From: Rhodospirillum centenum SW
Lineage (GTDB): Bacteria > Pseudomonadota > Alphaproteobacteria > Azospirillales > Azospirillaceae
Length of the DNA: 64,000 bases
Direction: 5' to 3'
Assembly (NCBI RefSeq): GCF_000016185.1
Contig: NC_011420.2
Location: forward strand, 186,001-250,000
Shown: positions 1-64,000 of the stretch, piece by piece
Layout of the letters: each line of letters begins with the position of its first letter
Position numbering within the stretch: position 1 is the first letter of the stretch
The notes under the pieces: model-generated
The model's input: the letters and a program-made list of their open reading frames with translations, nothing else
Database searches by the model: none
Told to the model about the DNA's origin: nothing
Program-made: the position numbers and the translations under genes

Positions 1-2
1 GG

Positions 3-266
3 CGTGCCCGGGCGCTGCTGGCCCGGTACGAGTCGATGGAGGAACTGGTGCGGCTTGGCGCCTACAAAGCCGGCAGCGACCCCGAACTTGATCTCGCCAT
101 CAAGGCCAATGAACCGCTGGAGAACTTCCTGCGCCAGGGCAAGACCGAGACGACCGCGTCCGCCGACGCTTTCGCAAGGCTTCAGGGAATTCTGGACGGG
201 TTGGTACCGGAGGCTCCCCTTCCGGAGGCGCCGATGCAGAAAAGACTCCCCCGTCTCGCGGGATGA
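3..266 (+). CDS. fliI: FliI flagellar export ATPase, C-terminal fragment
   Basis: This is the 3' end of a gene cut by the window edge; about 87 residues are visible, in frame from base 3. The segment RYESMEELVRLGAYKAG followed by SDPELDLAI and a short helical tail is the typical C-terminal domain of FliI/YscN-type ATPases. FliI is the cytoplasmic hexameric ATPase that energises export of rod, hook and filament subunits through the flagellar type III apparatus. The Walker motifs lie outside the window. It fits the flagellar locus that resumes at 2.9 kb, although a phosphate transporter lies between. A closely related virulence-type ATPase is unlikely given the context. Confidence 0.85.
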   Translation, partial: RARALLARYESMEELVRLGAYKAGSDPELDLAIKANEPLENFLRQGKTETTASADAFARLQGILDGLVPEAPLPEAPMQKRLPRLAG

Positions 267-367
267 CATGATCCGGTGGGGCGGGACTTCCGGACGGGAA
301 CGGCGGCAACCCTGTTGGGGGCATCTGGTTTTCGGTTAGGGCGCTACGGTTCCTCTTCGTATCAGAC

Positions 368-403
368 CACTACATACCGTCTACGCGTAGACGGTATGTA
401 GTG
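368..403. repeat. Perfect 36-bp palindrome
   Basis: Two 18-base arms, CACTACATACCGTCTACG and its exact reverse complement, meet with no spacer. The element begins 102 bases after the fliI stop and is followed on the + strand by CTTTTCC. It is about half AT, unlike its GC-rich surroundings. It could be a terminator hairpin for the fliI operon or a dimeric protein binding site; the sequence alone does not decide. Confidence 0.9.
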
Positions 404-487
404 CTTTTCCATGAATGGGGAGAGGATGATCACTGTCGATCAAAGAATGCTCCCCATGCCCGGCATACCCTGCAATCGCTGAGCCTT

Positions 488-520
488 GAGCAGCCGGAAG
501 AGCAGCCGGAAGAGCAGCCG
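488..520. repeat. 12-bp tandem repeat, 2.75 copies
   Basis: The unit GAGCAGCCGGAA repeats head to tail almost three times with no mismatch. It is non-coding as far as can be seen. It is short and may simply be replication slippage. Confidence 0.8.
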
Positions 521-801
521 CCACACCCCCGGGGGGACGATTCGCCCCAGCACTGCCCCGGACCGCACATTCCCCGGTCTGAGGTCTGCCCTGCCCCGAC
601 CGAATGTATCCCAGGAAAGAGGGACTTGCAGGTGGACCCTCTGGCACGAAGGCTTCCTTGCCCCCGCACCTACGGGGTCATGGCCAGGACGGATAAGACC
701 GAGCCAGCATATCCGAGGGGGTATGAAGGCGGCCTTCGGCGTTGTCCCGCCCCGCAAACTCTGATAGCTGGCGCCCCCCGGATACCCGTTTGCAGGACAT
801 C

Positions 802-2337
802 ATGGGCGAGATGCCGTCACAACTGCGCAAGCAGGCGCTCGACAAGGACCTCAAGAAGATCAGCGCCCTTGAGACTGTCGGTCACGAAGGCAGGCTACGA
901 CTGCTGCCGCTGGGATTCAGTCTGATCTTCCTGGTGCTGGTATGGCTGCTCGCCACCAACCAGGTCCTCCCCGGTTCCGGTGCCGGGCTGGTGATCGCGG
1001 CGGCGGTCATCGGTGGCTACATGGCGTTGAACATCGGGGCCAATGACGTCGCCAACAACATGGCGCCGGCGGTGGGGGCCCGGGCTCTGACCATGACCGG
1101 CGCACTGGTGGTCGCGGCGATCTTCGAAGCGGCCGGGGCGCTGATCGCCGGCGCCGATGTCGTCGAGACGATCAGTCGCGGCATCATCAACCCGGCGGCG
1201 GTCTCCGGGAACGCCACCTTCGTGGCGCTGATGATGGCAGCCCTGCTGGGCGCCGCTTTGTGGCTCAATCTGGCGACATGGATCGGTGCGCCCGTCTCGA
1301 CAACACATTCCATCGTCGGTGGCGTGCTCGGCGCCGGGATCACGGCGGCCGGGTTCGACGTGGCGAACTGGCCGGTGATGGGCGCCATCGCCGCCAGCTG
1401 GGTGATCTCGCCGCTGCTGGGCGGCCTGATCGCGGCTGGCTTCCTCGCCATCCTGAACGCTCTCATCCTCCAGGCTGACGACAGAATCGCCGCGGCCCGA
1501 CGCTGGGTGCCGCTGATCGTCGGGGGCACGGCGTCAGCCTTCACCGTCTATCTGGTCCAGAAGGGGCTGTCCAAGGTCTGGCATCCGGGCACCGGGACCC
1601 TGGTCCTCCTGTCGGTTGCCATCCTGCTGGCCGGGGCGCAGTTCGCCCGCATGGCCATCGCCCGGCGGGCGCCGTTTCTCGACAACAGCGAGAAGGCGGT
1701 CGGAACGCTTTTCACGGTGCCGCTGATCGTGGCTGCCGCCCTCCTCTCCTTCGCGCATGGGGCCAACGACGTGGCCAATGCGATCGGTCCCCTGGCGGCC
1801 ATCGCCGCCGCGGTCGGCGGAGAGTCCGGGACGAAGGTCACCGTTCCGAGCTGGATCATGCTGATCGGTGCCATCGGCATCTCGGTCGGCCTTGCTCTGT
1901 TCGGCCCCCGCCTGATCCGCGTGGTCGGGGAGAAGATCACCAAGCTGAATCCGGTGCGTGCCTTCTGCGTCGCGCTGTCGGCCGCGATCACTGTCCTGGT
2001 GGCCTCGGCCCTGGGGCTGCCCGTCAGCTCGACGCATATCGCCGTCGGGGCCGTGTTCGGGGTCGGCCTCGCCCGGGAGTACCATGTCAGCCGCGGTGGC
2101 CACATCCGCCGTGCCCTGCGCCTGAGAGGGGGAGACGGCCCTGCGCCGGCCGCCCCTTCCGAGCCGGTCGTCTATCCCGTGCCGGAGGAGACTTTGCGCA
2201 AGGTCGCCAAGCGTCGGCTGGTCCGTCGCAGCCACCTGTTGACCATCGTCGCGGCCTGGGTGATCACGGTTCCGCTCACCGCGCTGATCAGCGCCGCCCT
2301 CTTCCTGGCGATCCGGAGCTTCGTCGCCGGCATCTGA
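802..2337 (+). CDS. pit: PiT-family inorganic phosphate transporter
   Basis: A 511-residue integral membrane protein with many hydrophobic helices. It carries the duplicated PiT signature: IGANDVANN in the N-terminal half and HGANDVANA in the C-terminal half. PiT carriers are secondary transporters that bring in phosphate, usually with protons or as metal-phosphate. The ATG at 802 is chosen (MGEMPSQLRK); ATG 811 is possible, and the longer TTG at 742 adds residues unlike the family. Helices are separated by a central hydrophilic loop, as usual. It lies inside the flagellar locus with no obvious functional link; a relation to the phosphatases at 48-52 kb is only thematic. Confidence 0.93.
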   Translation: MGEMPSQLRKQALDKDLKKISALETVGHEGRLRLLPLGFSLIFLVLVWLLATNQVLPGSGAGLVIAAAVIGGYMALNIGANDVANNMAPAVGARALTMTGALVVAAIFEAAGALIAGADVVETISRGIINPAAVSGNATFVALMMAALLGAALWLNLATWIGAPVSTTHSIVGGVLGAGITAAGFDVANWPVMGAIAASWVISPLLGGLIAAGFLAILNALILQADDRIAAARRWVPLIVGGTASAFTVYLVQKGLSKVWHPGTGTLVLLSVAILLAGAQFARMAIARRAPFLDNSEKAVGTLFTVPLIVAAALLSFAHGANDVANAIGPLAAIAAAVGGESGTKVTVPSWIMLIGAIGISVGLALFGPRLIRVVGEKITKLNPVRAFCVALSAAITVLVASALGLPVSSTHIAVGAVFGVGLAREYHVSRGGHIRRALRLRGGDGPAPAAPSEPVVYPVPEETLRKVAKRRLVRRSHLLTIVAAWVITVPLTALISAALFLAIRSFVAGI

Positions 2338-2354
2338 GCGCAGGGGCTCGGCCG

Positions 2355-2807
2355 TCAGTCCCGACGGGCGGCGGCGTCCGGCGGGACCCAGGGCGGTTCC
2401 GGCTGCTCGATGGCATCCCGTCCGTCGTCGTCCAGGCCCTGGCGACGCTCACGGCTGGCCCGGCGCCAGCACGCCTCCCGGCTCCAGAACTCCCCCAGTT
2501 CCTCCTTCAACGGGATGAGAGGGCCGAGATCTGCCGGATCGACGAGGTCGAGATCGAGCAGCCGCCGGATCAGCAGCCTTATGGCCCGCGACCGGCTGGG
2601 GGGAGACAGGTCGGCCGCGTCGGTGCGGCCACAGGGGCGGCGCCGGTAATCGTCGATCGCCAGCTTGTCGAGGAGGGCGATCTCGATGTCGTTGAGGTGG
2701 GCGACGACCGACGTCCCCCGCCGACCGCTGCGGTCCTCCAGATTGCGCTGGCGCCAGCGCCGCTGCCGCTCCCGCCGGCTGATCCGGGCGCGCATCTCCT
2801 TGTCCAC
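2355..2807 (-). CDS. Small basic protein with ribbon-helix-helix-like core
   Basis: A 150-residue hypothetical protein. The N-terminus is strongly basic (RRERQRRWRQRNLEDRSGRR). The middle reads TSVVAHLNDIEIALLDKLA, then a linker and SRSRAIRLLIRRLLDLD. This strand-helix-helix order, with a Ser/Arg-rich second-helix start, resembles ribbon-helix-helix regulators such as the CopG/Arc type. The C-terminal 50 residues are charged and Pro/Trp-bearing, with no known match. It lies 77 bases downstream of the DUF1217 gene on the same strand, so it could be read from the flagellar operon. The DNA-binding role is inference. Confidence 0.6.
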   Translation of the reverse strand: MDKEMRARISRRERQRRWRQRNLEDRSGRRGTSVVAHLNDIEIALLDKLAIDDYRRRPCGRTDAADLSPPSRSRAIRLLIRRLLDLDLVDPADLGPLIPLKEELGEFWSREACWRRASRERRQGLDDDGRDAIEQPEPPWVPPDAAARRD

Positions 2808-2884
2808 GGCCTTCCCCTGCCTGTCACCATCCAGGACAGATTAGGCGGGCCGCGGGCCGGATGACAGCCCGGGAACGGGGACGC

Positions 2885-4411
2885 CTACCAGCGCCGCCGG
2901 AGGGACGCCGCCGCCAGGAGCGTGGACGGGTCCAGGCTCGTGCGGCCACCGTTGCCGGACAGAAGCTGGACGAGCGGGGATGCGGCGGCACTGTTGCCGT
3001 TGTCCTCGCCGGTCACGTCCCACATCAGCAGGAACTTCTCGATCAGCTTGCCCACCTCTGCGGGGTCCTGGAGTTTCTTGATGTCGAGCTTGCTCGACAG
3101 CATGTCGACCTGCCGGTCCAGATCGATCTGCGCGGACTGGGAGGGCAGGTTCAGTGCCAGCCGAGCCACCTTCGCCAACGCCTGGTCAGCGAGGACCTGA
3201 TACCAGCTCGTGAGTCCCCCGGCCTTGCGCTGGAAGTAGAGGCCCAGGCGCAGCGCCTCGTTGGCATTGCCGGCCGAAACCTCGAAGCTCTGCGTCGTAT
3301 AGCGGTTGACGATATCCTCGACGAAGGCGGGGCTGCCGCGCCGCTTCGCCCCGGAATTGGTCATGCCGAAGGCAAGCGCCAGCGCTTTTTCTTCCGGACC
3401 GGCCTTGGCCGCGAAGGAGGTGGCGCTGTTCGGATCGCTCTCCAGCACCTTGCGCAGATAGGTCTTGTCCGTCGCCTTGTCCTCAAGATCGAACGCCTTG
3501 AGCACGATCGGCAGCAGCTTGCGGTCGTTCAGCAGGTCATCAACGGAGTCCAGGGTCGGGATCGTCTTGGTGAGGGCGGCGACATCGCTCTTCACATCAT
3601 ACCGCGTTGCGAATGCCGCCTTTTCCCTGTCATAGGAACGGGCAAGCATTTCCCACTGGACCTTCGATGGAATACTGCTTCCTCGCGGATTCCCGTTCGC
3701 GTCCCAGACATCGAAGAAATCATCCCGGAAAGCCGACTGGACGGACGTGACTGTCGTGAACACCGAGAACTTGATCGTCGCTTCCAGGCTTTTTGCCTGT
3801 TCAGCGGCATCGACCGGTCCGATAGGTTTGGGCAGGTCATAGATGATCCGAACAACCTGAGCCATCCCCTCGTCGGCCATGACCTCGGCCCAACTGCGTT
3901 TGGTCGGGAGATTGCGGGTGAAATCCAACATCATCCCGAGCGACTCGTTCTTCGATGAGACGCTCTCCTCATACCGCTCCCTGACGTACAGATCGGCGAT
4001 CTGATTGATGAACGACGGACTGGTCTTGCTTTTCGATTTACTGTCGGCGCCGAAATTGAACGCAGCCGCCAGTTCCCGGAACCGCGGATCGGCGATTCGG
4101 TTCGCAGCGGAGGACGGGTCCGACAGGTCGCTGGTGAGGATCTTGCGCACCAGGGCCTGGGAGTTGATCTGATCCTCCAGCCCGAACGCCCGCATGACAT
4201 AGCTGTAGAGGCGGCGGTCCGACATCAGTTCGTCGACCGTGCCGACGGAGGCGAGCTTGGCCCGCGCATACTGGGTGTCCGCCTTGTTGACCGGATCGCT
4301 CATCATGACGGTCTTCTGGCGGTCGGCGGTGCGACCGAGCAACCGCCACTGCGTGATGCTTGACCCCGTCCCGCCGCTGACGGTAGCGGCGCCGAAACCG
4401 ACCACGCTCAT
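2885..4411 (-). CDS. DUF1217 flagellar-locus protein
   Basis: A 508-residue, largely helical protein with no signal peptide. It matches the DUF1217 family found in alphaproteobacterial flagellar clusters. The same type of segment recurs: 'TVDELMSDRRLYSYVMRAFGL...RKIL' near residues 58-90 and 'SVDDLLNDRKLLPIVLKAFDL...RKVL' near 240-270. This indicates an internal duplication. Function is unknown. Its start overlaps the stop of the FlaG-like gene by 4 bases, so the two are probably translationally coupled and belong to the flaF-flbT operon. Secretion or a filament-related role is possible but not shown. Confidence 0.8.
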   Translation of the reverse strand: MSVVGFGAATVSGGTGSSITQWRLLGRTADRQKTVMMSDPVNKADTQYARAKLASVGTVDELMSDRRLYSYVMRAFGLEDQINSQALVRKILTSDLSDPSSAANRIADPRFRELAAAFNFGADSKSKSKTSPSFINQIADLYVRERYEESVSSKNESLGMMLDFTRNLPTKRSWAEVMADEGMAQVVRIIYDLPKPIGPVDAAEQAKSLEATIKFSVFTTVTSVQSAFRDDFFDVWDANGNPRGSSIPSKVQWEMLARSYDREKAAFATRYDVKSDVAALTKTIPTLDSVDDLLNDRKLLPIVLKAFDLEDKATDKTYLRKVLESDPNSATSFAAKAGPEEKALALAFGMTNSGAKRRGSPAFVEDIVNRYTTQSFEVSAGNANEALRLGLYFQRKAGGLTSWYQVLADQALAKVARLALNLPSQSAQIDLDRQVDMLSSKLDIKKLQDPAEVGKLIEKFLLMWDVTGEDNGNSAAASPLVQLLSGNGGRTSLDPSTLLAAASLRRRW

Positions 4412-4734
4412 AGTTCGATCTCCTTCCGTACAACCCTGGCCTCGGGCGCTTCCGACGTCTCGTCGGACGGCACGTAGCTCGGCGGGATGCGCAGCAGCAC
4501 ATGGCCCGTGCGCGGGTCGATGACCTCGGTGAACAGGCGGCTGGTCTCCGGGTCGAGCTGGACCCGGTACGGCCGGTAGGAGGGGGACGGTTCGATGGGC
4601 GGCGGCGGCGGTTCGGGCGGCTTCTCTTCCCGCGCCTCGCGGGTGCGTGCCTCGGTGACGACCCGTTCCGGCAGGCGCATCTTGGTCGCCGCCTCGCTGG
4701 CCGAAACCCCTTCGACAGCCTTGCGTTCGCTCAT
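4408..4734 (-). CDS. FlaG-like flagellar protein
   Basis: A 108-residue protein. The N-terminal 50 residues are charged and then Pro-rich (KPPEPPPPPIEP). The C-terminal part, VQLDPETSRLFTEVIDPRTG followed by HVLLRIPPSYV, resembles the conserved end of FlaG proteins, which modulate filament length in other bacteria. The ATG at 4734 is chosen because GGAGGGG lies 4-10 bases upstream; an earlier in-frame ATG lacks this. It is the third gene of the flaF-flbT operon. Assignment rests on a short motif plus context. Confidence 0.6.
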   Translation of the reverse strand: MSERKAVEGVSASEAATKMRLPERVVTEARTREAREEKPPEPPPPPIEPSPSYRPYRVQLDPETSRLFTEVIDPRTGHVLLRIPPSYVPSDETSEAPEARVVRKEIEL

Positions 4735-4785
4735 CTTCCCCTCCTCTTCCGGCGGCGGCACCCGGATACGATCGCGCGCGGGCGC

Positions 4786-5223
4786 CTAACCGCCGGCAAA
4801 CGCCTCCGGAAGCGTCATACCGGCCGGCCGCCGGTCGTCATCCAGCAACCCGGTCTCGTAGGCGATCACCGGCCGCAGGGCCGCGAGCGCCTTGTAGTGA
4901 TCCCCGTCCCGGACATGCGCTGCCGCCTCGGCCAGATGCCGGGCCATCTCCGTGTCGGTGACGGCCTCGCTGAGGGGGCCGATCAGCATCTCGTAGGTGC
5001 GCCGATGTTCGGCCATCCGGGGCGGGTCGATCAGCATGCACTGGATGGCGAAGTAGGTCCGCCGGGCCGGCGAATTCGCCTCTTCGAGCTGCATGATGCT
5101 GCGCCCGGTCATCACCTGGGCATGGTTCGCGACGGTCACCGTGTTGCGGTGGCGTCCGTTCTCGATGACCACGCCGTTGACGATGAACTTCTCGAACGGC
5201 TTGAGCTTCAGCTTGAGGCCCAT
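4786..5223 (-). CDS. flbT: FlbT flagellin mRNA regulator
   Basis: A 145-residue protein that opens MGLKLKLKPFEKFIVNGVVI and continues with NHAQVMTGRSIM and an RRTYFAIQCMLIDP segment, all characteristic of FlbT. In Caulobacter, FlbT binds the flagellin transcript leader and lowers its stability or translation when the hook is unfinished. The gene follows flaF by 12 bases on the same strand and lies downstream of the flagellin gene, as in other alphaproteobacteria. No unusual features. Confidence 0.93.
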   Translation of the reverse strand: MGLKLKLKPFEKFIVNGVVIENGRHRNTVTVANHAQVMTGRSIMQLEEANSPARRTYFAIQCMLIDPPRMAEHRRTYEMLIGPLSEAVTDTEMARHLAEAAAHVRDGDHYKALAALRPVIAYETGLLDDDRRPAGMTLPEAFAGG

Positions 5224-5235
5224 GGACGGCTCCCG

Positions 5236-5595
5236 TCAGGCCGCACCGGCCGGCGCCGACCCCAGACCCTGCATCACGGTCCGGTTGACCTCGATCAGCG
5301 GGTTGAGCGGACGGCCCTCGGTCAGGACTTCGCTGCTGTAGCGGTTCACCCAGAGTCCGAGCGAAATCAGGCCGGCCTTCAGGGCATCGGGCAACAGGTT
5401 GTCGGGTTGCGCCAGATCGGTCACCAGGGCGCCCCAGAGGCGGCGGTTGCGGTCCACGGCCCGGATCGTGGCGAAGGCGTCCGGCTGCCGGGTGCAGACC
5501 TCCAGCTCAGCCGTGACCTGGGAGAAGACCCGGTGTTCCAACTGCCGCGGGCTGACGGTATCCCGCATCGACTGACGGTAGGCGGCTACGCTCAT
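5236..5595 (-). CDS. flaF: FlaF flagellin synthesis regulator
   Basis: A 119-residue protein with the FlaF pattern: SPRQLEHRVFSQVTAEL near the N-terminus, then NRRLWGALVTDLAQPDN and GLISLGLWVNRYSSEVL. FlaF is a small cytoplasmic protein needed for flagellin synthesis and acts together with FlbT. The ATG at 5595 is preferred because GAGGA lies at suitable spacing; an ATG 15 bases earlier is possible. It is first gene of the flaF-flbT-flaG-like-DUF1217 unit and is preceded by the flagellar box at 5644-5658. Confidence 0.9.
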   Translation of the reverse strand: MSVAAYRQSMRDTVSPRQLEHRVFSQVTAELEVCTRQPDAFATIRAVDRNRRLWGALVTDLAQPDNLLPDALKAGLISLGLWVNRYSSEVLTEGRPLNPLIEVNRTVMQGLGSAPAGAA

Positions 5596-5627
5596 GGTTT
5601 CCGTCCTCATGACCTCATGTCCACCGA

Positions 5628-5675
5628 CATTAGCAGCCCGCGATTAAACGTGGGTGAAGGGTTGCCTTTGGAAAC
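5628..5675 (-). promoter_or_regulatory. Flagellar box upstream of flaF
   Basis: Read toward flaF, the element is TTCA-N7-TTAA (5644-5658), then 10 bases and CTAATG (5628-5633). Just upstream of the box, at 5661-5675, is an imperfect palindrome GTTGCC-TTT-GGAAAC. The arrangement matches the boxes ahead of other flagellar units in this window and resembles a CtrA-type site over the -35 position. Confidence 0.6.
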
Positions 5676-5705
5676 ACCCAGCAAACCTCTGTCCCAAAAC
5701 AGGAA

Positions 5706-5733
5706 AAAGGGACCGCCGCAAGGCGGTCCCTTT
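5706..5733 (-). terminator. Intrinsic terminator of the flagellin gene
   Basis: A perfect 12-bp stem (AAAGGGACCGCC with its complement) closes on a 4-base loop. On the minus strand it is followed by TTTTTCC. It begins about 30 bases after the flagellin stop and separates flagellin from flaF. Confidence 0.85.
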
Positions 5734-5764
5734 CCCGGGGCAACGATCCTGGACTGGCCGCGGA

Positions 5765-6631
5765 TCAGCGGAACAGCGACAGGATGTTCTGCGGCGCGCC
5801 ATTGGCGATGGAGAGCGCCTGGATGCCGAGCTGCTGCTGCACCTGCAGGGCCTGCAGACGAGCGGACTCCTCGTTCAGGTTGGCGTCCACCAGGGTGCCG
5901 ATACCCTCGTTCAGGCTGTCGATCAGCTTGCTGGTGAAGTCGGCCTGCAGCTCAAGCCGCTTGCCGATGTTACCGAAGCTGGAGGCCGCGTTCACCACGG
6001 TGGTGATCTGGGCCTCGACGCCGGTGGTGGCGTCGGTCAGCGCGGTGTTGGCAGCGGCAGCCTTGGCAGCGGCGTCGGCGCCACCGGTGATGGCGGTCAC
6101 GTAACCGCCAACCGCCGTGGCAACGGCCGTCAGGTCAACGCCGGACACGCTGTCGGTCACGGCGGAGATGCCGGTCGCGGAGCGATTGATCGACACCACC
6201 AGGGTACGGGCGGTGGTGTTGTTCAGCAGGTTCTCGCCGTTGTAGCTCGCAGCGTTGATCGTGTTGGTGATCTGATTCTGCAGGCTGGTCAGCTCCGCGG
6301 TGATCTTGGAGTGATCGACCGAGGCGGTGGTGGCGAGCGCGAGCTGCGACTTCACCTGGGACAGCAGGTTCTGGATGTTCTCGGTGCCGACGCGGGCGGT
6401 CTGCACAGTCGCGGCGTTGATCGAGATGTTCTCGTTCAGCGCCTTCAGGGCGGACACGTCGGCCTTCATGGTGGTCGCGATACCCCAGTAGGACGAGTTG
6501 TCCTTGGCGGTGGCGACCTTCATGCCGGTGGAGATGCGATCCTGAACCGTCTGCAGATCCTTGCTGGTGCGGTTCAGGGTCTGCAGCGCCACCATGGCGC
6601 CGGTGTTGGTGAGAATCGAGGAAGCACCCAT
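5765..6631 (-). CDS. Flagellin
   Basis: A 288-residue filament subunit, short as in many alphaproteobacteria. The N-terminal D0/D1 region has LNRTSKDLQTVQDRISTG and the NSSYWGIATTMKADV helix. The C-terminal D1/D0 region has GNIGKRLELQ and ends ALSIANGAPQNILSLFR. The central Ala/Thr-rich variable part (about residues 140-200) is small, so the outer filament domains are largely absent. It is monocistronic, with its own promoter box at 6736-6750 and a strong terminator downstream. FlaF and FlbT, which tune flagellin output elsewhere, lie next to it. The start ATG opens MGASSIL. Confidence 0.95.
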   Translation of the reverse strand: MGASSILTNTGAMVALQTLNRTSKDLQTVQDRISTGMKVATAKDNSSYWGIATTMKADVSALKALNENISINAATVQTARVGTENIQNLLSQVKSQLALATTASVDHSKITAELTSLQNQITNTINAASYNGENLLNNTTARTLVVSINRSATGISAVTDSVSGVDLTAVATAVGGYVTAITGGADAAAKAAAANTALTDATTGVEAQITTVVNAASSFGNIGKRLELQADFTSKLIDSLNEGIGTLVDANLNEESARLQALQVQQQLGIQALSIANGAPQNILSLFR

Positions 6632-6719
6632 TTCTTTCGTCCTTCATGGATGGGGTTGGTCCGGGCGCCTTCTGGCACCGTGTCGGCGCGGGCTGTGCCG
6701 CTGTTTCCGAACGCCCCCA

Positions 6720-6771
6720 CCCTCGCACGCCTCGTTTAAACGTGGGTAAAAATAGTTTCCTTTATGGATAC
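6720..6771 (-). promoter_or_regulatory. Flagellar box upstream of flagellin
   Basis: Read toward flagellin, the box is TTTA-N7-TTAA (6736-6750), with the same core CCCACGTTTAA as the flaF box. Ten bases downstream is CGAGGG rather than CTAGG. Just upstream, at 6755-6771, is GTTTCC-TTTAT-GGATAC, an inverted repeat with one mismatch. About 90 bases of leader separate the box from the start codon. Confidence 0.6.
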
Positions 6772-6800
6772 GTCGGCAACGACCAGGTCGGCGCACATGC

Positions 6801-6834
6801 AGAAGGGCCGCCGGTCGATACCGGCGGCCCTTCT
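6801..6834. terminator. 15-bp perfect hairpin after the flgI-flgJ-flgN-like unit
   Basis: The arms AGAAGGGCCGCCGGT and its complement are separated by a 4-base loop. It lies 27 bases after the stop of the flgN-like gene. No long T-run follows, so termination could be weak or assisted. Confidence 0.65.
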
Positions 6835-6861
6835 CATCCCCTGGGCTGCTCCCCCGGGACC

Positions 6862-7425
6862 CTACAGCTCGCGCTCCACCCGGGCGAAACTGGGCGTGAC
6901 AGCCCGTCGGGCCTGACCGCTGCGCCCGTAGACCCCATCGCTGCGGCTGCGTTCGACGGCGGCGGCGATATGGCCGGCGACCGCCGACACGGCATCCTGG
7001 GCCGCGCGGATCGCCCGTCGGTTCGTTTCGACAGCCCCGCGCAGCCGGGAGGCCGCGGCCCGCACAGCGGCCGGGTCGTCCACCGGGGGTTCGGGGGGGC
7101 TCTTCTCTCCGGCACCGTCCGCCGCAGACACATCCGTTTCTTCGGCCCGCCCCGGTCCCGGCGCGGAAGTTTCCGGCATCGCGAGCACCGCCGTGCCGGT
7201 CTCGACCACCGGCCCGGGAAGGACAGGTTGCTGCGGCCGGTTGGCTTCTTTCAACAGTATCCCGAGTTGCTCGAAAAGCGCGTGCTTCGCCTCGGTATAG
7301 AGCTTCAGCTCCTCCGCATCGGCGCGGGCGACGCGCCCCGTCTCCTCATCCAGCAGGTCAGCCAGAGTGTCGAAGGCGTCCCGCAGCCGCTGGCGCAGGT
7401 CGGGCGGCAGAGTATCCACATCCAT
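6862..7425 (-). CDS. FlgN-like flagellar protein (tentative)
   Basis: A 187-residue protein. The first 70 residues form a predicted amphipathic helix pair (LRDAFDTLADLLDEETGRVA then ELKLYTEAKHALFEQLGILL), the layout of FlgN-type export chaperones for hook-associated proteins. The middle is Pro/Ala-rich and the C-terminus is a second helical, basic segment ending VEREL. The ATG at 7425 is chosen because AGGAGAG, inside the end of flgJ, lies just upstream. It is the last gene of the flgI-flgJ unit. Assignment is by helix pattern and position. Confidence 0.5.
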   Translation of the reverse strand: MDVDTLPPDLRQRLRDAFDTLADLLDEETGRVARADAEELKLYTEAKHALFEQLGILLKEANRPQQPVLPGPVVETGTAVLAMPETSAPGPGRAEETDVSAADGAGEKSPPEPPVDDPAAVRAAASRLRGAVETNRRAIRAAQDAVSAVAGHIAAAVERSRSDGVYGRSGQARRAVTPSFARVEREL

Positions 7426-7429
7426 GACG

Positions 7430-7729
7430 TCAGCTCTCCTTGGCCTGGCGATAGGCATTGATCTGGGCATAGACGGCTTCGGCGATCCCGGTTCCGGCCC
7501 CGTTTCCCCCGGCCATGGCCGAACCGTAGTTCTCCAGCAGAAGGCCCCGATAGGTTTCTTCGGCGAAACCACCGCCGAACGGGCCGTCCGTGGACAGGCC
7601 CGCGAACATGGCCTCCAGCATCTGCGACATCATCATGCCCTCGAAGGCCTTCGCCGTCTTCCAGGCCGGGTCGTTCGGGCGGGCGGCCACGCCGGCGGGC
7701 GTCGCTGCCAGCGGGGAAACATGCGTCAT
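7430..7729 (-). CDS. flgJ: FlgJ-type rod-binding protein (short form)
   Basis: A 99-residue protein consisting only of the rod-binding domain: KTAKAFEGMMMSQMLEAMF, then FGGGFAEETYRGLLLENYG and an Ala/Gly-rich end. The muramidase domain of enterobacterial FlgJ is absent, as is usual in alphaproteobacteria. It acts as a cap or scaffold for rod assembly in the periplasm. The ATG at 7729 shares its first base with the last base of the flgI stop region, and GGAGG lies 8 bases ahead, so translation is likely coupled. A GTG one codon earlier is also possible. Confidence 0.82.
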   Translation of the reverse strand: MTHVSPLAATPAGVAARPNDPAWKTAKAFEGMMMSQMLEAMFAGLSTDGPFGGGFAEETYRGLLLENYGSAMAGGNGAGTGIAEAVYAQINAYRQAKES

Positions 7730-8862
7730 CACAGCACCTCCAGATCGGCGTGCAGGGCGCCGGCGGCCTTGATCGCCTGCAGAATTGAAATGATGTCCCG
7801 TGGTCCCGCTCCCAGCCGGTTCAGGCCATCGACCAGCTCGCGCAGGCTGACGCTGCCCTGGACGATGTTCAGGCGGTTGCCGGATCCGTCCTCCACCTCG
7901 ATGTCCGTGCGCGGCACCACCACCGTCTGGCCCTGCTGGGCGAAGGGACCTGGCTGGGAAACCTGTGGAGTCTCCGTCACCCGCACGGTCAGGTTGCCCT
8001 GCGCGATGGCGACCGTGCTGATGCGCACGCTGTCGCCCATGACGATGGTCCCCGACTGCTCGTCGATCACCACCCGCGCCGGCTGGTCGGGCGTGACCGG
8101 AAGCGTCTCGACCCGGGAGATCAGGTCCGCGACGTTACCAGCATAGGCGCCGGGCACGGTCAGTTCGACCGTCGTCGGGTCCGTGGCGCGGGCTGAATAG
8201 GCGCCGAGCTGGCGGTTCACGGCCTGGGCGATCCGGGTGGCGGTGGAGAAGTCCGGATTGCGCAGCGTCAGCCGCACGCGCGCCAGGTCGTTCAAGGCGA
8301 ACTCGACCTCGCGCTCGACGATGCCGCCGTTGGGAATACGGCCCGCGGTCGGCACGCCCTTGGTGACGCTCGCCGCTTCCCCGCGGGCGGAGAAGCCCCC
8401 CACCGCCACGGAGCCCTGCGCGACCGCATAGACCGACCCGTCGGCCCCGATCAGCGGCGTGGCCAGCAGGCTTCCGCCCAGCAGGCTGGTGGCATCGCCC
8501 ATGGTGGAAATGGAGACATCGAGTCGCGATCCCTGGCGGGCGAAGGGCGGCAGTTCGGCCGTCACCATCACCGCCGCCACGTTGCGGGTCTTCACGTTCA
8601 GGCCGGTGATGTTGACGCCCATGCGCTCCAGCATCCCCTCCAGGCTCTGCTGCGTGAAGGGCGAGTTCTGGAGGCGGTCCCCGGTGCCATCCAGACCGAC
8701 CACGAGGCCGTAGCCGATCAACTGGTTGCTGCGCACCCCCTCGACCTCGACCAGATCCTTGATGCGCATCTGCGCGAAGGCCGGGCCGGCGGACGGCAGG
8801 ACGGACAGGAGGAAGGCCAGGACGACTGCGAGGGCGCGCTGGCCGGAACGGCGGGCATCCAT
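7729..8862 (-). CDS. flgI: FlgI flagellar P-ring protein
   Basis: A 377-residue periplasmic protein with a Sec signal peptide: a basic MDARRSGQR start, then a hydrophobic stretch ending AGPAFA. FlgI hallmarks follow: RIKDLVEVEGVRSNQLIGYG, LVVGLDGTGD and FTQQSLEGMLERMG. It assembles the P ring around the rod in the peptidoglycan layer. First gene of the flgI-flgJ-flgN-like unit, with a flagellar box at 8914-8928. Length and motifs are ordinary. Confidence 0.95.
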   Translation of the reverse strand: MDARRSGQRALAVVLAFLLSVLPSAGPAFAQMRIKDLVEVEGVRSNQLIGYGLVVGLDGTGDRLQNSPFTQQSLEGMLERMGVNITGLNVKTRNVAAVMVTAELPPFARQGSRLDVSISTMGDATSLLGGSLLATPLIGADGSVYAVAQGSVAVGGFSARGEAASVTKGVPTAGRIPNGGIVEREVEFALNDLARVRLTLRNPDFSTATRIAQAVNRQLGAYSARATDPTTVELTVPGAYAGNVADLISRVETLPVTPDQPARVVIDEQSGTIVMGDSVRISTVAIAQGNLTVRVTETPQVSQPGPFAQQGQTVVVPRTDIEVEDGSGNRLNIVQGSVSLRELVDGLNRLGAGPRDIISILQAIKAAGALHADLEVL

Positions 8863-8898
8863 GCCTCAACCCCGTTTTCTTTTCGGCAACAGGGGCAG

Positions 8899-8928
8899 CC
8901 TAGCGTTCCCGGGTTAAAGCGGCTTTTA
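8899..8928 (-). promoter_or_regulatory. Flagellar box upstream of flgI
   Basis: Read toward flgI: TAAA-N7-TTAA (8914-8928), then CCCGGGAACG and CTAGG. The spacing of 10 bases from TTAA to CTAG is the same as upstream of fliK, the 787-residue protein gene and the 78-residue gene. Confidence 0.65.
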
Positions 8929-8997
8929 GCCCAGGCGTCCGGTCAGCCACTTTGTTAAGAGGTTTATCTACAAATCGAACTATAATTTATCCGTGGG

Positions 8998-9012
8998 TTA
9001 AACTCAGATTAA
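8998..9012. promoter_or_regulatory. Perfect CtrA-type box TTAA-N7-TTAA
   Basis: TTAA-ACTCAGA-TTAA matches the CtrA consensus exactly. It sits in the divergent region between flgI and the CtrA/FtcR-like regulator, about 140 bases before the regulator start. An AT-rich stretch with TATAAT (8981-8986) lies beside it. It may serve autoregulation or control by the cell's CtrA. Confidence 0.7.
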
Positions 9013-9151
9013 ACGCGCCGGATCCTTGACTCTTGCCAGCAAGTCATGCGGTAGATAATCAAGAAAGTGGTAAGACCAAATAACAAACAATTTTACGGAA
9101 ATCTACGCGCAACGGTGTACCCGGTCGATCGGGATCAACATGGAGAGGGGC

Positions 9152-9922
9152 ATGCGCATCCTGCTTATCGAAAACGAGCGGCTCATCGCTGCGGCACTGC
9201 ACCGGGAGATCGGCAAAGCCGGCCTGCGGTGCGAACTGTCTGACGAAGCCGACGCCATCCGGCTGATGCAGGAAGGCGACGACAGCTTTGCCGACTACGA
9301 TGCGATCCTGGTCGGCACCGTGTCGAACGGCGGCGGCCTCGTCACACAGCTCCGCCGCTGCTCCGGACATACGATCATCATCGGCCTGCTCGGCCACCGC
9401 TGCGTCACCAGCACGATCGCCTATCTGCGCTCCGGTGCGGACGATGTGCTGGTCAAGCCGATCAACGCGCTGGAGTTCGAGGCCCGGCTGCACGCCGTGC
9501 GCCGGCGGACGCATGGCCATAGCTCCTCCGAGCTGCGCGTCGGCCGCCTCACCGTTTATCTCGACGGGCGCGATCCGGCGGTGGACGGGCAGCGGCTGCG
9601 GCTCAGCCACCGCGAACACGCCATCTTCAGCGTGCTGGCCCTGAATGTCGGCCGGGTCGTTTCGAAGGAAAAGATCTACGAAACGGTCTATGGCCTGACC
9701 GGCTCCGATCCGTTGGACAAGGTCATCGACGTCTATATCTGCAAGCTGCGCAAGAAACTGGCGGAAGCAACGGGCGGCGACCGCTACATCGAGACCGTCT
9801 ACGGACGCGGTTACAAGTTCGAGGCCCCCTCTGAGGAGGAAGCCGACATCGGCCCCGTCGCGCACATCGCCCCCCTCTCCCCGGCCCTCGCCGCGGACGA
9901 CGGGCGCCACGTCAGCGGCTGA
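9152..9922 (+). CDS. OmpR/CtrA-family flagellar regulator with atypical receiver
   Basis: A 256-residue protein: a receiver-like domain (1-115) and an OmpR-type winged helix (about 125-225). The DNA-binding part, LSHREHAIFSVLALNVGRVV, then DKVIDVYICKLRKKL and YGRGYKF, is close to CtrA. In the receiver the expected phosphoacceptor Asp is Gly55 (YDAILVG), and the acidic pair is E7/N8. The conserved Lys (VKPI) remains. Such receivers occur in Rem and FtcR, flagellar activators of Rhizobiales, so it probably works without phosphorylation. ATG 9152 is preferred over 9140 because GGAGAG lies just ahead. It is flanked by flgI and flgL and preceded by a perfect TTAA-N7-TTAA. Confidence 0.82.
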   Translation: MRILLIENERLIAAALHREIGKAGLRCELSDEADAIRLMQEGDDSFADYDAILVGTVSNGGGLVTQLRRCSGHTIIIGLLGHRCVTSTIAYLRSGADDVLVKPINALEFEARLHAVRRRTHGHSSSELRVGRLTVYLDGRDPAVDGQRLRLSHREHAIFSVLALNVGRVVSKEKIYETVYGLTGSDPLDKVIDVYICKLRKKLAEATGGDRYIETVYGRGYKFEAPSEEEADIGPVAHIAPLSPALAADDGRHVSG

Positions 9923-10024
9923 AGCCCTCCCGCTGGCGGTCATCGGATGCGATGCCCGCCATGACCGAAGCGCTCTCTTCCCCCCATCCGAACGGCCTGC
10001 CGATCCGGGTCTTTCCCGACCTCC

Positions 10025-10088
10025 GGCGCCGGCGGAAACGGTACTGTTCAGGCCTGGGACCTGACTGCCGGTTCCGCCGGCGCCTTTT
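10025..10088 (+). terminator. Terminator of the flagellar regulator gene
   Basis: GGCGCCGGCGGAA pairs perfectly with TTCCGCCGGCGCC over 13 bp, enclosing a 34-base loop that can fold further (TCAGG/CCTGA). TTTT follows on the + strand. Confidence 0.7.
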
Positions 10089-10131
10089 GCGTCGGCGTGT
10101 CGGCGCGGCCACGACCGGACGCTGGAATCGG

Positions 10132-10167
10132 AACGGCCCCGGGCGGTGTTCACTGCCCAGGGCCGTT
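10132..10167 (-). terminator. Hairpin at the end of the flgE-flgK-flgL operon
   Basis: A 17-bp stem with one mismatch and one wobble closes on a 2-base TT centre, about 30 bases beyond the flgL stop. No T-run follows on the minus strand. Together with the hairpin at 10025-10088 it separates two convergent units. Confidence 0.65.
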
Positions 10168-10198
10168 TCCTGTCGGGTCTGCGTGTGAGGGAGAGACC

Positions 10199-11266
10199 TC
10201 AGAGGAAATCGATCAGCGACAGCTTGCTGATCCGGCTCGTCATGGCAAAGGTGGCTTCGAGCTGGGTCTCCAGCGTGTTCAGCCGCAGCCCCGTCTCGTA
10301 AGGATCGGCCATTTCCATCTGCGTGATCTGCTTCGACAGCAGCCCGTCTTCGACCTCGTGCCGCTCATCGGCCCGCTTCAGCAGTTCCTCCTGAAGGCCG
10401 ATGATGCCCTGGGTGTCAATCAGCTCGTCGGTCGCCTGGGTGATCAGCCGCCAGCCCTGGTCGGCGATCCGCTGATAGGCTTCCGTGGAAACGGATTCGG
10501 AAGGCACTGCCGCCAGCAGATAGAGGCCCTTCAGCAAGGTCCGGACGGGCTCGTCGCCGGCCGTGCAGGCATAGGTCACCGGCAGGTCCTCGCCTGCCCT
10601 GCCCTGCACCTGGGTCGTGCTGCCCAGGAAGAAGGTCTTGGAGAAATTCTCCGGAGCCGCCGGTCCCCCGCCATAGGTGTCGGAGAAGATCGACGACAGA
10701 CCGTTCGGACCGTTCAACGCCGCATCCACATCGGCTGCCGTCGATGTCGGCCCCAAGGAGGAGAGCACGGATTTCACCGCGTCCAGGGGCGCAATGCCGG
10801 ACGGCGCCGTTTCCGTGGGCGGCTGCATCGGCCGGGTATCAAAGCGCGTGCCCGCGAAGAGATAGCGGCCCGACTGGGAAGAATTGAACATCGAGGACAG
10901 GGTCTGAATCGCGTTCAGCGCTGCCTCGTCGATCGTCGCGGCCGCCGCTCCCACGCCCGAGCCGGAAACGCTCAGCGCCAGGTCGCGGACCTGGGTCGCC
11001 GAGCCCCGCACCTTGTCCAGGGCTTCCTGCATCAGCGTGAGCCGAGAGGACTGCGTCTGGATGGACTGGCGGTACTCGGCCGTGGTCTGGCGGGCATTGC
11101 GCAGATCGAGCAGCAGCGCCGCACGACTGCCTACGGAACCGGCGACATCCGACTTCTTGCCGGTTCCGATCTCAAGTTCAAGGGTATGCATGTCCGACTG
11201 CATGGTGCGGACAAGGTTCCGGGTCTGGCGCGCCAGAGCCATGGTCGAGATGGAAGACACCGACAT
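10199..11266 (-). CDS. flgL: FlgL hook-filament junction protein (HAP3)
   Basis: A 355-residue flagellin-like protein. The N-terminal helix carries ARQTRNLVRTMQSDMHTLEL and EIGTGKKSDV, and SSQSGRYLFAGTRFDTRP is the segment typical of FlgL. The C-terminal helix ends ATFAMTSRISKLSLIDFL. FlgL links hook to filament. It starts 3 bases after the flgK stop and is last in the flgE-flgK-flgL operon. No anomalies. Confidence 0.93.
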   Translation of the reverse strand: MSVSSISTMALARQTRNLVRTMQSDMHTLELEIGTGKKSDVAGSVGSRAALLLDLRNARQTTAEYRQSIQTQSSRLTLMQEALDKVRGSATQVRDLALSVSGSGVGAAAATIDEAALNAIQTLSSMFNSSQSGRYLFAGTRFDTRPMQPPTETAPSGIAPLDAVKSVLSSLGPTSTAADVDAALNGPNGLSSIFSDTYGGGPAAPENFSKTFFLGSTTQVQGRAGEDLPVTYACTAGDEPVRTLLKGLYLLAAVPSESVSTEAYQRIADQGWRLITQATDELIDTQGIIGLQEELLKRADERHEVEDGLLSKQITQMEMADPYETGLRLNTLETQLEATFAMTSRISKLSLIDFL

Positions 11267-11268
11267 GC

Positions 11269-12756
11269 CTAGATCTCCATGAGCGTGTCGAGCATGCGGG
11301 ATGCAGCCTGCATCACCTGCCCGGCGGCAGCGAAAGCCTTCTCGATCAGCAGGAGTTCCTGCATCTCTTCTTCGATGTTGACGCCATCCTTCGAGATGCG
11401 CGCCGTCTCGACCGTTTCCAGCAGCACGCTCTGGGCCTTGGCGTCGTTCGCCGCCGTCGCGCGGAGCATCTGCTGATGTCCCATCGCCGCGGAGGCGAAC
11501 CCCTTGAGGGTTCCCGTCGGGATCAGCCCGGCATCCGCGTCGAAACTGACGGTCTGCTGGAAGACCCCCAGGAACGACCGGATCTGCGCAGTGTCACCGA
11601 CATCGCCGGTGGTCGCGGCATGGATGCCGGTCCGCAGCAGGGCCGGATTGCCGCCGGCCTCGACCCTGACAAGGTCGTTGACGGCGATGCGGCCTGCCAG
11701 CCCGGCCGGCCCCGGCGACGCCGGCGAATAGGGCGGGGCGCGGTAGTGCCGGACCCCGGCGTCGGTGAACAGGCCGGTATCCGAGAGGCCGGTGCCGGTG
11801 ATCGAGGCATCGGCCGCCTGGAAGCGGTCAACCAGAACGCTGGCGATCTCGTCGATCTGGCGCCGCGCCTGCGGCATCAGGCTGTCGCGCACCTCGAAGA
11901 GACCAGCGATCCGGCCGGACTTCAGCGGCAGCGGATAGCCGCTCCCGGGAGCGATGTCCGCACCTTCGACCTTGAGGCCGCTCAGCATCGACGGGTATTC
12001 GGTGGTCGAACCGATGACCGCGGTCGGGGTGAATTCCAGCATCCGCGCCGACCCGTCCAGCAGGGTCACCCCGCCGTCGGTCATGACGACCAGTTCGTTG
12101 GGGCTGCGCGTGAAGTACTGGATGCCGATCTGACCGGCGATGCGGTCCAGCAGCACGTCGCGCTGGTCCTCCAGCTCCGTGGTATCCTGGCCGCTGCCGG
12201 TCCGCATCTTCACTTCGCGGTTCAGCTTCTCAAGCTGGACCAAGGCCTGGTTGACATCGGCCACCGACGCGGCAATGTCGGAATCGGCCTGCTGGCGGAC
12301 CTGCTTGATCTTGTCGTCCGCCGCATTCAGGCGGTTGGCCAGCGACACCGCGGCATCGACCACGGCGCGTTGCTGCACCGGATTGTCCGGCAGTTCCTCA
12401 AGCGCCAGGAAAGCCGTTTCCAGCGCCGTGACGGCGGAGGAGAGGGAGCGCTCCTCCTGCGGCTGGCCGATGCTCTCCGTATAGACCGCCAGCGCATCGG
12501 CCCGGGCCGCCTTGGCGGCATAGTCCGACGACTGCGTGCGGGTCTCGCGGGCCAGGTGCGCGTCGGCGTTGCGCCGGACATCCTGCACGGTGACGCCGCG
12601 GCCCTCCCCGCCGACGGTGAGGGAGGCGAGCGTCACCTCCTTGCGGGTGTAGCCCGGGGTCGTGGCGTTCGCCACGTTGCGGGAAAGAATCGCAGACTTC
12701 TGCTGCTGGGCCTGAAGGCCGGTCAGCGCCGTCTGCAGGGCAAGGCCGATGCTCAT
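11269..12756 (-). CDS. flgK: FlgK hook-filament junction protein (HAP1)
   Basis: A 495-residue protein. The N-terminal rod/hook signature is ALTGLQAQQQKSAILSRNVA with NATTPGYTRKEV. The long middle region has the FlgK pattern, including DQRDVLLDRIAGQIGI and DGGVTLLDGSARML. The C-terminal helix NIEEEMQELLLIEKAFAAAG is shared with axial proteins. FlgK sits between hook and FlgL. It follows flgE by 14 bases and precedes flgL. Length is on the short side but normal for alphaproteobacteria. Confidence 0.94.
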   Translation of the reverse strand: MSIGLALQTALTGLQAQQQKSAILSRNVANATTPGYTRKEVTLASLTVGGEGRGVTVQDVRRNADAHLARETRTQSSDYAAKAARADALAVYTESIGQPQEERSLSSAVTALETAFLALEELPDNPVQQRAVVDAAVSLANRLNAADDKIKQVRQQADSDIAASVADVNQALVQLEKLNREVKMRTGSGQDTTELEDQRDVLLDRIAGQIGIQYFTRSPNELVVMTDGGVTLLDGSARMLEFTPTAVIGSTTEYPSMLSGLKVEGADIAPGSGYPLPLKSGRIAGLFEVRDSLMPQARRQIDEIASVLVDRFQAADASITGTGLSDTGLFTDAGVRHYRAPPYSPASPGPAGLAGRIAVNDLVRVEAGGNPALLRTGIHAATTGDVGDTAQIRSFLGVFQQTVSFDADAGLIPTGTLKGFASAAMGHQQMLRATAANDAKAQSVLLETVETARISKDGVNIEEEMQELLLIEKAFAAAGQVMQAASRMLDTLMEI

Positions 12757-12770
12757 CGCGCCCTCCCCCG

Positions 12771-14075
12771 TCAGCGCATCAGGCGCGAGACTTCATCCAG
12801 CATCTCATCGGCCGTCTGGATGATCTTCGCATTGGATGAATAGGCGCGCTGGGTCTCGATGATGCTGGTCAGTTCCTCCGCAATGTCCACGTTGGAGGCT
12901 TCGAGCGCGGCGCCATCGACGGCCCCGGCCTTGCCGGAACCGGCATCCCAGAGATAGTAGTCTCCGGACTCGCGGCTGACCTGGAAGGCGTTGCCGTCCA
13001 TGCGGCGCAGGCCGTCCGGGTTCGTCACGTCGGCCACCGGGATCTGGTAGACGGCCTGGCGCAGGCCGTTCTTGTAGATGGCGGTCATGACGCCGTCATC
13101 ACCGATCTCGACCCGCTCCAGGGGGGCATAGCTCGCGCCGTCCTTGTTGATCTTGGTCGGCACATAGTCGTCGCCCCACTGGGTCAGCCCGCCCGTCTGG
13201 TTGGGGCGTCCCAGATTGACGACGATCGGCTGGCCGTTGACGTCGAGCTTGATGCTCCCCGTGGCGGCGTCCACGTCCAGAGTCGGCGATGCGCCGACCT
13301 CCGACATCGTGTTCAGCGAGCCCGGCGGACCGCTGGTCGCGGTGTTGCCGTTGAACACGATGTTGGCCGTGCCCAGCGACGTGGTGCCGTCATAGATGGT
13401 CAGGTTCCACTCGTTGGCGGCAGACTGCGGAGCCCACTCCAGGGTCAGCCGGCCGGTGCCGCCCAGCGGCGTGTAATAGTCAACGGAGGTGGAGAAGGGC
13501 TGGGCCGGCGGCGTCTTCCCCGTCTGGCTGGCCGGCAGGTTGGCGGCGAAGTCGATCTGTGTCGTCGCCTTGGCAAGCCCGGTGATGGAGGAGAGGTTCA
13601 CCGTCTCCAGGCCGGTGAAGCTGGTCCGCGACGGCTCGCCGCCGACAACCTTGCCGTCCGGACCCAGCTTCCAGCCTTGCAGGAAGTAGCCGGCCGTATT
13701 GTGCAGGTTGCCGTTCTCATCCACGCGGAACGCCCCGGAGCGGGTCAGCATGTAGCTCGGCGCCTCCCCGTTCACGGCAGCGGAACGGTTGGAAACGACG
13801 AAGAAACCACGCCCGGAGATCGCCATGTCGGTCGCCGAGTTCGTGGCCTGCACGATACCGCCGCGGGATACCTCCGTATGCAGGTCGGCCTGCACGCCGC
13901 CGGCGGAGTAGCTGCCCGGACTGGAGGCGCTGGTCACCAGGGTCGAGAACTGCACACCGGACCGCTTGTAGCCGACGGTCGAGGAATTGGAGATGTTGTC
14001 GGAGATCGCGGCGAACTTGGCGCTCTGCGCGGCCAGGCCGCTGACCCCCGAATACATGGCGCTGTAGATGCTCAT
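12771..14075 (-). CDS. flgE: FlgE flagellar hook protein
   Basis: A 434-residue protein starting MSIYSAMYSGVSGLAAQSAK, with the axial motif ISDNISNSSTVGYKRSGVQF. A FlgE-type D1 segment carries SGRGFFVVSN, and the C-terminus is EASNVDIAEELTSIIETQRA with an Asn-containing helix. The ATG at 14075 is chosen because homologues begin here; an upstream in-frame start adds an unlikely leader. It is the first gene of flgE-flgK-flgL, with a flagellar box at 14154-14168. Confidence 0.93.
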   Translation of the reverse strand: MSIYSAMYSGVSGLAAQSAKFAAISDNISNSSTVGYKRSGVQFSTLVTSASSPGSYSAGGVQADLHTEVSRGGIVQATNSATDMAISGRGFFVVSNRSAAVNGEAPSYMLTRSGAFRVDENGNLHNTAGYFLQGWKLGPDGKVVGGEPSRTSFTGLETVNLSSITGLAKATTQIDFAANLPASQTGKTPPAQPFSTSVDYYTPLGGTGRLTLEWAPQSAANEWNLTIYDGTTSLGTANIVFNGNTATSGPPGSLNTMSEVGASPTLDVDAATGSIKLDVNGQPIVVNLGRPNQTGGLTQWGDDYVPTKINKDGASYAPLERVEIGDDGVMTAIYKNGLRQAVYQIPVADVTNPDGLRRMDGNAFQVSRESGDYYLWDAGSGKAGAVDGAALEASNVDIAEELTSIIETQRAYSSNAKIIQTADEMLDEVSRLMR

Positions 14076-14138
14076 GGCGGTTTTCCATCGTTTGTCGGCA
14101 GATCGGCGGAGTCCGCTCGGACCTCCTCCTGCCATACG

Positions 14139-14201
14139 GTAGGCCGGCGTCGTTTAAAGGCGCGTGAAAACGGCCAGCGGATCGTTTCCTATTGGGAAAC
14201 G
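14139..14201 (-). promoter_or_regulatory. Flagellar box and palindrome upstream of flgE
   Basis: Read toward flgE: TTCA-N7-TTAA (14154-14168), then 10 bases and CCTAC. At 14183-14201 a palindrome CGTTTCC-TATTG-GGAAACG overlaps the end of motB. The palindrome may act as an operator or as the motB terminator. Confidence 0.55.
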
Positions 14202-15166
14202 GACGCGCCGGGCAGCGGCACGCGGCGCATCACGATGATGCTGATGCGCCGGTTGCGGGGATCGCCCGGGTCCTCCGGCAGCAGGTGCAGCGTGTCCGCC
14301 AGCCCCTCCACCCGCGCCACCCGGCCCGGCTGGATGCCTTTCTGGAGCAGGACACGCCGGGCGGCGTTCGCCCGGTCGGCGGACAGTTCCCAGTTGCCGT
14401 AGCGGGCATTGGCGGCGAACGGCCGTCCGTCGGTGTGACCGCTGATGGCGATACGGTTCGGCACCCCGGACAGGGCCTCGGCAACGATGCCCAGAAGGGT
14501 CACCGCACGACCGTTGAGGTCCGTCGCACCGGAGTCGAACATGGAGAAGTGCGGCCGGTCGGTGATCTGGATGCGCAGTCCGTCCGCGGTCCGCTCGAAC
14601 ACCAGGTTCTGCGACAGATCGGCCAGATCCACGGCGGACATCAGCGCATCGCGGACCGACTGCTCGATGCGGTCGAAGCTCTGTTCCTCCGCGGCCACCT
14701 GCTGGAGCTGCTGCTCCAGCGCGGCCGTCATCGGAGTGCCATTGCCATCGGCCGGCGCACTCTCGGCATTCTCCTGGGCCGAGGCGCCCCCACCTTCGCC
14801 GTCATCCAGTTCCCTGTCCGGGCCGGGCGGCGACAGGGTCGGCACGCGCGCGGTGGGAATGGTCTCCCAGGCGCTCGCCGCATTGCTCGTCAACGCCCCC
14901 TCGCGCGCCACCGACTGACCGGCCAACTGGCCGTTCGCACCGGAATTCGCGTCGGACACGGCGATCGGGTTGAAGTAGTCGGCAATCCCGTGCCGCTGTT
15001 CCGGTGTTGTCACATTGACCAGCCAGAGCAGCATGAAGAACGCCATCATCGCCGTCACGAAGTCGGCATAGGCGATCTTCCAGGTACCGTTGCCCTCAAG
15101 CTCGTCCGATTCTTCCTGAGCGCGGCGTTTGATGACGATCTGGGGTTTCTGGGGCTTTCCCGTCAT
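14189..15166 (-). CDS. motB: MotB stator protein
   Basis: A 325-residue protein. One membrane helix near residues 30-52 contains the proton-carrying Asp in YADFVTAMMAFFMLLW. A periplasmic linker rich in Ala, Ser and Glu follows. The C-terminal OmpA-like peptidoglycan-binding domain has IAISGHTDGRPF, then NWELSADRANAARRVLLQKG and DPRNRRISIIV. MotB anchors the torque-generating stator to the cell wall. It starts 3 bases after motA stops, so both are translated together. Lys/Arg-rich N-terminus faces the cytoplasm. Confidence 0.95.
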   Translation of the reverse strand: MTGKPQKPQIVIKRRAQEESDELEGNGTWKIAYADFVTAMMAFFMLLWLVNVTTPEQRHGIADYFNPIAVSDANSGANGQLAGQSVAREGALTSNAASAWETIPTARVPTLSPPGPDRELDDGEGGGASAQENAESAPADGNGTPMTAALEQQLQQVAAEEQSFDRIEQSVRDALMSAVDLADLSQNLVFERTADGLRIQITDRPHFSMFDSGATDLNGRAVTLLGIVAEALSGVPNRIAISGHTDGRPFAANARYGNWELSADRANAARRVLLQKGIQPGRVARVEGLADTLHLLPEDPGDPRNRRISIIVMRRVPLPGASVSQ

Positions 15167-15169
15167 GGT

Positions 15170-16054
15170 TCAGGCCGCCTTCTGACGTTCGGTCAGACGG
15201 GCCGCCGCGGCTGTGGTCACCTCCTCCACATCGTAGAAGCTCGGCTGCACTTCCGAGTACAGCACCTTGCGGGCGTGCTCGACACAGATCGCCGGGGCCG
15301 AGCCGTGCAGATAGGCGGTCAGGCCGGCCTTCATGCACTGAAAGTACTTCAGCTCCTCGTCGCGCATGCGGTGCGCGGCCCCCGCCAGCGGACCGATGAA
15401 GCCGTAGGACAGCAGCACCCCCATGAAGGTGCCGACGAGCGCCCCGCCGATCATGTGCCCCAGGACCTCCGGCGGTGCCGCGATGGAGCCCATGGCCTTG
15501 ATCATGCCCAGCACCGCCGCGACGATGCCCAGGGCGGGCAGTCCCTCCGCCACGACATGCAAGGCGTGGGAGACCCGCTGCAGTTCCTTCTGGAGCGTGG
15601 AGAGTTCCTCTTCCATCAGAGCCTCCATCTCGTGCGAGCGGTCGGCCCCGAGCGACATCAGGCGCAGATAGTCGGTGAGGAAACGCATCGCCCGCTCATG
15701 CCCCAGGACGCTGGGGAACTGCTGGAAGATCTGGCTGTCCTCCGGCCGCTCGATATCCTTTTCCAGGGAGAGCAGCCCCTTGGTCCGCGCCATGCGCAGC
15801 ACGGTGTAGAGGGCGCCGAGCAGGTCCAGATAGTCGCCCTGCTTGCGGCGGGTGCCGCGGAACAGCTCGCGCAGGGCCAGCACCGTGTCCCGGCGCACCT
15901 GGCTGGGATTGGCGATGACGAAGGCGCCGACGGCGCCGCCGCAGATGATCAGGACCTCGAAGGGCTGCCAGAGCACCCCCAGATTGCCGCCCAGGGCGGC
16001 GAACCCACCCAGGACGGAGCCGATGACGATGATCGACCCGATTATCAGGTTCAT
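15170..16054 (-). CDS. motA: MotA stator protein
   Basis: A 294-residue membrane protein with four helices: two at the N-terminus (residues 1-60) and two near 175-235 (PALGIVAAVLGMIKAMGSIA and GALVGTFMGVLLSYGFIGPL). The large cytoplasmic loop between them carries the charged FliG-contact region, including RPEDSQIFQQFPSVLGHERA. Together with MotB it forms the ion-driven stator. The proton type is favoured over sodium by similarity to proteobacterial MotA, not by a decisive residue. It follows the 787-residue protein gene by about 50 bases. Confidence 0.95.
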   Translation of the reverse strand: MNLIIGSIIVIGSVLGGFAALGGNLGVLWQPFEVLIICGGAVGAFVIANPSQVRRDTVLALRELFRGTRRKQGDYLDLLGALYTVLRMARTKGLLSLEKDIERPEDSQIFQQFPSVLGHERAMRFLTDYLRLMSLGADRSHEMEALMEEELSTLQKELQRVSHALHVVAEGLPALGIVAAVLGMIKAMGSIAAPPEVLGHMIGGALVGTFMGVLLSYGFIGPLAGAAHRMRDEELKYFQCMKAGLTAYLHGSAPAICVEHARKVLYSEVQPSFYDVEEVTTAAAARLTERQKAA

Positions 16055-16105
16055 GGTTTCCCTCCGGAGCGGGTGTTGGGACGGGGCGAGTGTGCCCGCG
16101 CCCGA

Positions 16106-18469
16106 TTAAGGCCGGTTTTCGGTTCGGCTCGCGGCGGACAGGCGGAGCAGCGCGTCGGTCTCGGCCAGCAGCCGGTCCATCCCGGCCGCTCCCGCCGGCG
16201 GAGTGCGTTCTTCGGCCAGGGCGGCGAGCTGTGATGCCCAGGGCCCGCCGGCCAGCAGATCGGCATGCGCCGCCAGCAGACGGCGGGGCGCTTGTGCATC
16301 ACCGGCCAGATAGGACGCGACCCCCAGGCGCCCGACCGCGTCCGGCAGCCCGGCCCGGCCGGCATCATCGGCCGGCAGGGCCGTGAGAGCCTGCACCAGA
16401 AGATCGTAGGTCCTGGCAGCCTCCGGCCAGCGGGCCGACCGCCACAGCGCATCGCCCCGGGCCGTGAGCCCTGCGGCGTCCTTGGGCGTGCCGATCAGAT
16501 CAAGGGCCATGTCCGCATTGCCGGTCACCGCCGCCGCCCGCGCCCGGACGGCGCGGGCCTCCGGCGTGTCCTCGGGCACCAGCGTGGCGACCGCCTCGGG
16601 CCGGCCTGCCGTCAGTTCCAGCAGCGCCAGTTCCTGACGGACCGGGCCGGCCTCCGTCGGCGGAAGGGCCTGCGCCACCTGGGCCAGCTCGCGCGCTGCA
16701 GCCATCGTCAGCCCCTGGGCCGCCAGCAGGCGGGCATACCCGATCCTGATGTCGAGCCCGGCCCGGCCCGCCGGCACCAGGGCGCGGTTGCGCTCGAACG
16801 CCGCCACCAGATCAGGGGCGGGACCAGCGGCCAGCATGGCCGTGAAGTCCCCGACCGCCCGGGCCGTCTCCGCCGCCAGGGCTTCCGACGCCGGGAACCG
16901 ATCGACCAGGAGCCGGAGCGTATCCAACGCCTCCACAGGACGCCCCTCGGCACGGGACAGCCCGGCCTGCCGCGCCAGCGCACGGAATTCCACTTCGCCG
17001 CCCCGCCAGTCGCGGGCGATGTCCTCCAGCACGGAGCGAAGTCCCGGCGCATCCAGGTCGCCGCGGGTGAAACGCAGGTCAGCCGCCGCCAGTCTGGCCC
17101 GGGCTCCGGCCTCACCGGGCAGGACCGCCGCCTTGTCGTACTGTTCGAGGGCCAGATCCTTGCGGCCGGTCCCCTCATGCAGACGACCGATCAGCAGATG
17201 CAGACGGGCCTGGTCCGGTTCCGCCAGCCCCGCCTCCTCGGCGATCCGGGCGAGATCACGTCCGACGGAGTCGCGGCCCGCACCGGCCGCCACCGCCAGC
17301 AGGTCCAGTGCGAAGGCACCGCGCAGGTCAGCCGGAAGGCCCGGCAGCGCCTTGTCGGCAGCCGGCAGCAGCGGCAGCGCCTCCGCCGGCCGCCCCCGGC
17401 GCGCAAGCAGGACCGCAGCCCACAACGGCCCGTCCGCATGGGTCAGCGCCTCCGGTCCGGCCAGCCAGTCGGCCGCTGTGGCGTCCGGTTCCTCCAGCAG
17501 GGTCGCTGCCGCCAGCAGCGGCCCGTCGCCGGCCGCGCGGGCGGCCGCCGCAGCCTCGGGTCCCAGGCCCCAGGCAAGCAGGAAGCGGGCGAAATCGCGC
17601 CGCGCCTCCGGGGCATCGGGACGGGCCGCGGCTTCCCGCAGGGCGGAGCGGCGGGCCCGGAACGGCTCGACCCGCCATGCCGCGAGATCGAACAGCGCAG
17701 GCCCCTGCGCCGGGGCAGGCGCCGGCGGCGCCGCAGGCGCGGGCGTTGTGGCGACAGGCGATGCGCCGACGGGGGGCGACGCCGTGGGATCGGCAGGACG
17801 CGGAACCGGCTCGCCGTTGCCGGCGGCACGGGGGGCTGCCCCGGTGTCCGCTGCCGGAGTGCCGGGCCGGGTGTCGGGATCGCGCTCCACGGCTTCCAGG
17901 GCGTCGGCCACTGCCTGGCGCACATGGCGCGCCTGCCCTTCCGTGACCGGGGCCGGGGCCGGGGCGACGGTCGCCGCTGCCGCCTGCGTCCGCACGGTCT
18001 CCCCCCCGGCGCTTCCGGCCGACGTGCCGACCGCTGCCGGCTCTCCGGATGCACCTCCGGACGCGGCGGACGCGACACTCCGGGCTGCGACCGTGCCGGG
18101 TGCCGGCTTCCGATCCGGCATCGGCACCGCACTCACCGCCAGGACCAGATCGCCCCGCCGCCCCTTCAGCTCCACCCGGGCCCCGCAGGGCACGCCGACG
18201 ACCAGCGTCTCGGGACTGGCCATCGACAGGGAGAGAACGCTCCCGAGCGGCCGTGTCGGAAGGCTCCCGATGTCCACCGGAGCCGACACCGACAGGGTCG
18301 CCGAACAGGCGTCCTGGATCAGCGCGCGGCGCGCCGATGCCAGTCCGGGCAGCACCAGTTCCGTGGCGCCGGGCCGCAGCCGCAGCTCGGCGGCGACCGG
18401 CGGGTCCGCCTGGGCGCCGCTGGAAACGAGGAGAGCCATGAGGGCGGCAGCGGGGAGCGTCGTTTTCAT
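16106..18469 (-). CDS. Large exported TPR/helical-repeat protein of the flagellar locus
   Basis: A 787-residue protein. MKTTLPAAALMALLVSSGAQA is a clear Sec signal peptide, so the product is likely periplasmic. Residues 25-115 form a strand-rich domain with two Cys (DACSATL and GVPCGAR) that may pair. Residues 120-260 are a low-complexity Ala/Pro linker. The remaining 500 residues are Ala/Leu-rich helical repeats of TPR type, for example LLIGRLHEGTGRKDLALEQY. No known name fits. It has its own flagellar box at 18519-18533 and is followed by motA and motB. A role in stator or rod assembly is inference. ATG 18469 is chosen because the signal peptide starts there. Confidence 0.7.
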   Translation of the reverse strand: MKTTLPAAALMALLVSSGAQADPPVAAELRLRPGATELVLPGLASARRALIQDACSATLSVSAPVDIGSLPTRPLGSVLSLSMASPETLVVGVPCGARVELKGRRGDLVLAVSAVPMPDRKPAPGTVAARSVASAASGGASGEPAAVGTSAGSAGGETVRTQAAAATVAPAPAPVTEGQARHVRQAVADALEAVERDPDTRPGTPAADTGAAPRAAGNGEPVPRPADPTASPPVGASPVATTPAPAAPPAPAPAQGPALFDLAAWRVEPFRARRSALREAAARPDAPEARRDFARFLLAWGLGPEAAAAARAAGDGPLLAAATLLEEPDATAADWLAGPEALTHADGPLWAAVLLARRGRPAEALPLLPAADKALPGLPADLRGAFALDLLAVAAGAGRDSVGRDLARIAEEAGLAEPDQARLHLLIGRLHEGTGRKDLALEQYDKAAVLPGEAGARARLAAADLRFTRGDLDAPGLRSVLEDIARDWRGGEVEFRALARQAGLSRAEGRPVEALDTLRLLVDRFPASEALAAETARAVGDFTAMLAAGPAPDLVAAFERNRALVPAGRAGLDIRIGYARLLAAQGLTMAAARELAQVAQALPPTEAGPVRQELALLELTAGRPEAVATLVPEDTPEARAVRARAAAVTGNADMALDLIGTPKDAAGLTARGDALWRSARWPEAARTYDLLVQALTALPADDAGRAGLPDAVGRLGVASYLAGDAQAPRRLLAAHADLLAGGPWASQLAALAEERTPPAGAAGMDRLLAETDALLRLSAASRTENRP

Positions 18470-18488
18470 CGGCAACTTCTTGGAAACT

Positions 18489-18533
18489 TGAACGCCCGTT
18501 TAACCTAGCGTCGCCACATTAAAGCCGCTTCAA
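18489..18533. promoter_or_regulatory. Two divergent flagellar boxes (flgF and the 787-residue protein gene)
   Basis: On the + strand TGAA-CGCCCGT-TTAA (18489-18503) points to flgF. On the minus strand TTGA-N7-TTAA (18519-18533) points to the 787-residue protein gene, followed after 10 bases by CTAGG. The two units therefore share one control region. Confidence 0.65.
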
Positions 18534-18566
18534 AACCTCCCACGCCCATTGCCGGAGAGCGGTCCC

Positions 18567-19313
18567 GTGGAGAATTCGCTGTACGTGGCACTGTCCCAGC
18601 AGATGGCTGTGCGCCGGATGCTGGACGTCACCGCCAACAACGTCGCCAACATGAACACGGCGGCCTTCCGGGCAGAACGTCCGGTCTTCGATGCTTTTGT
18701 CGAGAAGGCCGGCAAGGGTCAGAAGGTCGCCTTCGTCATCGACCGCGCGACCTACACCGACACGCGGGACGGCACCGTCGCCTCCACCGGCAATCCGCTG
18801 GACGTGGCGGTGCGCGGCGATGCCTGGCTGAGCGTCGCCACCCCCGACGGCATCCGCTACACCCGCGACGGACGTCTGAACCGCGACCCGGACGGCCGGC
18901 TCGTCACGCTGGACGGCTATCCGGTGCTGGACGAGGGCGGCGGCGAGATCACCCTGCCCGAGGATGTCGGCGCCATCGCCATCACCGCCGACGGCGCCAT
19001 CCGAGCCCCGGCCGTGGACAGCGAGAACGGCGAGGTGGAGGAGCTGGGCCGTCTCGGCCTCGCCCGGCTGCCCGCGGCCGGCGACCTGGAGCGCGACGGC
19101 TCGGGCCTTGTCCGCTACGACGGCGATCCGCTGCCCGCGGAGGGCGCGACCCTGATCCAGGGCGCGGTCGAAGGGTCCAACGTGCAGCCGATCACCGAGA
19201 TGGTCCGGCTGGTCGAACTGACCCGGGCCTACGGACAGGCCAACCGCATGGTCGAATCCGAACACGAACGTCAGAAGACGGCCATTTCCAAGCTCGGCGG
19301 CCCGGCCACCTGA
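18567..19313 (+). CDS. flgF: FlgF proximal rod protein
   Basis: A 248-residue protein beginning ENSLYVALSQQMAVRRMLDV followed by TANNVANMNTAAFRAERPVF, the FlgF/axial N-terminal motif. Further on are VRGDAWLSV, TRDGRLNRDPDGRLVTLDGY and the C-terminal EGSNVQPITEMVRLVELTRA. The GTG at 18567 is chosen because GGAGAG lies 7 bases upstream and family members start with this sequence. First gene of flgF-flgG-flgA-flgH. FlgF forms part of the rod near the cell membrane. Confidence 0.93.
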   Translation: MENSLYVALSQQMAVRRMLDVTANNVANMNTAAFRAERPVFDAFVEKAGKGQKVAFVIDRATYTDTRDGTVASTGNPLDVAVRGDAWLSVATPDGIRYTRDGRLNRDPDGRLVTLDGYPVLDEGGGEITLPEDVGAIAITADGAIRAPAVDSENGEVEELGRLGLARLPAAGDLERDGSGLVRYDGDPLPAEGATLIQGAVEGSNVQPITEMVRLVELTRAYGQANRMVESEHERQKTAISKLGGPAT

Positions 19314-19347
19314 GGCCGCGGACGGACGCCGCACCAAGGAGACTAGC

Positions 19348-20133
19348 ATGCGCACGCTGAACATCGCGGCCACCGGCATGATGGCCCAGCAGCTCAACGT
19401 GGAGGTCATCTCCAACAACATCGCGAACCTGAACACGGTCGGCTTCAAGCGCAGCCGGGCGGAGTTCCAGGATCTGATGTACCAGGCCCAGGTCCGGCCG
19501 GGCTCGGAATCCTCCGATCAGGACACGATCGTGCCGGCCGGCATCCAGCTCGGCCTGGGCGTGAAGCCGGCCGCGGTCAGCCGCATGCACGGCCAGGGTC
19601 CGCTGACCCCCACGGAGAATGACTACGACGTGGCCCTGGACGGCCGCGGCTACTTCGTCATCACCCTGCCGAACGGGGACACCGCCTATACCCGCGCCGG
19701 CAACTTCCAGCTTTCGCCCGAGGGCACCATCGTCACGGTGGACGGCTACACCGTCAGCCCCAACATCACGGTGCCCGACAATACCCGCAAGGTGGCGATC
19801 AACCGCAACGGCGAGGTTCTGGCCTTCATCGACGGCCAGACGGAGCCGGAGAATGTGGGGCAGTTCGAGGTGGCGACCTTCGTCAACGAGGCCGGTCTGG
19901 AGGCGATGGGCGACAACCTGTTCCGCGAGACGCCCGCCTCCGGCATCCCGATCCTGGGCATCCCCGGCCAGCTCGGCTATGGCGGCATCCGCCAGGGCTA
20001 TGTCGAGGCAGCGAATGTCAACATCGTGCAGGAGATCACCAGCCTGATCTCGGCCCAGCGCGCCTATGAGATGAACAGCCGTGTCGTCGAAGCCGGCGAC
20101 CAGATGCTGAACACCGTCACCCAGATGCGCTGA
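19348..20133 (+). CDS. flgG: FlgG distal rod protein
   Basis: A 261-residue protein starting MRTLNIAATGMMAQQLNVEV with ISNNIANLNTVGFKRSRAEF. FQDLMYQ is typical of FlgG, and the C-terminal helix EAANVNIVQEITSLISAQRA followed by YEMNSRVVEAGDQML is diagnostic. It forms the distal rod that passes through the P and L rings. AAGGAGA lies ahead of the ATG, 34 bases after flgF. Length is standard. Confidence 0.96.
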   Translation: MRTLNIAATGMMAQQLNVEVISNNIANLNTVGFKRSRAEFQDLMYQAQVRPGSESSDQDTIVPAGIQLGLGVKPAAVSRMHGQGPLTPTENDYDVALDGRGYFVITLPNGDTAYTRAGNFQLSPEGTIVTVDGYTVSPNITVPDNTRKVAINRNGEVLAFIDGQTEPENVGQFEVATFVNEAGLEAMGDNLFRETPASGIPILGIPGQLGYGGIRQGYVEAANVNIVQEITSLISAQRAYEMNSRVVEAGDQMLNTVTQMR

Positions 20134-20140
20134 GGCGATC

Positions 20141-20788
20141 ATGCGATACCTGCTCCCCCTGCTGGCGATCCTCGTCCTTCCCGCCCCCGCCCTGGCGAAT
20201 GCCGGCGAGGCCGTTGCAGACGAGATGGTGCGGCGCTTCGGCGGCTCGCTGCCGGAGGGGGAGCTGCGCGTGCGGCTGGACCAGGAGGGGCCGGCCGACA
20301 TCATCGGGGTGGAGACGCTCCGCTACGATCCGCGTTCCGGCCGGGTGGCAGCGATCCTCGTCGCCGCGGAAGGGCGTTTCGCGGTGGAGGGCAGCGCCTG
20401 GACGGAGATCGAGGCCGCCGTGCCGAACCGCCGTCTGACGCCCGGAGAGATCATCCAGCCGGGCGATCTGGCCTCCCTCCCCGTCCGCGCCGATCAGGTC
20501 AGCGCCCGCGCCGTCGTCGCCCCGACCGACCTGATCGGCAAGCAGGTCCGCCGCGCCCTGGTGCCCGGCCGGCTGGTCCAGTCCGGGTCCGTCGGCGAGC
20601 CCGTCGTGGTCGAGCGCAGCAAGCCGGTGACCCTGGAATTCCGCAGCGGCGCCCTGCTCCTGACCGCCCGGGGCCGCGCCCTGGAGAGCGGCGGGGTGGG
20701 CGACGTGGTGCGGGTCATCAACCTGGACAGCAACCGCACCATCACCGGCGTCGTCAGCGGCCCCGGTGTCGTCTCGGCTTCGCCCTGA
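20141..20788 (+). CDS. flgA: FlgA P-ring assembly chaperone
   Basis: A 215-residue exported protein with signal peptide MRYLLPLLAILVLPAPALA. The C-terminal two thirds form the SAF/FlgA domain: RRLTPGEIIQPGDL, VVAPTDLIGKQVRRALVPGR and VVRVINLDSNRTITGVVSGP. FlgA assists assembly of the FlgI P ring in the periplasm. Seven bases separate it from flgG, and flgH follows. Confidence 0.92.
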   Translation: MRYLLPLLAILVLPAPALANAGEAVADEMVRRFGGSLPEGELRVRLDQEGPADIIGVETLRYDPRSGRVAAILVAAEGRFAVEGSAWTEIEAAVPNRRLTPGEIIQPGDLASLPVRADQVSARAVVAPTDLIGKQVRRALVPGRLVQSGSVGEPVVVERSKPVTLEFRSGALLLTARGRALESGGVGDVVRVINLDSNRTITGVVSGPGVVSASP

Positions 20789-20819
20789 CGTCCGTCCCGA
20801 TCCGATCAGGAATCAGCCC

Positions 20820-21557
20820 ATGCCCCGCATCCGCCCCGCCGCCGCCCTGCTTCTCCTGGCCAGCCTGCCCGGCTGCGCCGGACAGTTCGACCATCTCGGC
20901 CGGGCGCCTGCCATGTCGCCCATCGAGGATCCCGGCATGCAGACGGAGGCACGGCTGGTCAGAATGCCCATGCCGGTGCCCTCGACCGAAGCACGCCAGC
21001 CCGCCTCCCTCTGGCGCACCGGGTCCACCGGCTTCCTGCGCGATCTACGTGCCAAGCGGGTGGGCGACATCGTCACGGTCGTGATCGACATGTCCGAGCA
21101 GGCCCAGATCCGCAACCAGACCCAGCGCAGCCGCGCCTCCGGTGAGCAGATGGGGACGCCGAACTTCCTGGGGCTGGAGAGCAGGCTGGGCGCCGTGCTG
21201 CCCGATGCGGTGGACCCCGAGCGGCTGGTCAACCTGAACAGCTCCAGTTCCAGCACCGGGGCCGGGTCGGTCAACCGGCAGGAACAGATCCAGCTCAAGG
21301 TCGCTGCCGTCGTCACCGACGTGCTGCCCAACGGCAATCTGGTGATCGCCGGCAAGCAGGAGGTGCGGGTGAACTTCGAGCTGCGCGAGCTGCGCATCGC
21401 CGGCGTCATCCGGCCCGAGGACATCAGCACCCGCAACATCATCAGCTACGAGAAGATCGCCGAGGCGCGCATCGCCTATGGCGGCCGTGGCCAGATCACG
21501 GACGTGCAGCAGCCCCGTATCGGCCAGCAGGTGCTGGACGTCGTGCTGCCCTTCTGA
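20820..21557 (+). CDS. flgH: FlgH flagellar L-ring lipoprotein
   Basis: A 245-residue outer-membrane lipoprotein. The signal peptide ends in the lipobox LPGC. FlgH hallmarks follow: FLRDLRAKRVGDIVTVVID, NGNLVIAGKQEVRVNFELRE and ISYEKIAEARIAYGGRGQIT. The ATG at 20820 is chosen from the lipobox position; AGGA lies about 9 bases ahead. It builds the L ring of the basal body. Cotranscribed with flgF-flgG-flgA. Confidence 0.95.
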   Translation: MPRIRPAAALLLLASLPGCAGQFDHLGRAPAMSPIEDPGMQTEARLVRMPMPVPSTEARQPASLWRTGSTGFLRDLRAKRVGDIVTVVIDMSEQAQIRNQTQRSRASGEQMGTPNFLGLESRLGAVLPDAVDPERLVNLNSSSSSTGAGSVNRQEQIQLKVAAVVTDVLPNGNLVIAGKQEVRVNFELRELRIAGVIRPEDISTRNIISYEKIAEARIAYGGRGQITDVQQPRIGQQVLDVVLPF

Positions 21558-21576
21558 GCCCGACGGAAACACCGCC

Positions 21577-22038
21577 ATGGCCTCCAGCCCCCGCCTTTTC
21601 CTGGCCGCTGTGGCGTCCAGTGCGGTGCTCGGCTTCGCGCTCGGTCGCGTGGTCGTGCAGCCCGTCCCCGCCACGCCGCCGGCCGACCCGCCCCCAGGGG
21701 CCGCGTTGGGGTCGAAGGATATCGAGATGCTGGCGGACCTGGGGCAGATCATCGTACCGATCTGGCGGGAGGGACGGATCGCCGGGTATGTGGCCGCCGC
21801 CATCAGCCTGCGCCTCGCCCCCGGCAGCGCCCCGTCCGAACTGATGCCGATTCTGCATGACCGGATGCTGGCGACCCTGATCGACGCAGGCGCCGAGGGG
21901 CGCCTCGATCCCGGTACGGCCGATCCGGCAGCCCTGTCCGCGGCGCTGCTGGAGGCGGCACGGGATGCCATCGGCCCCGACCGGGTGCGCAGCCTGGATC
22001 TTTCCAAGCTGGTACGGCAGGAGAACCGCGCCACCTGA
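21577..22038 (+). CDS. Small membrane-anchored protein after flgH
   Basis: A 153-residue hypothetical protein. One N-terminal hydrophobic segment (RLFLAAVASSAVLGFALGRV) is followed by a Pro-rich linker. The small soluble domain begins DIEMLADLGQIIVPIWREGR and contains IAGYVAAAISLRLAPGSAPS. The layout of one helix plus a small periplasmic domain recalls FliL, but no FliL motif is secure. It lies 19 bases after flgH on the same strand and presumably acts in the flagellum. Confidence 0.6.
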   Translation: MASSPRLFLAAVASSAVLGFALGRVVVQPVPATPPADPPPGAALGSKDIEMLADLGQIIVPIWREGRIAGYVAAAISLRLAPGSAPSELMPILHDRMLATLIDAGAEGRLDPGTADPAALSAALLEAARDAIGPDRVRSLDLSKLVRQENRAT

Positions 22039-22136
22039 GGCCACACCCCGCTGCGGCCAAGAGGCGCAGGTCCCGGACAGACAAGCCTGTCACCTGCGCG
22101 GATGCGACCCCTTCCCGGCGCACGCAGATCGTGTAT

Positions 22137-22152
22137 GTTTCCGTCAGGAAAC
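22137..22152. promoter_or_regulatory. Palindrome GTTTCC-GTCA-GGAAAC upstream of the XRE regulator
   Basis: Perfect 6-bp arms around a 4-base spacer, ending 13 bases before the XRE start codon. This position suits autoregulation. Close variants occur upstream of flaF, flagellin and flgE. Confidence 0.55.
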
Positions 22153-22165
22153 TATCAGGTCCGCC

Positions 22166-22777
22166 ATGCCGCCCGACGTTCCCGTCCGTGATTCAAGCCG
22201 TCTGCGCAGCCTGCGCACTGCCCGGGGGATGAGTCTGTCCGCGCTGGCCGCGAAGGTCGGGCTGTCCAAGGGGGAACTGTCCAAGCTGGAGACGGGCGTC
22301 CGCCCCTTGCGCCCCGATCATGTCGCCAAGCTGGCCCGGGCCTTCGAGATCGCGCCCTCCGACCTGGTCGGGGAGGCGAGCGCCCTGCGTGCCATGATCG
22401 CCCCGGAACCGGCGACCCTGCCGCTCTATGACGGGCGCGATCTGGCCCGGGTCGGGGATGCGGCGGAACCCATCGGCAGGGTCGATGCGCCGGCGCAGCT
22501 CCGCTCCGTGCCGGACGCCTATGCCATCACCATCAACGATCTGTCGAACGCGCCGGCGCTGATGCCGGGGGTCGTCCTGCATGTGCATCCCGGCCGCGCA
22601 CCGGCGCTCGGCGACCTCGTGGTGAACCGGGTGAGCTGGTCGCCGCTCGCCTTCTACCTGCGCCAGGACGATGACGGACGGTTCTACGGGCTGACCCTGT
22701 CCCGCCGTCGTGTCGAACTGTCGCTGGAGGAGGTCGAGCGGCTCCACAAGGTCGCCGGCATCTGGTTCGTCGGCTGA
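22166..22777 (+). CDS. XRE-family regulator with S24-like C-terminal domain
   Basis: A 203-residue protein. The N-terminal helix-turn-helix (about residues 12-66) reads LRSLRTARGMSLSALAAKVG and LSKGELSKLETGVRPLRPDH. After a linker, the C-terminal half has VLHVHPGRAPALGDLVVNRV, the pattern of phage-repressor/LexA-type S24 domains, often without protease function. The ATG at 22166 is chosen because AGG lies just ahead and the HTH then falls at the usual position. Located between flgH-linked genes and convergent flgD, it may regulate flagellar genes; this is inference from position and shared palindromes. Confidence 0.8.
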   Translation: MPPDVPVRDSSRLRSLRTARGMSLSALAAKVGLSKGELSKLETGVRPLRPDHVAKLARAFEIAPSDLVGEASALRAMIAPEPATLPLYDGRDLARVGDAAEPIGRVDAPAQLRSVPDAYAITINDLSNAPALMPGVVLHVHPGRAPALGDLVVNRVSWSPLAFYLRQDDDGRFYGLTLSRRRVELSLEEVERLHKVAGIWFVG

Positions 22778-22796
22778 CGGGCCGCGTGCCAGAGAA

Positions 22797-23456
22797 TCAG
22801 CCGGCGGAGACGATCTGGTCGCGCTGGACCTGAAGACCGCTGCGCATGACGAACACGGTCTCGCCATCCACCCGGCGGACCCGTTCGACCGTGTCCGCCG
22901 TCTGGACGGTGCTGCCCAGCCGGTCACCTGCGGGATTCCGCGGCGCCACGTCGATCTGGTAGATGCCGTCCGCAAGCTTGACGCCGCTGTCGTCCAGCCC
23001 GTCCCAGGTGAGCAGATGGCTGCCCGGAATGCTGCTGCCCTCCAGGGTCCGCACGATGGTGCCTTTCTGGTCCAGAATGCGGATCTCCGTCTTCTCGGTA
23101 TCTTCCGGAACGGTATAGCTGGCCTTGGCGCCGCCGCCGATGAGGGGCAGCGCATCGGACTCGATCTCGACCGTCCGGCCGACATAGGCCAGATCCAGCC
23201 GCTCGCTGCTGGAGCGCAGCTCCCCCAGCACCTCGGCCAGCCGCGTGTTGGACTGCACCGCCTGCTCCACGGAGGAGAACTGGGCGAGCTGGGTGACGAA
23301 CTGGGTGGCGTCGATCGGCGCCATCGGGTCCTGGTTGGCAAGCTGCGCGGTCAGCAGCTTCAGGAAGGACTGGGTGTCCTGGGCCAGCCGGACGCTCGCC
23401 ACGTCGGCGGTGGTCTGCTGCGAGCCGGCGGCGGACGGAGGGGCAACGGTGGTCAT
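22797..23456 (-). CDS. flgD: FlgD hook cap/scaffold protein
   Basis: A 219-residue protein. The N-terminal conserved part SFLKLLTAQLANQDPMAPID followed by ATQFVTQLAQFSSVEQ identifies FlgD. The rest forms the FlgD FLN/tudor-like region (SHLLTWDGLDDSGVKLADGI). FlgD caps the growing hook. It follows fliK by 10 bases and is transcribed with it. Its 3' end is 19 bases from the convergent XRE gene. Confidence 0.93.
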   Translation of the reverse strand: MTTVAPPSAAGSQQTTADVASVRLAQDTQSFLKLLTAQLANQDPMAPIDATQFVTQLAQFSSVEQAVQSNTRLAEVLGELRSSSERLDLAYVGRTVEIESDALPLIGGGAKASYTVPEDTEKTEIRILDQKGTIVRTLEGSSIPGSHLLTWDGLDDSGVKLADGIYQIDVAPRNPAGDRLGSTVQTADTVERVRRVDGETVFVMRSGLQVQRDQIVSAG

Positions 23457-23466
23457 GCTCTGAACC

Positions 23467-24729
23467 TCACACCTGGATGTCGATCAGTCCGTCCACCGCT
23501 CGGGAACGGACGGGGTCGGCGGGGCCGGCGGTTTCACCGACGGCTGCCAGCAGGCGGGCGCCGCGGTGCAGCGGATCGCCCCCCTGCGAGGCGCCCTGGC
23601 CGCCGTTCTGGCCGCCACCTTCGCGCAGGCTGAACTGGAGTCCGTCCTGTTGCAGCCGGAGCCCGCCCTGTTCCATGGAGCGTTCCAGCAGGCGGGCGTC
23701 CCGTTGCAGCAGATCAAGGGTCTGGGGACGGTCGGCCATCACCAGCGCGTGCAGGCGCCCGTCCTGGAATTCCAGCTTGACCTCCACGCGGCCCAGCTCC
23801 TCAGGCTCCAGGTGGACGGTGAAGCTCCGGGGGCCGCCATCGGCCACGGCCCGTTCGATCTGGACATGGATCTGCGCGGCGGGACCGGGAGCCCCGGCGC
23901 GCCCCGCCTGATGCACCGCCGCCGCGCGGGCGGCATCACCGGCGACGACCGTCGGCGCCACGGCGGCGGCAGCCGGCGCCACGGCATCGGGCAGCAGCGT
24001 GGCCGTGCCGTCGGCAAGCGTGGCAGCCGCGTCCACGGAGGCCGCGGGACGGACCACCTCCGCGCCGGTCGCAGCGGCCCTGACCGGGGGGCGGACCGCG
24101 GCGGCGAGGGACTGGACGGCGCTATCGGCCCGCGTCTGCCGCTCAGCCCCGTCCCGCCCCGCCGGCTGACCCGCACGGGATGCCGTCTCCTGTAGAGGGG
24201 CAGGCGCAGTCGATGGAACGGTCCCGGGCACGGCATCGACGCTGCCGGAAGGCCCGGACAGAGTTGTCCCGCCGGCATCCGGGGGAACGCCGGCGATGCC
24301 TTGCCCCCCCTGTCTGTGCGCCGGCATCCCGACGACGGGAGCCGGAGCCGTTCCAGACGACACGGCCGGAGCGGCCTGGAGCAGCACCCCGCCGCTGGCG
24401 GATACGGACGTGGACTCCGCCGGCACCACGGGAGCGAGTGCGATCATCGGAAAGGGCGCGACAAGCGGCGCCTGCCCCTCCAGTCCCGTGGCCTCACCTT
24501 CCGTCGGCCTGGCTCGCCTGGGCTGTCCGGCAACCGCCGCCCCCTCGCCATCGCCCTGGGGCTGGACGAGTGCCAGCGCGGCAAGGAAGCCGGCTATCCC
24601 GGTCGCGCCGCTTGCCGCCGCGCCCCCTGCCGACGCCGTGCCGTTGCTGCCCTGAACCGCCCCACCGCTCTGGCCGGCAGCCGCGGATGCCGTCCCGGAG
24701 GGCGCGGTCTGGATCGGTATCGGCAGCAT
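23467..24729 (-). CDS. fliK: FliK hook-length control protein
   Basis: A 420-residue protein. The first 290 residues are Ala/Pro/Gly-rich and poorly structured, as expected for the molecular-ruler part. The C-terminal domain (about 295-385) has SFTVHLEPEELGRVEVKLEF and ALVMADRPQTLDLLQRDARL, the conserved substrate-switch region of FliK. It is secreted and triggers the export change from hook to filament proteins. First gene of fliK-flgD, with a flagellar box at 24784-24798. Confidence 0.9.
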   Translation of the reverse strand: MLPIPIQTAPSGTASAAAGQSGGAVQGSNGTASAGGAAASGATGIAGFLAALALVQPQGDGEGAAVAGQPRRARPTEGEATGLEGQAPLVAPFPMIALAPVVPAESTSVSASGGVLLQAAPAVSSGTAPAPVVGMPAHRQGGQGIAGVPPDAGGTTLSGPSGSVDAVPGTVPSTAPAPLQETASRAGQPAGRDGAERQTRADSAVQSLAAAVRPPVRAAATGAEVVRPAASVDAAATLADGTATLLPDAVAPAAAAVAPTVVAGDAARAAAVHQAGRAGAPGPAAQIHVQIERAVADGGPRSFTVHLEPEELGRVEVKLEFQDGRLHALVMADRPQTLDLLQRDARLLERSMEQGGLRLQQDGLQFSLREGGGQNGGQGASQGGDPLHRGARLLAAVGETAGPADPVRSRAVDGLIDIQV

Positions 24730-24769
24730 GGTGAATCCCTCCGAATGACAGGCGTTCTCGGGGGCAACC

Positions 24770-24798
24770 CTAGCCGGGCGGGATTAAAGCGGGTTTGA
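24770..24798 (-). promoter_or_regulatory. Flagellar box upstream of fliK
   Basis: Read toward fliK: TTGA-N7-TTAA (24784-24798), then 10 bases and CTAGGG. It faces a second, oppositely oriented box 18 bases away. Confidence 0.65.
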
Positions 24799-24816
24799 AG
24801 ACGGGACGCTCGGGCT

Positions 24817-24845
24817 TGAAACCGGCTTTAACCCGGGAAGCCTAG
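24817..24845 (+). promoter_or_regulatory. Flagellar box upstream of the 78-residue gene
   Basis: TGAA-N7-TTAA (24817-24831), then CCCGGGAAGC and CTAGT. The stretch CTTTAACCCGGGAA is identical to that ahead of flgI. Confidence 0.65.
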
Positions 24846-24873
24846 TCTCGGGCCATCACTCCAGGGGGGCGTC

Positions 24874-25110
24874 ATGACCGCATCCAGATCCGCTTTCGCG
24901 GCCCGCCGCACCCGCATCGTGCAGTCCTGCACGCGGGCCGTGGCAAGCTGCGATCCCGCCACCCTGGTCCGGCTGGAACAGATGCTCGCCGCCATCGCGG
25001 ACGGCGCCCGGCTGGAACGCTACTGTGTCTCCAGCCCGCCGGACGCCGACCTGCCGGCCGACATGGCCCAGCTCCTGACCCTGCTCGATCCGCCCGTCGG
25101 TCGCGCCTGA
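24874..25110 (+). CDS. 78-residue protein driven by a flagellar box
   Basis: A small protein of unknown function. The N-terminus is basic (ASRSAFAARRTRIVQSCTRA), followed by a likely helix PATLVRLEQMLAAIADGARL and an acidic, Pro-rich end. It has no signal peptide or membrane segment. AGGGGGG lies 4 bases before the ATG. Only 29 bases separate it from the box at 24817-24845, which matches those of flgI and fliK, so membership of the flagellar regulon is likely. It could be a chaperone or regulator; nothing in the sequence decides. Confidence 0.65.
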   Translation: MTASRSAFAARRTRIVQSCTRAVASCDPATLVRLEQMLAAIADGARLERYCVSSPPDADLPADMAQLLTLLDPPVGRA

Positions 25111-25249
25111 TCCGGCCGCAGAGCGGCGCCTGCCATCACCAAGCCGTTGACTTCGCTTGCTCCCCCTTGACCGCTCCGGCCCCGCCCTCCCTACTCGGGG
25201 CAAGGGCCATCAGTGCCCGGAGATACAAGGACCTGGGGAGAAGCGTCGG

Positions 25250-26800
25250 ATGGTCTGGGAGCCGGAGATCGAGGAACTGCGCCGCCGCCAGGAGCTGGCA
25301 CAGCGCATGGGCGGGCCGGAGAAGGTCGCCCGCCAGCATGCCAACGGCCGCCTGACCGTGCGGGAGCGGATCGGCAAGCTGCTCGATGCCGGAACCTTCC
25401 GTGAGATCGGCAGTCTGGCCGGACAGGCGCGCTATTCCGGCGACGGCACGCTGGAAGAGTTCACCCCGGCCAATTTCCTGTTCGGGCGGGGCCGGCTGAA
25501 CGGCCGCCCCGTCGTGGTCGGGGGCGACGACTTCACGGTGCGCGGCGGGGCGGCGGACGCCGGCATCTTCCAGAAGCAGATCATGGCCGAGCAGATGGCC
25601 AACGAACTGCGCCTGCCCATCGTGCGGCTGATCGACGGCACCGGCGGCGGCGGCTCGGTGAAGTCCTACGAGGCGATGGGATTCACCTATGTTCCCTTCA
25701 ATCCGGGATGGGACTGGGTGGTGGCAAATCTCGCCACCGTGCCCGTCGTCTCGCTGGCCCTGGGTCCGGTGGCCGGGCTTGGCTCGGCGCGGGCGGTCTC
25801 CAGCCACTATTCGCTGATCGTGAAAGGGACGGCGCAGATGTTCATCGCCGGCCCGGCGGTCGTCGCGCGCATCGGCCCCAGCCTGGACAAGGAGGATCTG
25901 GGCGGTGCCTCGGTCCACACCCGGGCCGGCGCCATCGACGATGAGGTGGCGAGCGAGGAGGAGGCGTTCGAGCGGACCCGGCGTTTCCTCTCCTACCTGC
26001 CCTCTTCCGTGCACGAGGCACCGCCCCGCGGCGCCCGACGGGACGATCCCGCCCGCCGCGACGACAGCCTCCTGTCGGCCATCCCGCGCGACCGCCGGCA
26101 GGTCTACAAGATCCGCCCGGTCATCGAGACGCTGGTGGACCAGGGCAGCTTCTTCGAGATGGGGCGGCGCCATGGCCGCTCGCTCGTCACCGGCTTCGCG
26201 CGGCTGGACGGCTGGCCGGTGGCCCTGATCGCCACGGACCCGTTCGTCTTCGGCGGCGCCTGGGACGCGGCGGCAGCGCAGAAGCTGATCCGCTTCGTCG
26301 ATCTGGCGGAGACCTTCCATCTGCCCGTCGTGCATCTGGTGGACGTGCCCGGCTTCTCGGTCGGGCCGGAGGCGGAGAAGTCGGCCACCATCCGGCACGG
26401 AGCCCGCGCCCTGGCCGCCGTCTACCAGGCCAGCGTGCCCTGGTGCAGCATCATCCTGCGCCGCGCCTTCGGCGTCGCCGGGGCCGGGATGATGAACCAT
26501 GCCCGGCTGCGCTACCGCTACGCCTGGCCGTCGGGCGACTGGGGCAGCCTGCCCATGGAGGGCGGGATCGAGGTCGCCTACCGGGCGGAGCTGGAGGCCG
26601 CGCCCGACCCGGCCGCCCGGATGGCGGAGATCCAGGCCCGGCTGGAGCGCATGCGCAGCCCCTTCCGCACGGCCGAGCATTTCTCGGTCGAGGAGATCAT
26701 CGACCCGCGCGAAACCCGGTCCCTTCTGTGCGAATTCGCCAACCTCGCCGCCCCGCTGCGCACGCCGGGGCCACGCGGCCCGGCCGGCTACAGGCCCTGA
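25250..26800 (+). CDS. Acyl-CoA carboxylase carboxyltransferase subunit
   Basis: A 516-residue protein with both halves of the carboxyltransferase fold. The N-terminal half has RLTVRERIGKLLDAGTFREI and LPIVRLIDGTGGGGSVKSYE. The C-terminal half has PVVHLVDVPGFSVGPEAEKS and FGVAGAGMMNHARLRYRYAW. The family moves CO2 from biotin to an acyl-CoA such as propionyl- or methylcrotonyl-CoA. No biotin carboxylase or biotin carrier gene is adjacent, so its partner lies elsewhere or it may be a decarboxylase-type relative. ATG 25250 is chosen from the homologous start MVWEPEIEEL; no strong ribosome binding site is visible. Confidence 0.85.
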   Translation: MVWEPEIEELRRRQELAQRMGGPEKVARQHANGRLTVRERIGKLLDAGTFREIGSLAGQARYSGDGTLEEFTPANFLFGRGRLNGRPVVVGGDDFTVRGGAADAGIFQKQIMAEQMANELRLPIVRLIDGTGGGGSVKSYEAMGFTYVPFNPGWDWVVANLATVPVVSLALGPVAGLGSARAVSSHYSLIVKGTAQMFIAGPAVVARIGPSLDKEDLGGASVHTRAGAIDDEVASEEEAFERTRRFLSYLPSSVHEAPPRGARRDDPARRDDSLLSAIPRDRRQVYKIRPVIETLVDQGSFFEMGRRHGRSLVTGFARLDGWPVALIATDPFVFGGAWDAAAAQKLIRFVDLAETFHLPVVHLVDVPGFSVGPEAEKSATIRHGARALAAVYQASVPWCSIILRRAFGVAGAGMMNHARLRYRYAWPSGDWGSLPMEGGIEVAYRAELEAAPDPAARMAEIQARLERMRSPFRTAEHFSVEEIIDPRETRSLLCEFANLAAPLRTPGPRGPAGYRP

Positions 26801-26867
26801 CGCTGCCGTCGGGGGACGGGGCGGGAACCGCCGCCCCGTCCCCCCCCTCTCTACCGGCGACCCGGGC

Positions 26868-27641
26868 CTACTGCCTGTAGCCGGGATCGGTCCGTTCCAG
26901 CTTGCGCAGCAGCGCCGGCCAGATCAGCAGGTTGGCCGCCTGGGTCAGGCCCATCCTGCCGATCGCCTCGTTCTTCCCGATGACAGCGTCCGCGGTCGGG
27001 TACAGCTCGCGCCCCTGCGACAGGGTCCGTACCTGCATCTGGCAGGCCCGCTCCAGGAAATACATCCGGGTGAAGGCCTCGGCGACCGTGGCGCCCAGGG
27101 TCAGGGTGCCGTGGTTGCGCAGCAGCATGGTGGAGCGGTCCCCGAGATCGGCCTGCAACCGGGGCCGCTCGTCATGGTCGAGCGCCACGCCCTCATAGTC
27201 GTGATAGGCCAGATCCCCGAGGATGAGCTGCGCCGTCTGGTTCAGCGGCAGCAGCCCCTCCTTCATCGTCGCCACGGCCGTGCCGTCCGGGGTGTGCAGA
27301 TGCATGACGCACTGCGCGTCCTCGCGCACTTCATGCACGGCCGAATGGATGGTGAAACCGGCGGGGTTGACGGGAAATCCGGTGTCCAGCACGACATTGG
27401 CATGAAGGTCGATCTTCACGAGGCTGGACGCGGTGATCTCCTCGAACAGCAGGCCATAGGGATTGATCAGGAAATGGTGCTCCGGCCCGGGGACACGGGC
27501 CGAGATGTGGGTGAAGACCAGATCGTCCCAGCCGAACAGGGCGACCAGCCGGTAGCAGGCGGCAAGATCCTCCCGGACCTTCCACTCCGCCTCACCGACC
27601 ACGGCACGCACATCGGGAAGCTTGGTCAGAGTATCGGGCAT
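26868..27641 (-). CDS. Class II aldolase/adducin family protein
   Basis: A 257-residue protein. Metal-binding and catalytic elements of the family are present: FTHISARVPGPEHHFLINPY near residue 45, CVMHLHTPDGTAVATMK near 115 and LLRNHGTLTLGATVAEAF near 175. Such enzymes include fuculose-phosphate aldolases and ribulose-5-phosphate epimerases, but many members have other substrates. It converges on the carboxyltransferase gene and stands alone. The substrate cannot be told. Confidence 0.85.
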   Translation of the reverse strand: MPDTLTKLPDVRAVVGEAEWKVREDLAACYRLVALFGWDDLVFTHISARVPGPEHHFLINPYGLLFEEITASSLVKIDLHANVVLDTGFPVNPAGFTIHSAVHEVREDAQCVMHLHTPDGTAVATMKEGLLPLNQTAQLILGDLAYHDYEGVALDHDERPRLQADLGDRSTMLLRNHGTLTLGATVAEAFTRMYFLERACQMQVRTLSQGRELYPTADAVIGKNEAIGRMGLTQAANLLIWPALLRKLERTDPGYRQ

Positions 27642-28114
27642 GGCGCATTTCCTCCGGAGTTCTTCTCGTTGGGGGCAGGTTCGCCGGCTGGCGGTGGCGG
27701 CGCTGCCATGGGCAGAGCCTACAGGCTCTGCGTCTCCCGATGTGCGGTGAAGATGTCCCTGCGCCCTGCAGGGGTCCGCACCGCGGTCGGAACAGCCGCC
27801 GGAAGAAGCACCAGGAAAACCGGATCGCCTTGCATGGGAGTCACTCGGCCGGTCAAGGCTGTCGGTTCCAACGGGATAAGCCGACAGGTGCTCTTGACCC
27901 TCCAGGCCCGGCAGGCGACTGTGCGGCGCAAAAAAACGCCCGGGTGCAACCCCGGGCGCGAAGGTCTAGCGCGAACAGCGGAAGTATAACCGGAAGGTCC
28001 GTGCGTACCTAGAATTCGCAGGCGGATTGTCCGGCTCATTCGTATTAACCGGCATGCCTCTGCCGATCACCTGTCGAGCCTCCGTAAGACAGGGATCAGC
28101 CTGCCGGATCGCCA
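27642..28114. other. Intergenic region with a minus-strand terminator
   Basis: About 470 bases with no convincing gene. The part next to 27641 presumably carries the aldolase-family promoter. The only clear structure is the terminator at 27930-27958. A TTATACT-like -10 is visible on the minus strand about 40 bases before it, without a good -35. Confidence 0.5.
27930..27958 (-). terminator. Strong intrinsic terminator on the minus strand
   Basis: CGCCCGGG pairs with CCCGGGCG around a 6-base loop, and on the minus strand seven T residues follow. The nearest upstream gene on that strand ends 157 bases away, so it may end that transcript or a small RNA. Confidence 0.8.
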
Positions 28115-28318
28115 TCAGTGGCCGATCAGACGGGGCCTCGCCAGTTGGCCCACGGTACGCCGTTCTTCCCGCAACGCCTCGATCAGATCGCGGATGCTTT
28201 CCCGGGTAAAGCCGCCTTCCTGCTCGGCGGCGTCCCGTGCCAGGGCGATGAAGTGGTCCAGAAGCCGTGCCTGGACGAAGGCCGCATCCTCAAGATCGGG
28301 CTGCATGAAGCGGGTCAT
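28115..28318 (-). CDS. Small hypothetical protein
   Basis: A 67-residue, charged, mostly helical protein (DAAFVQARLLDHFIALARDA then TRESIRDLIEALREERRTVG). The ATG at 28318 has GGAGAG 8 bases ahead, which supports it as real. No signal peptide or membrane segment. It precedes the minus-strand terminator at 27930-27958 and lies 149 bases after glgX on the same strand. Function unknown. Confidence 0.5.
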   Translation of the reverse strand: MTRFMQPDLEDAAFVQARLLDHFIALARDAAEQEGGFTRESIRDLIEALREERRTVGQLARPRLIGH

Positions 28319-28467
28319 GGTCTGGACTCTCCGGTGAAGGGGACGGTGGCGGCAGTCAGTGTCCTGTGCGCCGACCCGCCCCAAGATCATCACCGGGGTG
28401 CTTAACGACTTCTGAAGATCGGGCCGCGACGACCGGGTTCCGTCGGCGTACTCCGAACGTCCCGCCT

Positions 28468-30672
<2,205 letters not shown>

Positions 30673-30763
30673 GGGAACCTCTGACTGTCCGTGTCCAGCT
30701 AGAACACGGAAGCCGACCTCCCGGCCCGGCCGTCCGCGACATTCCAGGACAGATCGGGCCCGC

Positions 30764-31885
30764 TCAGACGGCGGAGTAGCTCCGGCCACGCCATTCCGCC
30801 GGGCGCCCACGCCGCAACAGGGCGCCCCACTGGATCGCCAGCAGCACCCCGGCGCCCACGGGATGCAACAGCACCCCGGTCCAGCTCTGGCGGAAGCGCC
30901 ACGCCAGCAGCGCCCGCCACGCCAGATTGGCAGCGATGCCGCCCAGGCCCAGAAGCGCCACCGTCCCGGCTCCGGCGACCCAGCCGCCCGGAGCCAGCAG
31001 CCAGGGCAGGATATGGCCACCGCCGATCAGTACGGTCCAGACCGGCAGCGCCACGGGCGTCGCCATGCCTTCCGTCGCGTTCTTGGAGAAACCCGGCCAG
31101 ACCTCCTTCCAGCCCCGGTACATGCGGCAGGTGGCAAGGTCCGTGGCGTCGAACAGGTCGGTGCCGAAGCCGGCACGGCGGAAGGCCCGCGGCAGCTTCA
31201 CCCCGTCATGCAGACTGGCACGGATGGCAGCGTGCCCATCTGCTGCCATATAGGCCTGCCTGCGTGCCAGCATCAACTGACCGCAGCCGGTGCCGAAGCC
31301 CACGGCGGTGGGCAGCAGGCGCATGAAGGCCATCGGCAGGTAGCCCAGCAGCAGGACATGGATCCAGGGGATCACCAGATGCTCGGGCAGGCTGCCCGTA
31401 AGCTCGCGCGGGAAGCCGCTCGTCAGGGCGACGTCGCGGGTTCCCAGAGCAGCCGCGATGCGGCCGACGGCCCCGGGCGACAGCCGCACATCGGCATCCA
31501 GGAACAGCAGGAGGTCGAAACGCGCCCGGTCCGCCAGCACCCGGCAGGCATGCTGCTTGCCCGACCACCCCGCCGGCAGCGGCGGCGCCATCTCCAGCCG
31601 GACACGGGGGTCGGCGGCTGCCAGGTCCCTGACGATGGCCGCCGTTCCGTCCGTCGAATGGTCGTCGAGCACGACGACCTCAAGCTCGATGTCGCGGGAG
31701 GCCAGCACGCTGCGCACGGCATCGCCGATGTTGGCCTCCTCGTTGCGGGCCGGGATCAGCACGGACACGCCGGAGACCGGAGCGGACCGGGCCGCCGGCG
31801 GCGCGCGGAACAGCACAAGGTTCCAGAGCCCCAGCAGCAGCGGCAGCAGCGCCAGCCCCAGGGCGCACCAGGCAATCAGGATCAA
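30764..31885 (-). CDS. Membrane glycosyltransferase, family 2
   Basis: A 373-residue protein with one N-terminal membrane helix, a cytoplasmic GT-A domain and two or more C-terminal helices. The GT2 motifs are VSVLIPARNEEANIGDAVRS, EVVVLDDHSTDGT and LLLFLDADVRLSPGAVGRIA (the DAD metal site). The TTG at 31885 is chosen: it overlaps the stop of the acyltransferase gene as TTGA, and GGAAGGAA lies ahead. The architecture resembles carotenoid- and hopanoid-linked glycosyltransferases. With the adjoining acyltransferase it may modify a lipid; the acceptor is unknown. Confidence 0.8.
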   Translation of the reverse strand: MILIAWCALGLALLPLLLGLWNLVLFRAPPAARSAPVSGVSVLIPARNEEANIGDAVRSVLASRDIELEVVVLDDHSTDGTAAIVRDLAAADPRVRLEMAPPLPAGWSGKQHACRVLADRARFDLLLFLDADVRLSPGAVGRIAAALGTRDVALTSGFPRELTGSLPEHLVIPWIHVLLLGYLPMAFMRLLPTAVGFGTGCGQLMLARRQAYMAADGHAAIRASLHDGVKLPRAFRRAGFGTDLFDATDLATCRMYRGWKEVWPGFSKNATEGMATPVALPVWTVLIGGGHILPWLLAPGGWVAGAGTVALLGLGGIAANLAWRALLAWRFRQSWTGVLLHPVGAGVLLAIQWGALLRRGRPAEWRGRSYSAV

Positions 31886-32727
31886 GATGTCGGTTCCTTC
31901 CGTCCGGCCGTCCCTGCTGCGGCGCTCCCGTGGGCAGGATCGAAACGCTCTCCACGGACCCAGGCCTTGCAACGGCGCCACAGGTCGTAGACACCGCCCA
32001 CACCAGTCCGCCCCCGCAGCAGCGTGGCGAAGCGGTCAGGGTCCCGGCTCCGGGCCGCGAGGGCCAGATCGTCCATGGCGGCCTCCAGCCGGTCCTCCAG
32101 CATCTCCTGCAAGCGCGCCGGCGTCAGGCCGCTGCCCGGCTCCGTCAGCAGCGGTGTGCCGAACCGGGCCAGCGCCTCGGGCGTCCGCTCCTCCCAGAAC
32201 GGGTATTCCAGCGCCAATGGCAGCAGCGTCACCCGCTCCAGCCGGCAGGCGAGATGGGCGATTCCACCGCGCAGCCGCACCGGCCGCGCGCGGGGATCGG
32301 TGAACCGGCCTTCCGCCGTAACCCACAGCATGGCGTCGGGCCGGGACAGCAAGGACTGTCCGACCTTCATGAAGGCGACGGCGCCGGCAGCCGTGTCGGG
32401 TTCGACGGGGAACAGGCCGATGCGGGCCATGAAGCGGTAACGGACCAGGGCCGCCGCATCCATCGGGCCGAAACTGCGCCGTTCGGGAAAGGCCCGCGAT
32501 GCCAGCAGGATCAGGAAAGCCGGGTCCCACCAGGAGGGATGGTTGCAGTAGACGATCACCGGCCGGTCGGCCGGCAGGGCGGGTACGCCGGGCCGCATCA
32601 GGCGCACGGCATGGAAGCCGGACGCCATGTGCCGGGCCATCACGCGGCTGAAGAAACGGACCAGCAGCGGCGAGCGCAGCGCATCCGGATCGGGCAGATC
32701 AGTCGGCAAGCGCAGCCCCCCGTCCAT
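31882..32727 (-). CDS. PlsC-like lysophospholipid acyltransferase family protein
   Basis: A 281-residue protein with the acyltransferase signature NHPSWWD (H-x4-D) near residue 62 and a later block WVTAEGRFTDPRARPVRLRG corresponding to the EGTR-type motif. It would transfer an acyl chain to a lipid or glycoside at the membrane. It is translationally coupled to the glycosyltransferase that follows. A similar acyltransferase/glycosyltransferase pairing is known for carotenoid glycoside esters (CruC/CruD, CrtQ/CrtO), but no carotenoid genes are seen nearby. Confidence 0.8.
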   Translation of the reverse strand: MDGGLRLPTDLPDPDALRSPLLVRFFSRVMARHMASGFHAVRLMRPGVPALPADRPVIVYCNHPSWWDPAFLILLASRAFPERRSFGPMDAAALVRYRFMARIGLFPVEPDTAAGAVAFMKVGQSLLSRPDAMLWVTAEGRFTDPRARPVRLRGGIAHLACRLERVTLLPLALEYPFWEERTPEALARFGTPLLTEPGSGLTPARLQEMLEDRLEAAMDDLALAARSRDPDRFATLLRGRTGVGGVYDLWRRCKAWVRGERFDPAHGSAAAGTAGRKEPTS

Positions 32728-33045
32728 CCAGCGGGCAGGCCCGGCCGGTCAGCCCTCCCGGGGAGGGGCATGGCAAAGGGCATGGTATGGGGGAGAGAAT
32801 TGTCCACATAGGCGGGTCCGCAGGCACCGAGGCTCCGATGCCGGACGTTTCGGCCCTGCCGTCAATGATCCCGCGGGCCGCGGCCCCGGACATCGACGCC
32901 TTGGCCTGCCACGGACATCGGCGATGAAAATGGGTGACAGCGCCCGAAAGGCAACGGGCGACCGTCCAGGCTCACGGCTTCCAGGGGTGCCCGGACGGTC
33001 ACGCTGTCGGCACGCCCGCTCAGGCGCAGAAAGAAAGGTGGAGGA
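32728..33045. other. Intergenic region
   Basis: About 318 bases without a supported gene. A small hairpin (CGCCCG/CGGGCG, 32941-32960) lies beyond the epimerase stop and may aid termination. The promoter of the acyltransferase operon should lie at the left end but no clear hexamers were seen. Confidence 0.5.
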
Positions 33046-34026
33046 TCAGACCCGGTAGTAGGCCCGATACCAGTCCACGAAGCGCCCGATGCCGGCCTCA
33101 ATCGGCGTGCTGGGCTCGAAACCCAGCACGCGCCGGCTTTCCTCGATGTCCGCATGAGTCGAAAGCACGTCGCCCGGCTGCATCGGTGCGAGGTGCCGCC
33201 GCGCCTTCAGACCCAGCGCATCCTCCAGCACGGCGACGAAGCGCTCCAGTTCCACGGGCGTGTTGTTGCCCAGGTTGAACACCCGGTGCGGCACGGCCCC
33301 CTCTACCACCGGCGGCGGGCGGTCGAGGGCGCGCACCACGCCGGCGATGATATCGTCGATGTAGGTGAAGTCGCGCTGAAGCCTGCCATGGTTGAACAGC
33401 TCGATCGGCTCCCCCGCCAGGATGGCGCGGGTGAACAGGAACAGCGCCATGTCCGGACGTCCCCAGGGGCCGTAGACCGTGAAGAAGCGCAGGCCTGTCT
33501 GTGGAATGCGGTGGATGTGGCTGTAGGAATGGCTGATCAGCTCATCGGCCCGCTTGGTCGCTCCGTAGAGCGAAGCCGGACGGTCCGCCCTGTCGTCGAG
33601 GGAAAAAGGATGCGCCTCGCTGAGTCCGTAGACCGAGGAGGAGGAAGCGTAGACGAGGTGACGCAACCCTTCGAACCGCCGTGCCGTCTCCAGCATGACG
33701 ACATGGCCCATCAGGTTCGATTCGACATAGGCGAAAGGGTCGGTCAGCGAATAGCGCACGCCGGCCTGCGCTGCCAGATGGGCGATCGCGGCGGTGTCGG
33801 GGTGGGCCGCCGCCAGCGCCGCCATGCCGTCGCGGTCGGCGATGTTCAGATGCTGGAAGTGGAACCCCTCCCGCTGCCGGAGCAGGGCCAGCCGGTCCTG
33901 CTTCAGGGCGGTGGAGTAGTAGTCGTTGAGGTTGTCCACGCCGACGACAGTGTCGCCGCGGTCCAGCAGGGCCTGGGCCAGATGGAAACCGATGAACCCC
34001 GCGACGCCCGTGACAAGTACCTTCAT
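33046..34026 (-). CDS. NAD-dependent epimerase, UDP-glucuronate 4-epimerase type
   Basis: A 326-residue short-chain dehydrogenase-type sugar epimerase. The NAD site is VTGVAGFIGFHLA. VDNLNDYYSTALKQDRLALL is the signature of UDP-glucuronate (LpsL/CapI) epimerases. The catalytic Ser and YxxxK are in ASSSSVYG and LYGATKRADE. It would supply UDP-galacturonate for polysaccharide or LPS. The ATG at 34026 is chosen because GAGG lies 6 bases ahead and the Rossmann motif follows at once. No sugar-transfer gene is directly linked. Confidence 0.88.
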   Translation of the reverse strand: MKVLVTGVAGFIGFHLAQALLDRGDTVVGVDNLNDYYSTALKQDRLALLRQREGFHFQHLNIADRDGMAALAAAHPDTAAIAHLAAQAGVRYSLTDPFAYVESNLMGHVVMLETARRFEGLRHLVYASSSSVYGLSEAHPFSLDDRADRPASLYGATKRADELISHSYSHIHRIPQTGLRFFTVYGPWGRPDMALFLFTRAILAGEPIELFNHGRLQRDFTYIDDIIAGVVRALDRPPPVVEGAVPHRVFNLGNNTPVELERFVAVLEDALGLKARRHLAPMQPGDVLSTHADIEESRRVLGFEPSTPIEAGIGRFVDWYRAYYRV

Positions 34027-34794
34027 GCCCATCCTCGCCTGCAAGGGTCGATGGCGGGTGATCACCGCCCCCGGACCCGCGTGGCCCGACCCGACCTAGT
34101 ATCGTCCGCCCGCCGGCGCCGCAAGTGCGGTACCCGCGCGGAGAGCGACTGGACCGCCGCCGCCCCGGCGGGGCGCCTGTCCGCCACCATGACCAGGGGG
34201 AGGCCCTTTCCGGAAGGCATGGAACCATGCCCTTGCCTTCATGCCATGATGCCCTTATGCCATCATGCCAGCACTTGACATGCCGGGACGGCGAGCGGGC
34301 CCGTCCCATCCGGTCTGCTCTGGGCCCGACCAGAAGGGGGCGGCCCCCATTATCGACGGGCAGACACGCCCCCTCCGCGGGCAGCAGGATGGTAAGGACA
34401 GAAGGATGAACACACCAGCCGGCCCGGACAGGCTGAAGACCCGGATCGTGCTCGGCTCAGGAACAGGCCCGATGCACGGGATCATCTTCTGGCACGTGGG
34501 TCAGGCACGGGCCGCTGGTCACAAGGCAGCCGGTCGAGCAGCCTGCCGGCCGTGGCTGCCCATGACGACGGGATGGAAGCCGGACCGGAACCTTGATCGC
34601 CTTGAGGTCGCGCGCGCGGGCAGCCGCCAAGCGACTTGCAGAAGCTGTGCGTCGCCGGCTCCGCCCGCCCACGCTATCGCCTGTCAGGCGATGCGGTCGG
34701 ATCAAGGACGTTGACGCCGTCCGCTCGGCCCGCCACTCTTCGGCCACCGGCCAATATCCGTAATACACAAACCCGCAACAGGAAATATTGAACA
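34027..34794. other. Gene-poor region with a short direct repeat
   Basis: Nearly 770 bases without a supported gene. It contains the repeat at 34241-34269. A frame from about 34406 has AGAAGG ahead of ATG but its product is rich in Arg, Gly and Pro with no known pattern, so it is not called. Confidence 0.5.
34241..34269. repeat. Imperfect 13-bp direct repeat
   Basis: ATGCCATGATGCC and ATGCCATCATGCC, separated by CTT, differ at one base. Each unit is itself nearly self-repeating (ATGCC). No gene is linked. Confidence 0.7.
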
Positions 34795-35544
34795 GTGGAC
34801 ATCCCTCGCATATTCAACATCACTGAAAGCGCCCACCGCATTCATAACCCGATCACCCCCGGAAAGCTCGCCATTCTCGGCGCGGCACTGCGTCTGGAAG
34901 CCGGGACCCGGGTTCTCGACCTCGGCAGCGGATCGGGGGAGATGCTCTGCACCTGGGCGCGCGATCACGGCATCACGGGCACCGGCATCGACATGAGCCG
35001 GTTGTTCACCGAGCAGGCGAAACGGCGCGCCGTGGAACTCGGCGTCGCCGACCGGGTCACCTTCATCCATGGCGATGCGGCCGGCCATGTCGCCGAGGAG
35101 AAGGTCGGTGTGGCGGCCTGTGTCGGTGCCACCTGGATCGCCGGCGGGGTCGCCGGCACCGTCGAGCTTCTGGCGCAGAGCCTGCGCGCCGGAGGGATCA
35201 TCCTGATCGGTGAGCCTTACTGGCGACAGGTGCCGGCGACCGAGGAGATCGCCAAGGGGTGTCTCGCCACCGCCATCTCCGACTTCCTCACGCTGCCCGA
35301 CCTTCTCGCGTCTTTCGGCCACCTCGGCTATGACGTCGTCGAAATGGTCCTGGCCGACCAGGACGGCTGGGACCGGTACGAGGCGGCGAAATGGCTCACC
35401 ATGCGCCGGTGGCTTGAGACGAACCCCGACGACGGAATGGCGGAAGAAGTCCGGGCCCGACTGACCTCGGAACCCGTGCGCTACGCCGCTTACACGCGGG
35501 AGTTTCTGGGCTGGGGGGTGTTCGCACTGATGCCACGGTACTGA
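34795..35544 (+). CDS. SAM-dependent methyltransferase
   Basis: A 249-residue class I methyltransferase. Motif I is RVLDLGSGSGEMLCTWARD, followed by TGIDMSRLFTEQAKRRA and FIHGDAAGHVAEEK. The C-terminal half includes GYDVVEMVLADQDGWDRYEA, common in small-molecule methyltransferases of this type. The GTG at 34795 is preceded by AGGA at about 12 bases, a loose fit. It stands alone between a gene-poor region and a LysR gene. Substrate unknown. Confidence 0.82.
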   Translation: MDIPRIFNITESAHRIHNPITPGKLAILGAALRLEAGTRVLDLGSGSGEMLCTWARDHGITGTGIDMSRLFTEQAKRRAVELGVADRVTFIHGDAAGHVAEEKVGVAACVGATWIAGGVAGTVELLAQSLRAGGIILIGEPYWRQVPATEEIAKGCLATAISDFLTLPDLLASFGHLGYDVVEMVLADQDGWDRYEAAKWLTMRRWLETNPDDGMAEEVRARLTSEPVRYAAYTREFLGWGVFALMPRY

Positions 35545-35686
35545 TGCCACGGTGAGGTTCCCGGGGGGCTCGGACGCCGGAACGGCCCGGACGGAGCGCC
35601 GGCCGCACCCCTTGGAGAGCCTGGGAATCCCGGTTGAATCCAGGCGGCGGAGCCGGTAGCCATGGGGGAACGTCCGAGGCGCGCCG

Positions 35687-36661
35687 ATGAACCTCCGCCA
35701 GCTTCAGCATTTCGCCGCCCTTGCGGAAACGGGCAGTGTGCGGCGGACCAGCGCCCGGCTCAACCTCTCGCAGCCCGCCCTGTCCAAGAGCCTCCGCGCG
35801 CTGGAGGAGGATCTCGGCGTCGTCCTGTTCGACCGCCTGCCGCGGGGGCTGCGCCTGACCCCCGTGGGTGCCTGGCTGCTGTCGCGCTCCGTGCCGCTGC
35901 TGTCCGAAGCCCGGCAGATCCGCAACGAGATCGAGCTGATCCGCCGGCAGGCCGGCAGCGAGGTCCGCATCGCCGCAGGGACCGTGCTCTGCGCGTCGCT
36001 GATCCCGCGCAGCCTCGCCCGCCTGCGCGAGGTGGCCCCCAGCATCCGCGGCATCGTCAGCGCAGGATACTGGGACGACCAGAAGACCATGCTGCTGAAC
36101 GCGGAGATCGACTTCCTGGTGGCCGACGCCCGCGACCTGGAGGACATCGCGGAGTTCGAGCTGGCGCGGCTGCCGGTGGAGCCGATCTGCGCCTTCGCCC
36201 GGCCCGGCCATCCGCTGGCCGGGCGCCGGGGCCTGACACCCGCCGATCTGCGGGGCCATGACGCTGCCGGCCTGACGCGGCTGCCCAAGGGGCTGGAGCG
36301 GGTTCTGCGCGACCTGCCGGACCTGCCGGTGGGCGGCGGCTCCGCCGTCGGCAGCGATGATTTCGGCCTGCTGCGCACGGTGGCGGCCGGGTCCGACCTG
36401 CTGCTGTTCGCCCCGCCCGGCGCCGTCAGCGATCAGACGGGGCGGGGCGAACTGGTGCGCCTGGACCTTTCCCTGCCGGTGGAGGTGCAGACGCACTTCG
36501 CCATCGTCTGGCGGCGGGACCGCGGCCTCTCCCCCTCGGCGGAGCTGCTGAAGCGCACGATCCTGGAATGCGCCGCCCTGCCCCCGCCGGTCAGCCCGTC
36601 ACCCGCCGCAGCAGCGCACGCCCCGCGAAGCGCACCCGCTGCGACAGCGGAAACCGTTTGA
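35687..36661 (+). CDS. LysR-family transcriptional regulator
   Basis: A 324-residue regulator. The N-terminal winged helix is MNLRQLQHFAALAETGSVRR and LNLSQPALSKSLRALEEDLG. The rest is the substrate-binding domain. It is convergent with the TPP-enzyme gene and its last 71 bases overlap that gene's 3' end; the overlapping C-terminus is Ala/Pro-rich and probably dispensable. It may control the TPP enzyme/FAD dehydrogenase pair, but it lies at their distal end, so this is only a guess. Confidence 0.9.
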   Translation: MNLRQLQHFAALAETGSVRRTSARLNLSQPALSKSLRALEEDLGVVLFDRLPRGLRLTPVGAWLLSRSVPLLSEARQIRNEIELIRRQAGSEVRIAAGTVLCASLIPRSLARLREVAPSIRGIVSAGYWDDQKTMLLNAEIDFLVADARDLEDIAEFELARLPVEPICAFARPGHPLAGRRGLTPADLRGHDAAGLTRLPKGLERVLRDLPDLPVGGGSAVGSDDFGLLRTVAAGSDLLLFAPPGAVSDQTGRGELVRLDLSLPVEVQTHFAIVWRRDRGLSPSAELLKRTILECAALPPPVSPSPAAAAHAPRSAPAATAETV

Positions 36662-38324
36662 AGGTGGACTTGGCCGTGCCGGCGGTGAAGGCGGTGCGCT
36701 TGCTGTAGTCGATGGCGACATCGACGATCACCGGCCGGCCGGTCGCGGCCAGCCGGCGCGCCTCGGCGATGGCGTCGGCGATGCGGTCGCCGTTCTGCAT
36801 CGCCACATGCGCCGCCCCGGTGGCGCGCGCCACCCCCTCCAGGTCGGCGCCGGCCAGCACGGTGCAGGGCTTGCGGTTATAGGGGATCTCCTGCGCCTGG
36901 GCGATCTGCGACAGTTCCCCGTCGCTGAAGACGAAGTAGATGACGCCCAGGCCGCGCGCCGTCGCCGTCATGATCTCCATGCAGGTCATCAGGAAGCAGC
37001 CGTCGCCGACGATGGCGAACACCTCCTTCCCCGGCTGCGCCAGCTTGGCCCCGATGGCGGCCGGCACCGCGTAGCCCATGGCGTTGAAGTCGGTCGGCGT
37101 CAGCACCCGCCCGCCGCGGTGGATCGGGAACAGCTCCGCCGTCAGGAAGGTGTGGTTGCCGTCGTCCAGCACGGTGACGGCATCGTCGGGCATCTGCCGG
37201 CGCAGCTCGTCGAAGAAGCGCGCCGGGTTGACCCGGCCCTTGCTGTCATGGGCGTACCACTCCTCCCGCCAGGCCCGCCGGTCGCGCGCGAGGCGGTCTG
37301 CGAGCCCCGTGTCCGGCGCCGGTTTCCCGCGCGCCCGAAGCTCCTCCAGCAGGGCGGCCAGCACGGTCCGGGCGTCACCCACGATGCCGACCGCGGCCGG
37401 GTAGTTCGCCCCGATCACGTCGGCGCAGATGTCGACATGGACCAAACCCGCCGGCACCTCCGCGCTGAAGCTGCCGGTCGGGATCTCCCCGAAGCGGGTG
37501 CCCACGGCCAGCATGCCGTCGCAGCCCTCGAAGGCGTTGCGGGCCGCCGGCACGGCGGAGCCGCTGAAGCCGAAGCCGGCATGCAGCGGATGATCGGCCG
37601 GGAAGCTCGCCAGCCCCTGGAGCGTGGTACTGACCGGCGCCTGGAGGAACTCCGCGATGGCCGCCACCTCCGCCTGTGCCCCGCGCGCGCCCCAGCCGAC
37701 GAACAGGCCCGGCCTGCGGGCCGCCAGCAGCAGGTCGGCGGCCCGGCGCACCGCCTCCGGATCGGGGGAAGCGGGCGGCGGCGGGGGCGTCCAGCGCGGC
37801 AACTCGCCGACCTCGCCGGGGAAGAGCTGGAGGTTGACCGGGATCTCCACCAGCACCGGGCCGGGCTGGCCGCCCGTGGCGATCCGGTACGCCTCATGGA
37901 TCGTCGGCACCACGTCCTCGTGCCGCTCCACCCGGAACGCCGCCTTGGTCAGCGGCTCGATCAGGCGGAGCTGGTCGATCTCGTGGAGCTGGAAACGGCG
38001 GCCGGTGTCCGTCCGGATGCCGCCGGAGAAGATCAGCATCGGGATGCCGCCCAGGAAGGACTCGCCGATGCCGCTCGCGGCATGGGTGATGCCGGCGGCC
38101 GGCACGATGGCCAGCGCCCCGACCGTGTCGTCCGCGGCCCGGCTGACGGCATCGGCCATGAAGGCGCCGCCGCCCTCATGCGTCACCAGCACCGGCGTCA
38201 CCGTCTCGCTGCTGTTCAGCTCGTCGTACAGTTCGGTGTTGTGGACGCCGGGAATGCCGAAGGTGAACCTGATCCCGAGCTGTTCCATGGCGTGGACCGC
38301 CAGCCAGGCCGCCGTCTTCTTCAT
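36591..38324 (-). CDS. Thiamine-pyrophosphate enzyme, acetolactate-synthase-like
   Basis: A 577-residue protein with the three TPP-enzyme domains. The catalytic Glu is in VTHEGGGAFMADAVSRAADD. The TPP/Mg motif is VGDGCFLMTCMEIMTATARG followed by FSDGELSQI. The middle domain is near residues 190-320. The family covers acetolactate synthases, benzoylformate and oxalyl-CoA decarboxylases and relatives; an ilvH-type regulatory subunit is not adjacent. It follows the FAD dehydrogenase gene by 26 bases on the same strand, suggesting a joint catabolic role. Confidence 0.85.
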   Translation of the reverse strand: MKKTAAWLAVHAMEQLGIRFTFGIPGVHNTELYDELNSSETVTPVLVTHEGGGAFMADAVSRAADDTVGALAIVPAAGITHAASGIGESFLGGIPMLIFSGGIRTDTGRRFQLHEIDQLRLIEPLTKAAFRVERHEDVVPTIHEAYRIATGGQPGPVLVEIPVNLQLFPGEVGELPRWTPPPPPASPDPEAVRRAADLLLAARRPGLFVGWGARGAQAEVAAIAEFLQAPVSTTLQGLASFPADHPLHAGFGFSGSAVPAARNAFEGCDGMLAVGTRFGEIPTGSFSAEVPAGLVHVDICADVIGANYPAAVGIVGDARTVLAALLEELRARGKPAPDTGLADRLARDRRAWREEWYAHDSKGRVNPARFFDELRRQMPDDAVTVLDDGNHTFLTAELFPIHRGGRVLTPTDFNAMGYAVPAAIGAKLAQPGKEVFAIVGDGCFLMTCMEIMTATARGLGVIYFVFSDGELSQIAQAQEIPYNRKPCTVLAGADLEGVARATGAAHVAMQNGDRIADAIAEARRLAATGRPVIVDVAIDYSKRTAFTAGTAKSTFKRFPLSQRVRFAGRALLRRVTG

Positions 38325-38350
38325 CCGTGCTCCCTCCCCTTCGTCTTCGT

Positions 38351-39973
38351 TCAGGTCCGGCCGGCGATGGACCGGGCGGCGCGCCGGGCGCCGTAGATGC
38401 AGCCGCCCAGGAACGTGCCCTCCAGCGAGCGCAGGCCGTTCATGCCGCCCCCGCCGAAGCCGGCGGCCTCCCCCACCGCGTAGAGGCCGGGCACCGGCTG
38501 GTCGCCCGCATCCAGCACGCGGCTGTCCAGATCGGTGCGGATGCCGCCCAGGCTCTTGCGGCTGATGATGAACTCGCGGATGGCGATCAGGGGGCCGGCC
38601 GCGGGATCGAGGATCGGCTGGAAGGCGCAGGTGCGCATCCGGTCGCCGCGCCAGCGCCGCAGATGGGCGATGCGCCGGAGCTGCCGGTCGTTGTGCAGGG
38701 CGGGCCCGCGGGCGATCTCCGCGTCGTAGCGCTCCGCCGCCGCACGCACGGCGGCGAGGTCCACGGCGCCGTCGCCCTGGAGCGCGTTCATCTTCTCCAC
38801 CAGTTCGGGCAGGGTCGCCGCGGTGACGGTGTCCGGGCTGTTCTCGATCACCTCGCGGACCAGCCAGCGGTTGCCCAACAGGGTGTCGCGCAGGAAGCCG
38901 GCCGCGCTGCGCTCCCGCAGCGACGGATTGAACTCCGCACCGGAGATGGCAAGCTCCTTCAAGGCGATGCGCTGGTTCAGAAGCTGCCAGGACCAGGCCC
39001 GCTCCTGCCCGCAGATGCGGGTGACCAGCTCACGCGTGTCGAAGCCGCCGACCAGGGGCGCCGGTCCGATCCGCTCGCCCCGCCAGTTCAGCCAGAGCGC
39101 CGATTTCGGCGGCACCAGCGACAGGCCGTGATCGGGCTTGCGCGGGCGCCAGTGGCGGATGCCGGCGGCATAGTTCCACATCCGGTCCAGACCGGAGACG
39201 ACCCCGCCGACGGCCTCCACGGCATCGTGCAGGCGGCCGTCGGCGAAGCGGTGGGAGCCGTTCAGGATCGTCTCCGGCGGCCGGCCCCAGTCGGCGTGCC
39301 AGTGCCGGCGCACCCGCTCCAGGCAGCCGTTGATGCCGCCCGCGGCCACCACGACGCAGTCGGCCGTGGCGGTGAAGGGCCGCTCCGTCTCCCCCGTCAT
39401 GACGCCGATGCAGCCGCTGACGCGGCCCGCCGCCTCCGTCAGCGCCTCGACCCGGTGATCGAAGCGCAGGGTCAGGGCGTCGCGCCGCGGATGCTCCCGC
39501 AGCAGGCCGGCCAGCCGCGTCGCCAGCCGGTGCCCGGTCCCCCAGGTGACGTGCCAGCGCGGGACCGAGTTGCCGTCGCCCTGCTCGCCCCGCTCGACCC
39601 AGAGCGGCACCGGCAGGAAGCCGATGTCCCGCGCCCTGAGCCAGCGGTAGATCTCCCCCTCGCTCTCGTGGACATAGGCTTCGGCCCAGCGCCGGGGCCA
39701 GCGTTCGGCCTCGGCTTCGCGGCCGAACGCCCCGAAGGAGAGCCAGTCGCGCAGCGCCAGGTCCGGGGTGTCGCGGATGCCGGTGCGGCGCTGCTCGGGC
39801 GTTCCCACCAGCAGGATGCCGCCGAAGCTCTCCTTCGCCTGCCCGCCGAAGGCGTCTTTCCTGTCGCGGTCCAGCAGGGTGACGCTGCGCCCCGCCGACA
39901 GCAGTTCCAGGGCCGTGACGATGCCGGCCAGACCACCCCCGATCACCAGAACATCGCTACGATACTGCTGCAT
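38351..39973 (-). CDS. FAD-binding dehydrogenase (3-ketosteroid dehydrogenase-like family)
   Basis: A 540-residue flavoprotein. The dinucleotide site is DVLVIGGGLAGIVTALELLS with LLDRDRK. The C-terminal FAD-contact region is GLYAVGEAAGFGGGGMNGLR. The family, related to fumarate reductase/KstD flavoproteins, contains many enzymes annotated only as FAD-binding dehydrogenase. The ATG at 39973 is chosen because the Rossmann motif starts 7 residues later. First gene of a pair with the TPP enzyme; possible operator half-sites lie at 40081-40148. Confidence 0.85.
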   Translation of the reverse strand: MQQYRSDVLVIGGGLAGIVTALELLSAGRSVTLLDRDRKDAFGGQAKESFGGILLVGTPEQRRTGIRDTPDLALRDWLSFGAFGREAEAERWPRRWAEAYVHESEGEIYRWLRARDIGFLPVPLWVERGEQGDGNSVPRWHVTWGTGHRLATRLAGLLREHPRRDALTLRFDHRVEALTEAAGRVSGCIGVMTGETERPFTATADCVVVAAGGINGCLERVRRHWHADWGRPPETILNGSHRFADGRLHDAVEAVGGVVSGLDRMWNYAAGIRHWRPRKPDHGLSLVPPKSALWLNWRGERIGPAPLVGGFDTRELVTRICGQERAWSWQLLNQRIALKELAISGAEFNPSLRERSAAGFLRDTLLGNRWLVREVIENSPDTVTAATLPELVEKMNALQGDGAVDLAAVRAAAERYDAEIARGPALHNDRQLRRIAHLRRWRGDRMRTCAFQPILDPAAGPLIAIREFIISRKSLGGIRTDLDSRVLDAGDQPVPGLYAVGEAAGFGGGGMNGLRSLEGTFLGGCIYGARRAARSIAGRT

Positions 39974-40080
39974 CCGCCGCTTTCCGACCTGTCCGCCGAA
40001 AGGAGGGTCGGCCCGGATCATGCCGCAGTGCGAAAAGAACTTCCGCACGACGGCAGGCGGGGCCGGCACCTTTCCAGAGG

Positions 40081-40148
40081 ACTATCGGCAGCGGCAACGC
40101 AGACTGTCCAATGACTTATCTTCCCTGACCGATAGCCGGTGGTTATCG
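40081..40148. promoter_or_regulatory. Cluster of TATC/GATA half-sites ahead of the FAD-TPP operon
   Basis: CTATCGG, CTTATC, CGATAG and TTATCG occur within 68 bases. CGATA-N9-TATCG (40130-40148) is an inverted repeat of the size LysR-type regulators bind. It lies about 110-175 bases upstream of the FAD dehydrogenase start. Confidence 0.4.
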
Positions 40149-40238
40149 ATCGGGGGCGGCTGGCCCCGGCAGGCTCCCTGAAGGTCGGGCCGAAGATACC
40201 AACGCGGAGGTCGTGCCCCCCGGAGCGGCGCAAGCCGG

Positions 40239-41051
40239 TCAGAAGAATTCGTCGAGCAGGCAGTAGCAGTCCAGGCGGTCGGGATCGGCCGGACGACCAT
40301 AGTGCGCCAGGAAGGGGGCGATCCAGGCCTCGCCCCAGCAGTCCGCGATGCTGCGGCAGGCCAGGGCAAGGTCCTGGTGGCGGTCGGCCACCCCCAGCCG
40401 GCCGCAGTCGATGAAGCCGGCGAAGCGCCCGCCATCAGTCATGAGATTGTCCGGGCAGGCGTCGCCATGCGTCACGACCAGATCCTCCCGCGCGGGACGC
40501 CGTGCCCGCAGCTCTGCCAGGAGATCGGCCGCGCTCCGGCCCTGCCGCACCTCGTCGAAATCCTCCTCGTCCACCAGACCGGCGGCGACCCGCGCCGCGG
40601 CCAGCGCGATCTGCCCGTCGATCCGCTGGTCGAAGGGGCAGGCGGCGATGTCCAGCGCGTGCAGGGTGCGGAGGGCTCCGGCATAAAGGGCAACGCGGCG
40701 CCCGGTGTCGAGGTCCGGCGCTTCCTCCAGGACATGGCCCGGCAGGGCCGACATCAGAAGCCAGTGCCGCCCCGCCTCTTCCGTGGCCTGCAGCACCGCC
40801 GGACAGGGAATGCCCTGCCCGGCCAGCCAGCGCAGCCGGGCGATCTCTCCCGGCAACTCCGCAAGAGGCTCCGCGGGTTCCGTCTTGACGTACAGGACCG
40901 GTCGTCCGGGCGCGTCCAGCCGGAACACCGCCGCGTCGGAGCAACCGCCGGAGGGCCGGGTCCAGGCGTAGCCTTCCAGCCGCTCCCGCCAGCCGGCCGG
41001 CGGCTCCGGCATCCCGCCCGCTCCAGGGTTCCCGTAATTTCCGGCCTGCAT
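40239..41051 (-). CDS. Aminoglycoside 3'-phosphotransferase-like kinase
   Basis: A 270-residue protein, the usual length of APH(3') enzymes. The catalytic loop is [13 protein letters not shown] and the metal-binding region is [20 protein letters not shown]. The C-terminus CYCLLDEFF matches the APH(3') ending. The nucleotide-site Lys lies in [11 protein letters not shown]. It would phosphorylate the 3'-hydroxyl of kanamycin-type drugs. The ATG at 41051 has GGAGG just ahead. It starts 23 bases after the cbbR stop on the same strand, so read-through from cbbR is possible. No mobile element is seen, so it looks resident. Confidence 0.88.
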
Positions 41052-41074
41052 GTCGCCTCCGCTCCGTCCGTTCT

Positions 41075-42007
41075 TCAGGCCGGCAGCGGATGCAGCGCGG
41101 CCGGAATGGTGCCCGACGGCGCTTCCGCCGTCTCCTTCAGGAACTGGAGGAAGCTCCGCGCCGCGCGGGACAGCGTCTTGCCCTGGAGATGGACGGCATT
41201 CCAGCGGCGGCACAGCGGGAAGCCGGCGATGTCCAGGATCACCAGCCGGTGCGCCGCCAGTTCCAGTTCGATGCTGTGCATCGGCAGCACCGACAGGCCC
41301 AGCCCCGCCATCACCGCCTGCTTGATCGCCTCGGTGCTGCCCAGTTCCATGTAGGGCTCGATGGTCAGGCCCTGCCCCGCCAGTTCCCGCTCGAAGGAGG
41401 TGCGCGTGCCGGACCCCGGTTCGCGCATCAGCCAGCGCTCCCCGGCCAGGTCCGGCAGGGCGAGACCCGCCTGGTCCGCGCCGGGATGGTGCGGGTGCGC
41501 GACCACGACAAGCCGGTTCTCGATGATCGGGTGCGCGACCAGGGGCAGGTCGTCGGGCACCTGCCCCATGATGACGAAATCGTCCAGGTTCTCGCCCAGC
41601 CGCTGGATCAGCCGCGCCCGGTTCGTGACGACCAGCCGCGGCACCACCGCCGGATGGTCCGCCACGAAGCGGCCCAGCAGATGCGGCGTGAAATACTTGG
41701 CCGTCGTCGCCACGGCCAGCCGCAGCGGACCGCGCAGCGTGTCGGCCAGTTCGTCCAGTTCGTCGTCCAGCGACCTCAGCCGTGTCAGGACGTCGCAGGC
41801 GGTGGCGTACATCGCCTCCCCCGCCGGGGTCAGGAAGAAGCGCTTGCCCAGATGCTCGATCAGGGGCGTCCCGGCATTCTCCTCCAGCCGGCGGATCTGG
41901 ATGGAGACCGCCGGCTGGGTCAGGTGCAGTTCTTCCGCGGCACGGGTGAAGCTCCGGTGCCTCGCCACCGCCTCGAACAGGCGGAGCTGCTGAAGGGTCA
42001 GGTGCAT
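41075..42007 (-). CDS. cbbR: CbbR, LysR-type activator of the Calvin cycle operon
   Basis: A 310-residue LysR protein with N-terminal [23 protein letters not shown] and [20 protein letters not shown]. The effector domain contains [20 protein letters not shown], common in CbbR. It is transcribed divergently from cbbL across a 171-base AT-rich region, the classic CbbR arrangement. CbbR responds to metabolites such as NADPH or phosphoenolpyruvate in other bacteria; the ligand here is not known. Confidence 0.93.
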
Positions 42008-42178
42008 GACAGGGGTCCCACCATCCGGCCGTCGATAAACGGAAGTAAATACTGACGATTAGATATATTAGTTTTTATCTATATTCGCGCTCCTCTAGGG
42101 TCAAGGCGCAACAACGCCGCTGCCCCGGCCGCCATCCGCGGAGGGCGGCGGCGTGTACCGGGACAAGAGGAGCACAGG
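42008..42178. promoter_or_regulatory. cbbR-cbbL divergent control region
   Basis: An AT-rich stretch (about 42035-42090) contrasts with the GC-rich surroundings. It includes AGATA (42061-42065) and TATCT (42076-42080) as inverted arms and several T-N11-A spacings typical of CbbR sites. AGGAGCACAGG lies just ahead of cbbL. Exact hexamers of the promoter are not clear. Confidence 0.6.
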
Positions 42179-43597
42179 ATGGGCAAGACCTATCAGGCAG
42201 GCGTCAAAGAGTACCGTGAGACCTACTGGGACCCGAACTACACGCCGAAGGACAGCGACATCCTGGCCTGCTTCAAGGTGGTCCCGCAGCCGGGGGTCCC
42301 GCGCGAAGAAGCCGCAGCGGCCGTCTGCGCCGAATCCTCCACCGCGACCTGGACCACGGTCTGGACCGACCTGCTGACCGACCTCGACTACTACAAGGGC
42401 CGGGCCTACGCGATCGAGGACGTGCCGGGCGATGACGAGGCGTTCTACGCCTTCGTGGCCTACCCGATGGGCCTGTTCGAGGAGGGCTCCATCGTCAACG
42501 TCTTCACCTCGCTGGTCGGCAACGTCTTCGGCTTCAAGGCGGTGCGCTCCCTGCGGCTGGAGGATGTGCGCTTCCCGCTCTGGTTCGTCACCACCTGCGA
42601 CGGCCCGCCCCACGGCATCCAGGTCGAGCGCGACAAGCTGGACAAGTACGGCCGCCCGCTGCTGGGCTGCACGATCAAGCCGAAGCTCGGGCTGTCGGCG
42701 AAGAACTACGGCCGGGCGGTCTATGAGTGCCTGCGCGGCGGCCTGGACTTCACCAAGGACGACGAGAACGTCAACTCCCAGCCCTTCATGCGCTGGCGCG
42801 ACCGCTTCCTGTTCTGCCAGGAGGCGATCGAGAAGGCCGAGGCGGAGACCGGCGAGCGCAAGGGCCACTACCTGAACGTCACAGCGCCCAACATGGAGGA
42901 GATCTACCGCCGGGCCGAGTACGCCAAGGAGATCGGCTCGCCGATCATCATGAGCGACTATCTGACGATCGGCTGGGCGGCCCATTCCAGCCTGTCGCGC
43001 TGGTGCCGCAACAACGGGATGCTGCTGCACGTCCACCGGGCGATGCACGGCGTCATCGACCGCAACCCGCGGCACGGCATCAACTTCCGGGTCCTGGCCA
43101 AGCTGCTGCGCCTGCTGGGCGGCGACCACCTGCATTCCGGCACCGTCGTCGGCAAGCTGGAAGGCGACCGCGAGGCGACGCTCGGCTGGGTGGACCTGAT
43201 GCGCGAGCGCCATGTGAAGGAGGATCGCAGCCGCGGCCTCTTCTTCGACCAGGAATGGGGCCACATGGCGCCGGTCATGCCGGTCGCTTCGGGCGGCATC
43301 CATGTCTGGCACATGCCGGCCCTGCTCTCGATCTTCGGTGACGATGCCGTCTTCCAGTTCGGCGGCGGCACGCTGGGGCATCCCTGGGGCAACGCTGCCG
43401 GCGCCTGTGCCAACCGCGTGGCGCTGGAGGCCTGCGTCGAGGCGCGCAACCAGGGCCGCGACGTGGAGCGCGAGGGCAAGGACATCCTGACCGCCGCCGC
43501 CCGCCACAGCCCCGAACTGAAGATGGCGATGGAGACCTGGAAGGAGGTCCGCTTCGAGTTCGACGTGGTGGACAAGCTCGACGTCGTCCACCGCTGA
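42179..43597 (+). CDS. cbbL: RuBisCO large subunit, form I green type
   Basis: A 472-residue protein with full catalytic set: [18 protein letters not shown] (Lys167-Pro-Lys169), [20 protein letters not shown] with the carbamylated Lys193, HVHRAMHG and [20 protein letters not shown]. It fixes CO2 onto ribulose bisphosphate. Similarity and the linked cbbQ and cbbO place it in the IA (IAq) group rather than red type. cbbS follows after 31 bases. No carboxysome genes are present in the window. Confidence 0.97.
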
Positions 43598-43628
43598 CCA
43601 AGCCCTTCCCGAACCGGAGACCCCGACC

Positions 43629-43988
43629 ATGAGCGTGATGCAGGACTATCCTTCCCGTCTTTCCGATCCGGGCAGCCGCAAGCTCGGCACCTTCTCCTAC
43701 CTGCCGCCGCTGGACGCGACGCAGATCCGCCGGCAGGTGGAGTACATCGTCGCCAAGGGCTGGAACCCGGCCCTGGAGCACACCGAGCCCGAGCATGCCG
43801 CCAGCCACTACTGGTACATGTGGAAGCTGCCGCTGTTCGGCGAGACGGACGTGGACCGCGTCCTGGCCGAGATCGAGGCGTGCCGGCAGGCCAATCCCGG
43901 CCACCACATCCGCCTGATCGGCTACGACAACATCAAGCAGAGCCAGGGCACCAGCATGGTCGTCCATCGGGCGCCCGTGGCGCGCTGA
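43629..43988 (+). CDS. cbbS: RuBisCO small subunit
   Basis: A 119-residue protein with [40 protein letters not shown] and [20 protein letters not shown], the standard small-subunit pattern. The C-terminal [20 protein letters not shown] is typical of green-type form I enzymes. It pairs with CbbL in the L8S8 enzyme. GGAGA lies ahead of the ATG. Confidence 0.96.
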
Positions 43989-44079
43989 TCCGGCGCGCTT
44001 CCGGTGTCCGCAGGGGCCGGCGGCCTCCCCCTTTCACCGCCGGCCCCGTTCCTGCCGCCCCTTCCCGAGGATGCCTCCC

Positions 44080-44889
44080 ATGAGCGAGATCGACGCCGCG
44101 CAGTACCGGGTCGCGGCGATGCCCTACTACCGCCCGGTCGGCAACGAGACGGAGCTGTACGAGGCCGCCTACGCCGCCCGCATGCCGCTGATCCTGAAAG
44201 GCCCGACGGGCTGCGGGAAGTCCCGCTTCGTCGAACACATGGCCTGGCGGCTGGACCGGCCGCTGATCACCGTCGCCTGCAACGAGGACATGACGGCCGC
44301 CGACCTGGTCGGGCGCTTCCTGCTGGACCTGAACGGCACCCGCTGGCAGGACGGCCCGCTGACGGTGGCGGCCCGCATCGGCGCCATCTGCTACCTGGAC
44401 GAGGTGGTGGAGACCCGTCAGGACACGCTGGTGGTCATCCACTCCCTGACCGACCACCGCCGCATGCTGCCCCTGGACAAGAAGGGCGAACTGGTCGCCG
44501 CCCATCCCGACTTCCAGATGGTGATCAGCTACAACCCCGGATACCAGAGCCTGAACAAGGAGCTGAAGCCGTCCACGCGGCAGCGCTTCGGGGCCATGGC
44601 CTTCGACTATCCCCTGCCGGAGATCGAGGCCGAGATCGTCGCGCACGAAAGCGGGGTCGCCCCTGCCCAGGCGGCGAAGCTGGTGCAGATGGCCCACCGC
44701 TCCCGCAACCTGAAGGGCCACGGGCTGGACGAGGGCATCTCGACCCGCCTGCTGATCTATGCCGGGCGCCTGATCGTGCAGGGCATCCCGCCCGCCGAAG
44801 CCTGCCGCATGGCGCTGGTCCGGCCCCTGACCGACGATCCCGACATGCAGGACACGCTCGACGCCGCCATCGACACCCTGTTCGGCTGA
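44080..44889 (+). CDS. cbbQ: CbbQ RuBisCO activase, AAA+ ATPase
   Basis: A 269-residue MoxR/CbbQ-type ATPase. Walker A is LKGPTGCGKS (residues 39-48), Walker B is ICYLDEVVE and sensor 1 is MVISYNPGYQ. It forms a hexamer that, with CbbO, removes inhibitory sugar phosphates from RuBisCO. The ATG at 44080 is chosen because GAGG lies 9 bases ahead, whereas the ATG at 44071 has GAGG touching it. It follows cbbS by about 90 bases and precedes cbbO. Confidence 0.93.
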   Translation: MSEIDAAQYRVAAMPYYRPVGNETELYEAAYAARMPLILKGPTGCGKSRFVEHMAWRLDRPLITVACNEDMTAADLVGRFLLDLNGTRWQDGPLTVAARIGAICYLDEVVETRQDTLVVIHSLTDHRRMLPLDKKGELVAAHPDFQMVISYNPGYQSLNKELKPSTRQRFGAMAFDYPLPEIEAEIVAHESGVAPAQAAKLVQMAHRSRNLKGHGLDEGISTRLLIYAGRLIVQGIPPAEACRMALVRPLTDDPDMQDTLDAAIDTLFG

Positions 44890-44921
44890 CCGGCCGACCG
44901 CAGCCCGAGGATCGACGTTCC

Positions 44922-47252
44922 ATGTCCACCGACCTTGAGGACATCCGGCGGGAGCTTGTCGCAGCCGCACCGGACCTGGCGGGTACGCTGGCTGTCCCCC
45001 TGCACGAGATGTCGCGCCTCGTCTCCCCGGCGGGCCGGCGCGACTACCTGGACGGTGCCCTGGCACTGGCCCGCCTGGGCCGGGGCAGCCGCCTGCCCGC
45101 GGCCTATCTGGCGGCGATGCCGCAGGTCGCCCGCGACTGCGGTGAGGATGCGGTGGCCGACTGCCGGCATGCCGCGATGAAGCTGGCTTCCATGACCTCG
45201 GGCGAGGTGCTGGAACTGGTCTTCGCCAGCCTGCCGACGGCCGCGGCACGGCTGGGCGACGCAGACCTGCTGGCCGCCTACATGCAGGTCCTGCACCGGC
45301 TGGCGGCGCGGGCGCCCCGCGGCCTGCGCCCCATGCTGGGGGTGCTGGACGAGCTGCTGAGCCGGCTTACGCTCTCCGGCCTGCGCCGGTGGGTGGAATT
45401 CGGGGCCGAGAGCCATCGCGGCGACGTGGCGGCGCAGGTCGCCTATTTCGGCCTCACATCGCCGGAAAGCCGGTCGGTGCTGCAACGGGAACGGCGCGGC
45501 ACGCAGTTCGTGGACAGCCAGCGCCGGCTCGGCGCCTTTCTGCGCGCCCTCTGGGGCCGCGATTTCCGACTGCGGCCGGCGGCGTCCGACCAGCCGGGGT
45601 TCCGCCCCTTCGTCGATGCCGGCGCCCTGCACCTGCCCGACGCCGTGGACGCGGCCGGCGGGCTGGGCGGGCTGGACGTGCTGCGCGCCATGGCGGCGCA
45701 CATGGCGGCCCATCTGCTCTACCGCCGCCGGCCGCTGCCGGTGGACGGTTCCGCCCCGGCCGCCCGTTTCCTGATCGGGCTGGTGGAGGACGCCCGGGTG
45801 GAGCGGGAGGCCCTGATCCGCTTCCCCGGCCTGCGCCGCCTCTGGGCGCCGTTGCTGGCCGCGAACCTGCCCCCCTTCCCCGGGCATCCCGGCATGGATC
45901 TGGTGGAAGCAGCGGCCCGCGCCCTGCTGGACCCCGCGCAGCGCACCGGCGATGCGGCGCTCGACGCCCTGGTGGACCGCTTCCATGCCGGAGCCGGCCT
46001 GCCGGGGGCGGAGGAGACGCTCGCAATCACCCTGGGCCACGACCTGCACGATCTTCTCTCGGCGCGCCGGCTGCTGCCCAGCCTGCGCATCCTGGAGAGC
46101 CACCGCCTTGCCTACCGCGACGACAACCACCTGCTCTGGACGGCGGAGGCGTTCGACGACTTCGGCGACCCGGCGGGCGACGGGGAAGCTCAGGGACAGG
46201 TCCGCCGCCGCGTCGGCCTGATGGAATTCATCAATGAGACCGACGTGGAGAATGCCGGGGAGGACGCGCAGGAGATCTGGGTCCTGGGCACCGAGCTGTT
46301 CCCCTACGAGGATGACGGCATCTCCTTCAACGAGCGGGAAGGCCGGCCGCCCGTCTCCGATCCCGTCCGCTACCCGGAATGGGACGACCGCGGGCAGCAC
46401 TACCGGCCCGACTGGGTGACGCTGCGCGAGCACCGCCCGGCCCGGGGCGATCCCGCCACCATCGACGCGGTGCTGGAGCGGCACCGGGGCGTGACGGCGC
46501 AGGTTCGCCGGATCGTGGACCGTCTGCGCCCCCAGGGCGTGGAAAGGCGGCGACGTCTGGACGACGGCGACGAGCTGGACATCGGCCCCGCCGTGGACGC
46601 CATGGTGATGCTGCGCGCAGGGCTCCAGCCCGACAGCCGCATCACCCGCCGCTCCATCCTGCACCGGCGCGACCTCGCGGTGCTGGTCCTGCTCGACCTG
46701 TCTGCCTCGACCAACGATCCCGTGCGCGGCAGCGACACCACGATCCTGGAGCTGACGCGCGACGCCTGCACCCTGCTGGCAACGGCCGTATCCGGGATCG
46801 GCGATCCCTTCGCCATCCACGGCTTCGCCTCCGACGGGCGGCAGGATGTCCGCTACTACCGGATCAAGGACTTCGAGCAGCGGTTCGACGGCGACGCCCG
46901 GAGCCGGCTGGCCGGGCTGGAGGGCGGGCTCTCCACCCGCCTGGGCACGGCGCTACGCCACGCCGCCCACCATCTGGGCCGGCGCCCCGAGGCGCACCGA
47001 CTGCTGCTGGTGGTTACCGACGGCGAGCCGGCCGACGTGGACGAGCGCGACCCGCAGCATCTGCGCCAGGACGCCCGCCGGGCGGTGGAGGAGCTGCGCG
47101 CCCAGGGCATCCGGCCCTTCTGCCTGACGCTGGACCCGCTGGCCGACCGCTATGTCGCCCGCATCTTCGGCATCAACGGTTACACGGTGATCGACCATGT
47201 CCGTCGCCTGCCGGAACGGCTGCCGGGCCTCTTCGCCGCCCTGACCCGCTAG
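44922..47252 (+). CDS. cbbO: CbbO RuBisCO activase adaptor with VWA domain
   Basis: A 776-residue protein. The N-terminal two thirds are helical and acidic. The C-terminal von Willebrand A domain (about 575-770) begins LAVLVLLDLSASTNDPVRGS with the MIDAS motif DLSAS and continues LLVVTDGEPADVDERDPQHL. CbbO recruits the CbbQ hexamer to RuBisCO. The ATG at 44922 follows cbbQ by 32 bases with CCCGAGG ahead. It is the last gene of the cbbLSQO operon. Confidence 0.93.
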   Translation: MSTDLEDIRRELVAAAPDLAGTLAVPLHEMSRLVSPAGRRDYLDGALALARLGRGSRLPAAYLAAMPQVARDCGEDAVADCRHAAMKLASMTSGEVLELVFASLPTAAARLGDADLLAAYMQVLHRLAARAPRGLRPMLGVLDELLSRLTLSGLRRWVEFGAESHRGDVAAQVAYFGLTSPESRSVLQRERRGTQFVDSQRRLGAFLRALWGRDFRLRPAASDQPGFRPFVDAGALHLPDAVDAAGGLGGLDVLRAMAAHMAAHLLYRRRPLPVDGSAPAARFLIGLVEDARVEREALIRFPGLRRLWAPLLAANLPPFPGHPGMDLVEAAARALLDPAQRTGDAALDALVDRFHAGAGLPGAEETLAITLGHDLHDLLSARRLLPSLRILESHRLAYRDDNHLLWTAEAFDDFGDPAGDGEAQGQVRRRVGLMEFINETDVENAGEDAQEIWVLGTELFPYEDDGISFNEREGRPPVSDPVRYPEWDDRGQHYRPDWVTLREHRPARGDPATIDAVLERHRGVTAQVRRIVDRLRPQGVERRRRLDDGDELDIGPAVDAMVMLRAGLQPDSRITRRSILHRRDLAVLVLLDLSASTNDPVRGSDTTILELTRDACTLLATAVSGIGDPFAIHGFASDGRQDVRYYRIKDFEQRFDGDARSRLAGLEGGLSTRLGTALRHAAHHLGRRPEAHRLLLVVTDGEPADVDERDPQHLRQDARRAVEELRAQGIRPFCLTLDPLADRYVARIFGINGYTVIDHVRRLPERLPGLFAALTR

Positions 47253-47277
47253 CACCGCAGCCACAGGCCCGGCACCA

Positions 47278-47331
47278 GACCGTTCCCCCGGTCGCCCCCT
47301 TTCACTTCCTGGCGACCAGGGGGGAACGGTC
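47278..47331. repeat. Long inverted repeat between cbbO and the pyruvyl transferase gene
   Basis: GACCGTTCCCCC and GGTCGCC are matched by GGCGACC and GGGGGGAACGGTC with a 2-base bulge, giving 19 paired bases around a 14-base loop. The right arm lies inside the last codons of the minus-strand gene. It may act as a two-way terminator; no T-run follows on either strand. Confidence 0.75.
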
Positions 47332-48336
47332 CAGCCAGAGATCCACATAGGCGGAGACCTTGCCGTAGCTGTTGTCCAGGGCCGTCACCCGCCGCGACAG
47401 CAGCGCCGACAGGATCACCCCGTGCAGCCGGTCGGTCACTACATGGTCATGGCGGGCGAGCAGCCGCTCCGCCCGGCGCGCCAGCCGGCGGGCCAGCGGC
47501 TGCCAGAGCGGGGCGACGGGCAGATGGCGCCGCGCCGCGATCTGGAGCAGGCGGAAGCAGCGCCGCTCGACGGGGTGGATCAGATCGCCCCAGTCGCACA
47601 CCGCGGCCGGTGCCGTGGCCTCTGGTCCCGCCGTGGCCGGCGCCTCCTGGTCACGGCGCAGGAGGTGCAGCCGTCCGCCACCGCCGCCGTCCGGCCGGTT
47701 CCGCCAGAGCAGGTGGGCCATGTCGGGCACCAGCACGACATCCTCGATCCCGGCCTCGGCCAAAGCCCGCGCGGATGTGCGGTCGCGCACGCAGACGGTC
47801 AGGCGCCGATGCCGCCGGAAGGGTTCCAGCAGGTGCCAGAGACTGCCGTCGCCGAAATGCACCGTCTGCGGCATGACGACGATGCGGTTGTCCGGAAACC
47901 GTTCCACGACCGCCCGCCGGAACTCCTGGTGCGCCGGATAGAGGTCCCCGAAGTTCCCGCCGCCATGCAGGCAGATCAGGTCTCCGGTTCCGATCCGGCG
48001 CGCGATCCGCGCGGGGGATGCGGCGCAGGTCGTGCGCAGCACCACCCGTTGCTGCTGCTCCGCCAGGAACCGTTCCGTTCCCAGATAGATCAGCAGGTCA
48101 CCGACATTGCCGTGCAACGGCAGGTCCAGATAGGCGACGCGGCCGCCCGGCGGGAAGAGGCGCGCGAGGGTGCGGACCTGCGCCGCCAGCCGGGCCATGA
48201 CCCGTGCGTGTGCGGCCGCCCCTTCAGGAAGCGGCGCGGCATGCGGACCGTCGAAGATCACGCCAGGGGCGGAAACGGCAGGCGCAGGAACAGCAGGGGC
48301 GGCGGCGCAGCGGCCCCGTCCGGCGGAAAGCGGCAT
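47302..48336 (-). CDS. Polysaccharide pyruvyl transferase family protein
   Basis: A 344-residue protein. Typical motifs are YLDLPLHGNVGDLLIYLGTE, LICLHGGGNFGDLYPAHQEF, IVVMPQTVHFGD and VVTDRLHGVILSALLSRRVT with the catalytic-region HG. The family adds pyruvate ketals to exopolysaccharide sugars using phosphoenolpyruvate, as ExoV does. The N-terminal 25 residues are Ala/Pro-rich and may not be conserved, so the start could lie further in. It is isolated from other polysaccharide genes. Confidence 0.85.
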   Translation of the reverse strand: MPLSAGRGRCAAAPAVPAPAVSAPGVIFDGPHAAPLPEGAAAHARVMARLAAQVRTLARLFPPGGRVAYLDLPLHGNVGDLLIYLGTERFLAEQQQRVVLRTTCAASPARIARRIGTGDLICLHGGGNFGDLYPAHQEFRRAVVERFPDNRIVVMPQTVHFGDGSLWHLLEPFRRHRRLTVCVRDRTSARALAEAGIEDVVLVPDMAHLLWRNRPDGGGGGRLHLLRRDQEAPATAGPEATAPAAVCDWGDLIHPVERRCFRLLQIAARRHLPVAPLWQPLARRLARRAERLLARHDHVVTDRLHGVILSALLSRRVTALDNSYGKVSAYVDLWLDRSPLVARK

Positions 48337-48455
48337 CGGTCAGCTCCGGGAAGATCAACCCGACCGATGAACACCCCGCACGGCAAGAGGGCGCTGGCGC
48401 CGCGGTGACAAAGATGCGGCATCCCCTTCCGGTGACCGCGGCTGCGCTCCCTCCC

Positions 48456-48659
48456 TCAGGCCCGGCCGGGCAACGGGGCCGAACGTCCCGTCTGTCCCCG
48501 CATCCAGCCGTCGATCCAGGCGGCCGATGCTCCGGGTTCCTCCACGAAGGGATTGTCCAGCGCCGTCTCTCCCCGGCCGGCGGCTGCCAGTCCCATGGCC
48601 TGGGCCAGCAGGGCGAAGCCGGTCAGGGGAAGAACCGGGGTCCGACCGTCCATGAGCAT
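48456..48659 (-). CDS. Rmf/CrpP-like small protein
   Basis: A 67-residue protein. The core LAAAGRGETALDNPFVEEPG followed by ASAAWIDGWMRG matches the G-x-x-NP(F/Y)...AWxxGW pattern of the ribosome modulation factor/CrpP family. RMF pairs 70S ribosomes in stationary phase; CrpP relatives have other proposed roles. The ATG at 48659 has GGGAGGG 6 bases ahead. Located between a pyruvyl transferase and phoD, with the same orientation. Family placement rests on a short motif. Confidence 0.6.
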   Translation of the reverse strand: MLMDGRTPVLPLTGFALLAQAMGLAAAGRGETALDNPFVEEPGASAAWIDGWMRGQTGRSAPLPGRA

Positions 48660-48759
48660 CGCGCGCCCTCCCGAATGGTGAAGGGACCATATCGTTTCAC
48701 CATCCGGGGCACCTTGACGTGGATCAACCGCCGGACCGGACACGCACCGTCGCAGCCGG

Positions 48760-50358
48760 TCAGGCCGCCTGCGGGCCGGGGCGCCTGGGATCGACCGTGA
48801 AGACGGCGCGGGTGGAGAGCGTTCCGCCGGGCGTGCTGACCTTGTCCAGAACCTTGACGTGCGCCGTCCAGGCCTTGGGCGTGACCTCGTGCAGGTGGTA
48901 GCCGCGCTGGTCGTTCAGCAGCTTGAGGTGCGGGTTGGCGGCCAGGATGCCGGCACCGTTGGCGCGGATCTCCCCGCCATCGGCGCCCGAGCTGATGGAG
49001 GTCGCCAGGAACTCCGTCGCCACGGTGGGCGAGTCGGGATCGCCGGCCCGCAGCTTGACGTCCCCGATCCAGTTCTGGTGCTCGTCGCCGGTGAGGACGA
49101 CCGTGTTGCTGATCCGGCGGTCGTGCAGGAAGGACAGCAGCCGGGTCCGGGCCGCCCGGTAGGCGTCCCAGCTGTCCATGTTGCGGATGTCCTCCTCGCC
49201 GGGCTCGCGGTCCATGTCCATCAGCATCACCTGCTGGGCAAGCCCGGTCCAGCGGGCCTTGGAGGCGGCGAGCCCGTCATAGAGCCACTTCTCCTGCTCG
49301 GCCCCCAGCACGGAGGCGGTGTCCGCATCCATACCCGCGCACGGCGCCTTGAAGCCGTCGCCGCAGGGCTGGTCGGTGCGGAACTGCCGGGTGTCCAGCA
49401 CATGCAGGTCCAGCAGCGATCCGAAGGAGAGGCGGCGGTAGATCTGCATCGCCGGTCCCAGCGGCCAGGCCGACCGCCGGAACGGCAGGTTTTCGTAATA
49501 GGCCTGCGCCGCCGCGATCCGGCGCAGCAGGAACACCTCCGGCGGGGTGCCGTCCTGATCGCGGTCGGCCACCCAGTTGTTGTCCACCTCATGGTCGTCC
49601 CAGGCCGGGATGAAGGCGGCCGAGGCGTGCGCCATCTGGAGGTTCGGGTCGAGCTTGTAGAGCGCATAGCGCCGCCGGTACTCGTCCAGCGAATAGAGTT
49701 CCCGGCCGTCGAAGGGACGCGGGGTCGGCAGCGTCCGTTCCTGGTGACGGTCGAAATAGAAGCTGCGGACGCCGCCTTCGTAGATGTAGTCGCCGTAGTG
49801 GTAGATGAAATCCAGATCGCTCTCGTCGGAGATGCAGCGCCAGGCGGTGTAGTGCCCGTGCTCGTAGGCCTGGCAGCCGCCGACGGCGAAGCGGAGCCTC
49901 TCCACCGGCGCACCGAGGGCGGGGGCCGTCCGCGCCCGGCCGACCATCGACCGCTCCGTTCCGGCGACGAAGCGATACCAGTAGGGCCGGCCCGGCTCCA
50001 GCCCGGCCACCTCCACATGCACCGCATGGCCCAGCTCCGGCCGGGCCACGGCCGTCCCTTTCTGCACGACGGTGCGGAAGCGGTCGTCGGCCGCGACCTG
50101 CCAGTCCACCTCCACCGGCTGGGCCGGCATGCCGTAGCCGGGCTCCAGCGGCTGCGGCGCCAGCCGGGTCCAGATCACGAAGCCGTCCGGTGCGGGGTCA
50201 CCCGCCGCGACCCCGAGCTGGAACGGCGGCGCGACGAAGACCGGCTGCGCCAGGGACTGGCGGAGCGTCGGCGGCAGCGACAGGGCGGTGACGGCAGCAG
50301 CGCCGAAGGTCTTCAGCAACTGCCGCCGGCCGAGGCGGAAGGGATCGAGGATCGGCAT
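48760..50358 (-). CDS. phoD: PhoD-type alkaline phosphatase/phosphodiesterase
   Basis: A 532-residue exported enzyme. The N-terminal twin-arginine signal is GRRQLLKTFGAAAVTALSLP. The N-terminal domain has FQLGVAAGDPAPDGFVIWTR, and metal-site segments are HYGDYIYEGG, AWDDHEVDNNW and VLTGDEHQNW. PhoD hydrolyses phosphomonoesters and diesters outside the cytoplasm with Ca and Fe. It follows phoX by 34 bases and probably shares its PhoB-controlled transcript. Confidence 0.94.
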   Translation of the reverse strand: MPILDPFRLGRRQLLKTFGAAAVTALSLPPTLRQSLAQPVFVAPPFQLGVAAGDPAPDGFVIWTRLAPQPLEPGYGMPAQPVEVDWQVAADDRFRTVVQKGTAVARPELGHAVHVEVAGLEPGRPYWYRFVAGTERSMVGRARTAPALGAPVERLRFAVGGCQAYEHGHYTAWRCISDESDLDFIYHYGDYIYEGGVRSFYFDRHQERTLPTPRPFDGRELYSLDEYRRRYALYKLDPNLQMAHASAAFIPAWDDHEVDNNWVADRDQDGTPPEVFLLRRIAAAQAYYENLPFRRSAWPLGPAMQIYRRLSFGSLLDLHVLDTRQFRTDQPCGDGFKAPCAGMDADTASVLGAEQEKWLYDGLAASKARWTGLAQQVMLMDMDREPGEEDIRNMDSWDAYRAARTRLLSFLHDRRISNTVVLTGDEHQNWIGDVKLRAGDPDSPTVATEFLATSISSGADGGEIRANGAGILAANPHLKLLNDQRGYHLHEVTPKAWTAHVKVLDKVSTPGGTLSTRAVFTVDPRRPGPQAA

Positions 50359-50392
50359 CGGAGTTCCGGTGGAAATCAGCGGACGGGCGGCG

Positions 50393-52456
50393 TCAGGAAC
50401 CGATCGGCCCCCCGCCGTCCTTGGTGATTACCACCACCGAGGGGCGCGGGGGCACTTTCTCGTCGAAATCCGGCCAGCGGGTGCCCGGATGCTCGAAGGT
50501 CGCCCGCTCGCCGGTGGCCACGACCTGCGACACGCCGTCCACGCCAGGATGCTGCACGGCCAGGAACAGCGCCGTGTCGTCGGGCGTGAAGAAGGGGCCG
50601 CACATCTCCGCCCCGATCGGGCAGCGGAAGAAGGCCTTGGCGGTGCCGCGCAGGGGACCTTCCGTCTCCACCGCCCAGAGCCCGTCCGCCGAACCGCTGG
50701 AGGTGGGCCAGGAATTGCCCTGGTCGGTGGCGACCCAGAGGCGGCCCTGGCCGTCCACCACGCAGTTGTCCGGACAGGCGAACCAGCCGTTCTCCGTGGT
50801 CGCGGGGTTGAAGGTCGCCTTCACCTTCGGGTCGGCCGGGTTGCCGGCCTGAAGCAGGATCGTCCAGCGGAAGGTCTCCGCCGTGTGGTCGTCCTCCGGC
50901 GCCGACATCTCGACGATGTGGCCCCAGAGATTGCCGACTCGGGGATTGGCCGCATCCACATGGGTGATGGACGGATGCTCTGGGCTGACCGGACGGCGGT
51001 CGCTGTTGTTGGTCAGCATCGCATAGACCTTCTGGGTCCTGTGATTGACCTCGATGTCCTCGGGCCGGTCCATGCGGGTGGCACCGACCAGGGTAGCGGC
51101 GTGGCGGGTGTTGATGGAGACGTCGGCCTGGGTCCGGAAGCCGTTCTCAGGAGTCAGCGGCCCCTGCCCCTGGACCAGCGGCAGCCAGGTCAGGGTGCCG
51201 TCGGCGTTGTAGCGGGCGGCATAGAGCGTGCCGTCCTCCAGCAGCGTCATGTTCTTCGCCCGATCGTTCGGATCGAAGCGGTTGCGGCTGACGAAGCGGT
51301 AGATGTGTTCGAACACCTGGTCGTCGCCCATGTAGACGACGACGCGGCCGTCCTTGTTGACGACGACGCCCGCCCCTTCATGCTTGGCGCGGCCCAGAGC
51401 CGTGTGCTTGCGCGGAGTCGAGGTGGGGTCGTAGGGATCGACCTCGACCACCCAGCCGAAGCGGTTGGCCTCGTTCGGTTCCTTGTTCACGTCGAAGCGC
51501 GGGTGGTGCAGGCCCCAGAGGTAGCGGCTGCCCGGCACCGTGTAGCGGTCGTAGTTGCGCTGCTCGGGGTGCGACTGGTCGATGGTCCCGATGAAGTAGC
51601 CGTCGAAGTTCTCTTCGCAGGTCAGGAAGGTGCCCCAGGGCGTGACGCCGCCGGCGCAGTTGTTCATCATGCCGATGACGCGGGTGCCGGTCGGATCGGC
51701 ACTGGTGCGCATCCGCTCATGACCGGCGGCGGGGCCGGTGAACGCCATCTCGGTGGCGAGCGGGGAGAGGCGGCGGTTGTACGGGCTGCCCTTCACATAG
51801 GTCCAGTCGCCGTCGGCACCGCGCTTCAGTTCCACGATGCTGCCGCCGTGCGCGGCCATCTCGACCTCGGCGATCTCCCGGGTGATGAGCTGAGCGGCCC
51901 TGTCCTGCGGGATGCGGTCCATGCCGGCCGGGATCAGGCCGGGGAACATCACCTCGGTGTTGGTGTATTCGTGGTTCACCCAGAGCAGACCGTGGTCGCT
52001 CGACCGGCTGCCCAGCGGCAGGGGCAGGTAGCCCACGAAGTCGTTGTTGTAGCCGAACTGCCCGAGCTGCTTCTCCGCCGTCTGGGCATAGGGGTCGAAC
52101 TCGGGCGCCCCCGGCAGCAGCGGATCGCCCCAGCGCAGCAGCACCTTGGCCTGATAGCCCTTGGCGACGTGGTGGGTCTCGTCGACTCCGCGCGCCAGCT
52201 CCTCGAAGGGGAACCGGCTCTCCGCATCGACGGACCGGGCCGCGTCCTGCGCCGCCGCCGTCCGCGACGCCGGCAGCAGCAGCGACAGCGGCAGTGCGGC
52301 CAGCGCCGTGCTGGCGAGCGCACCGCGCAGCAGCTCGCGCCGGCCGAACCGCCGCTGGAGCACCTCACCGAAGGTCGGCGTCGTGTCCGGGCTGGACGGG
52401 AGGTCCGCGCGGTCCTCGAACTCGTCCGCGGAAAGGTGCGTGAAGGGGGCGGTCAT
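50393..52456 (-). CDS. phoX: PhoX alkaline phosphatase
   Basis: A 687-residue exported enzyme. The twin-arginine signal near residue 38 is RRELLRGALASTALAALPLS. PhoX signatures include LLWVNHEYTNTEVMFPG, NNCAGGVTPWGTFLTCEENF, ALGRAKHEGAGVVVNKDGRV and RMDRPEDIEVNHRT. The enzyme uses Ca and Fe and releases phosphate from many organic esters. The ATG at 52456 is chosen because the Tat motif then lies at the usual distance; GGAG is ahead. A Pho-box-like element lies 130 bases upstream. Confidence 0.95.
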   Translation of the reverse strand: MTAPFTHLSADEFEDRADLPSSPDTTPTFGEVLQRRFGRRELLRGALASTALAALPLSLLLPASRTAAAQDAARSVDAESRFPFEELARGVDETHHVAKGYQAKVLLRWGDPLLPGAPEFDPYAQTAEKQLGQFGYNNDFVGYLPLPLGSRSSDHGLLWVNHEYTNTEVMFPGLIPAGMDRIPQDRAAQLITREIAEVEMAAHGGSIVELKRGADGDWTYVKGSPYNRRLSPLATEMAFTGPAAGHERMRTSADPTGTRVIGMMNNCAGGVTPWGTFLTCEENFDGYFIGTIDQSHPEQRNYDRYTVPGSRYLWGLHHPRFDVNKEPNEANRFGWVVEVDPYDPTSTPRKHTALGRAKHEGAGVVVNKDGRVVVYMGDDQVFEHIYRFVSRNRFDPNDRAKNMTLLEDGTLYAARYNADGTLTWLPLVQGQGPLTPENGFRTQADVSINTRHAATLVGATRMDRPEDIEVNHRTQKVYAMLTNNSDRRPVSPEHPSITHVDAANPRVGNLWGHIVEMSAPEDDHTAETFRWTILLQAGNPADPKVKATFNPATTENGWFACPDNCVVDGQGRLWVATDQGNSWPTSSGSADGLWAVETEGPLRGTAKAFFRCPIGAEMCGPFFTPDDTALFLAVQHPGVDGVSQVVATGERATFEHPGTRWPDFDEKVPPRPSVVVITKDGGGPIGS

Positions 52457-52586
52457 GGCAGGGAACTCCGGTGGGGCTGGGGCGTCCGGGCAGATATCGT
52501 GGGGCCGTCCGAAGGGACAACGGCGCCGGCCATCCCGCTGACCGGACAGGCGATTCCGCCGCACCCGGGGCTTATAGCGGCCTCAT

Positions 52587-52604
52587 CTTACAATCGTATG
52601 ACAG
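52587..52604 (-). promoter_or_regulatory. Pho-box-like element between phoX and the nucleoside transporter
   Basis: On the minus strand CTGTCAT-ACGA-TTGTAAG: the first 7-base unit matches the PhoB consensus fully, the second in part. It is about 130 bases from phoX and 137 from the BMP protein gene, so it could affect either. Confidence 0.55.
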
Positions 52605-52741
52605 TGCCGCGGAACAGCGGCCCGATCCTTCCGGGACAGGCACGGTCGGCGGAACGCGCGCCCGACCTTGCCGAGGACGGGCGAAGCCGTTACGTTCCGT
52701 GGCTCCATCTCGGAATTGTTGTATCCTGCGGGTTCAGCCTG

Positions 52742-53743
52742 ATGAAGACGCTGTTGCGCGCCGCCTTCGCGGCCGTCCTTGTGCTCTGTGCGGCGATGGC
52801 GGGGCCGGCCGCGGCCTTCGAACCGGCCATCGTGTTCGACATGGGCGGCCGCTTCGACAAGTCCTTCAACGAGGGCGCCAACGACGGTGCCGAGCGTTTC
52901 AAGGCCGAAACGGGCGTCAACTTCCGATTCTTCGAAGTGACGAACGAGGCGCAGCGGGAGCAGTTCCTGCGCCGGCTGGCCCAGCGCGGAACGGACATCG
53001 TCGTCGCGGTCGGATTCTCGATGGCGCCGGCGGTCGAGAAGATCGCCAAGGAATTCCCCAAGGCCCGCTTCACCCTGATCGACAACGTGGTCGATCTGCC
53101 GAACGTGCAGTCGATCATGTTCGCCGAGCACGAGGGCTCCTACCTCGTCGGCATGCTGGCCGCGATGGCGAGCAAGACCGGCACGGTCGGGTTCGTCGGC
53201 GGCATGGACATCCCCCTGATCCGGCGCTTCTCCTGCGGCTATGAGCAGGGGGTGAAGGCCGTCAATCCGCAGGCCACCCTGCTGGTGAACATGGCCGGTT
53301 CCACCCCCGCCGCGTGGTCGGACCCGACCCGCGGCAGCGAGCTGGCGAAGAGCCAGTTCGACCGCGGGGCCGACGTCGTCTTCGCCGCCGCCGGGCAGAC
53401 CGGCATGGGCGTGCTCCAGGCGGCGGCGGATGCGGGCCGGCTCTCCATCGGCGTGGACAGCAACCAGAACCACCTGTTCCCCGGCAGTGTCCTGACCTCC
53501 ATGGTCAAGCGGGTGGACGTGGCCGCCTACAACGCCTTCAAGACGGCACAGGACGGCACCTGGAAGCCGGGGCTGCAGTATCTGGGTCTGAAGGATGACG
53601 GCGTCATCTGGGCCTATGACGAGAACAACAAGGACCTCATCACGCCCGAGATGAAGGCGCGCGTCGACGCGGCGGCGCAGGAGATCAAGGCCGGCACCCG
53701 CACCGTCGCGAACTACAGCGACGCCGACGGCTGCAAGTACTGA
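52742..53743 (+). CDS. BMP-family ABC transporter substrate-binding protein
   Basis: A 333-residue periplasmic protein. The signal peptide MKTLLRAAFAAVLVLCAAMA ends near GPAAAF. The BMP/PnrA-type core has PAIVFDMGGRFDKSFNEGAN, IVVAVGFSMAPAVEKIAKEF and VGFVGGMDIPLIRRFSCGYE. The family binds nucleosides or related compounds for ABC uptake. First gene of an uptake operon with one ATPase and two permeases. No strong ribosome binding site is visible ahead of the ATG. Confidence 0.92.
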   Translation: MKTLLRAAFAAVLVLCAAMAGPAAAFEPAIVFDMGGRFDKSFNEGANDGAERFKAETGVNFRFFEVTNEAQREQFLRRLAQRGTDIVVAVGFSMAPAVEKIAKEFPKARFTLIDNVVDLPNVQSIMFAEHEGSYLVGMLAAMASKTGTVGFVGGMDIPLIRRFSCGYEQGVKAVNPQATLLVNMAGSTPAAWSDPTRGSELAKSQFDRGADVVFAAAGQTGMGVLQAAADAGRLSIGVDSNQNHLFPGSVLTSMVKRVDVAAYNAFKTAQDGTWKPGLQYLGLKDDGVIWAYDENNKDLITPEMKARVDAAAQEIKAGTRTVANYSDADGCKY

Positions 53744-53757
53744 TCCCCGCGCGCTCC

Positions 53758-55340
<1,583 letters not shown>

Positions 55341-55344
<4 letters not shown>

Positions 55345-56462
55345 GCGCGGGCATGACCGCGGCCGACGGGCTGCCGCGCTGGGTCTCCCTGGCGCTGCTG
55401 CCGGCCATCAACATCACCGTCGCGCTGCTGGTGTCGGCGCTGGTCATCCTCGCCATCGGGGAGGACCCGGCGGGGGCGCTGTGGACGATGCTGGTCGGCG
55501 CCTTCGGCAGCGGCACCGGCCTCGGCTACACGCTCTACTACGCGACCAGCCTGATCTTCACCGGCCTGTCCGTCGGCGTCGCCTTCCATGCCGGCCTGTT
55601 CAACATCGGCAGCGAGGGGCAGGCCTATATCGGCGGGCTGGGCGTCGGGCTGGTCTGCCTCACGCTGGGGGGCTGGCCCTGGTGGGCGGCGCTGCCGCTG
55701 ACGGTGCTGGCCGCCATGGCCTTCGGGGGCGCCTGGGCCTTCATCCCGGGCTATCTCCAGGCCTACCGCGGCAGCCATGTCGTCATCACGACGATCATGT
55801 TCAATTTCCTGGCCAGCGCCCTGATGGTCTACCTGCTGGTCAACGTGCTGATCCGGCCGGGCCAGATGTCGCCGGAGAGCCGGGAGATCGACCCGTCGCT
55901 GTTCCTGCCGACGTTGCACGACATGCTGGGCGCCCTGGGGCTGGAGATCGACGTCACGCCCCTGAACCTGAGCTTCTTCCTGGCGCTGGCGGCCTGCCTG
56001 CTGGTCTGGCTGTTCATCTGGCACACCCGCCAGGGCTTCGCCCTGCGCACGGTCGGCGCCAACGAGCAGGCGGCGCACTATGCCGGCATCGACCCGCGCC
56101 GGACCGTGATCGTCGCCATGCTGATCTCCGGTGCGCTCGCGGGGTTGCTGGGGATCAACGAGATCCAGGGCGTGCAGCACCGGCTGATGCTGAACTTCCC
56201 GGCCGGCATGGGCTTCACCGGCATCGCCGTGGCCCTGATGGGCCGGGCCCATCCGGCCGGCATCATCCCCGCCGCCATCCTGTTCGGCGCGCTCTACCAG
56301 GGCGGAGCGGAACTGGCCTTCGAGTACCAGTCGATCAGCCCCGAGCTGGTGGTGGTCATCCAGGGCGTGGTGATCCTGTTCGCCGGGGCGCTGGAGCACC
56401 TGTTCCGGCCGGCGCTGGTCCGGCTGTTCGCCCGCCGGGGCGACCGCGCGGCGGAGGCGTGA
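55341..56462 (+). CDS. ABC transporter permease (nucleoside type), first
   Basis: A 373-residue membrane protein with about ten helices. The segment FHAGLFNIGSEGQAYIGGLG is typical of BMP-linked permeases. GFALRTVGANEQAAHYAGID is the conserved cytoplasmic loop contacting the ATPase. Its ATG overlaps the ATPase stop (ATGA), so translation is coupled. It pairs with the next gene to form the membrane channel. Confidence 0.92.
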
Positions 56463-56463
56463 G

Positions 56464-57432
56464 ATGGATTCGGTCTGGCTCCTGTCCCTGCTGGACAGCA
56501 CGGTGCGCCTTGCCGCCCCGCTGATCCTGGCCGCCATGGCCGGCTATTTCTCGGAGCGGGCCGGCGTCGTCGATCTGGCGCTGGAAGGCAAGATGCTGGC
56601 CGGGGCCTTCGCCGCGGCCGCCGCCGCCGCGGCCACCGGGTCGGCCTGGCTGGGGCTGGGGGCGGCCATCGCCGCATCCGTCCTGCTGGCGCTGCTGCAC
56701 GGCTTCGCCTGCATCTCCCAGAAGGGGGAGCAGGTGGTATCCGGCGTCGCCATCAACACCATCGCGCTGGGACTGACCACGGTGCTGGCCTCGGCCTGGT
56801 TCGGCCTGGGTGGCCGCACGCCGTCGCTGGAGGCCGGCGCCCGCTTCCAGGAAATCACCCTGCCGCTGGCGGAGACGCTGCGGCCCGTGCCGCTGCTGGG
56901 CCCTGTCTATGCCGAGCTGGTGAGCGGGCACACGCTGCTGGCCTACGTCGCCTTCGCGGCCGTGGCGCTGGCGGCCTGGGTCTCCGCCCAGACGCGGTTC
57001 GGCCTGCGCCTGCGGGCGGTGGGCGAGAACCCGGCCGCGGTGGACACGGCCGGGATCTCCGTCACCGGGCTGCGCTATCAGGCCGTGGCGATCGCCGGCG
57101 TGCTCTGCGGCATCGCCGGCGCCTATCTGTCCACCGCCCAGGGCGCGGCCTTCCAGGAGAACATGACCGCCGGCAAGGGCTTCCTGGCCCTGGCGGCGCT
57201 GATCCTGGGCAAGTGGCGCCCGGTCCCGGCCATGGCCGCCTGCCTGCTGTTCGCCGCCGCCGACGCCGTGCAGACGCGGTTGCAGGGTGTGCCGCTGCCG
57301 GGCGTCGGGCAGGTGCCGGTGCAACTGATCGAGGCGCTGCCCTATCTGCTGACGGTGCTGCTGCTGGCGGGCTTCGTCGGCCGCGCCATCCCGCCGAAGG
57401 CGCTGGGCACCCCCTACGTCAAGGACCGCTGA
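56464..57432 (+). CDS. ABC transporter permease (nucleoside type), second
   Basis: A 322-residue membrane protein. The segment SERAGVVDLALEGKMLAGAF is the second-permease equivalent of the 'NIGSEG' region. FGLRLRAVGENPAAVDTAGI is the ATPase-contact loop. It starts 1 base after the first permease stops. It completes the four-gene uptake system. Confidence 0.92.
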   Translation: MDSVWLLSLLDSTVRLAAPLILAAMAGYFSERAGVVDLALEGKMLAGAFAAAAAAAATGSAWLGLGAAIAASVLLALLHGFACISQKGEQVVSGVAINTIALGLTTVLASAWFGLGGRTPSLEAGARFQEITLPLAETLRPVPLLGPVYAELVSGHTLLAYVAFAAVALAAWVSAQTRFGLRLRAVGENPAAVDTAGISVTGLRYQAVAIAGVLCGIAGAYLSTAQGAAFQENMTAGKGFLALAALILGKWRPVPAMAACLLFAAADAVQTRLQGVPLPGVGQVPVQLIEALPYLLTVLLLAGFVGRAIPPKALGTPYVKDR

Positions 57433-57575
57433 GCGGACGGAGCGCAGGTCGTGGGGGACCGCTGGCCGTTTTGCGCCGGCCCTGCCATGCCCATGCGCTT
57501 TAACCCGTCACCGGCCCTGGGGTATATGGTCGCCTCCTCATCCGTTCGGGCTGTATCTTCAGGGAGCCATCGTCC

Positions 57576-59561
57576 GTGATCCGTGCCCTTGGCCGCCGCC
57601 GGCCCTTCGCCGGCCTCGCCCTTCTCGCCGCGCTGGTCCTCGTCCCGCTGCTGCCCGCCCGGGCAGAGGACCGGATCGAGTTGCAGGTCCTGACCACGAC
57701 CGACCTGCACATGGCGCTGATGGACTACGACTACTATGCGGACCGCCAGGACCCGTCGATCGGGCTGGTCCGGGTCGCCTCTCTGATCCGCGCGGCGCGG
57801 GCCGCCAACCCGAACACGCTGCTGCTGGACAACGGCGACCTGATCCAGGGGACGCCGCTGGGCGACTGGGTGGTACGGGAGCGCGGCATCGGCCCCGGCC
57901 GGCCGCACCCGGCCATGGTGGCGCTGAACCATCTCGGCTACGACGCGGCCGTGCTGGGCAACCACGAGTTCAATTTCGGCCTGGACGTGCTGAAGCAGAC
58001 CTATGCCGCAGCGGCCTTCCCGGTGCTGGCCGGCAATGTCTTCGTCGTGGACGGTGACGACGATCCCGCCAACGACAGGCCGCTCTATCCCGGCTACACG
58101 ATCCTGGAGCGGCAGCTCCGCGATACGGCCGGCGCGATGCACACCGTCCGGATCGGCGTCATCGGCGTGCTGACGCCGCAGATCATGGTCTGGGACCGCG
58201 ACAAGCTGGACGGCAAGGTCACGACCCGGGACATCGTGGACACCGCCCGCCGGCTGGTGCCGGAGGTCCGGGCCGCCGGGGCCGACATCGTGATCGCGCT
58301 GTCCCATGCCGGGCTGTCCGGCGCACCGCGCGTCGGCGGGGAGGAGCAGGCCTCCGCCTACCTGACGGAGATCCCCGGCATCGACGCCGTCGTCACCGGC
58401 CATTCGCACGGCGTCTTTCCCGGACCGGACTATGCCGGCCTGCCCGGCGCCGATCTGACGAAGGGCACGGTGAACGGCGTGCCCCTGGTCATGGCCGGCT
58501 ACAGCGGCAACCAGCTCGGCGTGATCGAGCTGACGCTGGAACAGCGCGACGGCCGCTGGACCGTGGCGGACGGGCGCGGCTCCACCCGCCCGTTGACGGA
58601 GCGGCGCGACGGCCGCAACGTCCCCGCCGCCGAGCCCGACGCCGGACTGGCCGCGCTTCTGGCGACCGACCACCAGGGCACGCTGGCCTATGTCCGACGC
58701 GCCGTCGGCCGCACCAGCGGCCCGATCCACAGCTACTGCGCCTTCGTCGGCGACACGCCGGGCCTGGAGCTGATCTCCGAGGCGGAACGCTTCTACATGG
58801 AGCGGGCCCTGCGCGGCACGCCCCATGCCGGCCTGCCGATCCTGGCCGCCGCGGCGGTGTTCAAGTCGGGCGGGCGCTTCGGCCCCGACTTCTACGCCGA
58901 CATCCCGGCCGGGGAGATCGCCATCCGCAACATCGCGGACATCTATCCCTATCCGAACATGCTGGTCGCCGTGAAGGTGACCGGCGCCCAGGTGCGCGAG
59001 TGGCTGGAGATGTCGGCCCGCGTCTTCAACCGGATCGACCCGGCCGACGCGAAGCCGCAGATGCTCCTGGACCGGCGCGTGCCGGGCTACAATTTCGACG
59101 TCATCGACGGCGTGACCTATGCCGTGGACCTGACCCAGCCGCCGCGGTACGACCGTGACGGCAAGCTGGCGGCACCCGACGCGCACCGTATCCGCGACCT
59201 GTCCTTCCAGGGGAAGCCGATCGACGAGGCGCAGGAGTTCATCGTCGTCACCAACAACTACCGCGCCAACGGCGGCGGCAGCTTCCCCGGCCTGGACGGC
59301 AGCACCGTCGTCTTCCAGGCGCCGGAGACGGCCCAGGAGGCGATCCTGGACTACATCCGCACCCAGGGCGTGGTCGAACCGCGCACCGATTCGACCTTCC
59401 GCTTCCAGCCGGTGACGGCTCCGGTCACGGTGCTCTACGACAGTTCGCCCCGGACCCGGCAGCATCTGGCGGAGTGCCCGACCCTGACCTATCACGGCCC
59501 CGGCGAGAACGGCTTCGACCTGTTCCGGGTCGATCTCTCGGGCAAGGGGACCCGGCCGTGA
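57576..59561 (+). CDS. cpdB: Exported 2',3'-cyclic-nucleotide 2'-phosphodiesterase/3'-nucleotidase
   Basis: A 661-residue enzyme. The signal peptide ends near LLPARAED. Metallophosphatase motifs follow: TTTDLHMALMDYDYYADRQ, LLLDNGDLIQGTPLGDW, VLGNHEFNFGLDVL and VVTGHSHGVFPG. The C-terminal 5'-nucleotidase domain has NIADIYPYPNMLVAVKVTGA and VTNNYRANGGGSFPGLDGST. It yields nucleosides and phosphate in the periplasm. It lies 143 bases after the nucleoside permease and overlaps the next gene by 4 bases. The start is a GTG. Confidence 0.94.
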   Translation: MIRALGRRRPFAGLALLAALVLVPLLPARAEDRIELQVLTTTDLHMALMDYDYYADRQDPSIGLVRVASLIRAARAANPNTLLLDNGDLIQGTPLGDWVVRERGIGPGRPHPAMVALNHLGYDAAVLGNHEFNFGLDVLKQTYAAAAFPVLAGNVFVVDGDDDPANDRPLYPGYTILERQLRDTAGAMHTVRIGVIGVLTPQIMVWDRDKLDGKVTTRDIVDTARRLVPEVRAAGADIVIALSHAGLSGAPRVGGEEQASAYLTEIPGIDAVVTGHSHGVFPGPDYAGLPGADLTKGTVNGVPLVMAGYSGNQLGVIELTLEQRDGRWTVADGRGSTRPLTERRDGRNVPAAEPDAGLAALLATDHQGTLAYVRRAVGRTSGPIHSYCAFVGDTPGLELISEAERFYMERALRGTPHAGLPILAAAAVFKSGGRFGPDFYADIPAGEIAIRNIADIYPYPNMLVAVKVTGAQVREWLEMSARVFNRIDPADAKPQMLLDRRVPGYNFDVIDGVTYAVDLTQPPRYDRDGKLAAPDAHRIRDLSFQGKPIDEAQEFIVVTNNYRANGGGSFPGLDGSTVVFQAPETAQEAILDYIRTQGVVEPRTDSTFRFQPVTAPVTVLYDSSPRTRQHLAECPTLTYHGPGENGFDLFRVDLSGKGTRP

Positions 59562-60088
59562 GCGCCGCCCCCCGCGTCTACCTTGCCGGGCCGGATGTCT
59601 TCCTGCCCGACCCCATGGCAGCGGCGGAAACGATGCGCGCGGCCTGCGCCGCCGCCGGGCTTGAAGGGGTGTTTCCGCTGGACGCCGCCCTGGTCCGGAT
59701 GCACGAGGAACCGCTGACGGCCTTCGCCGCCCGTATCCGGGCGGCCAATCTGGACCTGATCCGGGGCTGTGCGGGGGTGATCGCCAACGTCTCCCCGTTC
59801 CGGGGGCCGTCGGCCGACGACGGTACGGCCTATGAGATGGGCTTCGCCACCGCGCTGGGGCTGCCGGTCTTCACCTGGTCGTCGGACACGCGCAGTCTGC
59901 TGGCGCGCACCCGCGACCTGATCGACCTGTTCGCCCATGGCGCCGACTGGCGCGATGCCGAGGGCATGCTGGTGGAGGAGTTCGGCCTGCCGGTCAACCT
60001 GATGCTGGTCGATCCGGCGACCGGACCGGTGCATCCGCATTTCGAGGCGGCCGTCGCCACCGCGGCCGCCCGCCTGCTGACGGACTGA
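59558..60088 (+). CDS. Nucleoside 2-deoxyribosyltransferase family protein
   Basis: A 176-residue cytoplasmic protein. RVYLAGPDVFLPDP at the N-terminus, LDLIRGCAGVIANVSPFRG and DDGTAYEMGFATALGLPVFT with the catalytic Glu are the motifs of this family. It exchanges bases between deoxynucleosides or hydrolyses deoxynucleoside monophosphates. The GTG at 59558 overlaps the cpdB stop as GTGA, so the two are translated together. The link to a nucleoside importer supports a base-recycling role. Confidence 0.88.
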   Translation: MSAAPRVYLAGPDVFLPDPMAAAETMRAACAAAGLEGVFPLDAALVRMHEEPLTAFAARIRAANLDLIRGCAGVIANVSPFRGPSADDGTAYEMGFATALGLPVFTWSSDTRSLLARTRDLIDLFAHGADWRDAEGMLVEEFGLPVNLMLVDPATGPVHPHFEAAVATAAARLLTD

Positions 60089-60144
60089 CAGAGCGGGTCA
60101 CGGCCAGGCCGGGGACCGGCAGGCCCGGACCCCGGACATGGCAA

Positions 60145-60173
60145 GGGCGCCCGGCGGTTTCCCGCGGGCGCCC
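60145..60173. terminator. Hairpin between convergent genes
   Basis: GGGCGCCCG pairs with CGGGCGCCC around an 11-base loop. No strong T-run follows on either strand. It lies between the deoxyribosyltransferase gene and a small minus-strand gene. Confidence 0.5.
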
Positions 60174-60210
60174 CGTTCCCCTTGCCGGCACTGACCCTGC
60201 CGCGGCTGTT

Positions 60211-60447
60211 TCAGGCCGCGTTCTGCGTGGTCGGTCCCAGGCGGCGGAACCGCTCGGGATCGTTCACGACCTCCAGGGCCAACGACAGCCGGTCGCTGGA
60301 CCGGCCGTCCACCAGGAATTCGACATGCGGCGGATGGCCGGGACGTGAATGGACGGCATGGACGAGCAGGCGGCGCCTCGGCAGCTTCACTTCCTCCATC
60401 CACTCGCCCGGTTTAGGCGGCTCGGGCGCACGCCTCGACAAGACCAT
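60211..60447 (-). CDS. 78-residue hypothetical protein
   Basis: A small protein that opens MVLSRRAPEPPKPGEW and continues VKLPRRRLLVHAVHSRPGHP then VEFLVDGRSSDRLSLALEVV. The alternating hydrophobic pattern suggests a small beta fold. GGGGAG lies about 8 bases ahead of the ATG at 60447. No signal peptide or known motif. It is divergent from the DedA gene. Reality is likely, function unknown. Confidence 0.5.
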   Translation of the reverse strand: MVLSRRAPEPPKPGEWMEEVKLPRRRLLVHAVHSRPGHPPHVEFLVDGRSSDRLSLALEVVNDPERFRRLGPTTQNAA

Positions 60448-60748
60448 GGTGATGACTCCCCAGATGCAGGCCGGAATCTCCGCAGGCGGCCGGCCAACCG
60501 CGCGGGCGTACGGGGGTACGACCAGGAAAGCTGTAAGATAGTGCAATCCCCGGCCGGTTGGGTATAGCGACCTTCAACGGTTGTCGTCGGCAACGATCGA
60601 TGGCGGGGGGGTGCCTCATTTTTGCTACGGTGCCTGCCCGCCGGACCGACGGGGGCAGCGGAACATCCCCCGCCGCACTACATTGTTGCGGATCAGGAGG
60701 TGCCGGTGCGCTCAGCTCCGGTGCCGCCAAGGCTGTCCGAAGGACCCC
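60448..60748. other. Intergenic region between divergent small gene and DedA
   Basis: About 300 bases. It should hold both promoters. AT-rich spots (TATAGC on the plus strand, TTGCAC on the minus strand) were noted, but no clear pair of hexamers was found. Confidence 0.4.
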
Positions 60749-61348
60749 ATGTTCGACTGGATTCTCGACGTCATCACATCCGCCGGCTATCTGGGTCTCG
60801 TGGCCCTGATGTTCCTGGAGAATCTGTTTCCGCCGATTCCGTCCGAACTGATCATGCCGCTGGCCGGGTTCCTGGCGGCGCGGGGAGAGATGGACCCGGT
60901 CCTGGTCGTGCTGACCGGCACGCTGGGGTCCGTCCTGGGGGCGCTGCCCTGGTACTGGGTCGGCCGCCGCTTCGGCCGAGACCGGCTGGACCGCCTTGTC
61001 GAACGGCACGGCGTCTGGCTGACGATGGAGCCGTGCGACGTGGCCCGGGCGCATGACTGGTTCCGGCGCAGAGGCTGGCGCGCCGTTCTGTTCGGCCGGC
61101 TGGTGCCGGCCGTCCGTACCCTGATCTCCGTCCCCGCGGGGCTGGCACGGATGCGTCTGCTGCCCTTCCTCGCGTTGACGACGGCCGGGTCGCTGGCCTG
61201 GGTCACGGTCCTGACCGGGGCCGGCTATCTGCTCCAGGACCAGTACCAGCGGGTAGAAGCCGTGGTGAACCCGGTCTCCACCGCCGTGGTCGCCGGCATC
61301 CTGCTGCTCTATGTCTGGCGCGTCGGCACACGGCTGGCGCGCGGCTGA
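60749..61348 (+). CDS. DedA-family membrane protein
   Basis: A 199-residue protein with about five membrane helices. FLENLFPPIPSELIMPLAGF is the conserved DedA N-terminal motif, and VLFGRLVPAVRTLISVPAGL with MRLLPFLALTTAGSLAWVTV is the re-entrant core. DedA proteins act as lipid transporters or flippases and help maintain membrane homeostasis. AAGGA lies just before the ATG at 60749. The gene runs convergent with the stress-protein gene. Confidence 0.9.
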   Translation: MFDWILDVITSAGYLGLVALMFLENLFPPIPSELIMPLAGFLAARGEMDPVLVVLTGTLGSVLGALPWYWVGRRFGRDRLDRLVERHGVWLTMEPCDVARAHDWFRRRGWRAVLFGRLVPAVRTLISVPAGLARMRLLPFLALTTAGSLAWVTVLTGAGYLLQDQYQRVEAVVNPVSTAVVAGILLLYVWRVGTRLARG

Positions 61349-61364
61349 CGCCGGGCGCCGAGGC

Positions 61365-61394
61365 CAGTGTCAGTGTCAGTGTCAGTGTCAGTGT
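61365..61394. repeat. Hexanucleotide tandem repeat CAGTGT x5
   Basis: Five exact copies lie between DedA and the universal stress protein gene. The repeat covers the last codon and stop of the latter (61388-61390). Copy-number change would alter that C-terminus little, since a stop appears in the repeat, but could affect the 3' ends of both transcripts. Confidence 0.9.
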
Positions 61395-62227
61395 GCCATC
61401 AGCACGGGCAGGGGCGCATTGCGCAACACATGCCGCGTGGCGCCCCCCAGGGCCCATTCGCGCAGCCAGGAGCGGCCATAGGCCCCCATCACCAGGAGAT
61501 CGGCCCCGCCCGCCGCGGCATGGCGCAGGATACCAGCCCCGGCCTCGGCCTCCGGCACCTCCAGCGGGACAGCCTCCACGGGCGCGCAGCCCGGCCCGGC
61601 ATGGCGGGCGAGATGCACGGCGATGTCAACCGGTGGGCGCCGGGTGATGCTGGGATACCGCTCCTTGGAGCGGCCCAGCAGTACCGTGATCCGCTCCGCC
61701 AGGGCGATGAAGGGCAGGGCCGCCTGCACGGCCCGGGCGGATTCGCGGGAGCCGTTCCAGGCCACAAGCACATGCCGTCCGACAACGGGAAAGGCGCCCT
61801 GCCGCGGGACGACCAGCACCGGCCGGCCACAGGTCCCCAGGGCCGCCTCCGGCACGTCCACGCCCAGCTCCTCCGTGCCGGGGTCGGTCTGCCCGATCAC
61901 CACCAGGTCATGGTAGCGGCCGGCAAGGCCCAGCAGTTCGGCCGTGTCCCCCTCGCCCACCTGGAACCCGAACTCCACGCCCCCGCTGCCGGCCAGGGTC
62001 CGCAGCCGCTCCTCCGCGTCCGTGGCCAGCCGGGCCGCCTCCTGCACGCGCTGTTCCACGATCGCGGCGCTGGACGGATAGAGCAGCTTCAGCATGGCCA
62101 GGTCGCGCAGCGTCAGCAGGCCGGTCAGCCGGGCGCCGTGCCAAGCGGCAAGACGCAGGGCGACCTGCACGGACTCGCCGTCCACGGCATGCGGCCGCAC
62201 ATGCACCAGGATGTCTTTGAAGCCCAT
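61388..62227 (-). CDS. Tandem universal stress protein
   Basis: A 279-residue protein made of two UspA domains. The first starts FKDILVHVRPHAVDGESVQV; the second starts GRHVLVAWNGSRESARAVQA. The second ends with VMGAYGRSWLREWALGGATR, which fits the G-2x-G-9x-G ATP-binding motif; the first lacks it (VIGQTDPGTEELGVDVPEAA). Such proteins bind ATP or partner proteins under stress. Its stop lies within the CAGTGT repeat. Confidence 0.9.
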   Translation of the reverse strand: MGFKDILVHVRPHAVDGESVQVALRLAAWHGARLTGLLTLRDLAMLKLLYPSSAAIVEQRVQEAARLATDAEERLRTLAGSGGVEFGFQVGEGDTAELLGLAGRYHDLVVIGQTDPGTEELGVDVPEAALGTCGRPVLVVPRQGAFPVVGRHVLVAWNGSRESARAVQAALPFIALAERITVLLGRSKERYPSITRRPPVDIAVHLARHAGPGCAPVEAVPLEVPEAEAGAGILRHAAAGGADLLVMGAYGRSWLREWALGGATRHVLRNAPLPVLMAH

Positions 62228-62296
62228 CGCATCCTCCCTCCGGCTGTTCGTCGCGCTACCCTCGGCTGCCGGACGGCGCGCGGGCGATGACCTGGG

Positions 62297-62968
62297 TCAA
62301 GCTGCGCCGAAGGAGCCCACCGGCGTGGACACCGGCGCAGGTCCGCGCCACATGGTCCACTGACAGGGGGCGCCCGGCAGCGGGCGGTCCTGCTTCACCA
62401 GCCGGAAGCCGTGCCGCTCGTAGAGCCGCAGGTTCGCCGGCGTGGAATTCTCCAGATAGGCCGGCAGCCCGTCCGCATCCACCCGGGCGAGCGTCGCCGC
62501 CAGGATGGCGGAGCCGAGCCCCCGCCCCTTGAGGGCGGGATCGACCGCCAGGAAATAGAGATACCAGTGCGGTGGCGCGGGGGGATGGTTCCTCTCCATC
62601 ATGTCCCCGAGCGCGATCAGCCGCCGTGCCCGCGCGACCCCGCAGAAGCGAAGATAGCGGGGCACCATCATCAGCTTGCGCCAGAACGGATAGTGCCGGA
62701 CAGCCATGTCGGGCGGCAGCCAGATCGCACAGGCGGAGGCATCACCCGCCATGAAGCTGGTGCCGAACGGCAGCACCTCCGCAAGCTGGTCATCGTAGAA
62801 GCCGTACAGCGCCTCCGCCCGGCCGGCCCCGTCCCGCACCCACCAGTCCATCACCGGATCGGTGGCGAAAGCCGCCGCCAGCAGGCGCGCCAAGGGAGCG
62901 CGGTCCTTCGGTCCGGCGACCCGGGGGCTGGCGGCGGCGGCCCGGGCTTCGTGCGGAACCGATACCAT
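62297..62968 (-). CDS. GNAT-family acetyltransferase
   Basis: A 223-residue protein. The acetyl-CoA loop is YLYFLAVDPALKGRGLGSAI near residue 135, and the C-terminal ENSTPANLRLYERHGFRLVK is usual in the fold. The N-terminal half has a WWVRDGAGRAEALYGFYDDQ segment seen in a subgroup of GNATs of unknown substrate. It begins 1 base after the thioesterase gene stops, so the two are likely cotranscribed. Confidence 0.85.
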   Translation of the reverse strand: MVSVPHEARAAAASPRVAGPKDRAPLARLLAAAFATDPVMDWWVRDGAGRAEALYGFYDDQLAEVLPFGTSFMAGDASACAIWLPPDMAVRHYPFWRKLMMVPRYLRFCGVARARRLIALGDMMERNHPPAPPHWYLYFLAVDPALKGRGLGSAILAATLARVDADGLPAYLENSTPANLRLYERHGFRLVKQDRPLPGAPCQWTMWRGPAPVSTPVGSFGAA

Positions 62969-62969
62969 C

Positions 62970-63455
62970 TCAGGGACCGGACAGACGCCGGATGATGCCG
63001 GAGAAGCCGAACAGGGTGCGCTCGCCCGACGTCAGCAGGCCGCGCACGAAGACGAGGCTGCGCGAGGCGCGGGTCACCTCCCCCGTCGCCTCCACCAGCT
63101 CCCCCTCCTTTCCGGCCGCGATGAAGTCCCCGTGCAGGGACACCGTGACCGCCGGCCCGGTGCCGATCAGGGGATGGGCAATGGCGAACAGGGCGAAGTC
63201 GGCGAAGGTCATCAGGCACCCGCCATGGATCACGCCCAGACCGTTCAGGTGCTTGGGCTCGACCCGGAAGGCGCAGCGCACGACCTCGCCCTCCCGGCGG
63301 AAATAGAAGGGGCCGGTCAACGTCTCCCAGGGGTCGCGCCCGCTCCAGCTCCGCCAGCCCGCGAACGGCCCCTCGGTGACCAGCGGCAGGTCGGTATCCG
63401 CTCCGTCCTCCGATGCGCCGGAGAACGGGGTCGCGCAGGCCGCAGATCGGGCCAT
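62970..63455 (-). CDS. PaaI-like hotdog-fold thioesterase
   Basis: A 161-residue protein. The hotdog core has HLNGLGVIHGGCLMTFADFA with the HGG motif, and VSLHGDFIAAGKEGELVEAT. Members hydrolyse acyl-CoA esters. Its ATG overlaps the stop of the MaoC gene by one base, so translation is coupled. The acyl group is unknown. Confidence 0.85.
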   Translation of the reverse strand: MARSAACATPFSGASEDGADTDLPLVTEGPFAGWRSWSGRDPWETLTGPFYFRREGEVVRCAFRVEPKHLNGLGVIHGGCLMTFADFALFAIAHPLIGTGPAVTVSLHGDFIAAGKEGELVEATGEVTRASRSLVFVRGLLTSGERTLFGFSGIIRRLSGP

Positions 63456-63940
63456 CAGGCGCCCCCGCCGGCTGCCATGTCCGCCGGCAGAGTCCGCGCG
63501 CGCACCATGCCCATGCCGACATGGCTCATCACCACCTCACCGTCCTGGTTCAGGGCCTCCAGCCGCTGGCGGACGATCCCGATGGAGGGCTTGCTCTGCG
63601 ACCGCCGGACCTCCAGCGTCGTGACCCGGACGCGCAGCCGGTCCCCCGGCCGCACCGGCCTGTGCCAGCGCAGCTCGTCCAGGCCCGGGGAGCCGAGGCT
63701 GGTCTCCGGATGCAGGTACTCGTCCACCAGCATCCGCATCACCATGGCGGCGGTATGCCAGCCGCTGGCGACCAGCCCGCCGAAATGGGTGCGGGCCCCG
63801 GCCGCCTCGTCCAGGTGGAAGGGCTGGGGGTCATAGTCACGGGCGAAGGCGACGATCTCCTCCGCCGTCACCAGACGGTCGCCGAACTCGACCGTCTGGC
63901 CCGGTTCGATGTCTTCCAGATAGCGCGGCTGTGCGGGCAC
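63455..63940 (-). CDS. MaoC-family dehydratase
   Basis: A 161-residue hotdog protein. The hydratase motif is DYDPQPFHLDEAAGARTHFG with GLVASGWHTAAMVMRMLVDE, carrying the catalytic Asp and His. The GTG at 63940 is chosen because GGGAGA lies 8 bases ahead; an ATG at 63985 would add 15 residues rich in Ala and Pro. It heads a three-gene set (MaoC, thioesterase, acetyltransferase) acting on acyl-CoA substrates. Confidence 0.85.
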   Translation of the reverse strand: MPAQPRYLEDIEPGQTVEFGDRLVTAEEIVAFARDYDPQPFHLDEAAGARTHFGGLVASGWHTAAMVMRMLVDEYLHPETSLGSPGLDELRWHRPVRPGDRLRVRVTTLEVRRSQSKPSIGIVRQRLEALNQDGEVVMSHVGMGMVRARTLPADMAAGGGA

Positions 63941-64000
63941 TCGTGGTCTCCCTGCAGGGACGCCCGCAGCATCGGGCGCTTGCATATGGTGACCGACCCG

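Follow-up and report, generated by a model that had tools for sequence, protein, structure and literature searches.

What switches on the flagellar genes of this locus together, and which regulator reads the element that they share? The window, the whole stretch of 64,000 nucleotides analyzed here from Rhodospirillum centenum SW (NC_011420.2, positions 186,001 to 250,000), covers genes of a 43-kb cluster that appears to be the lateral-flagella cluster of this organism, encoding its swarming flagella. The sequence-only reading had placed a CtrA-type box, T..A-N7-TTAA, ahead of eight units and a regulator gene in this region. The genes concerned are as follows.

5236..5610, minus strand: flaF, head of a boxed unit (PF07309, NF009435)
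5765..6631, minus strand: lateral flagellin gene, head of a boxed unit (PF00669/PF00700)
7729..8862, minus strand: flgI, head of a boxed unit (translation; flagellar-locus matches at 56-79% identity)
9152..9922, plus strand: gene for a CtrA/Rem-like regulator of the OmpR type
12771..14135, minus strand: flgE, head of a boxed unit (translation, orthologs; alternative start at 14080 possible)
16106..18475, minus strand: gene for a 787-residue protein, head of a boxed unit
18549..19313, plus strand: flgF, head of a boxed unit (TIGR02490 above cut-off)
23467..24729, minus strand: fliK, head of a boxed unit (PF02120)
24874..25110, plus strand: gene for a 78-residue protein, head of a boxed unit

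Neither the 787-residue nor the 78-residue protein had a match in Pfam or NCBIfam. From gene order, the regulator gene at 9152 is probably RC1_0209. All eight units carry the box where it had been described, with an invariant spacer of 7 and TTAA as the second half. CTA starts exactly 10 bases past TTAA in flaF, flgI, the 787-residue protein gene, fliK and the 78-residue protein gene, and the variants reported at this position (CGA in flagellin, CCA in flgF, CCTA in flgE) were likewise found, as was a perfect TTAA-N7-TTAA ahead of the regulator gene. The predicted promoters and the perfect site are listed below.

5631..5658, minus strand: predicted flaF promoter, TTCA-N7-TTAA (5658-5644), N10, CTA; A-11 at 5631, T-7 at 5627
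6723..6750, minus strand: predicted lateral flagellin promoter, TTTA-N7-TTAA (6750-6736), N10, CGA; T-7 at 6719
8901..8928, minus strand: predicted flgI promoter, TAAA-N7-TTAA (8928-8914), N10, CTA; T-7 at 8897
8998..9012: perfect TTAA-N7-TTAA in the flgI/regulator interval, beginning 154 bases 5' of the ATG at 9152
14140..14168, minus strand: predicted flgE promoter, TTCA-N7-TTAA (14168-14154), CCTA; one-base displacement of the -10 (A 14140, T 14136)
18489..18516, plus strand: predicted flgF promoter, TGAA-N7-TTAA (18489-18503), N10, CCA; T-7 at 18520
18506..18533, minus strand: predicted promoter of the 787-residue protein gene, TTGA-N7-TTAA (18533-18519), N10, CTA; T-7 at 18502
24771..24798, minus strand: predicted fliK promoter, TCAA-N7-TTAA (24798-24784), N10, CTA; T-7 at 24767
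24817..24844, plus strand: predicted promoter of the 78-residue protein gene, TGAA-N7-TTAA (24817-24831), N10, CTA; T-7 at 24848

The flgF and 787-residue gene promoters are interlocked, the flgF -10 overlapping the TTAA of the box on the opposite strand. On neither strand is the perfect site at 8998-9012 followed by CTA at +10 or by A-11/T-7; it is a possible site for CtrA or for self-regulation.

To place these boxes in context, their frequency was determined in the window and in the genome. The window contains 11 strand matches of T..A-N7-TTAA, compared with a mean of 0.61 and a maximum of 5 in 100 shuffles. Genome-wide, the bare box is not enriched (112 strand matches versus 143 for a reversed control), and the case therefore depends on the extended motif together with conservation. 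Scanning for the box with CTA at +10 gave 7 matches (control 3), 5 of them in the window; the box with A-11 and T-7 gave 19 matches versus 5 for the reversed control, and 11 of the 19 lay in the 43-kb cluster. As to the concern that the motif is equally common before unrelated genes, the bare box does not exceed its control in the genome, but the box with A-11/T-7 is concentrated in the cluster. TTAA is scarce in this 70% GC DNA. Outside the window, boxes with A-11/T-7 precede fliI and flgB (C1:184.8 kb); another two, at C1:167.7 and 168.7 kb, precede short genes in the neighborhood of a fliG. In the 60 kb that make up three stretches carrying polar flagellar genes, there was one box, upstream of the CtrA inhibitor gene sciP. 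This box has the same promoter geometry as the lateral units, and the spacing code is accordingly not exclusive to lateral genes.

Analysis of the bases downstream of the box altered the view of the -10. Over 61 sites, 11 of which come from R. centenum itself, the free positions that stood out were T-39, A-11 (46/61) and T-7 (46/61). T-7, overlooked earlier, follows A-11 at a fixed spacing in seven of the eight units, and in flgE the pair fits once both bases are moved by one. When 10 loci were pooled, CTA lay 10 bases past the box 18 times and at any of 19 other distances at most 4 times. The proposal of an unusual -10 was not borne out: A-11 and T-7 are conserved as in a weak sigma-70 -10, and the element looks like a degenerate version of it. 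With the A set as -11, the box ends at -24, matching the CtrA-driven fla2 promoters of Rhodobacter sphaeroides; this geometry, together with conservation upstream of orthologous genes, backs the idea of a CtrA-type element overlapping the -35. CtrA-activated promoters (the Caulobacter full-site TTAA-N7-TTAA class and R. sphaeroides fla2) have the same box and spacer, with the box ending 23-24 bases before the start and A at -11; here the distance is about 24 bases from the presumed start, with A-11 conserved. Unlike CtrA full sites, the R. centenum lateral boxes have a degenerate first half (T..A). They also differ from CtrA-activated promoters in having a T before and usually A/T after the second TTAA, and in a regulon that amounts to one lateral-flagella cluster.

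Conservation was assessed upstream of orthologous genes in 29 loci: 10 from the family, among them that of R. centenum, and 19 taken from the 38 named loci L068-L105. The box preceded 56 of 93 orthologs of boxed genes versus 2 of 133 genes deeper in operons; when the nine from R. centenum were excluded, the figure was 47/84. Every flagellin upstream region examined carried it (20/20, including that of R. centenum), as did 7/13 for flgI, 7/15 for flgF and 4/21 for flaF. No box was found ahead of fliF (0/10) or fliL (0/3), so that not every unit is covered. CTA itself is loosely conserved (13/93), and opposite-strand boxes occurred in 37/93 regions, arising from divergent units and near-palindromes. 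A post hoc comparison among the matches listed, with rows of G016, G025 and G034 left out and an 'elsewhere' set that surely includes chance matches, revealed T before TTAA in 21/23 lateral-cluster boxes versus 17/104 elsewhere in the family. Assignment of the 23 was by position; five of them, from G002, G012, G017, G021 and G031 (one apiece), fall beyond the stretches fetched, by as much as about 8 kb. This preference fits a separate reader protein.

The regulator gene lies inside the flagellar cluster in R. centenum, as it does in eight of nine fetched relatives. The Parvularculaceae loci examined show this arrangement too, and their flgE and flagellin boxes have the same spacing. One MAG locus (G005) encodes the regulator, but its 40 kb lack a box and any of the flagellar genes that were searched for. 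A class-wide search for the lateral-type regulator (E 1e-43) found it only in R. centenum among 289 genomes (at least three others in the family). The first search for Rem in the class, at a limit of 1e-27, yielded no match in 190 genomes; a looser limit applied to 385 genomes gave one strong match, and 14 of 81 genomes of that match's order then proved positive. Lateral MotA, considered as an indicator of whether cluster and regulator occur together, was dropped because paralogs blurred it.

We then examined the regulator itself. The protein encoded at 9152 scored 157.4 bits against the CtrA model NF045991 (cut-off 350), compared with 423.3 for the genome's own CtrA (RC1_1752, at C1:1804347), which passes the model. 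Its receiver has Gly in place of the phospho-acceptor Asp and has also lost the LPD loop; position 51 is Gly in 37/37 lateral-type rows (36 genes, since L021 and L051 are one gene) and Asp in 21/21 CtrA-type rows. The protein is accordingly not CtrA. The CtrA-type rows compared are 36-42% identical to it; both proteins have an OmpR-type DNA-binding domain, and their recognition helices are nearly the same. Rem, FtcR and the Bradyrhizobium protein LafR (lateral flagella) are flagellar master regulators. Two trees placed the 9152 protein in a clade with Rem/FtcR-type rows (support 100/96 and 99/99), these rows being labelled by context and kinship and not against named Rem or FtcR sequences; the alternative grouping with CtrA was not rejected (AU P = 0.103). 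Besides this joint clade, Rem/FtcR-type proteins share with it a gene in the flagellar cluster, the loss of Asp51 and a DGRDP-type signature. They differ in the recognition helix (VESHISKLRKK in P0001 versus IDVYICKLRKK), and the presumed targets of the 9152 protein carry CtrA-type boxes; the reported FtcR motif TGTGGGCA had no match in the window, with 2.27 expected. According to PMC4018554, Rem lacks an obvious partner kinase. In PMC4681086, RC1_0209 is labelled 'ctrA', and the protein described there may be this other regulator and not CtrA.

On this evidence we consider it fairly likely that the shared element serves as promoter for one lateral-flagella regulon, switched on by the CtrA-like regulator from 9152, which is the best candidate activator. 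The earlier suggestion of one regulator for the locus, possibly this protein, thus stands as the best reading, with the correction that the protein is a receiver-dead relative of CtrA. A dimer would bind T..A-N7-TTAA over the -35 (bases -38 to -24) and bring RNA polymerase carrying the housekeeping sigma factor to the weak -10. Because the receiver has lost its phospho-acceptor Asp, the regulator probably acts without phosphorylation, controlled by its amount.

True CtrA, encoded elsewhere in the genome, remains a rival or an upstream input. A cascade compatible with the favored explanation, in which CtrA acts on the 9152 gene through 8998-9012, the regulator then acts on the structural units and both compete at some boxes, is quite possible, if short of probable. 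Of 42 distinct regions upstream of the regulator gene, 22 have T..A-N7-TTAA within 320 bases of it, in the perfect form in 13 cases, and according to PMC4340629 expression of both RC1_0209 and ctrA (RC1_1752) is raised 96 h into encystment; the other 20 regions lack the site, and the R. centenum copy has none of the downstream bases. This copy may instead be an entry point for self-regulation. It is unlikely that CtrA binds the lateral boxes directly, leaving the 9152 protein as a minor player, partner or modulator. CtrA could do so, because a CtrA homolog has an effect on R. centenum swarming according to the title of a 2011 paper (Bird and MacKrell), and the near-identical recognition helix and the geometry shared with sciP and the R. 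sphaeroides fla2 genes point the same way. Against this, positions -28 and -23 distinguish the lateral boxes from other boxes with this pattern (post hoc, among the matches listed), only one such box occurs in the 60 kb of polar flagellar stretches, and the cluster has its own dedicated regulator here and in most of the relatives fetched.

Recognition by an alternative sigma factor (sigma-54, ECF41 or FliA-type), with the box as part of its recognition sequence, is very unlikely: sigma-54-like sites with up to two mismatches numbered 53 in the window versus 67 expected (0 exact, 2 with one mismatch), A-11 and T-7 are conserved as in sigma-70 promoters, and A. brasilense has no FliA homolog. 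That the boxes reflect chance or AT-rich intergenic composition is most improbable. The rarity of TTAA and the unenriched bare box could be cited for it, but enrichment in the window, the fixed CTA distance, conservation ahead of orthologs and concentration of the refined motif in the cluster all argue otherwise.

Returning to activation by the 9152 regulator, we tentatively suggest that the Azospirillaceae/Parvularculaceae protein could be a phosphorylation-free evolutionary intermediate between CtrA and Rem/FtcR, which would have kept the CtrA helix while its box was re-tuned (T before, A/T after TTAA), insulating the lateral regulon from CtrA, interlocked divergent promoters included; in these, each box would cover the other's -10. 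For the inducible lateral flagella of R. centenum and related bacteria, the analysis supplies a promoter code open to testing and names a candidate activator. It further points to a natural pair of regulators in one cell, with near-identical recognition helices, one phosphorylatable and one not, in which to ask how targets stay separate.

Re-inspection of the window bore out the sequence-only reading of boxes of the form T..A-N7-TTAA upstream of eight flagellar units (flaF, flagellin, flgI, flgE, the 787-residue gene, flgF, fliK and the 78-residue gene), including their spacers and the bases starting 10 after TTAA. Eleven strand matches were identified within the window, whereas 100 dinucleotide shuffles averaged 0.61 and never exceeded 5. 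The following features are relevant here:

9152..9922 (+): OmpR-type CtrA/Rem-like protein (the regulator)
18486-18540: interlocked divergent boxes of flgF and the 787-residue gene, the -10 of each overlapping the opposite TTAA
22160-22774: Cro/C1-type helix-turn-helix protein (PF01381), downstream of the flgF-flgG-flgA-flgH run

The interlocked arrangement was also present in several relatives. The PF01381 protein is a possible further regulator.

Promoter geometry was analyzed in 61 distinct sites upstream of orthologous genes, 11 of them from R. centenum itself, with six positions preset by the search pattern. The only free positions above 0.8 bit were T-39 (49/61), A-11 (46/61) and T-7 (46/61), numbered from a presumed start by calling the conserved A -11. 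A-11 and T-7, the latter absent from the earlier claim, both occurred at fixed spacing in seven of the eight R. centenum units; in flgE both bases were present but displaced one base further on. On this numbering the box would end at -24. At the CtrA-driven fla2 promoters of R. sphaeroides, A-11 is invariant and the box ends 23 or 24 bases ahead of the mapped start; in two of these promoters the spacer is 6 rather than the 7 of the R. centenum boxes (PMC6180460). Full CtrA sites in Caulobacter begin near -35, with ctrA P2 as an example at -39 (PMC4287350). The conservation of A-11/T-7, together with a presumed box end at -24, close to that of fla2, looks like CtrA-type activation geometry with a weak sigma-70 -10, rather than the 'unusual -10' first proposed.

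Genome-wide counts were made on the single-contig genome (4,355,543 bases), in which the window occupies C1:186001-250000, using the reversed motif as control. The bare box was not enriched (112 matches compared with 143 for the control); the refined motif, box plus A-11/T-7, gave 19 matches compared with 5. Eleven of these 19 lay inside the lateral-flagella cluster at C1:167.66-210.85 kb (binomial P ~6e-18, for a motif itself derived from this locus), and A-11/T-7 were carried by 11/19 bare boxes in the cluster compared with 8/93 elsewhere (Fisher p = 6e-6). The cluster matches include fliI, flgB and two genes without a Pfam match near fliG. Since the flgB box sits only 7 bases ahead of the first ATG of its frame (L008:12293-12757), this longest frame probably starts too early and the true start is a later ATG. 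One match outside the cluster heads sciP, the CtrA inhibitor gene (L135:18233-18606), beside polar flagellar genes, with the same N7/N10 geometry as the lateral boxes. Because Caulobacter sciP has been counted among the promoters carrying a CtrA motif, the R. centenum sciP box serves as an internal example of this geometry.

Analysis of ten pooled loci revealed 65 matches at spacer 7, 51 at spacer 8 and 36 at spacer 9, compared with 5 to 29 at the remaining spacers and at most 29 in the reversed control; the excess at 8 and 9 is probably register slippage of the A-rich first half. CTA lay exactly 10 bases after the box in 18 cases; at each of 19 other distances the count was between 0 and 4. 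A box was found within 300 bases upstream of 56/93 orthologs of boxed genes (R. centenum's nine counted), compared with 2/133 control genes further down operons, which mostly lack intergenic DNA. Flagellin was preceded by a box in 20/20 cases. Against generality, boxes preceded only 4/21 flaF, 7/13 flgI and 7/15 flgF orthologs, and none of the fliF (0/10) or fliL (0/3) orthologs examined; strict CTA was present in 13/93 ortholog upstream regions and opposite-strand boxes in 37/93. At three Parvularculaceae loci (L100, L103, L104), boxes with CTA at +10 precede genes matching FlgE/FlgG-type proteins or flagellin.

The regulator did not reach the CtrA model cut-off (157, cut-off 350), which R. 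centenum's own CtrA passed (423), and its receiver domain scored below the Pfam cut-off (28.6 vs 30.2). Asp51 was replaced by Gly in 37/37 lateral-type rows (36 genes) and by Gly or Ser in 6/6 Parvularcula-type rows, and retained in 21/21 CtrA-type rows. Lateral-type rows had also lost Asp8 (37/37) and the LPD loop; Lys101 was retained. The recognition helix of CtrA is almost identical to that of the regulator. Matches at 57-72% identity were found in 9/58 relatives searched, among flagellar genes in eight; the exception, G005 (L025, L058, L059; its contig matches a MAG record), has a lateral-type regulator and, in the 40 kb examined, not one of the flagellar genes that were searched for. The closest named carriers were mostly Azospirillaceae. 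Several Azospirillum genomes have two copies of the lateral-type regulator gene on a single contig (L077/L078, L076/L081, L087/L098, L085/L099).

Asp51 was likewise missing from the Rem/FtcR-type rows (15 Gly and 1 Ser in 16 rows, none a named Rem or FtcR), for which a Nitratireductor gene located in a flagellar cluster (L106) was the starting point. Trees joined the lateral, Parvularcula and Rem types (100/96 with 64 rows, 99/99 with 41 rows), the Rem types on a long stem; an alternative topology grouping with CtrA was not rejected (AU p = 0.103). LafR is a presumed relative of FtcR. PMC5996035 describes Bradyrhizobium LafR as the regulator of the lateral flagella, and PMC8639532 reports FtcR-like genes near flagellar genes in Rhizobiales.

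The literature searched, with most subscription papers outside its reach, contained no description of these promoters or of the regulator's role. According to unpublished results that PMC2890560 cites, FlbD mutations in R. centenum affect the polar flagella but not the lateral ones. Bird and MacKrell 2011, as cited in PMC4340629, report effects of a CtrA homolog on swarming and on encystment. In a post hoc comparison among the matches listed, T at -28 occurred in 21/23 lateral-cluster boxes compared with 17/104 elsewhere in the family, and C/G at -23 in 3/23 compared with 73/104, with rows from G016, G025 and G034 left out, chance matches surely included in the 'elsewhere' set, and lateral assignment made by position (5/23, one each in G002, G012, G017, G021 and G031, lie up to ~8 kb outside the fetched stretches). 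These base differences suggest, but do not prove, that the lateral boxes have a reader other than CtrA. The 787-residue gene lies six genes from the regulator, in agreement with RC1 gene numbers, from which we infer that the regulator is RC1_0209. PMC4681086 applies the name 'ctrA' to RC1_0209, which on this mapping would be the regulator and not CtrA.
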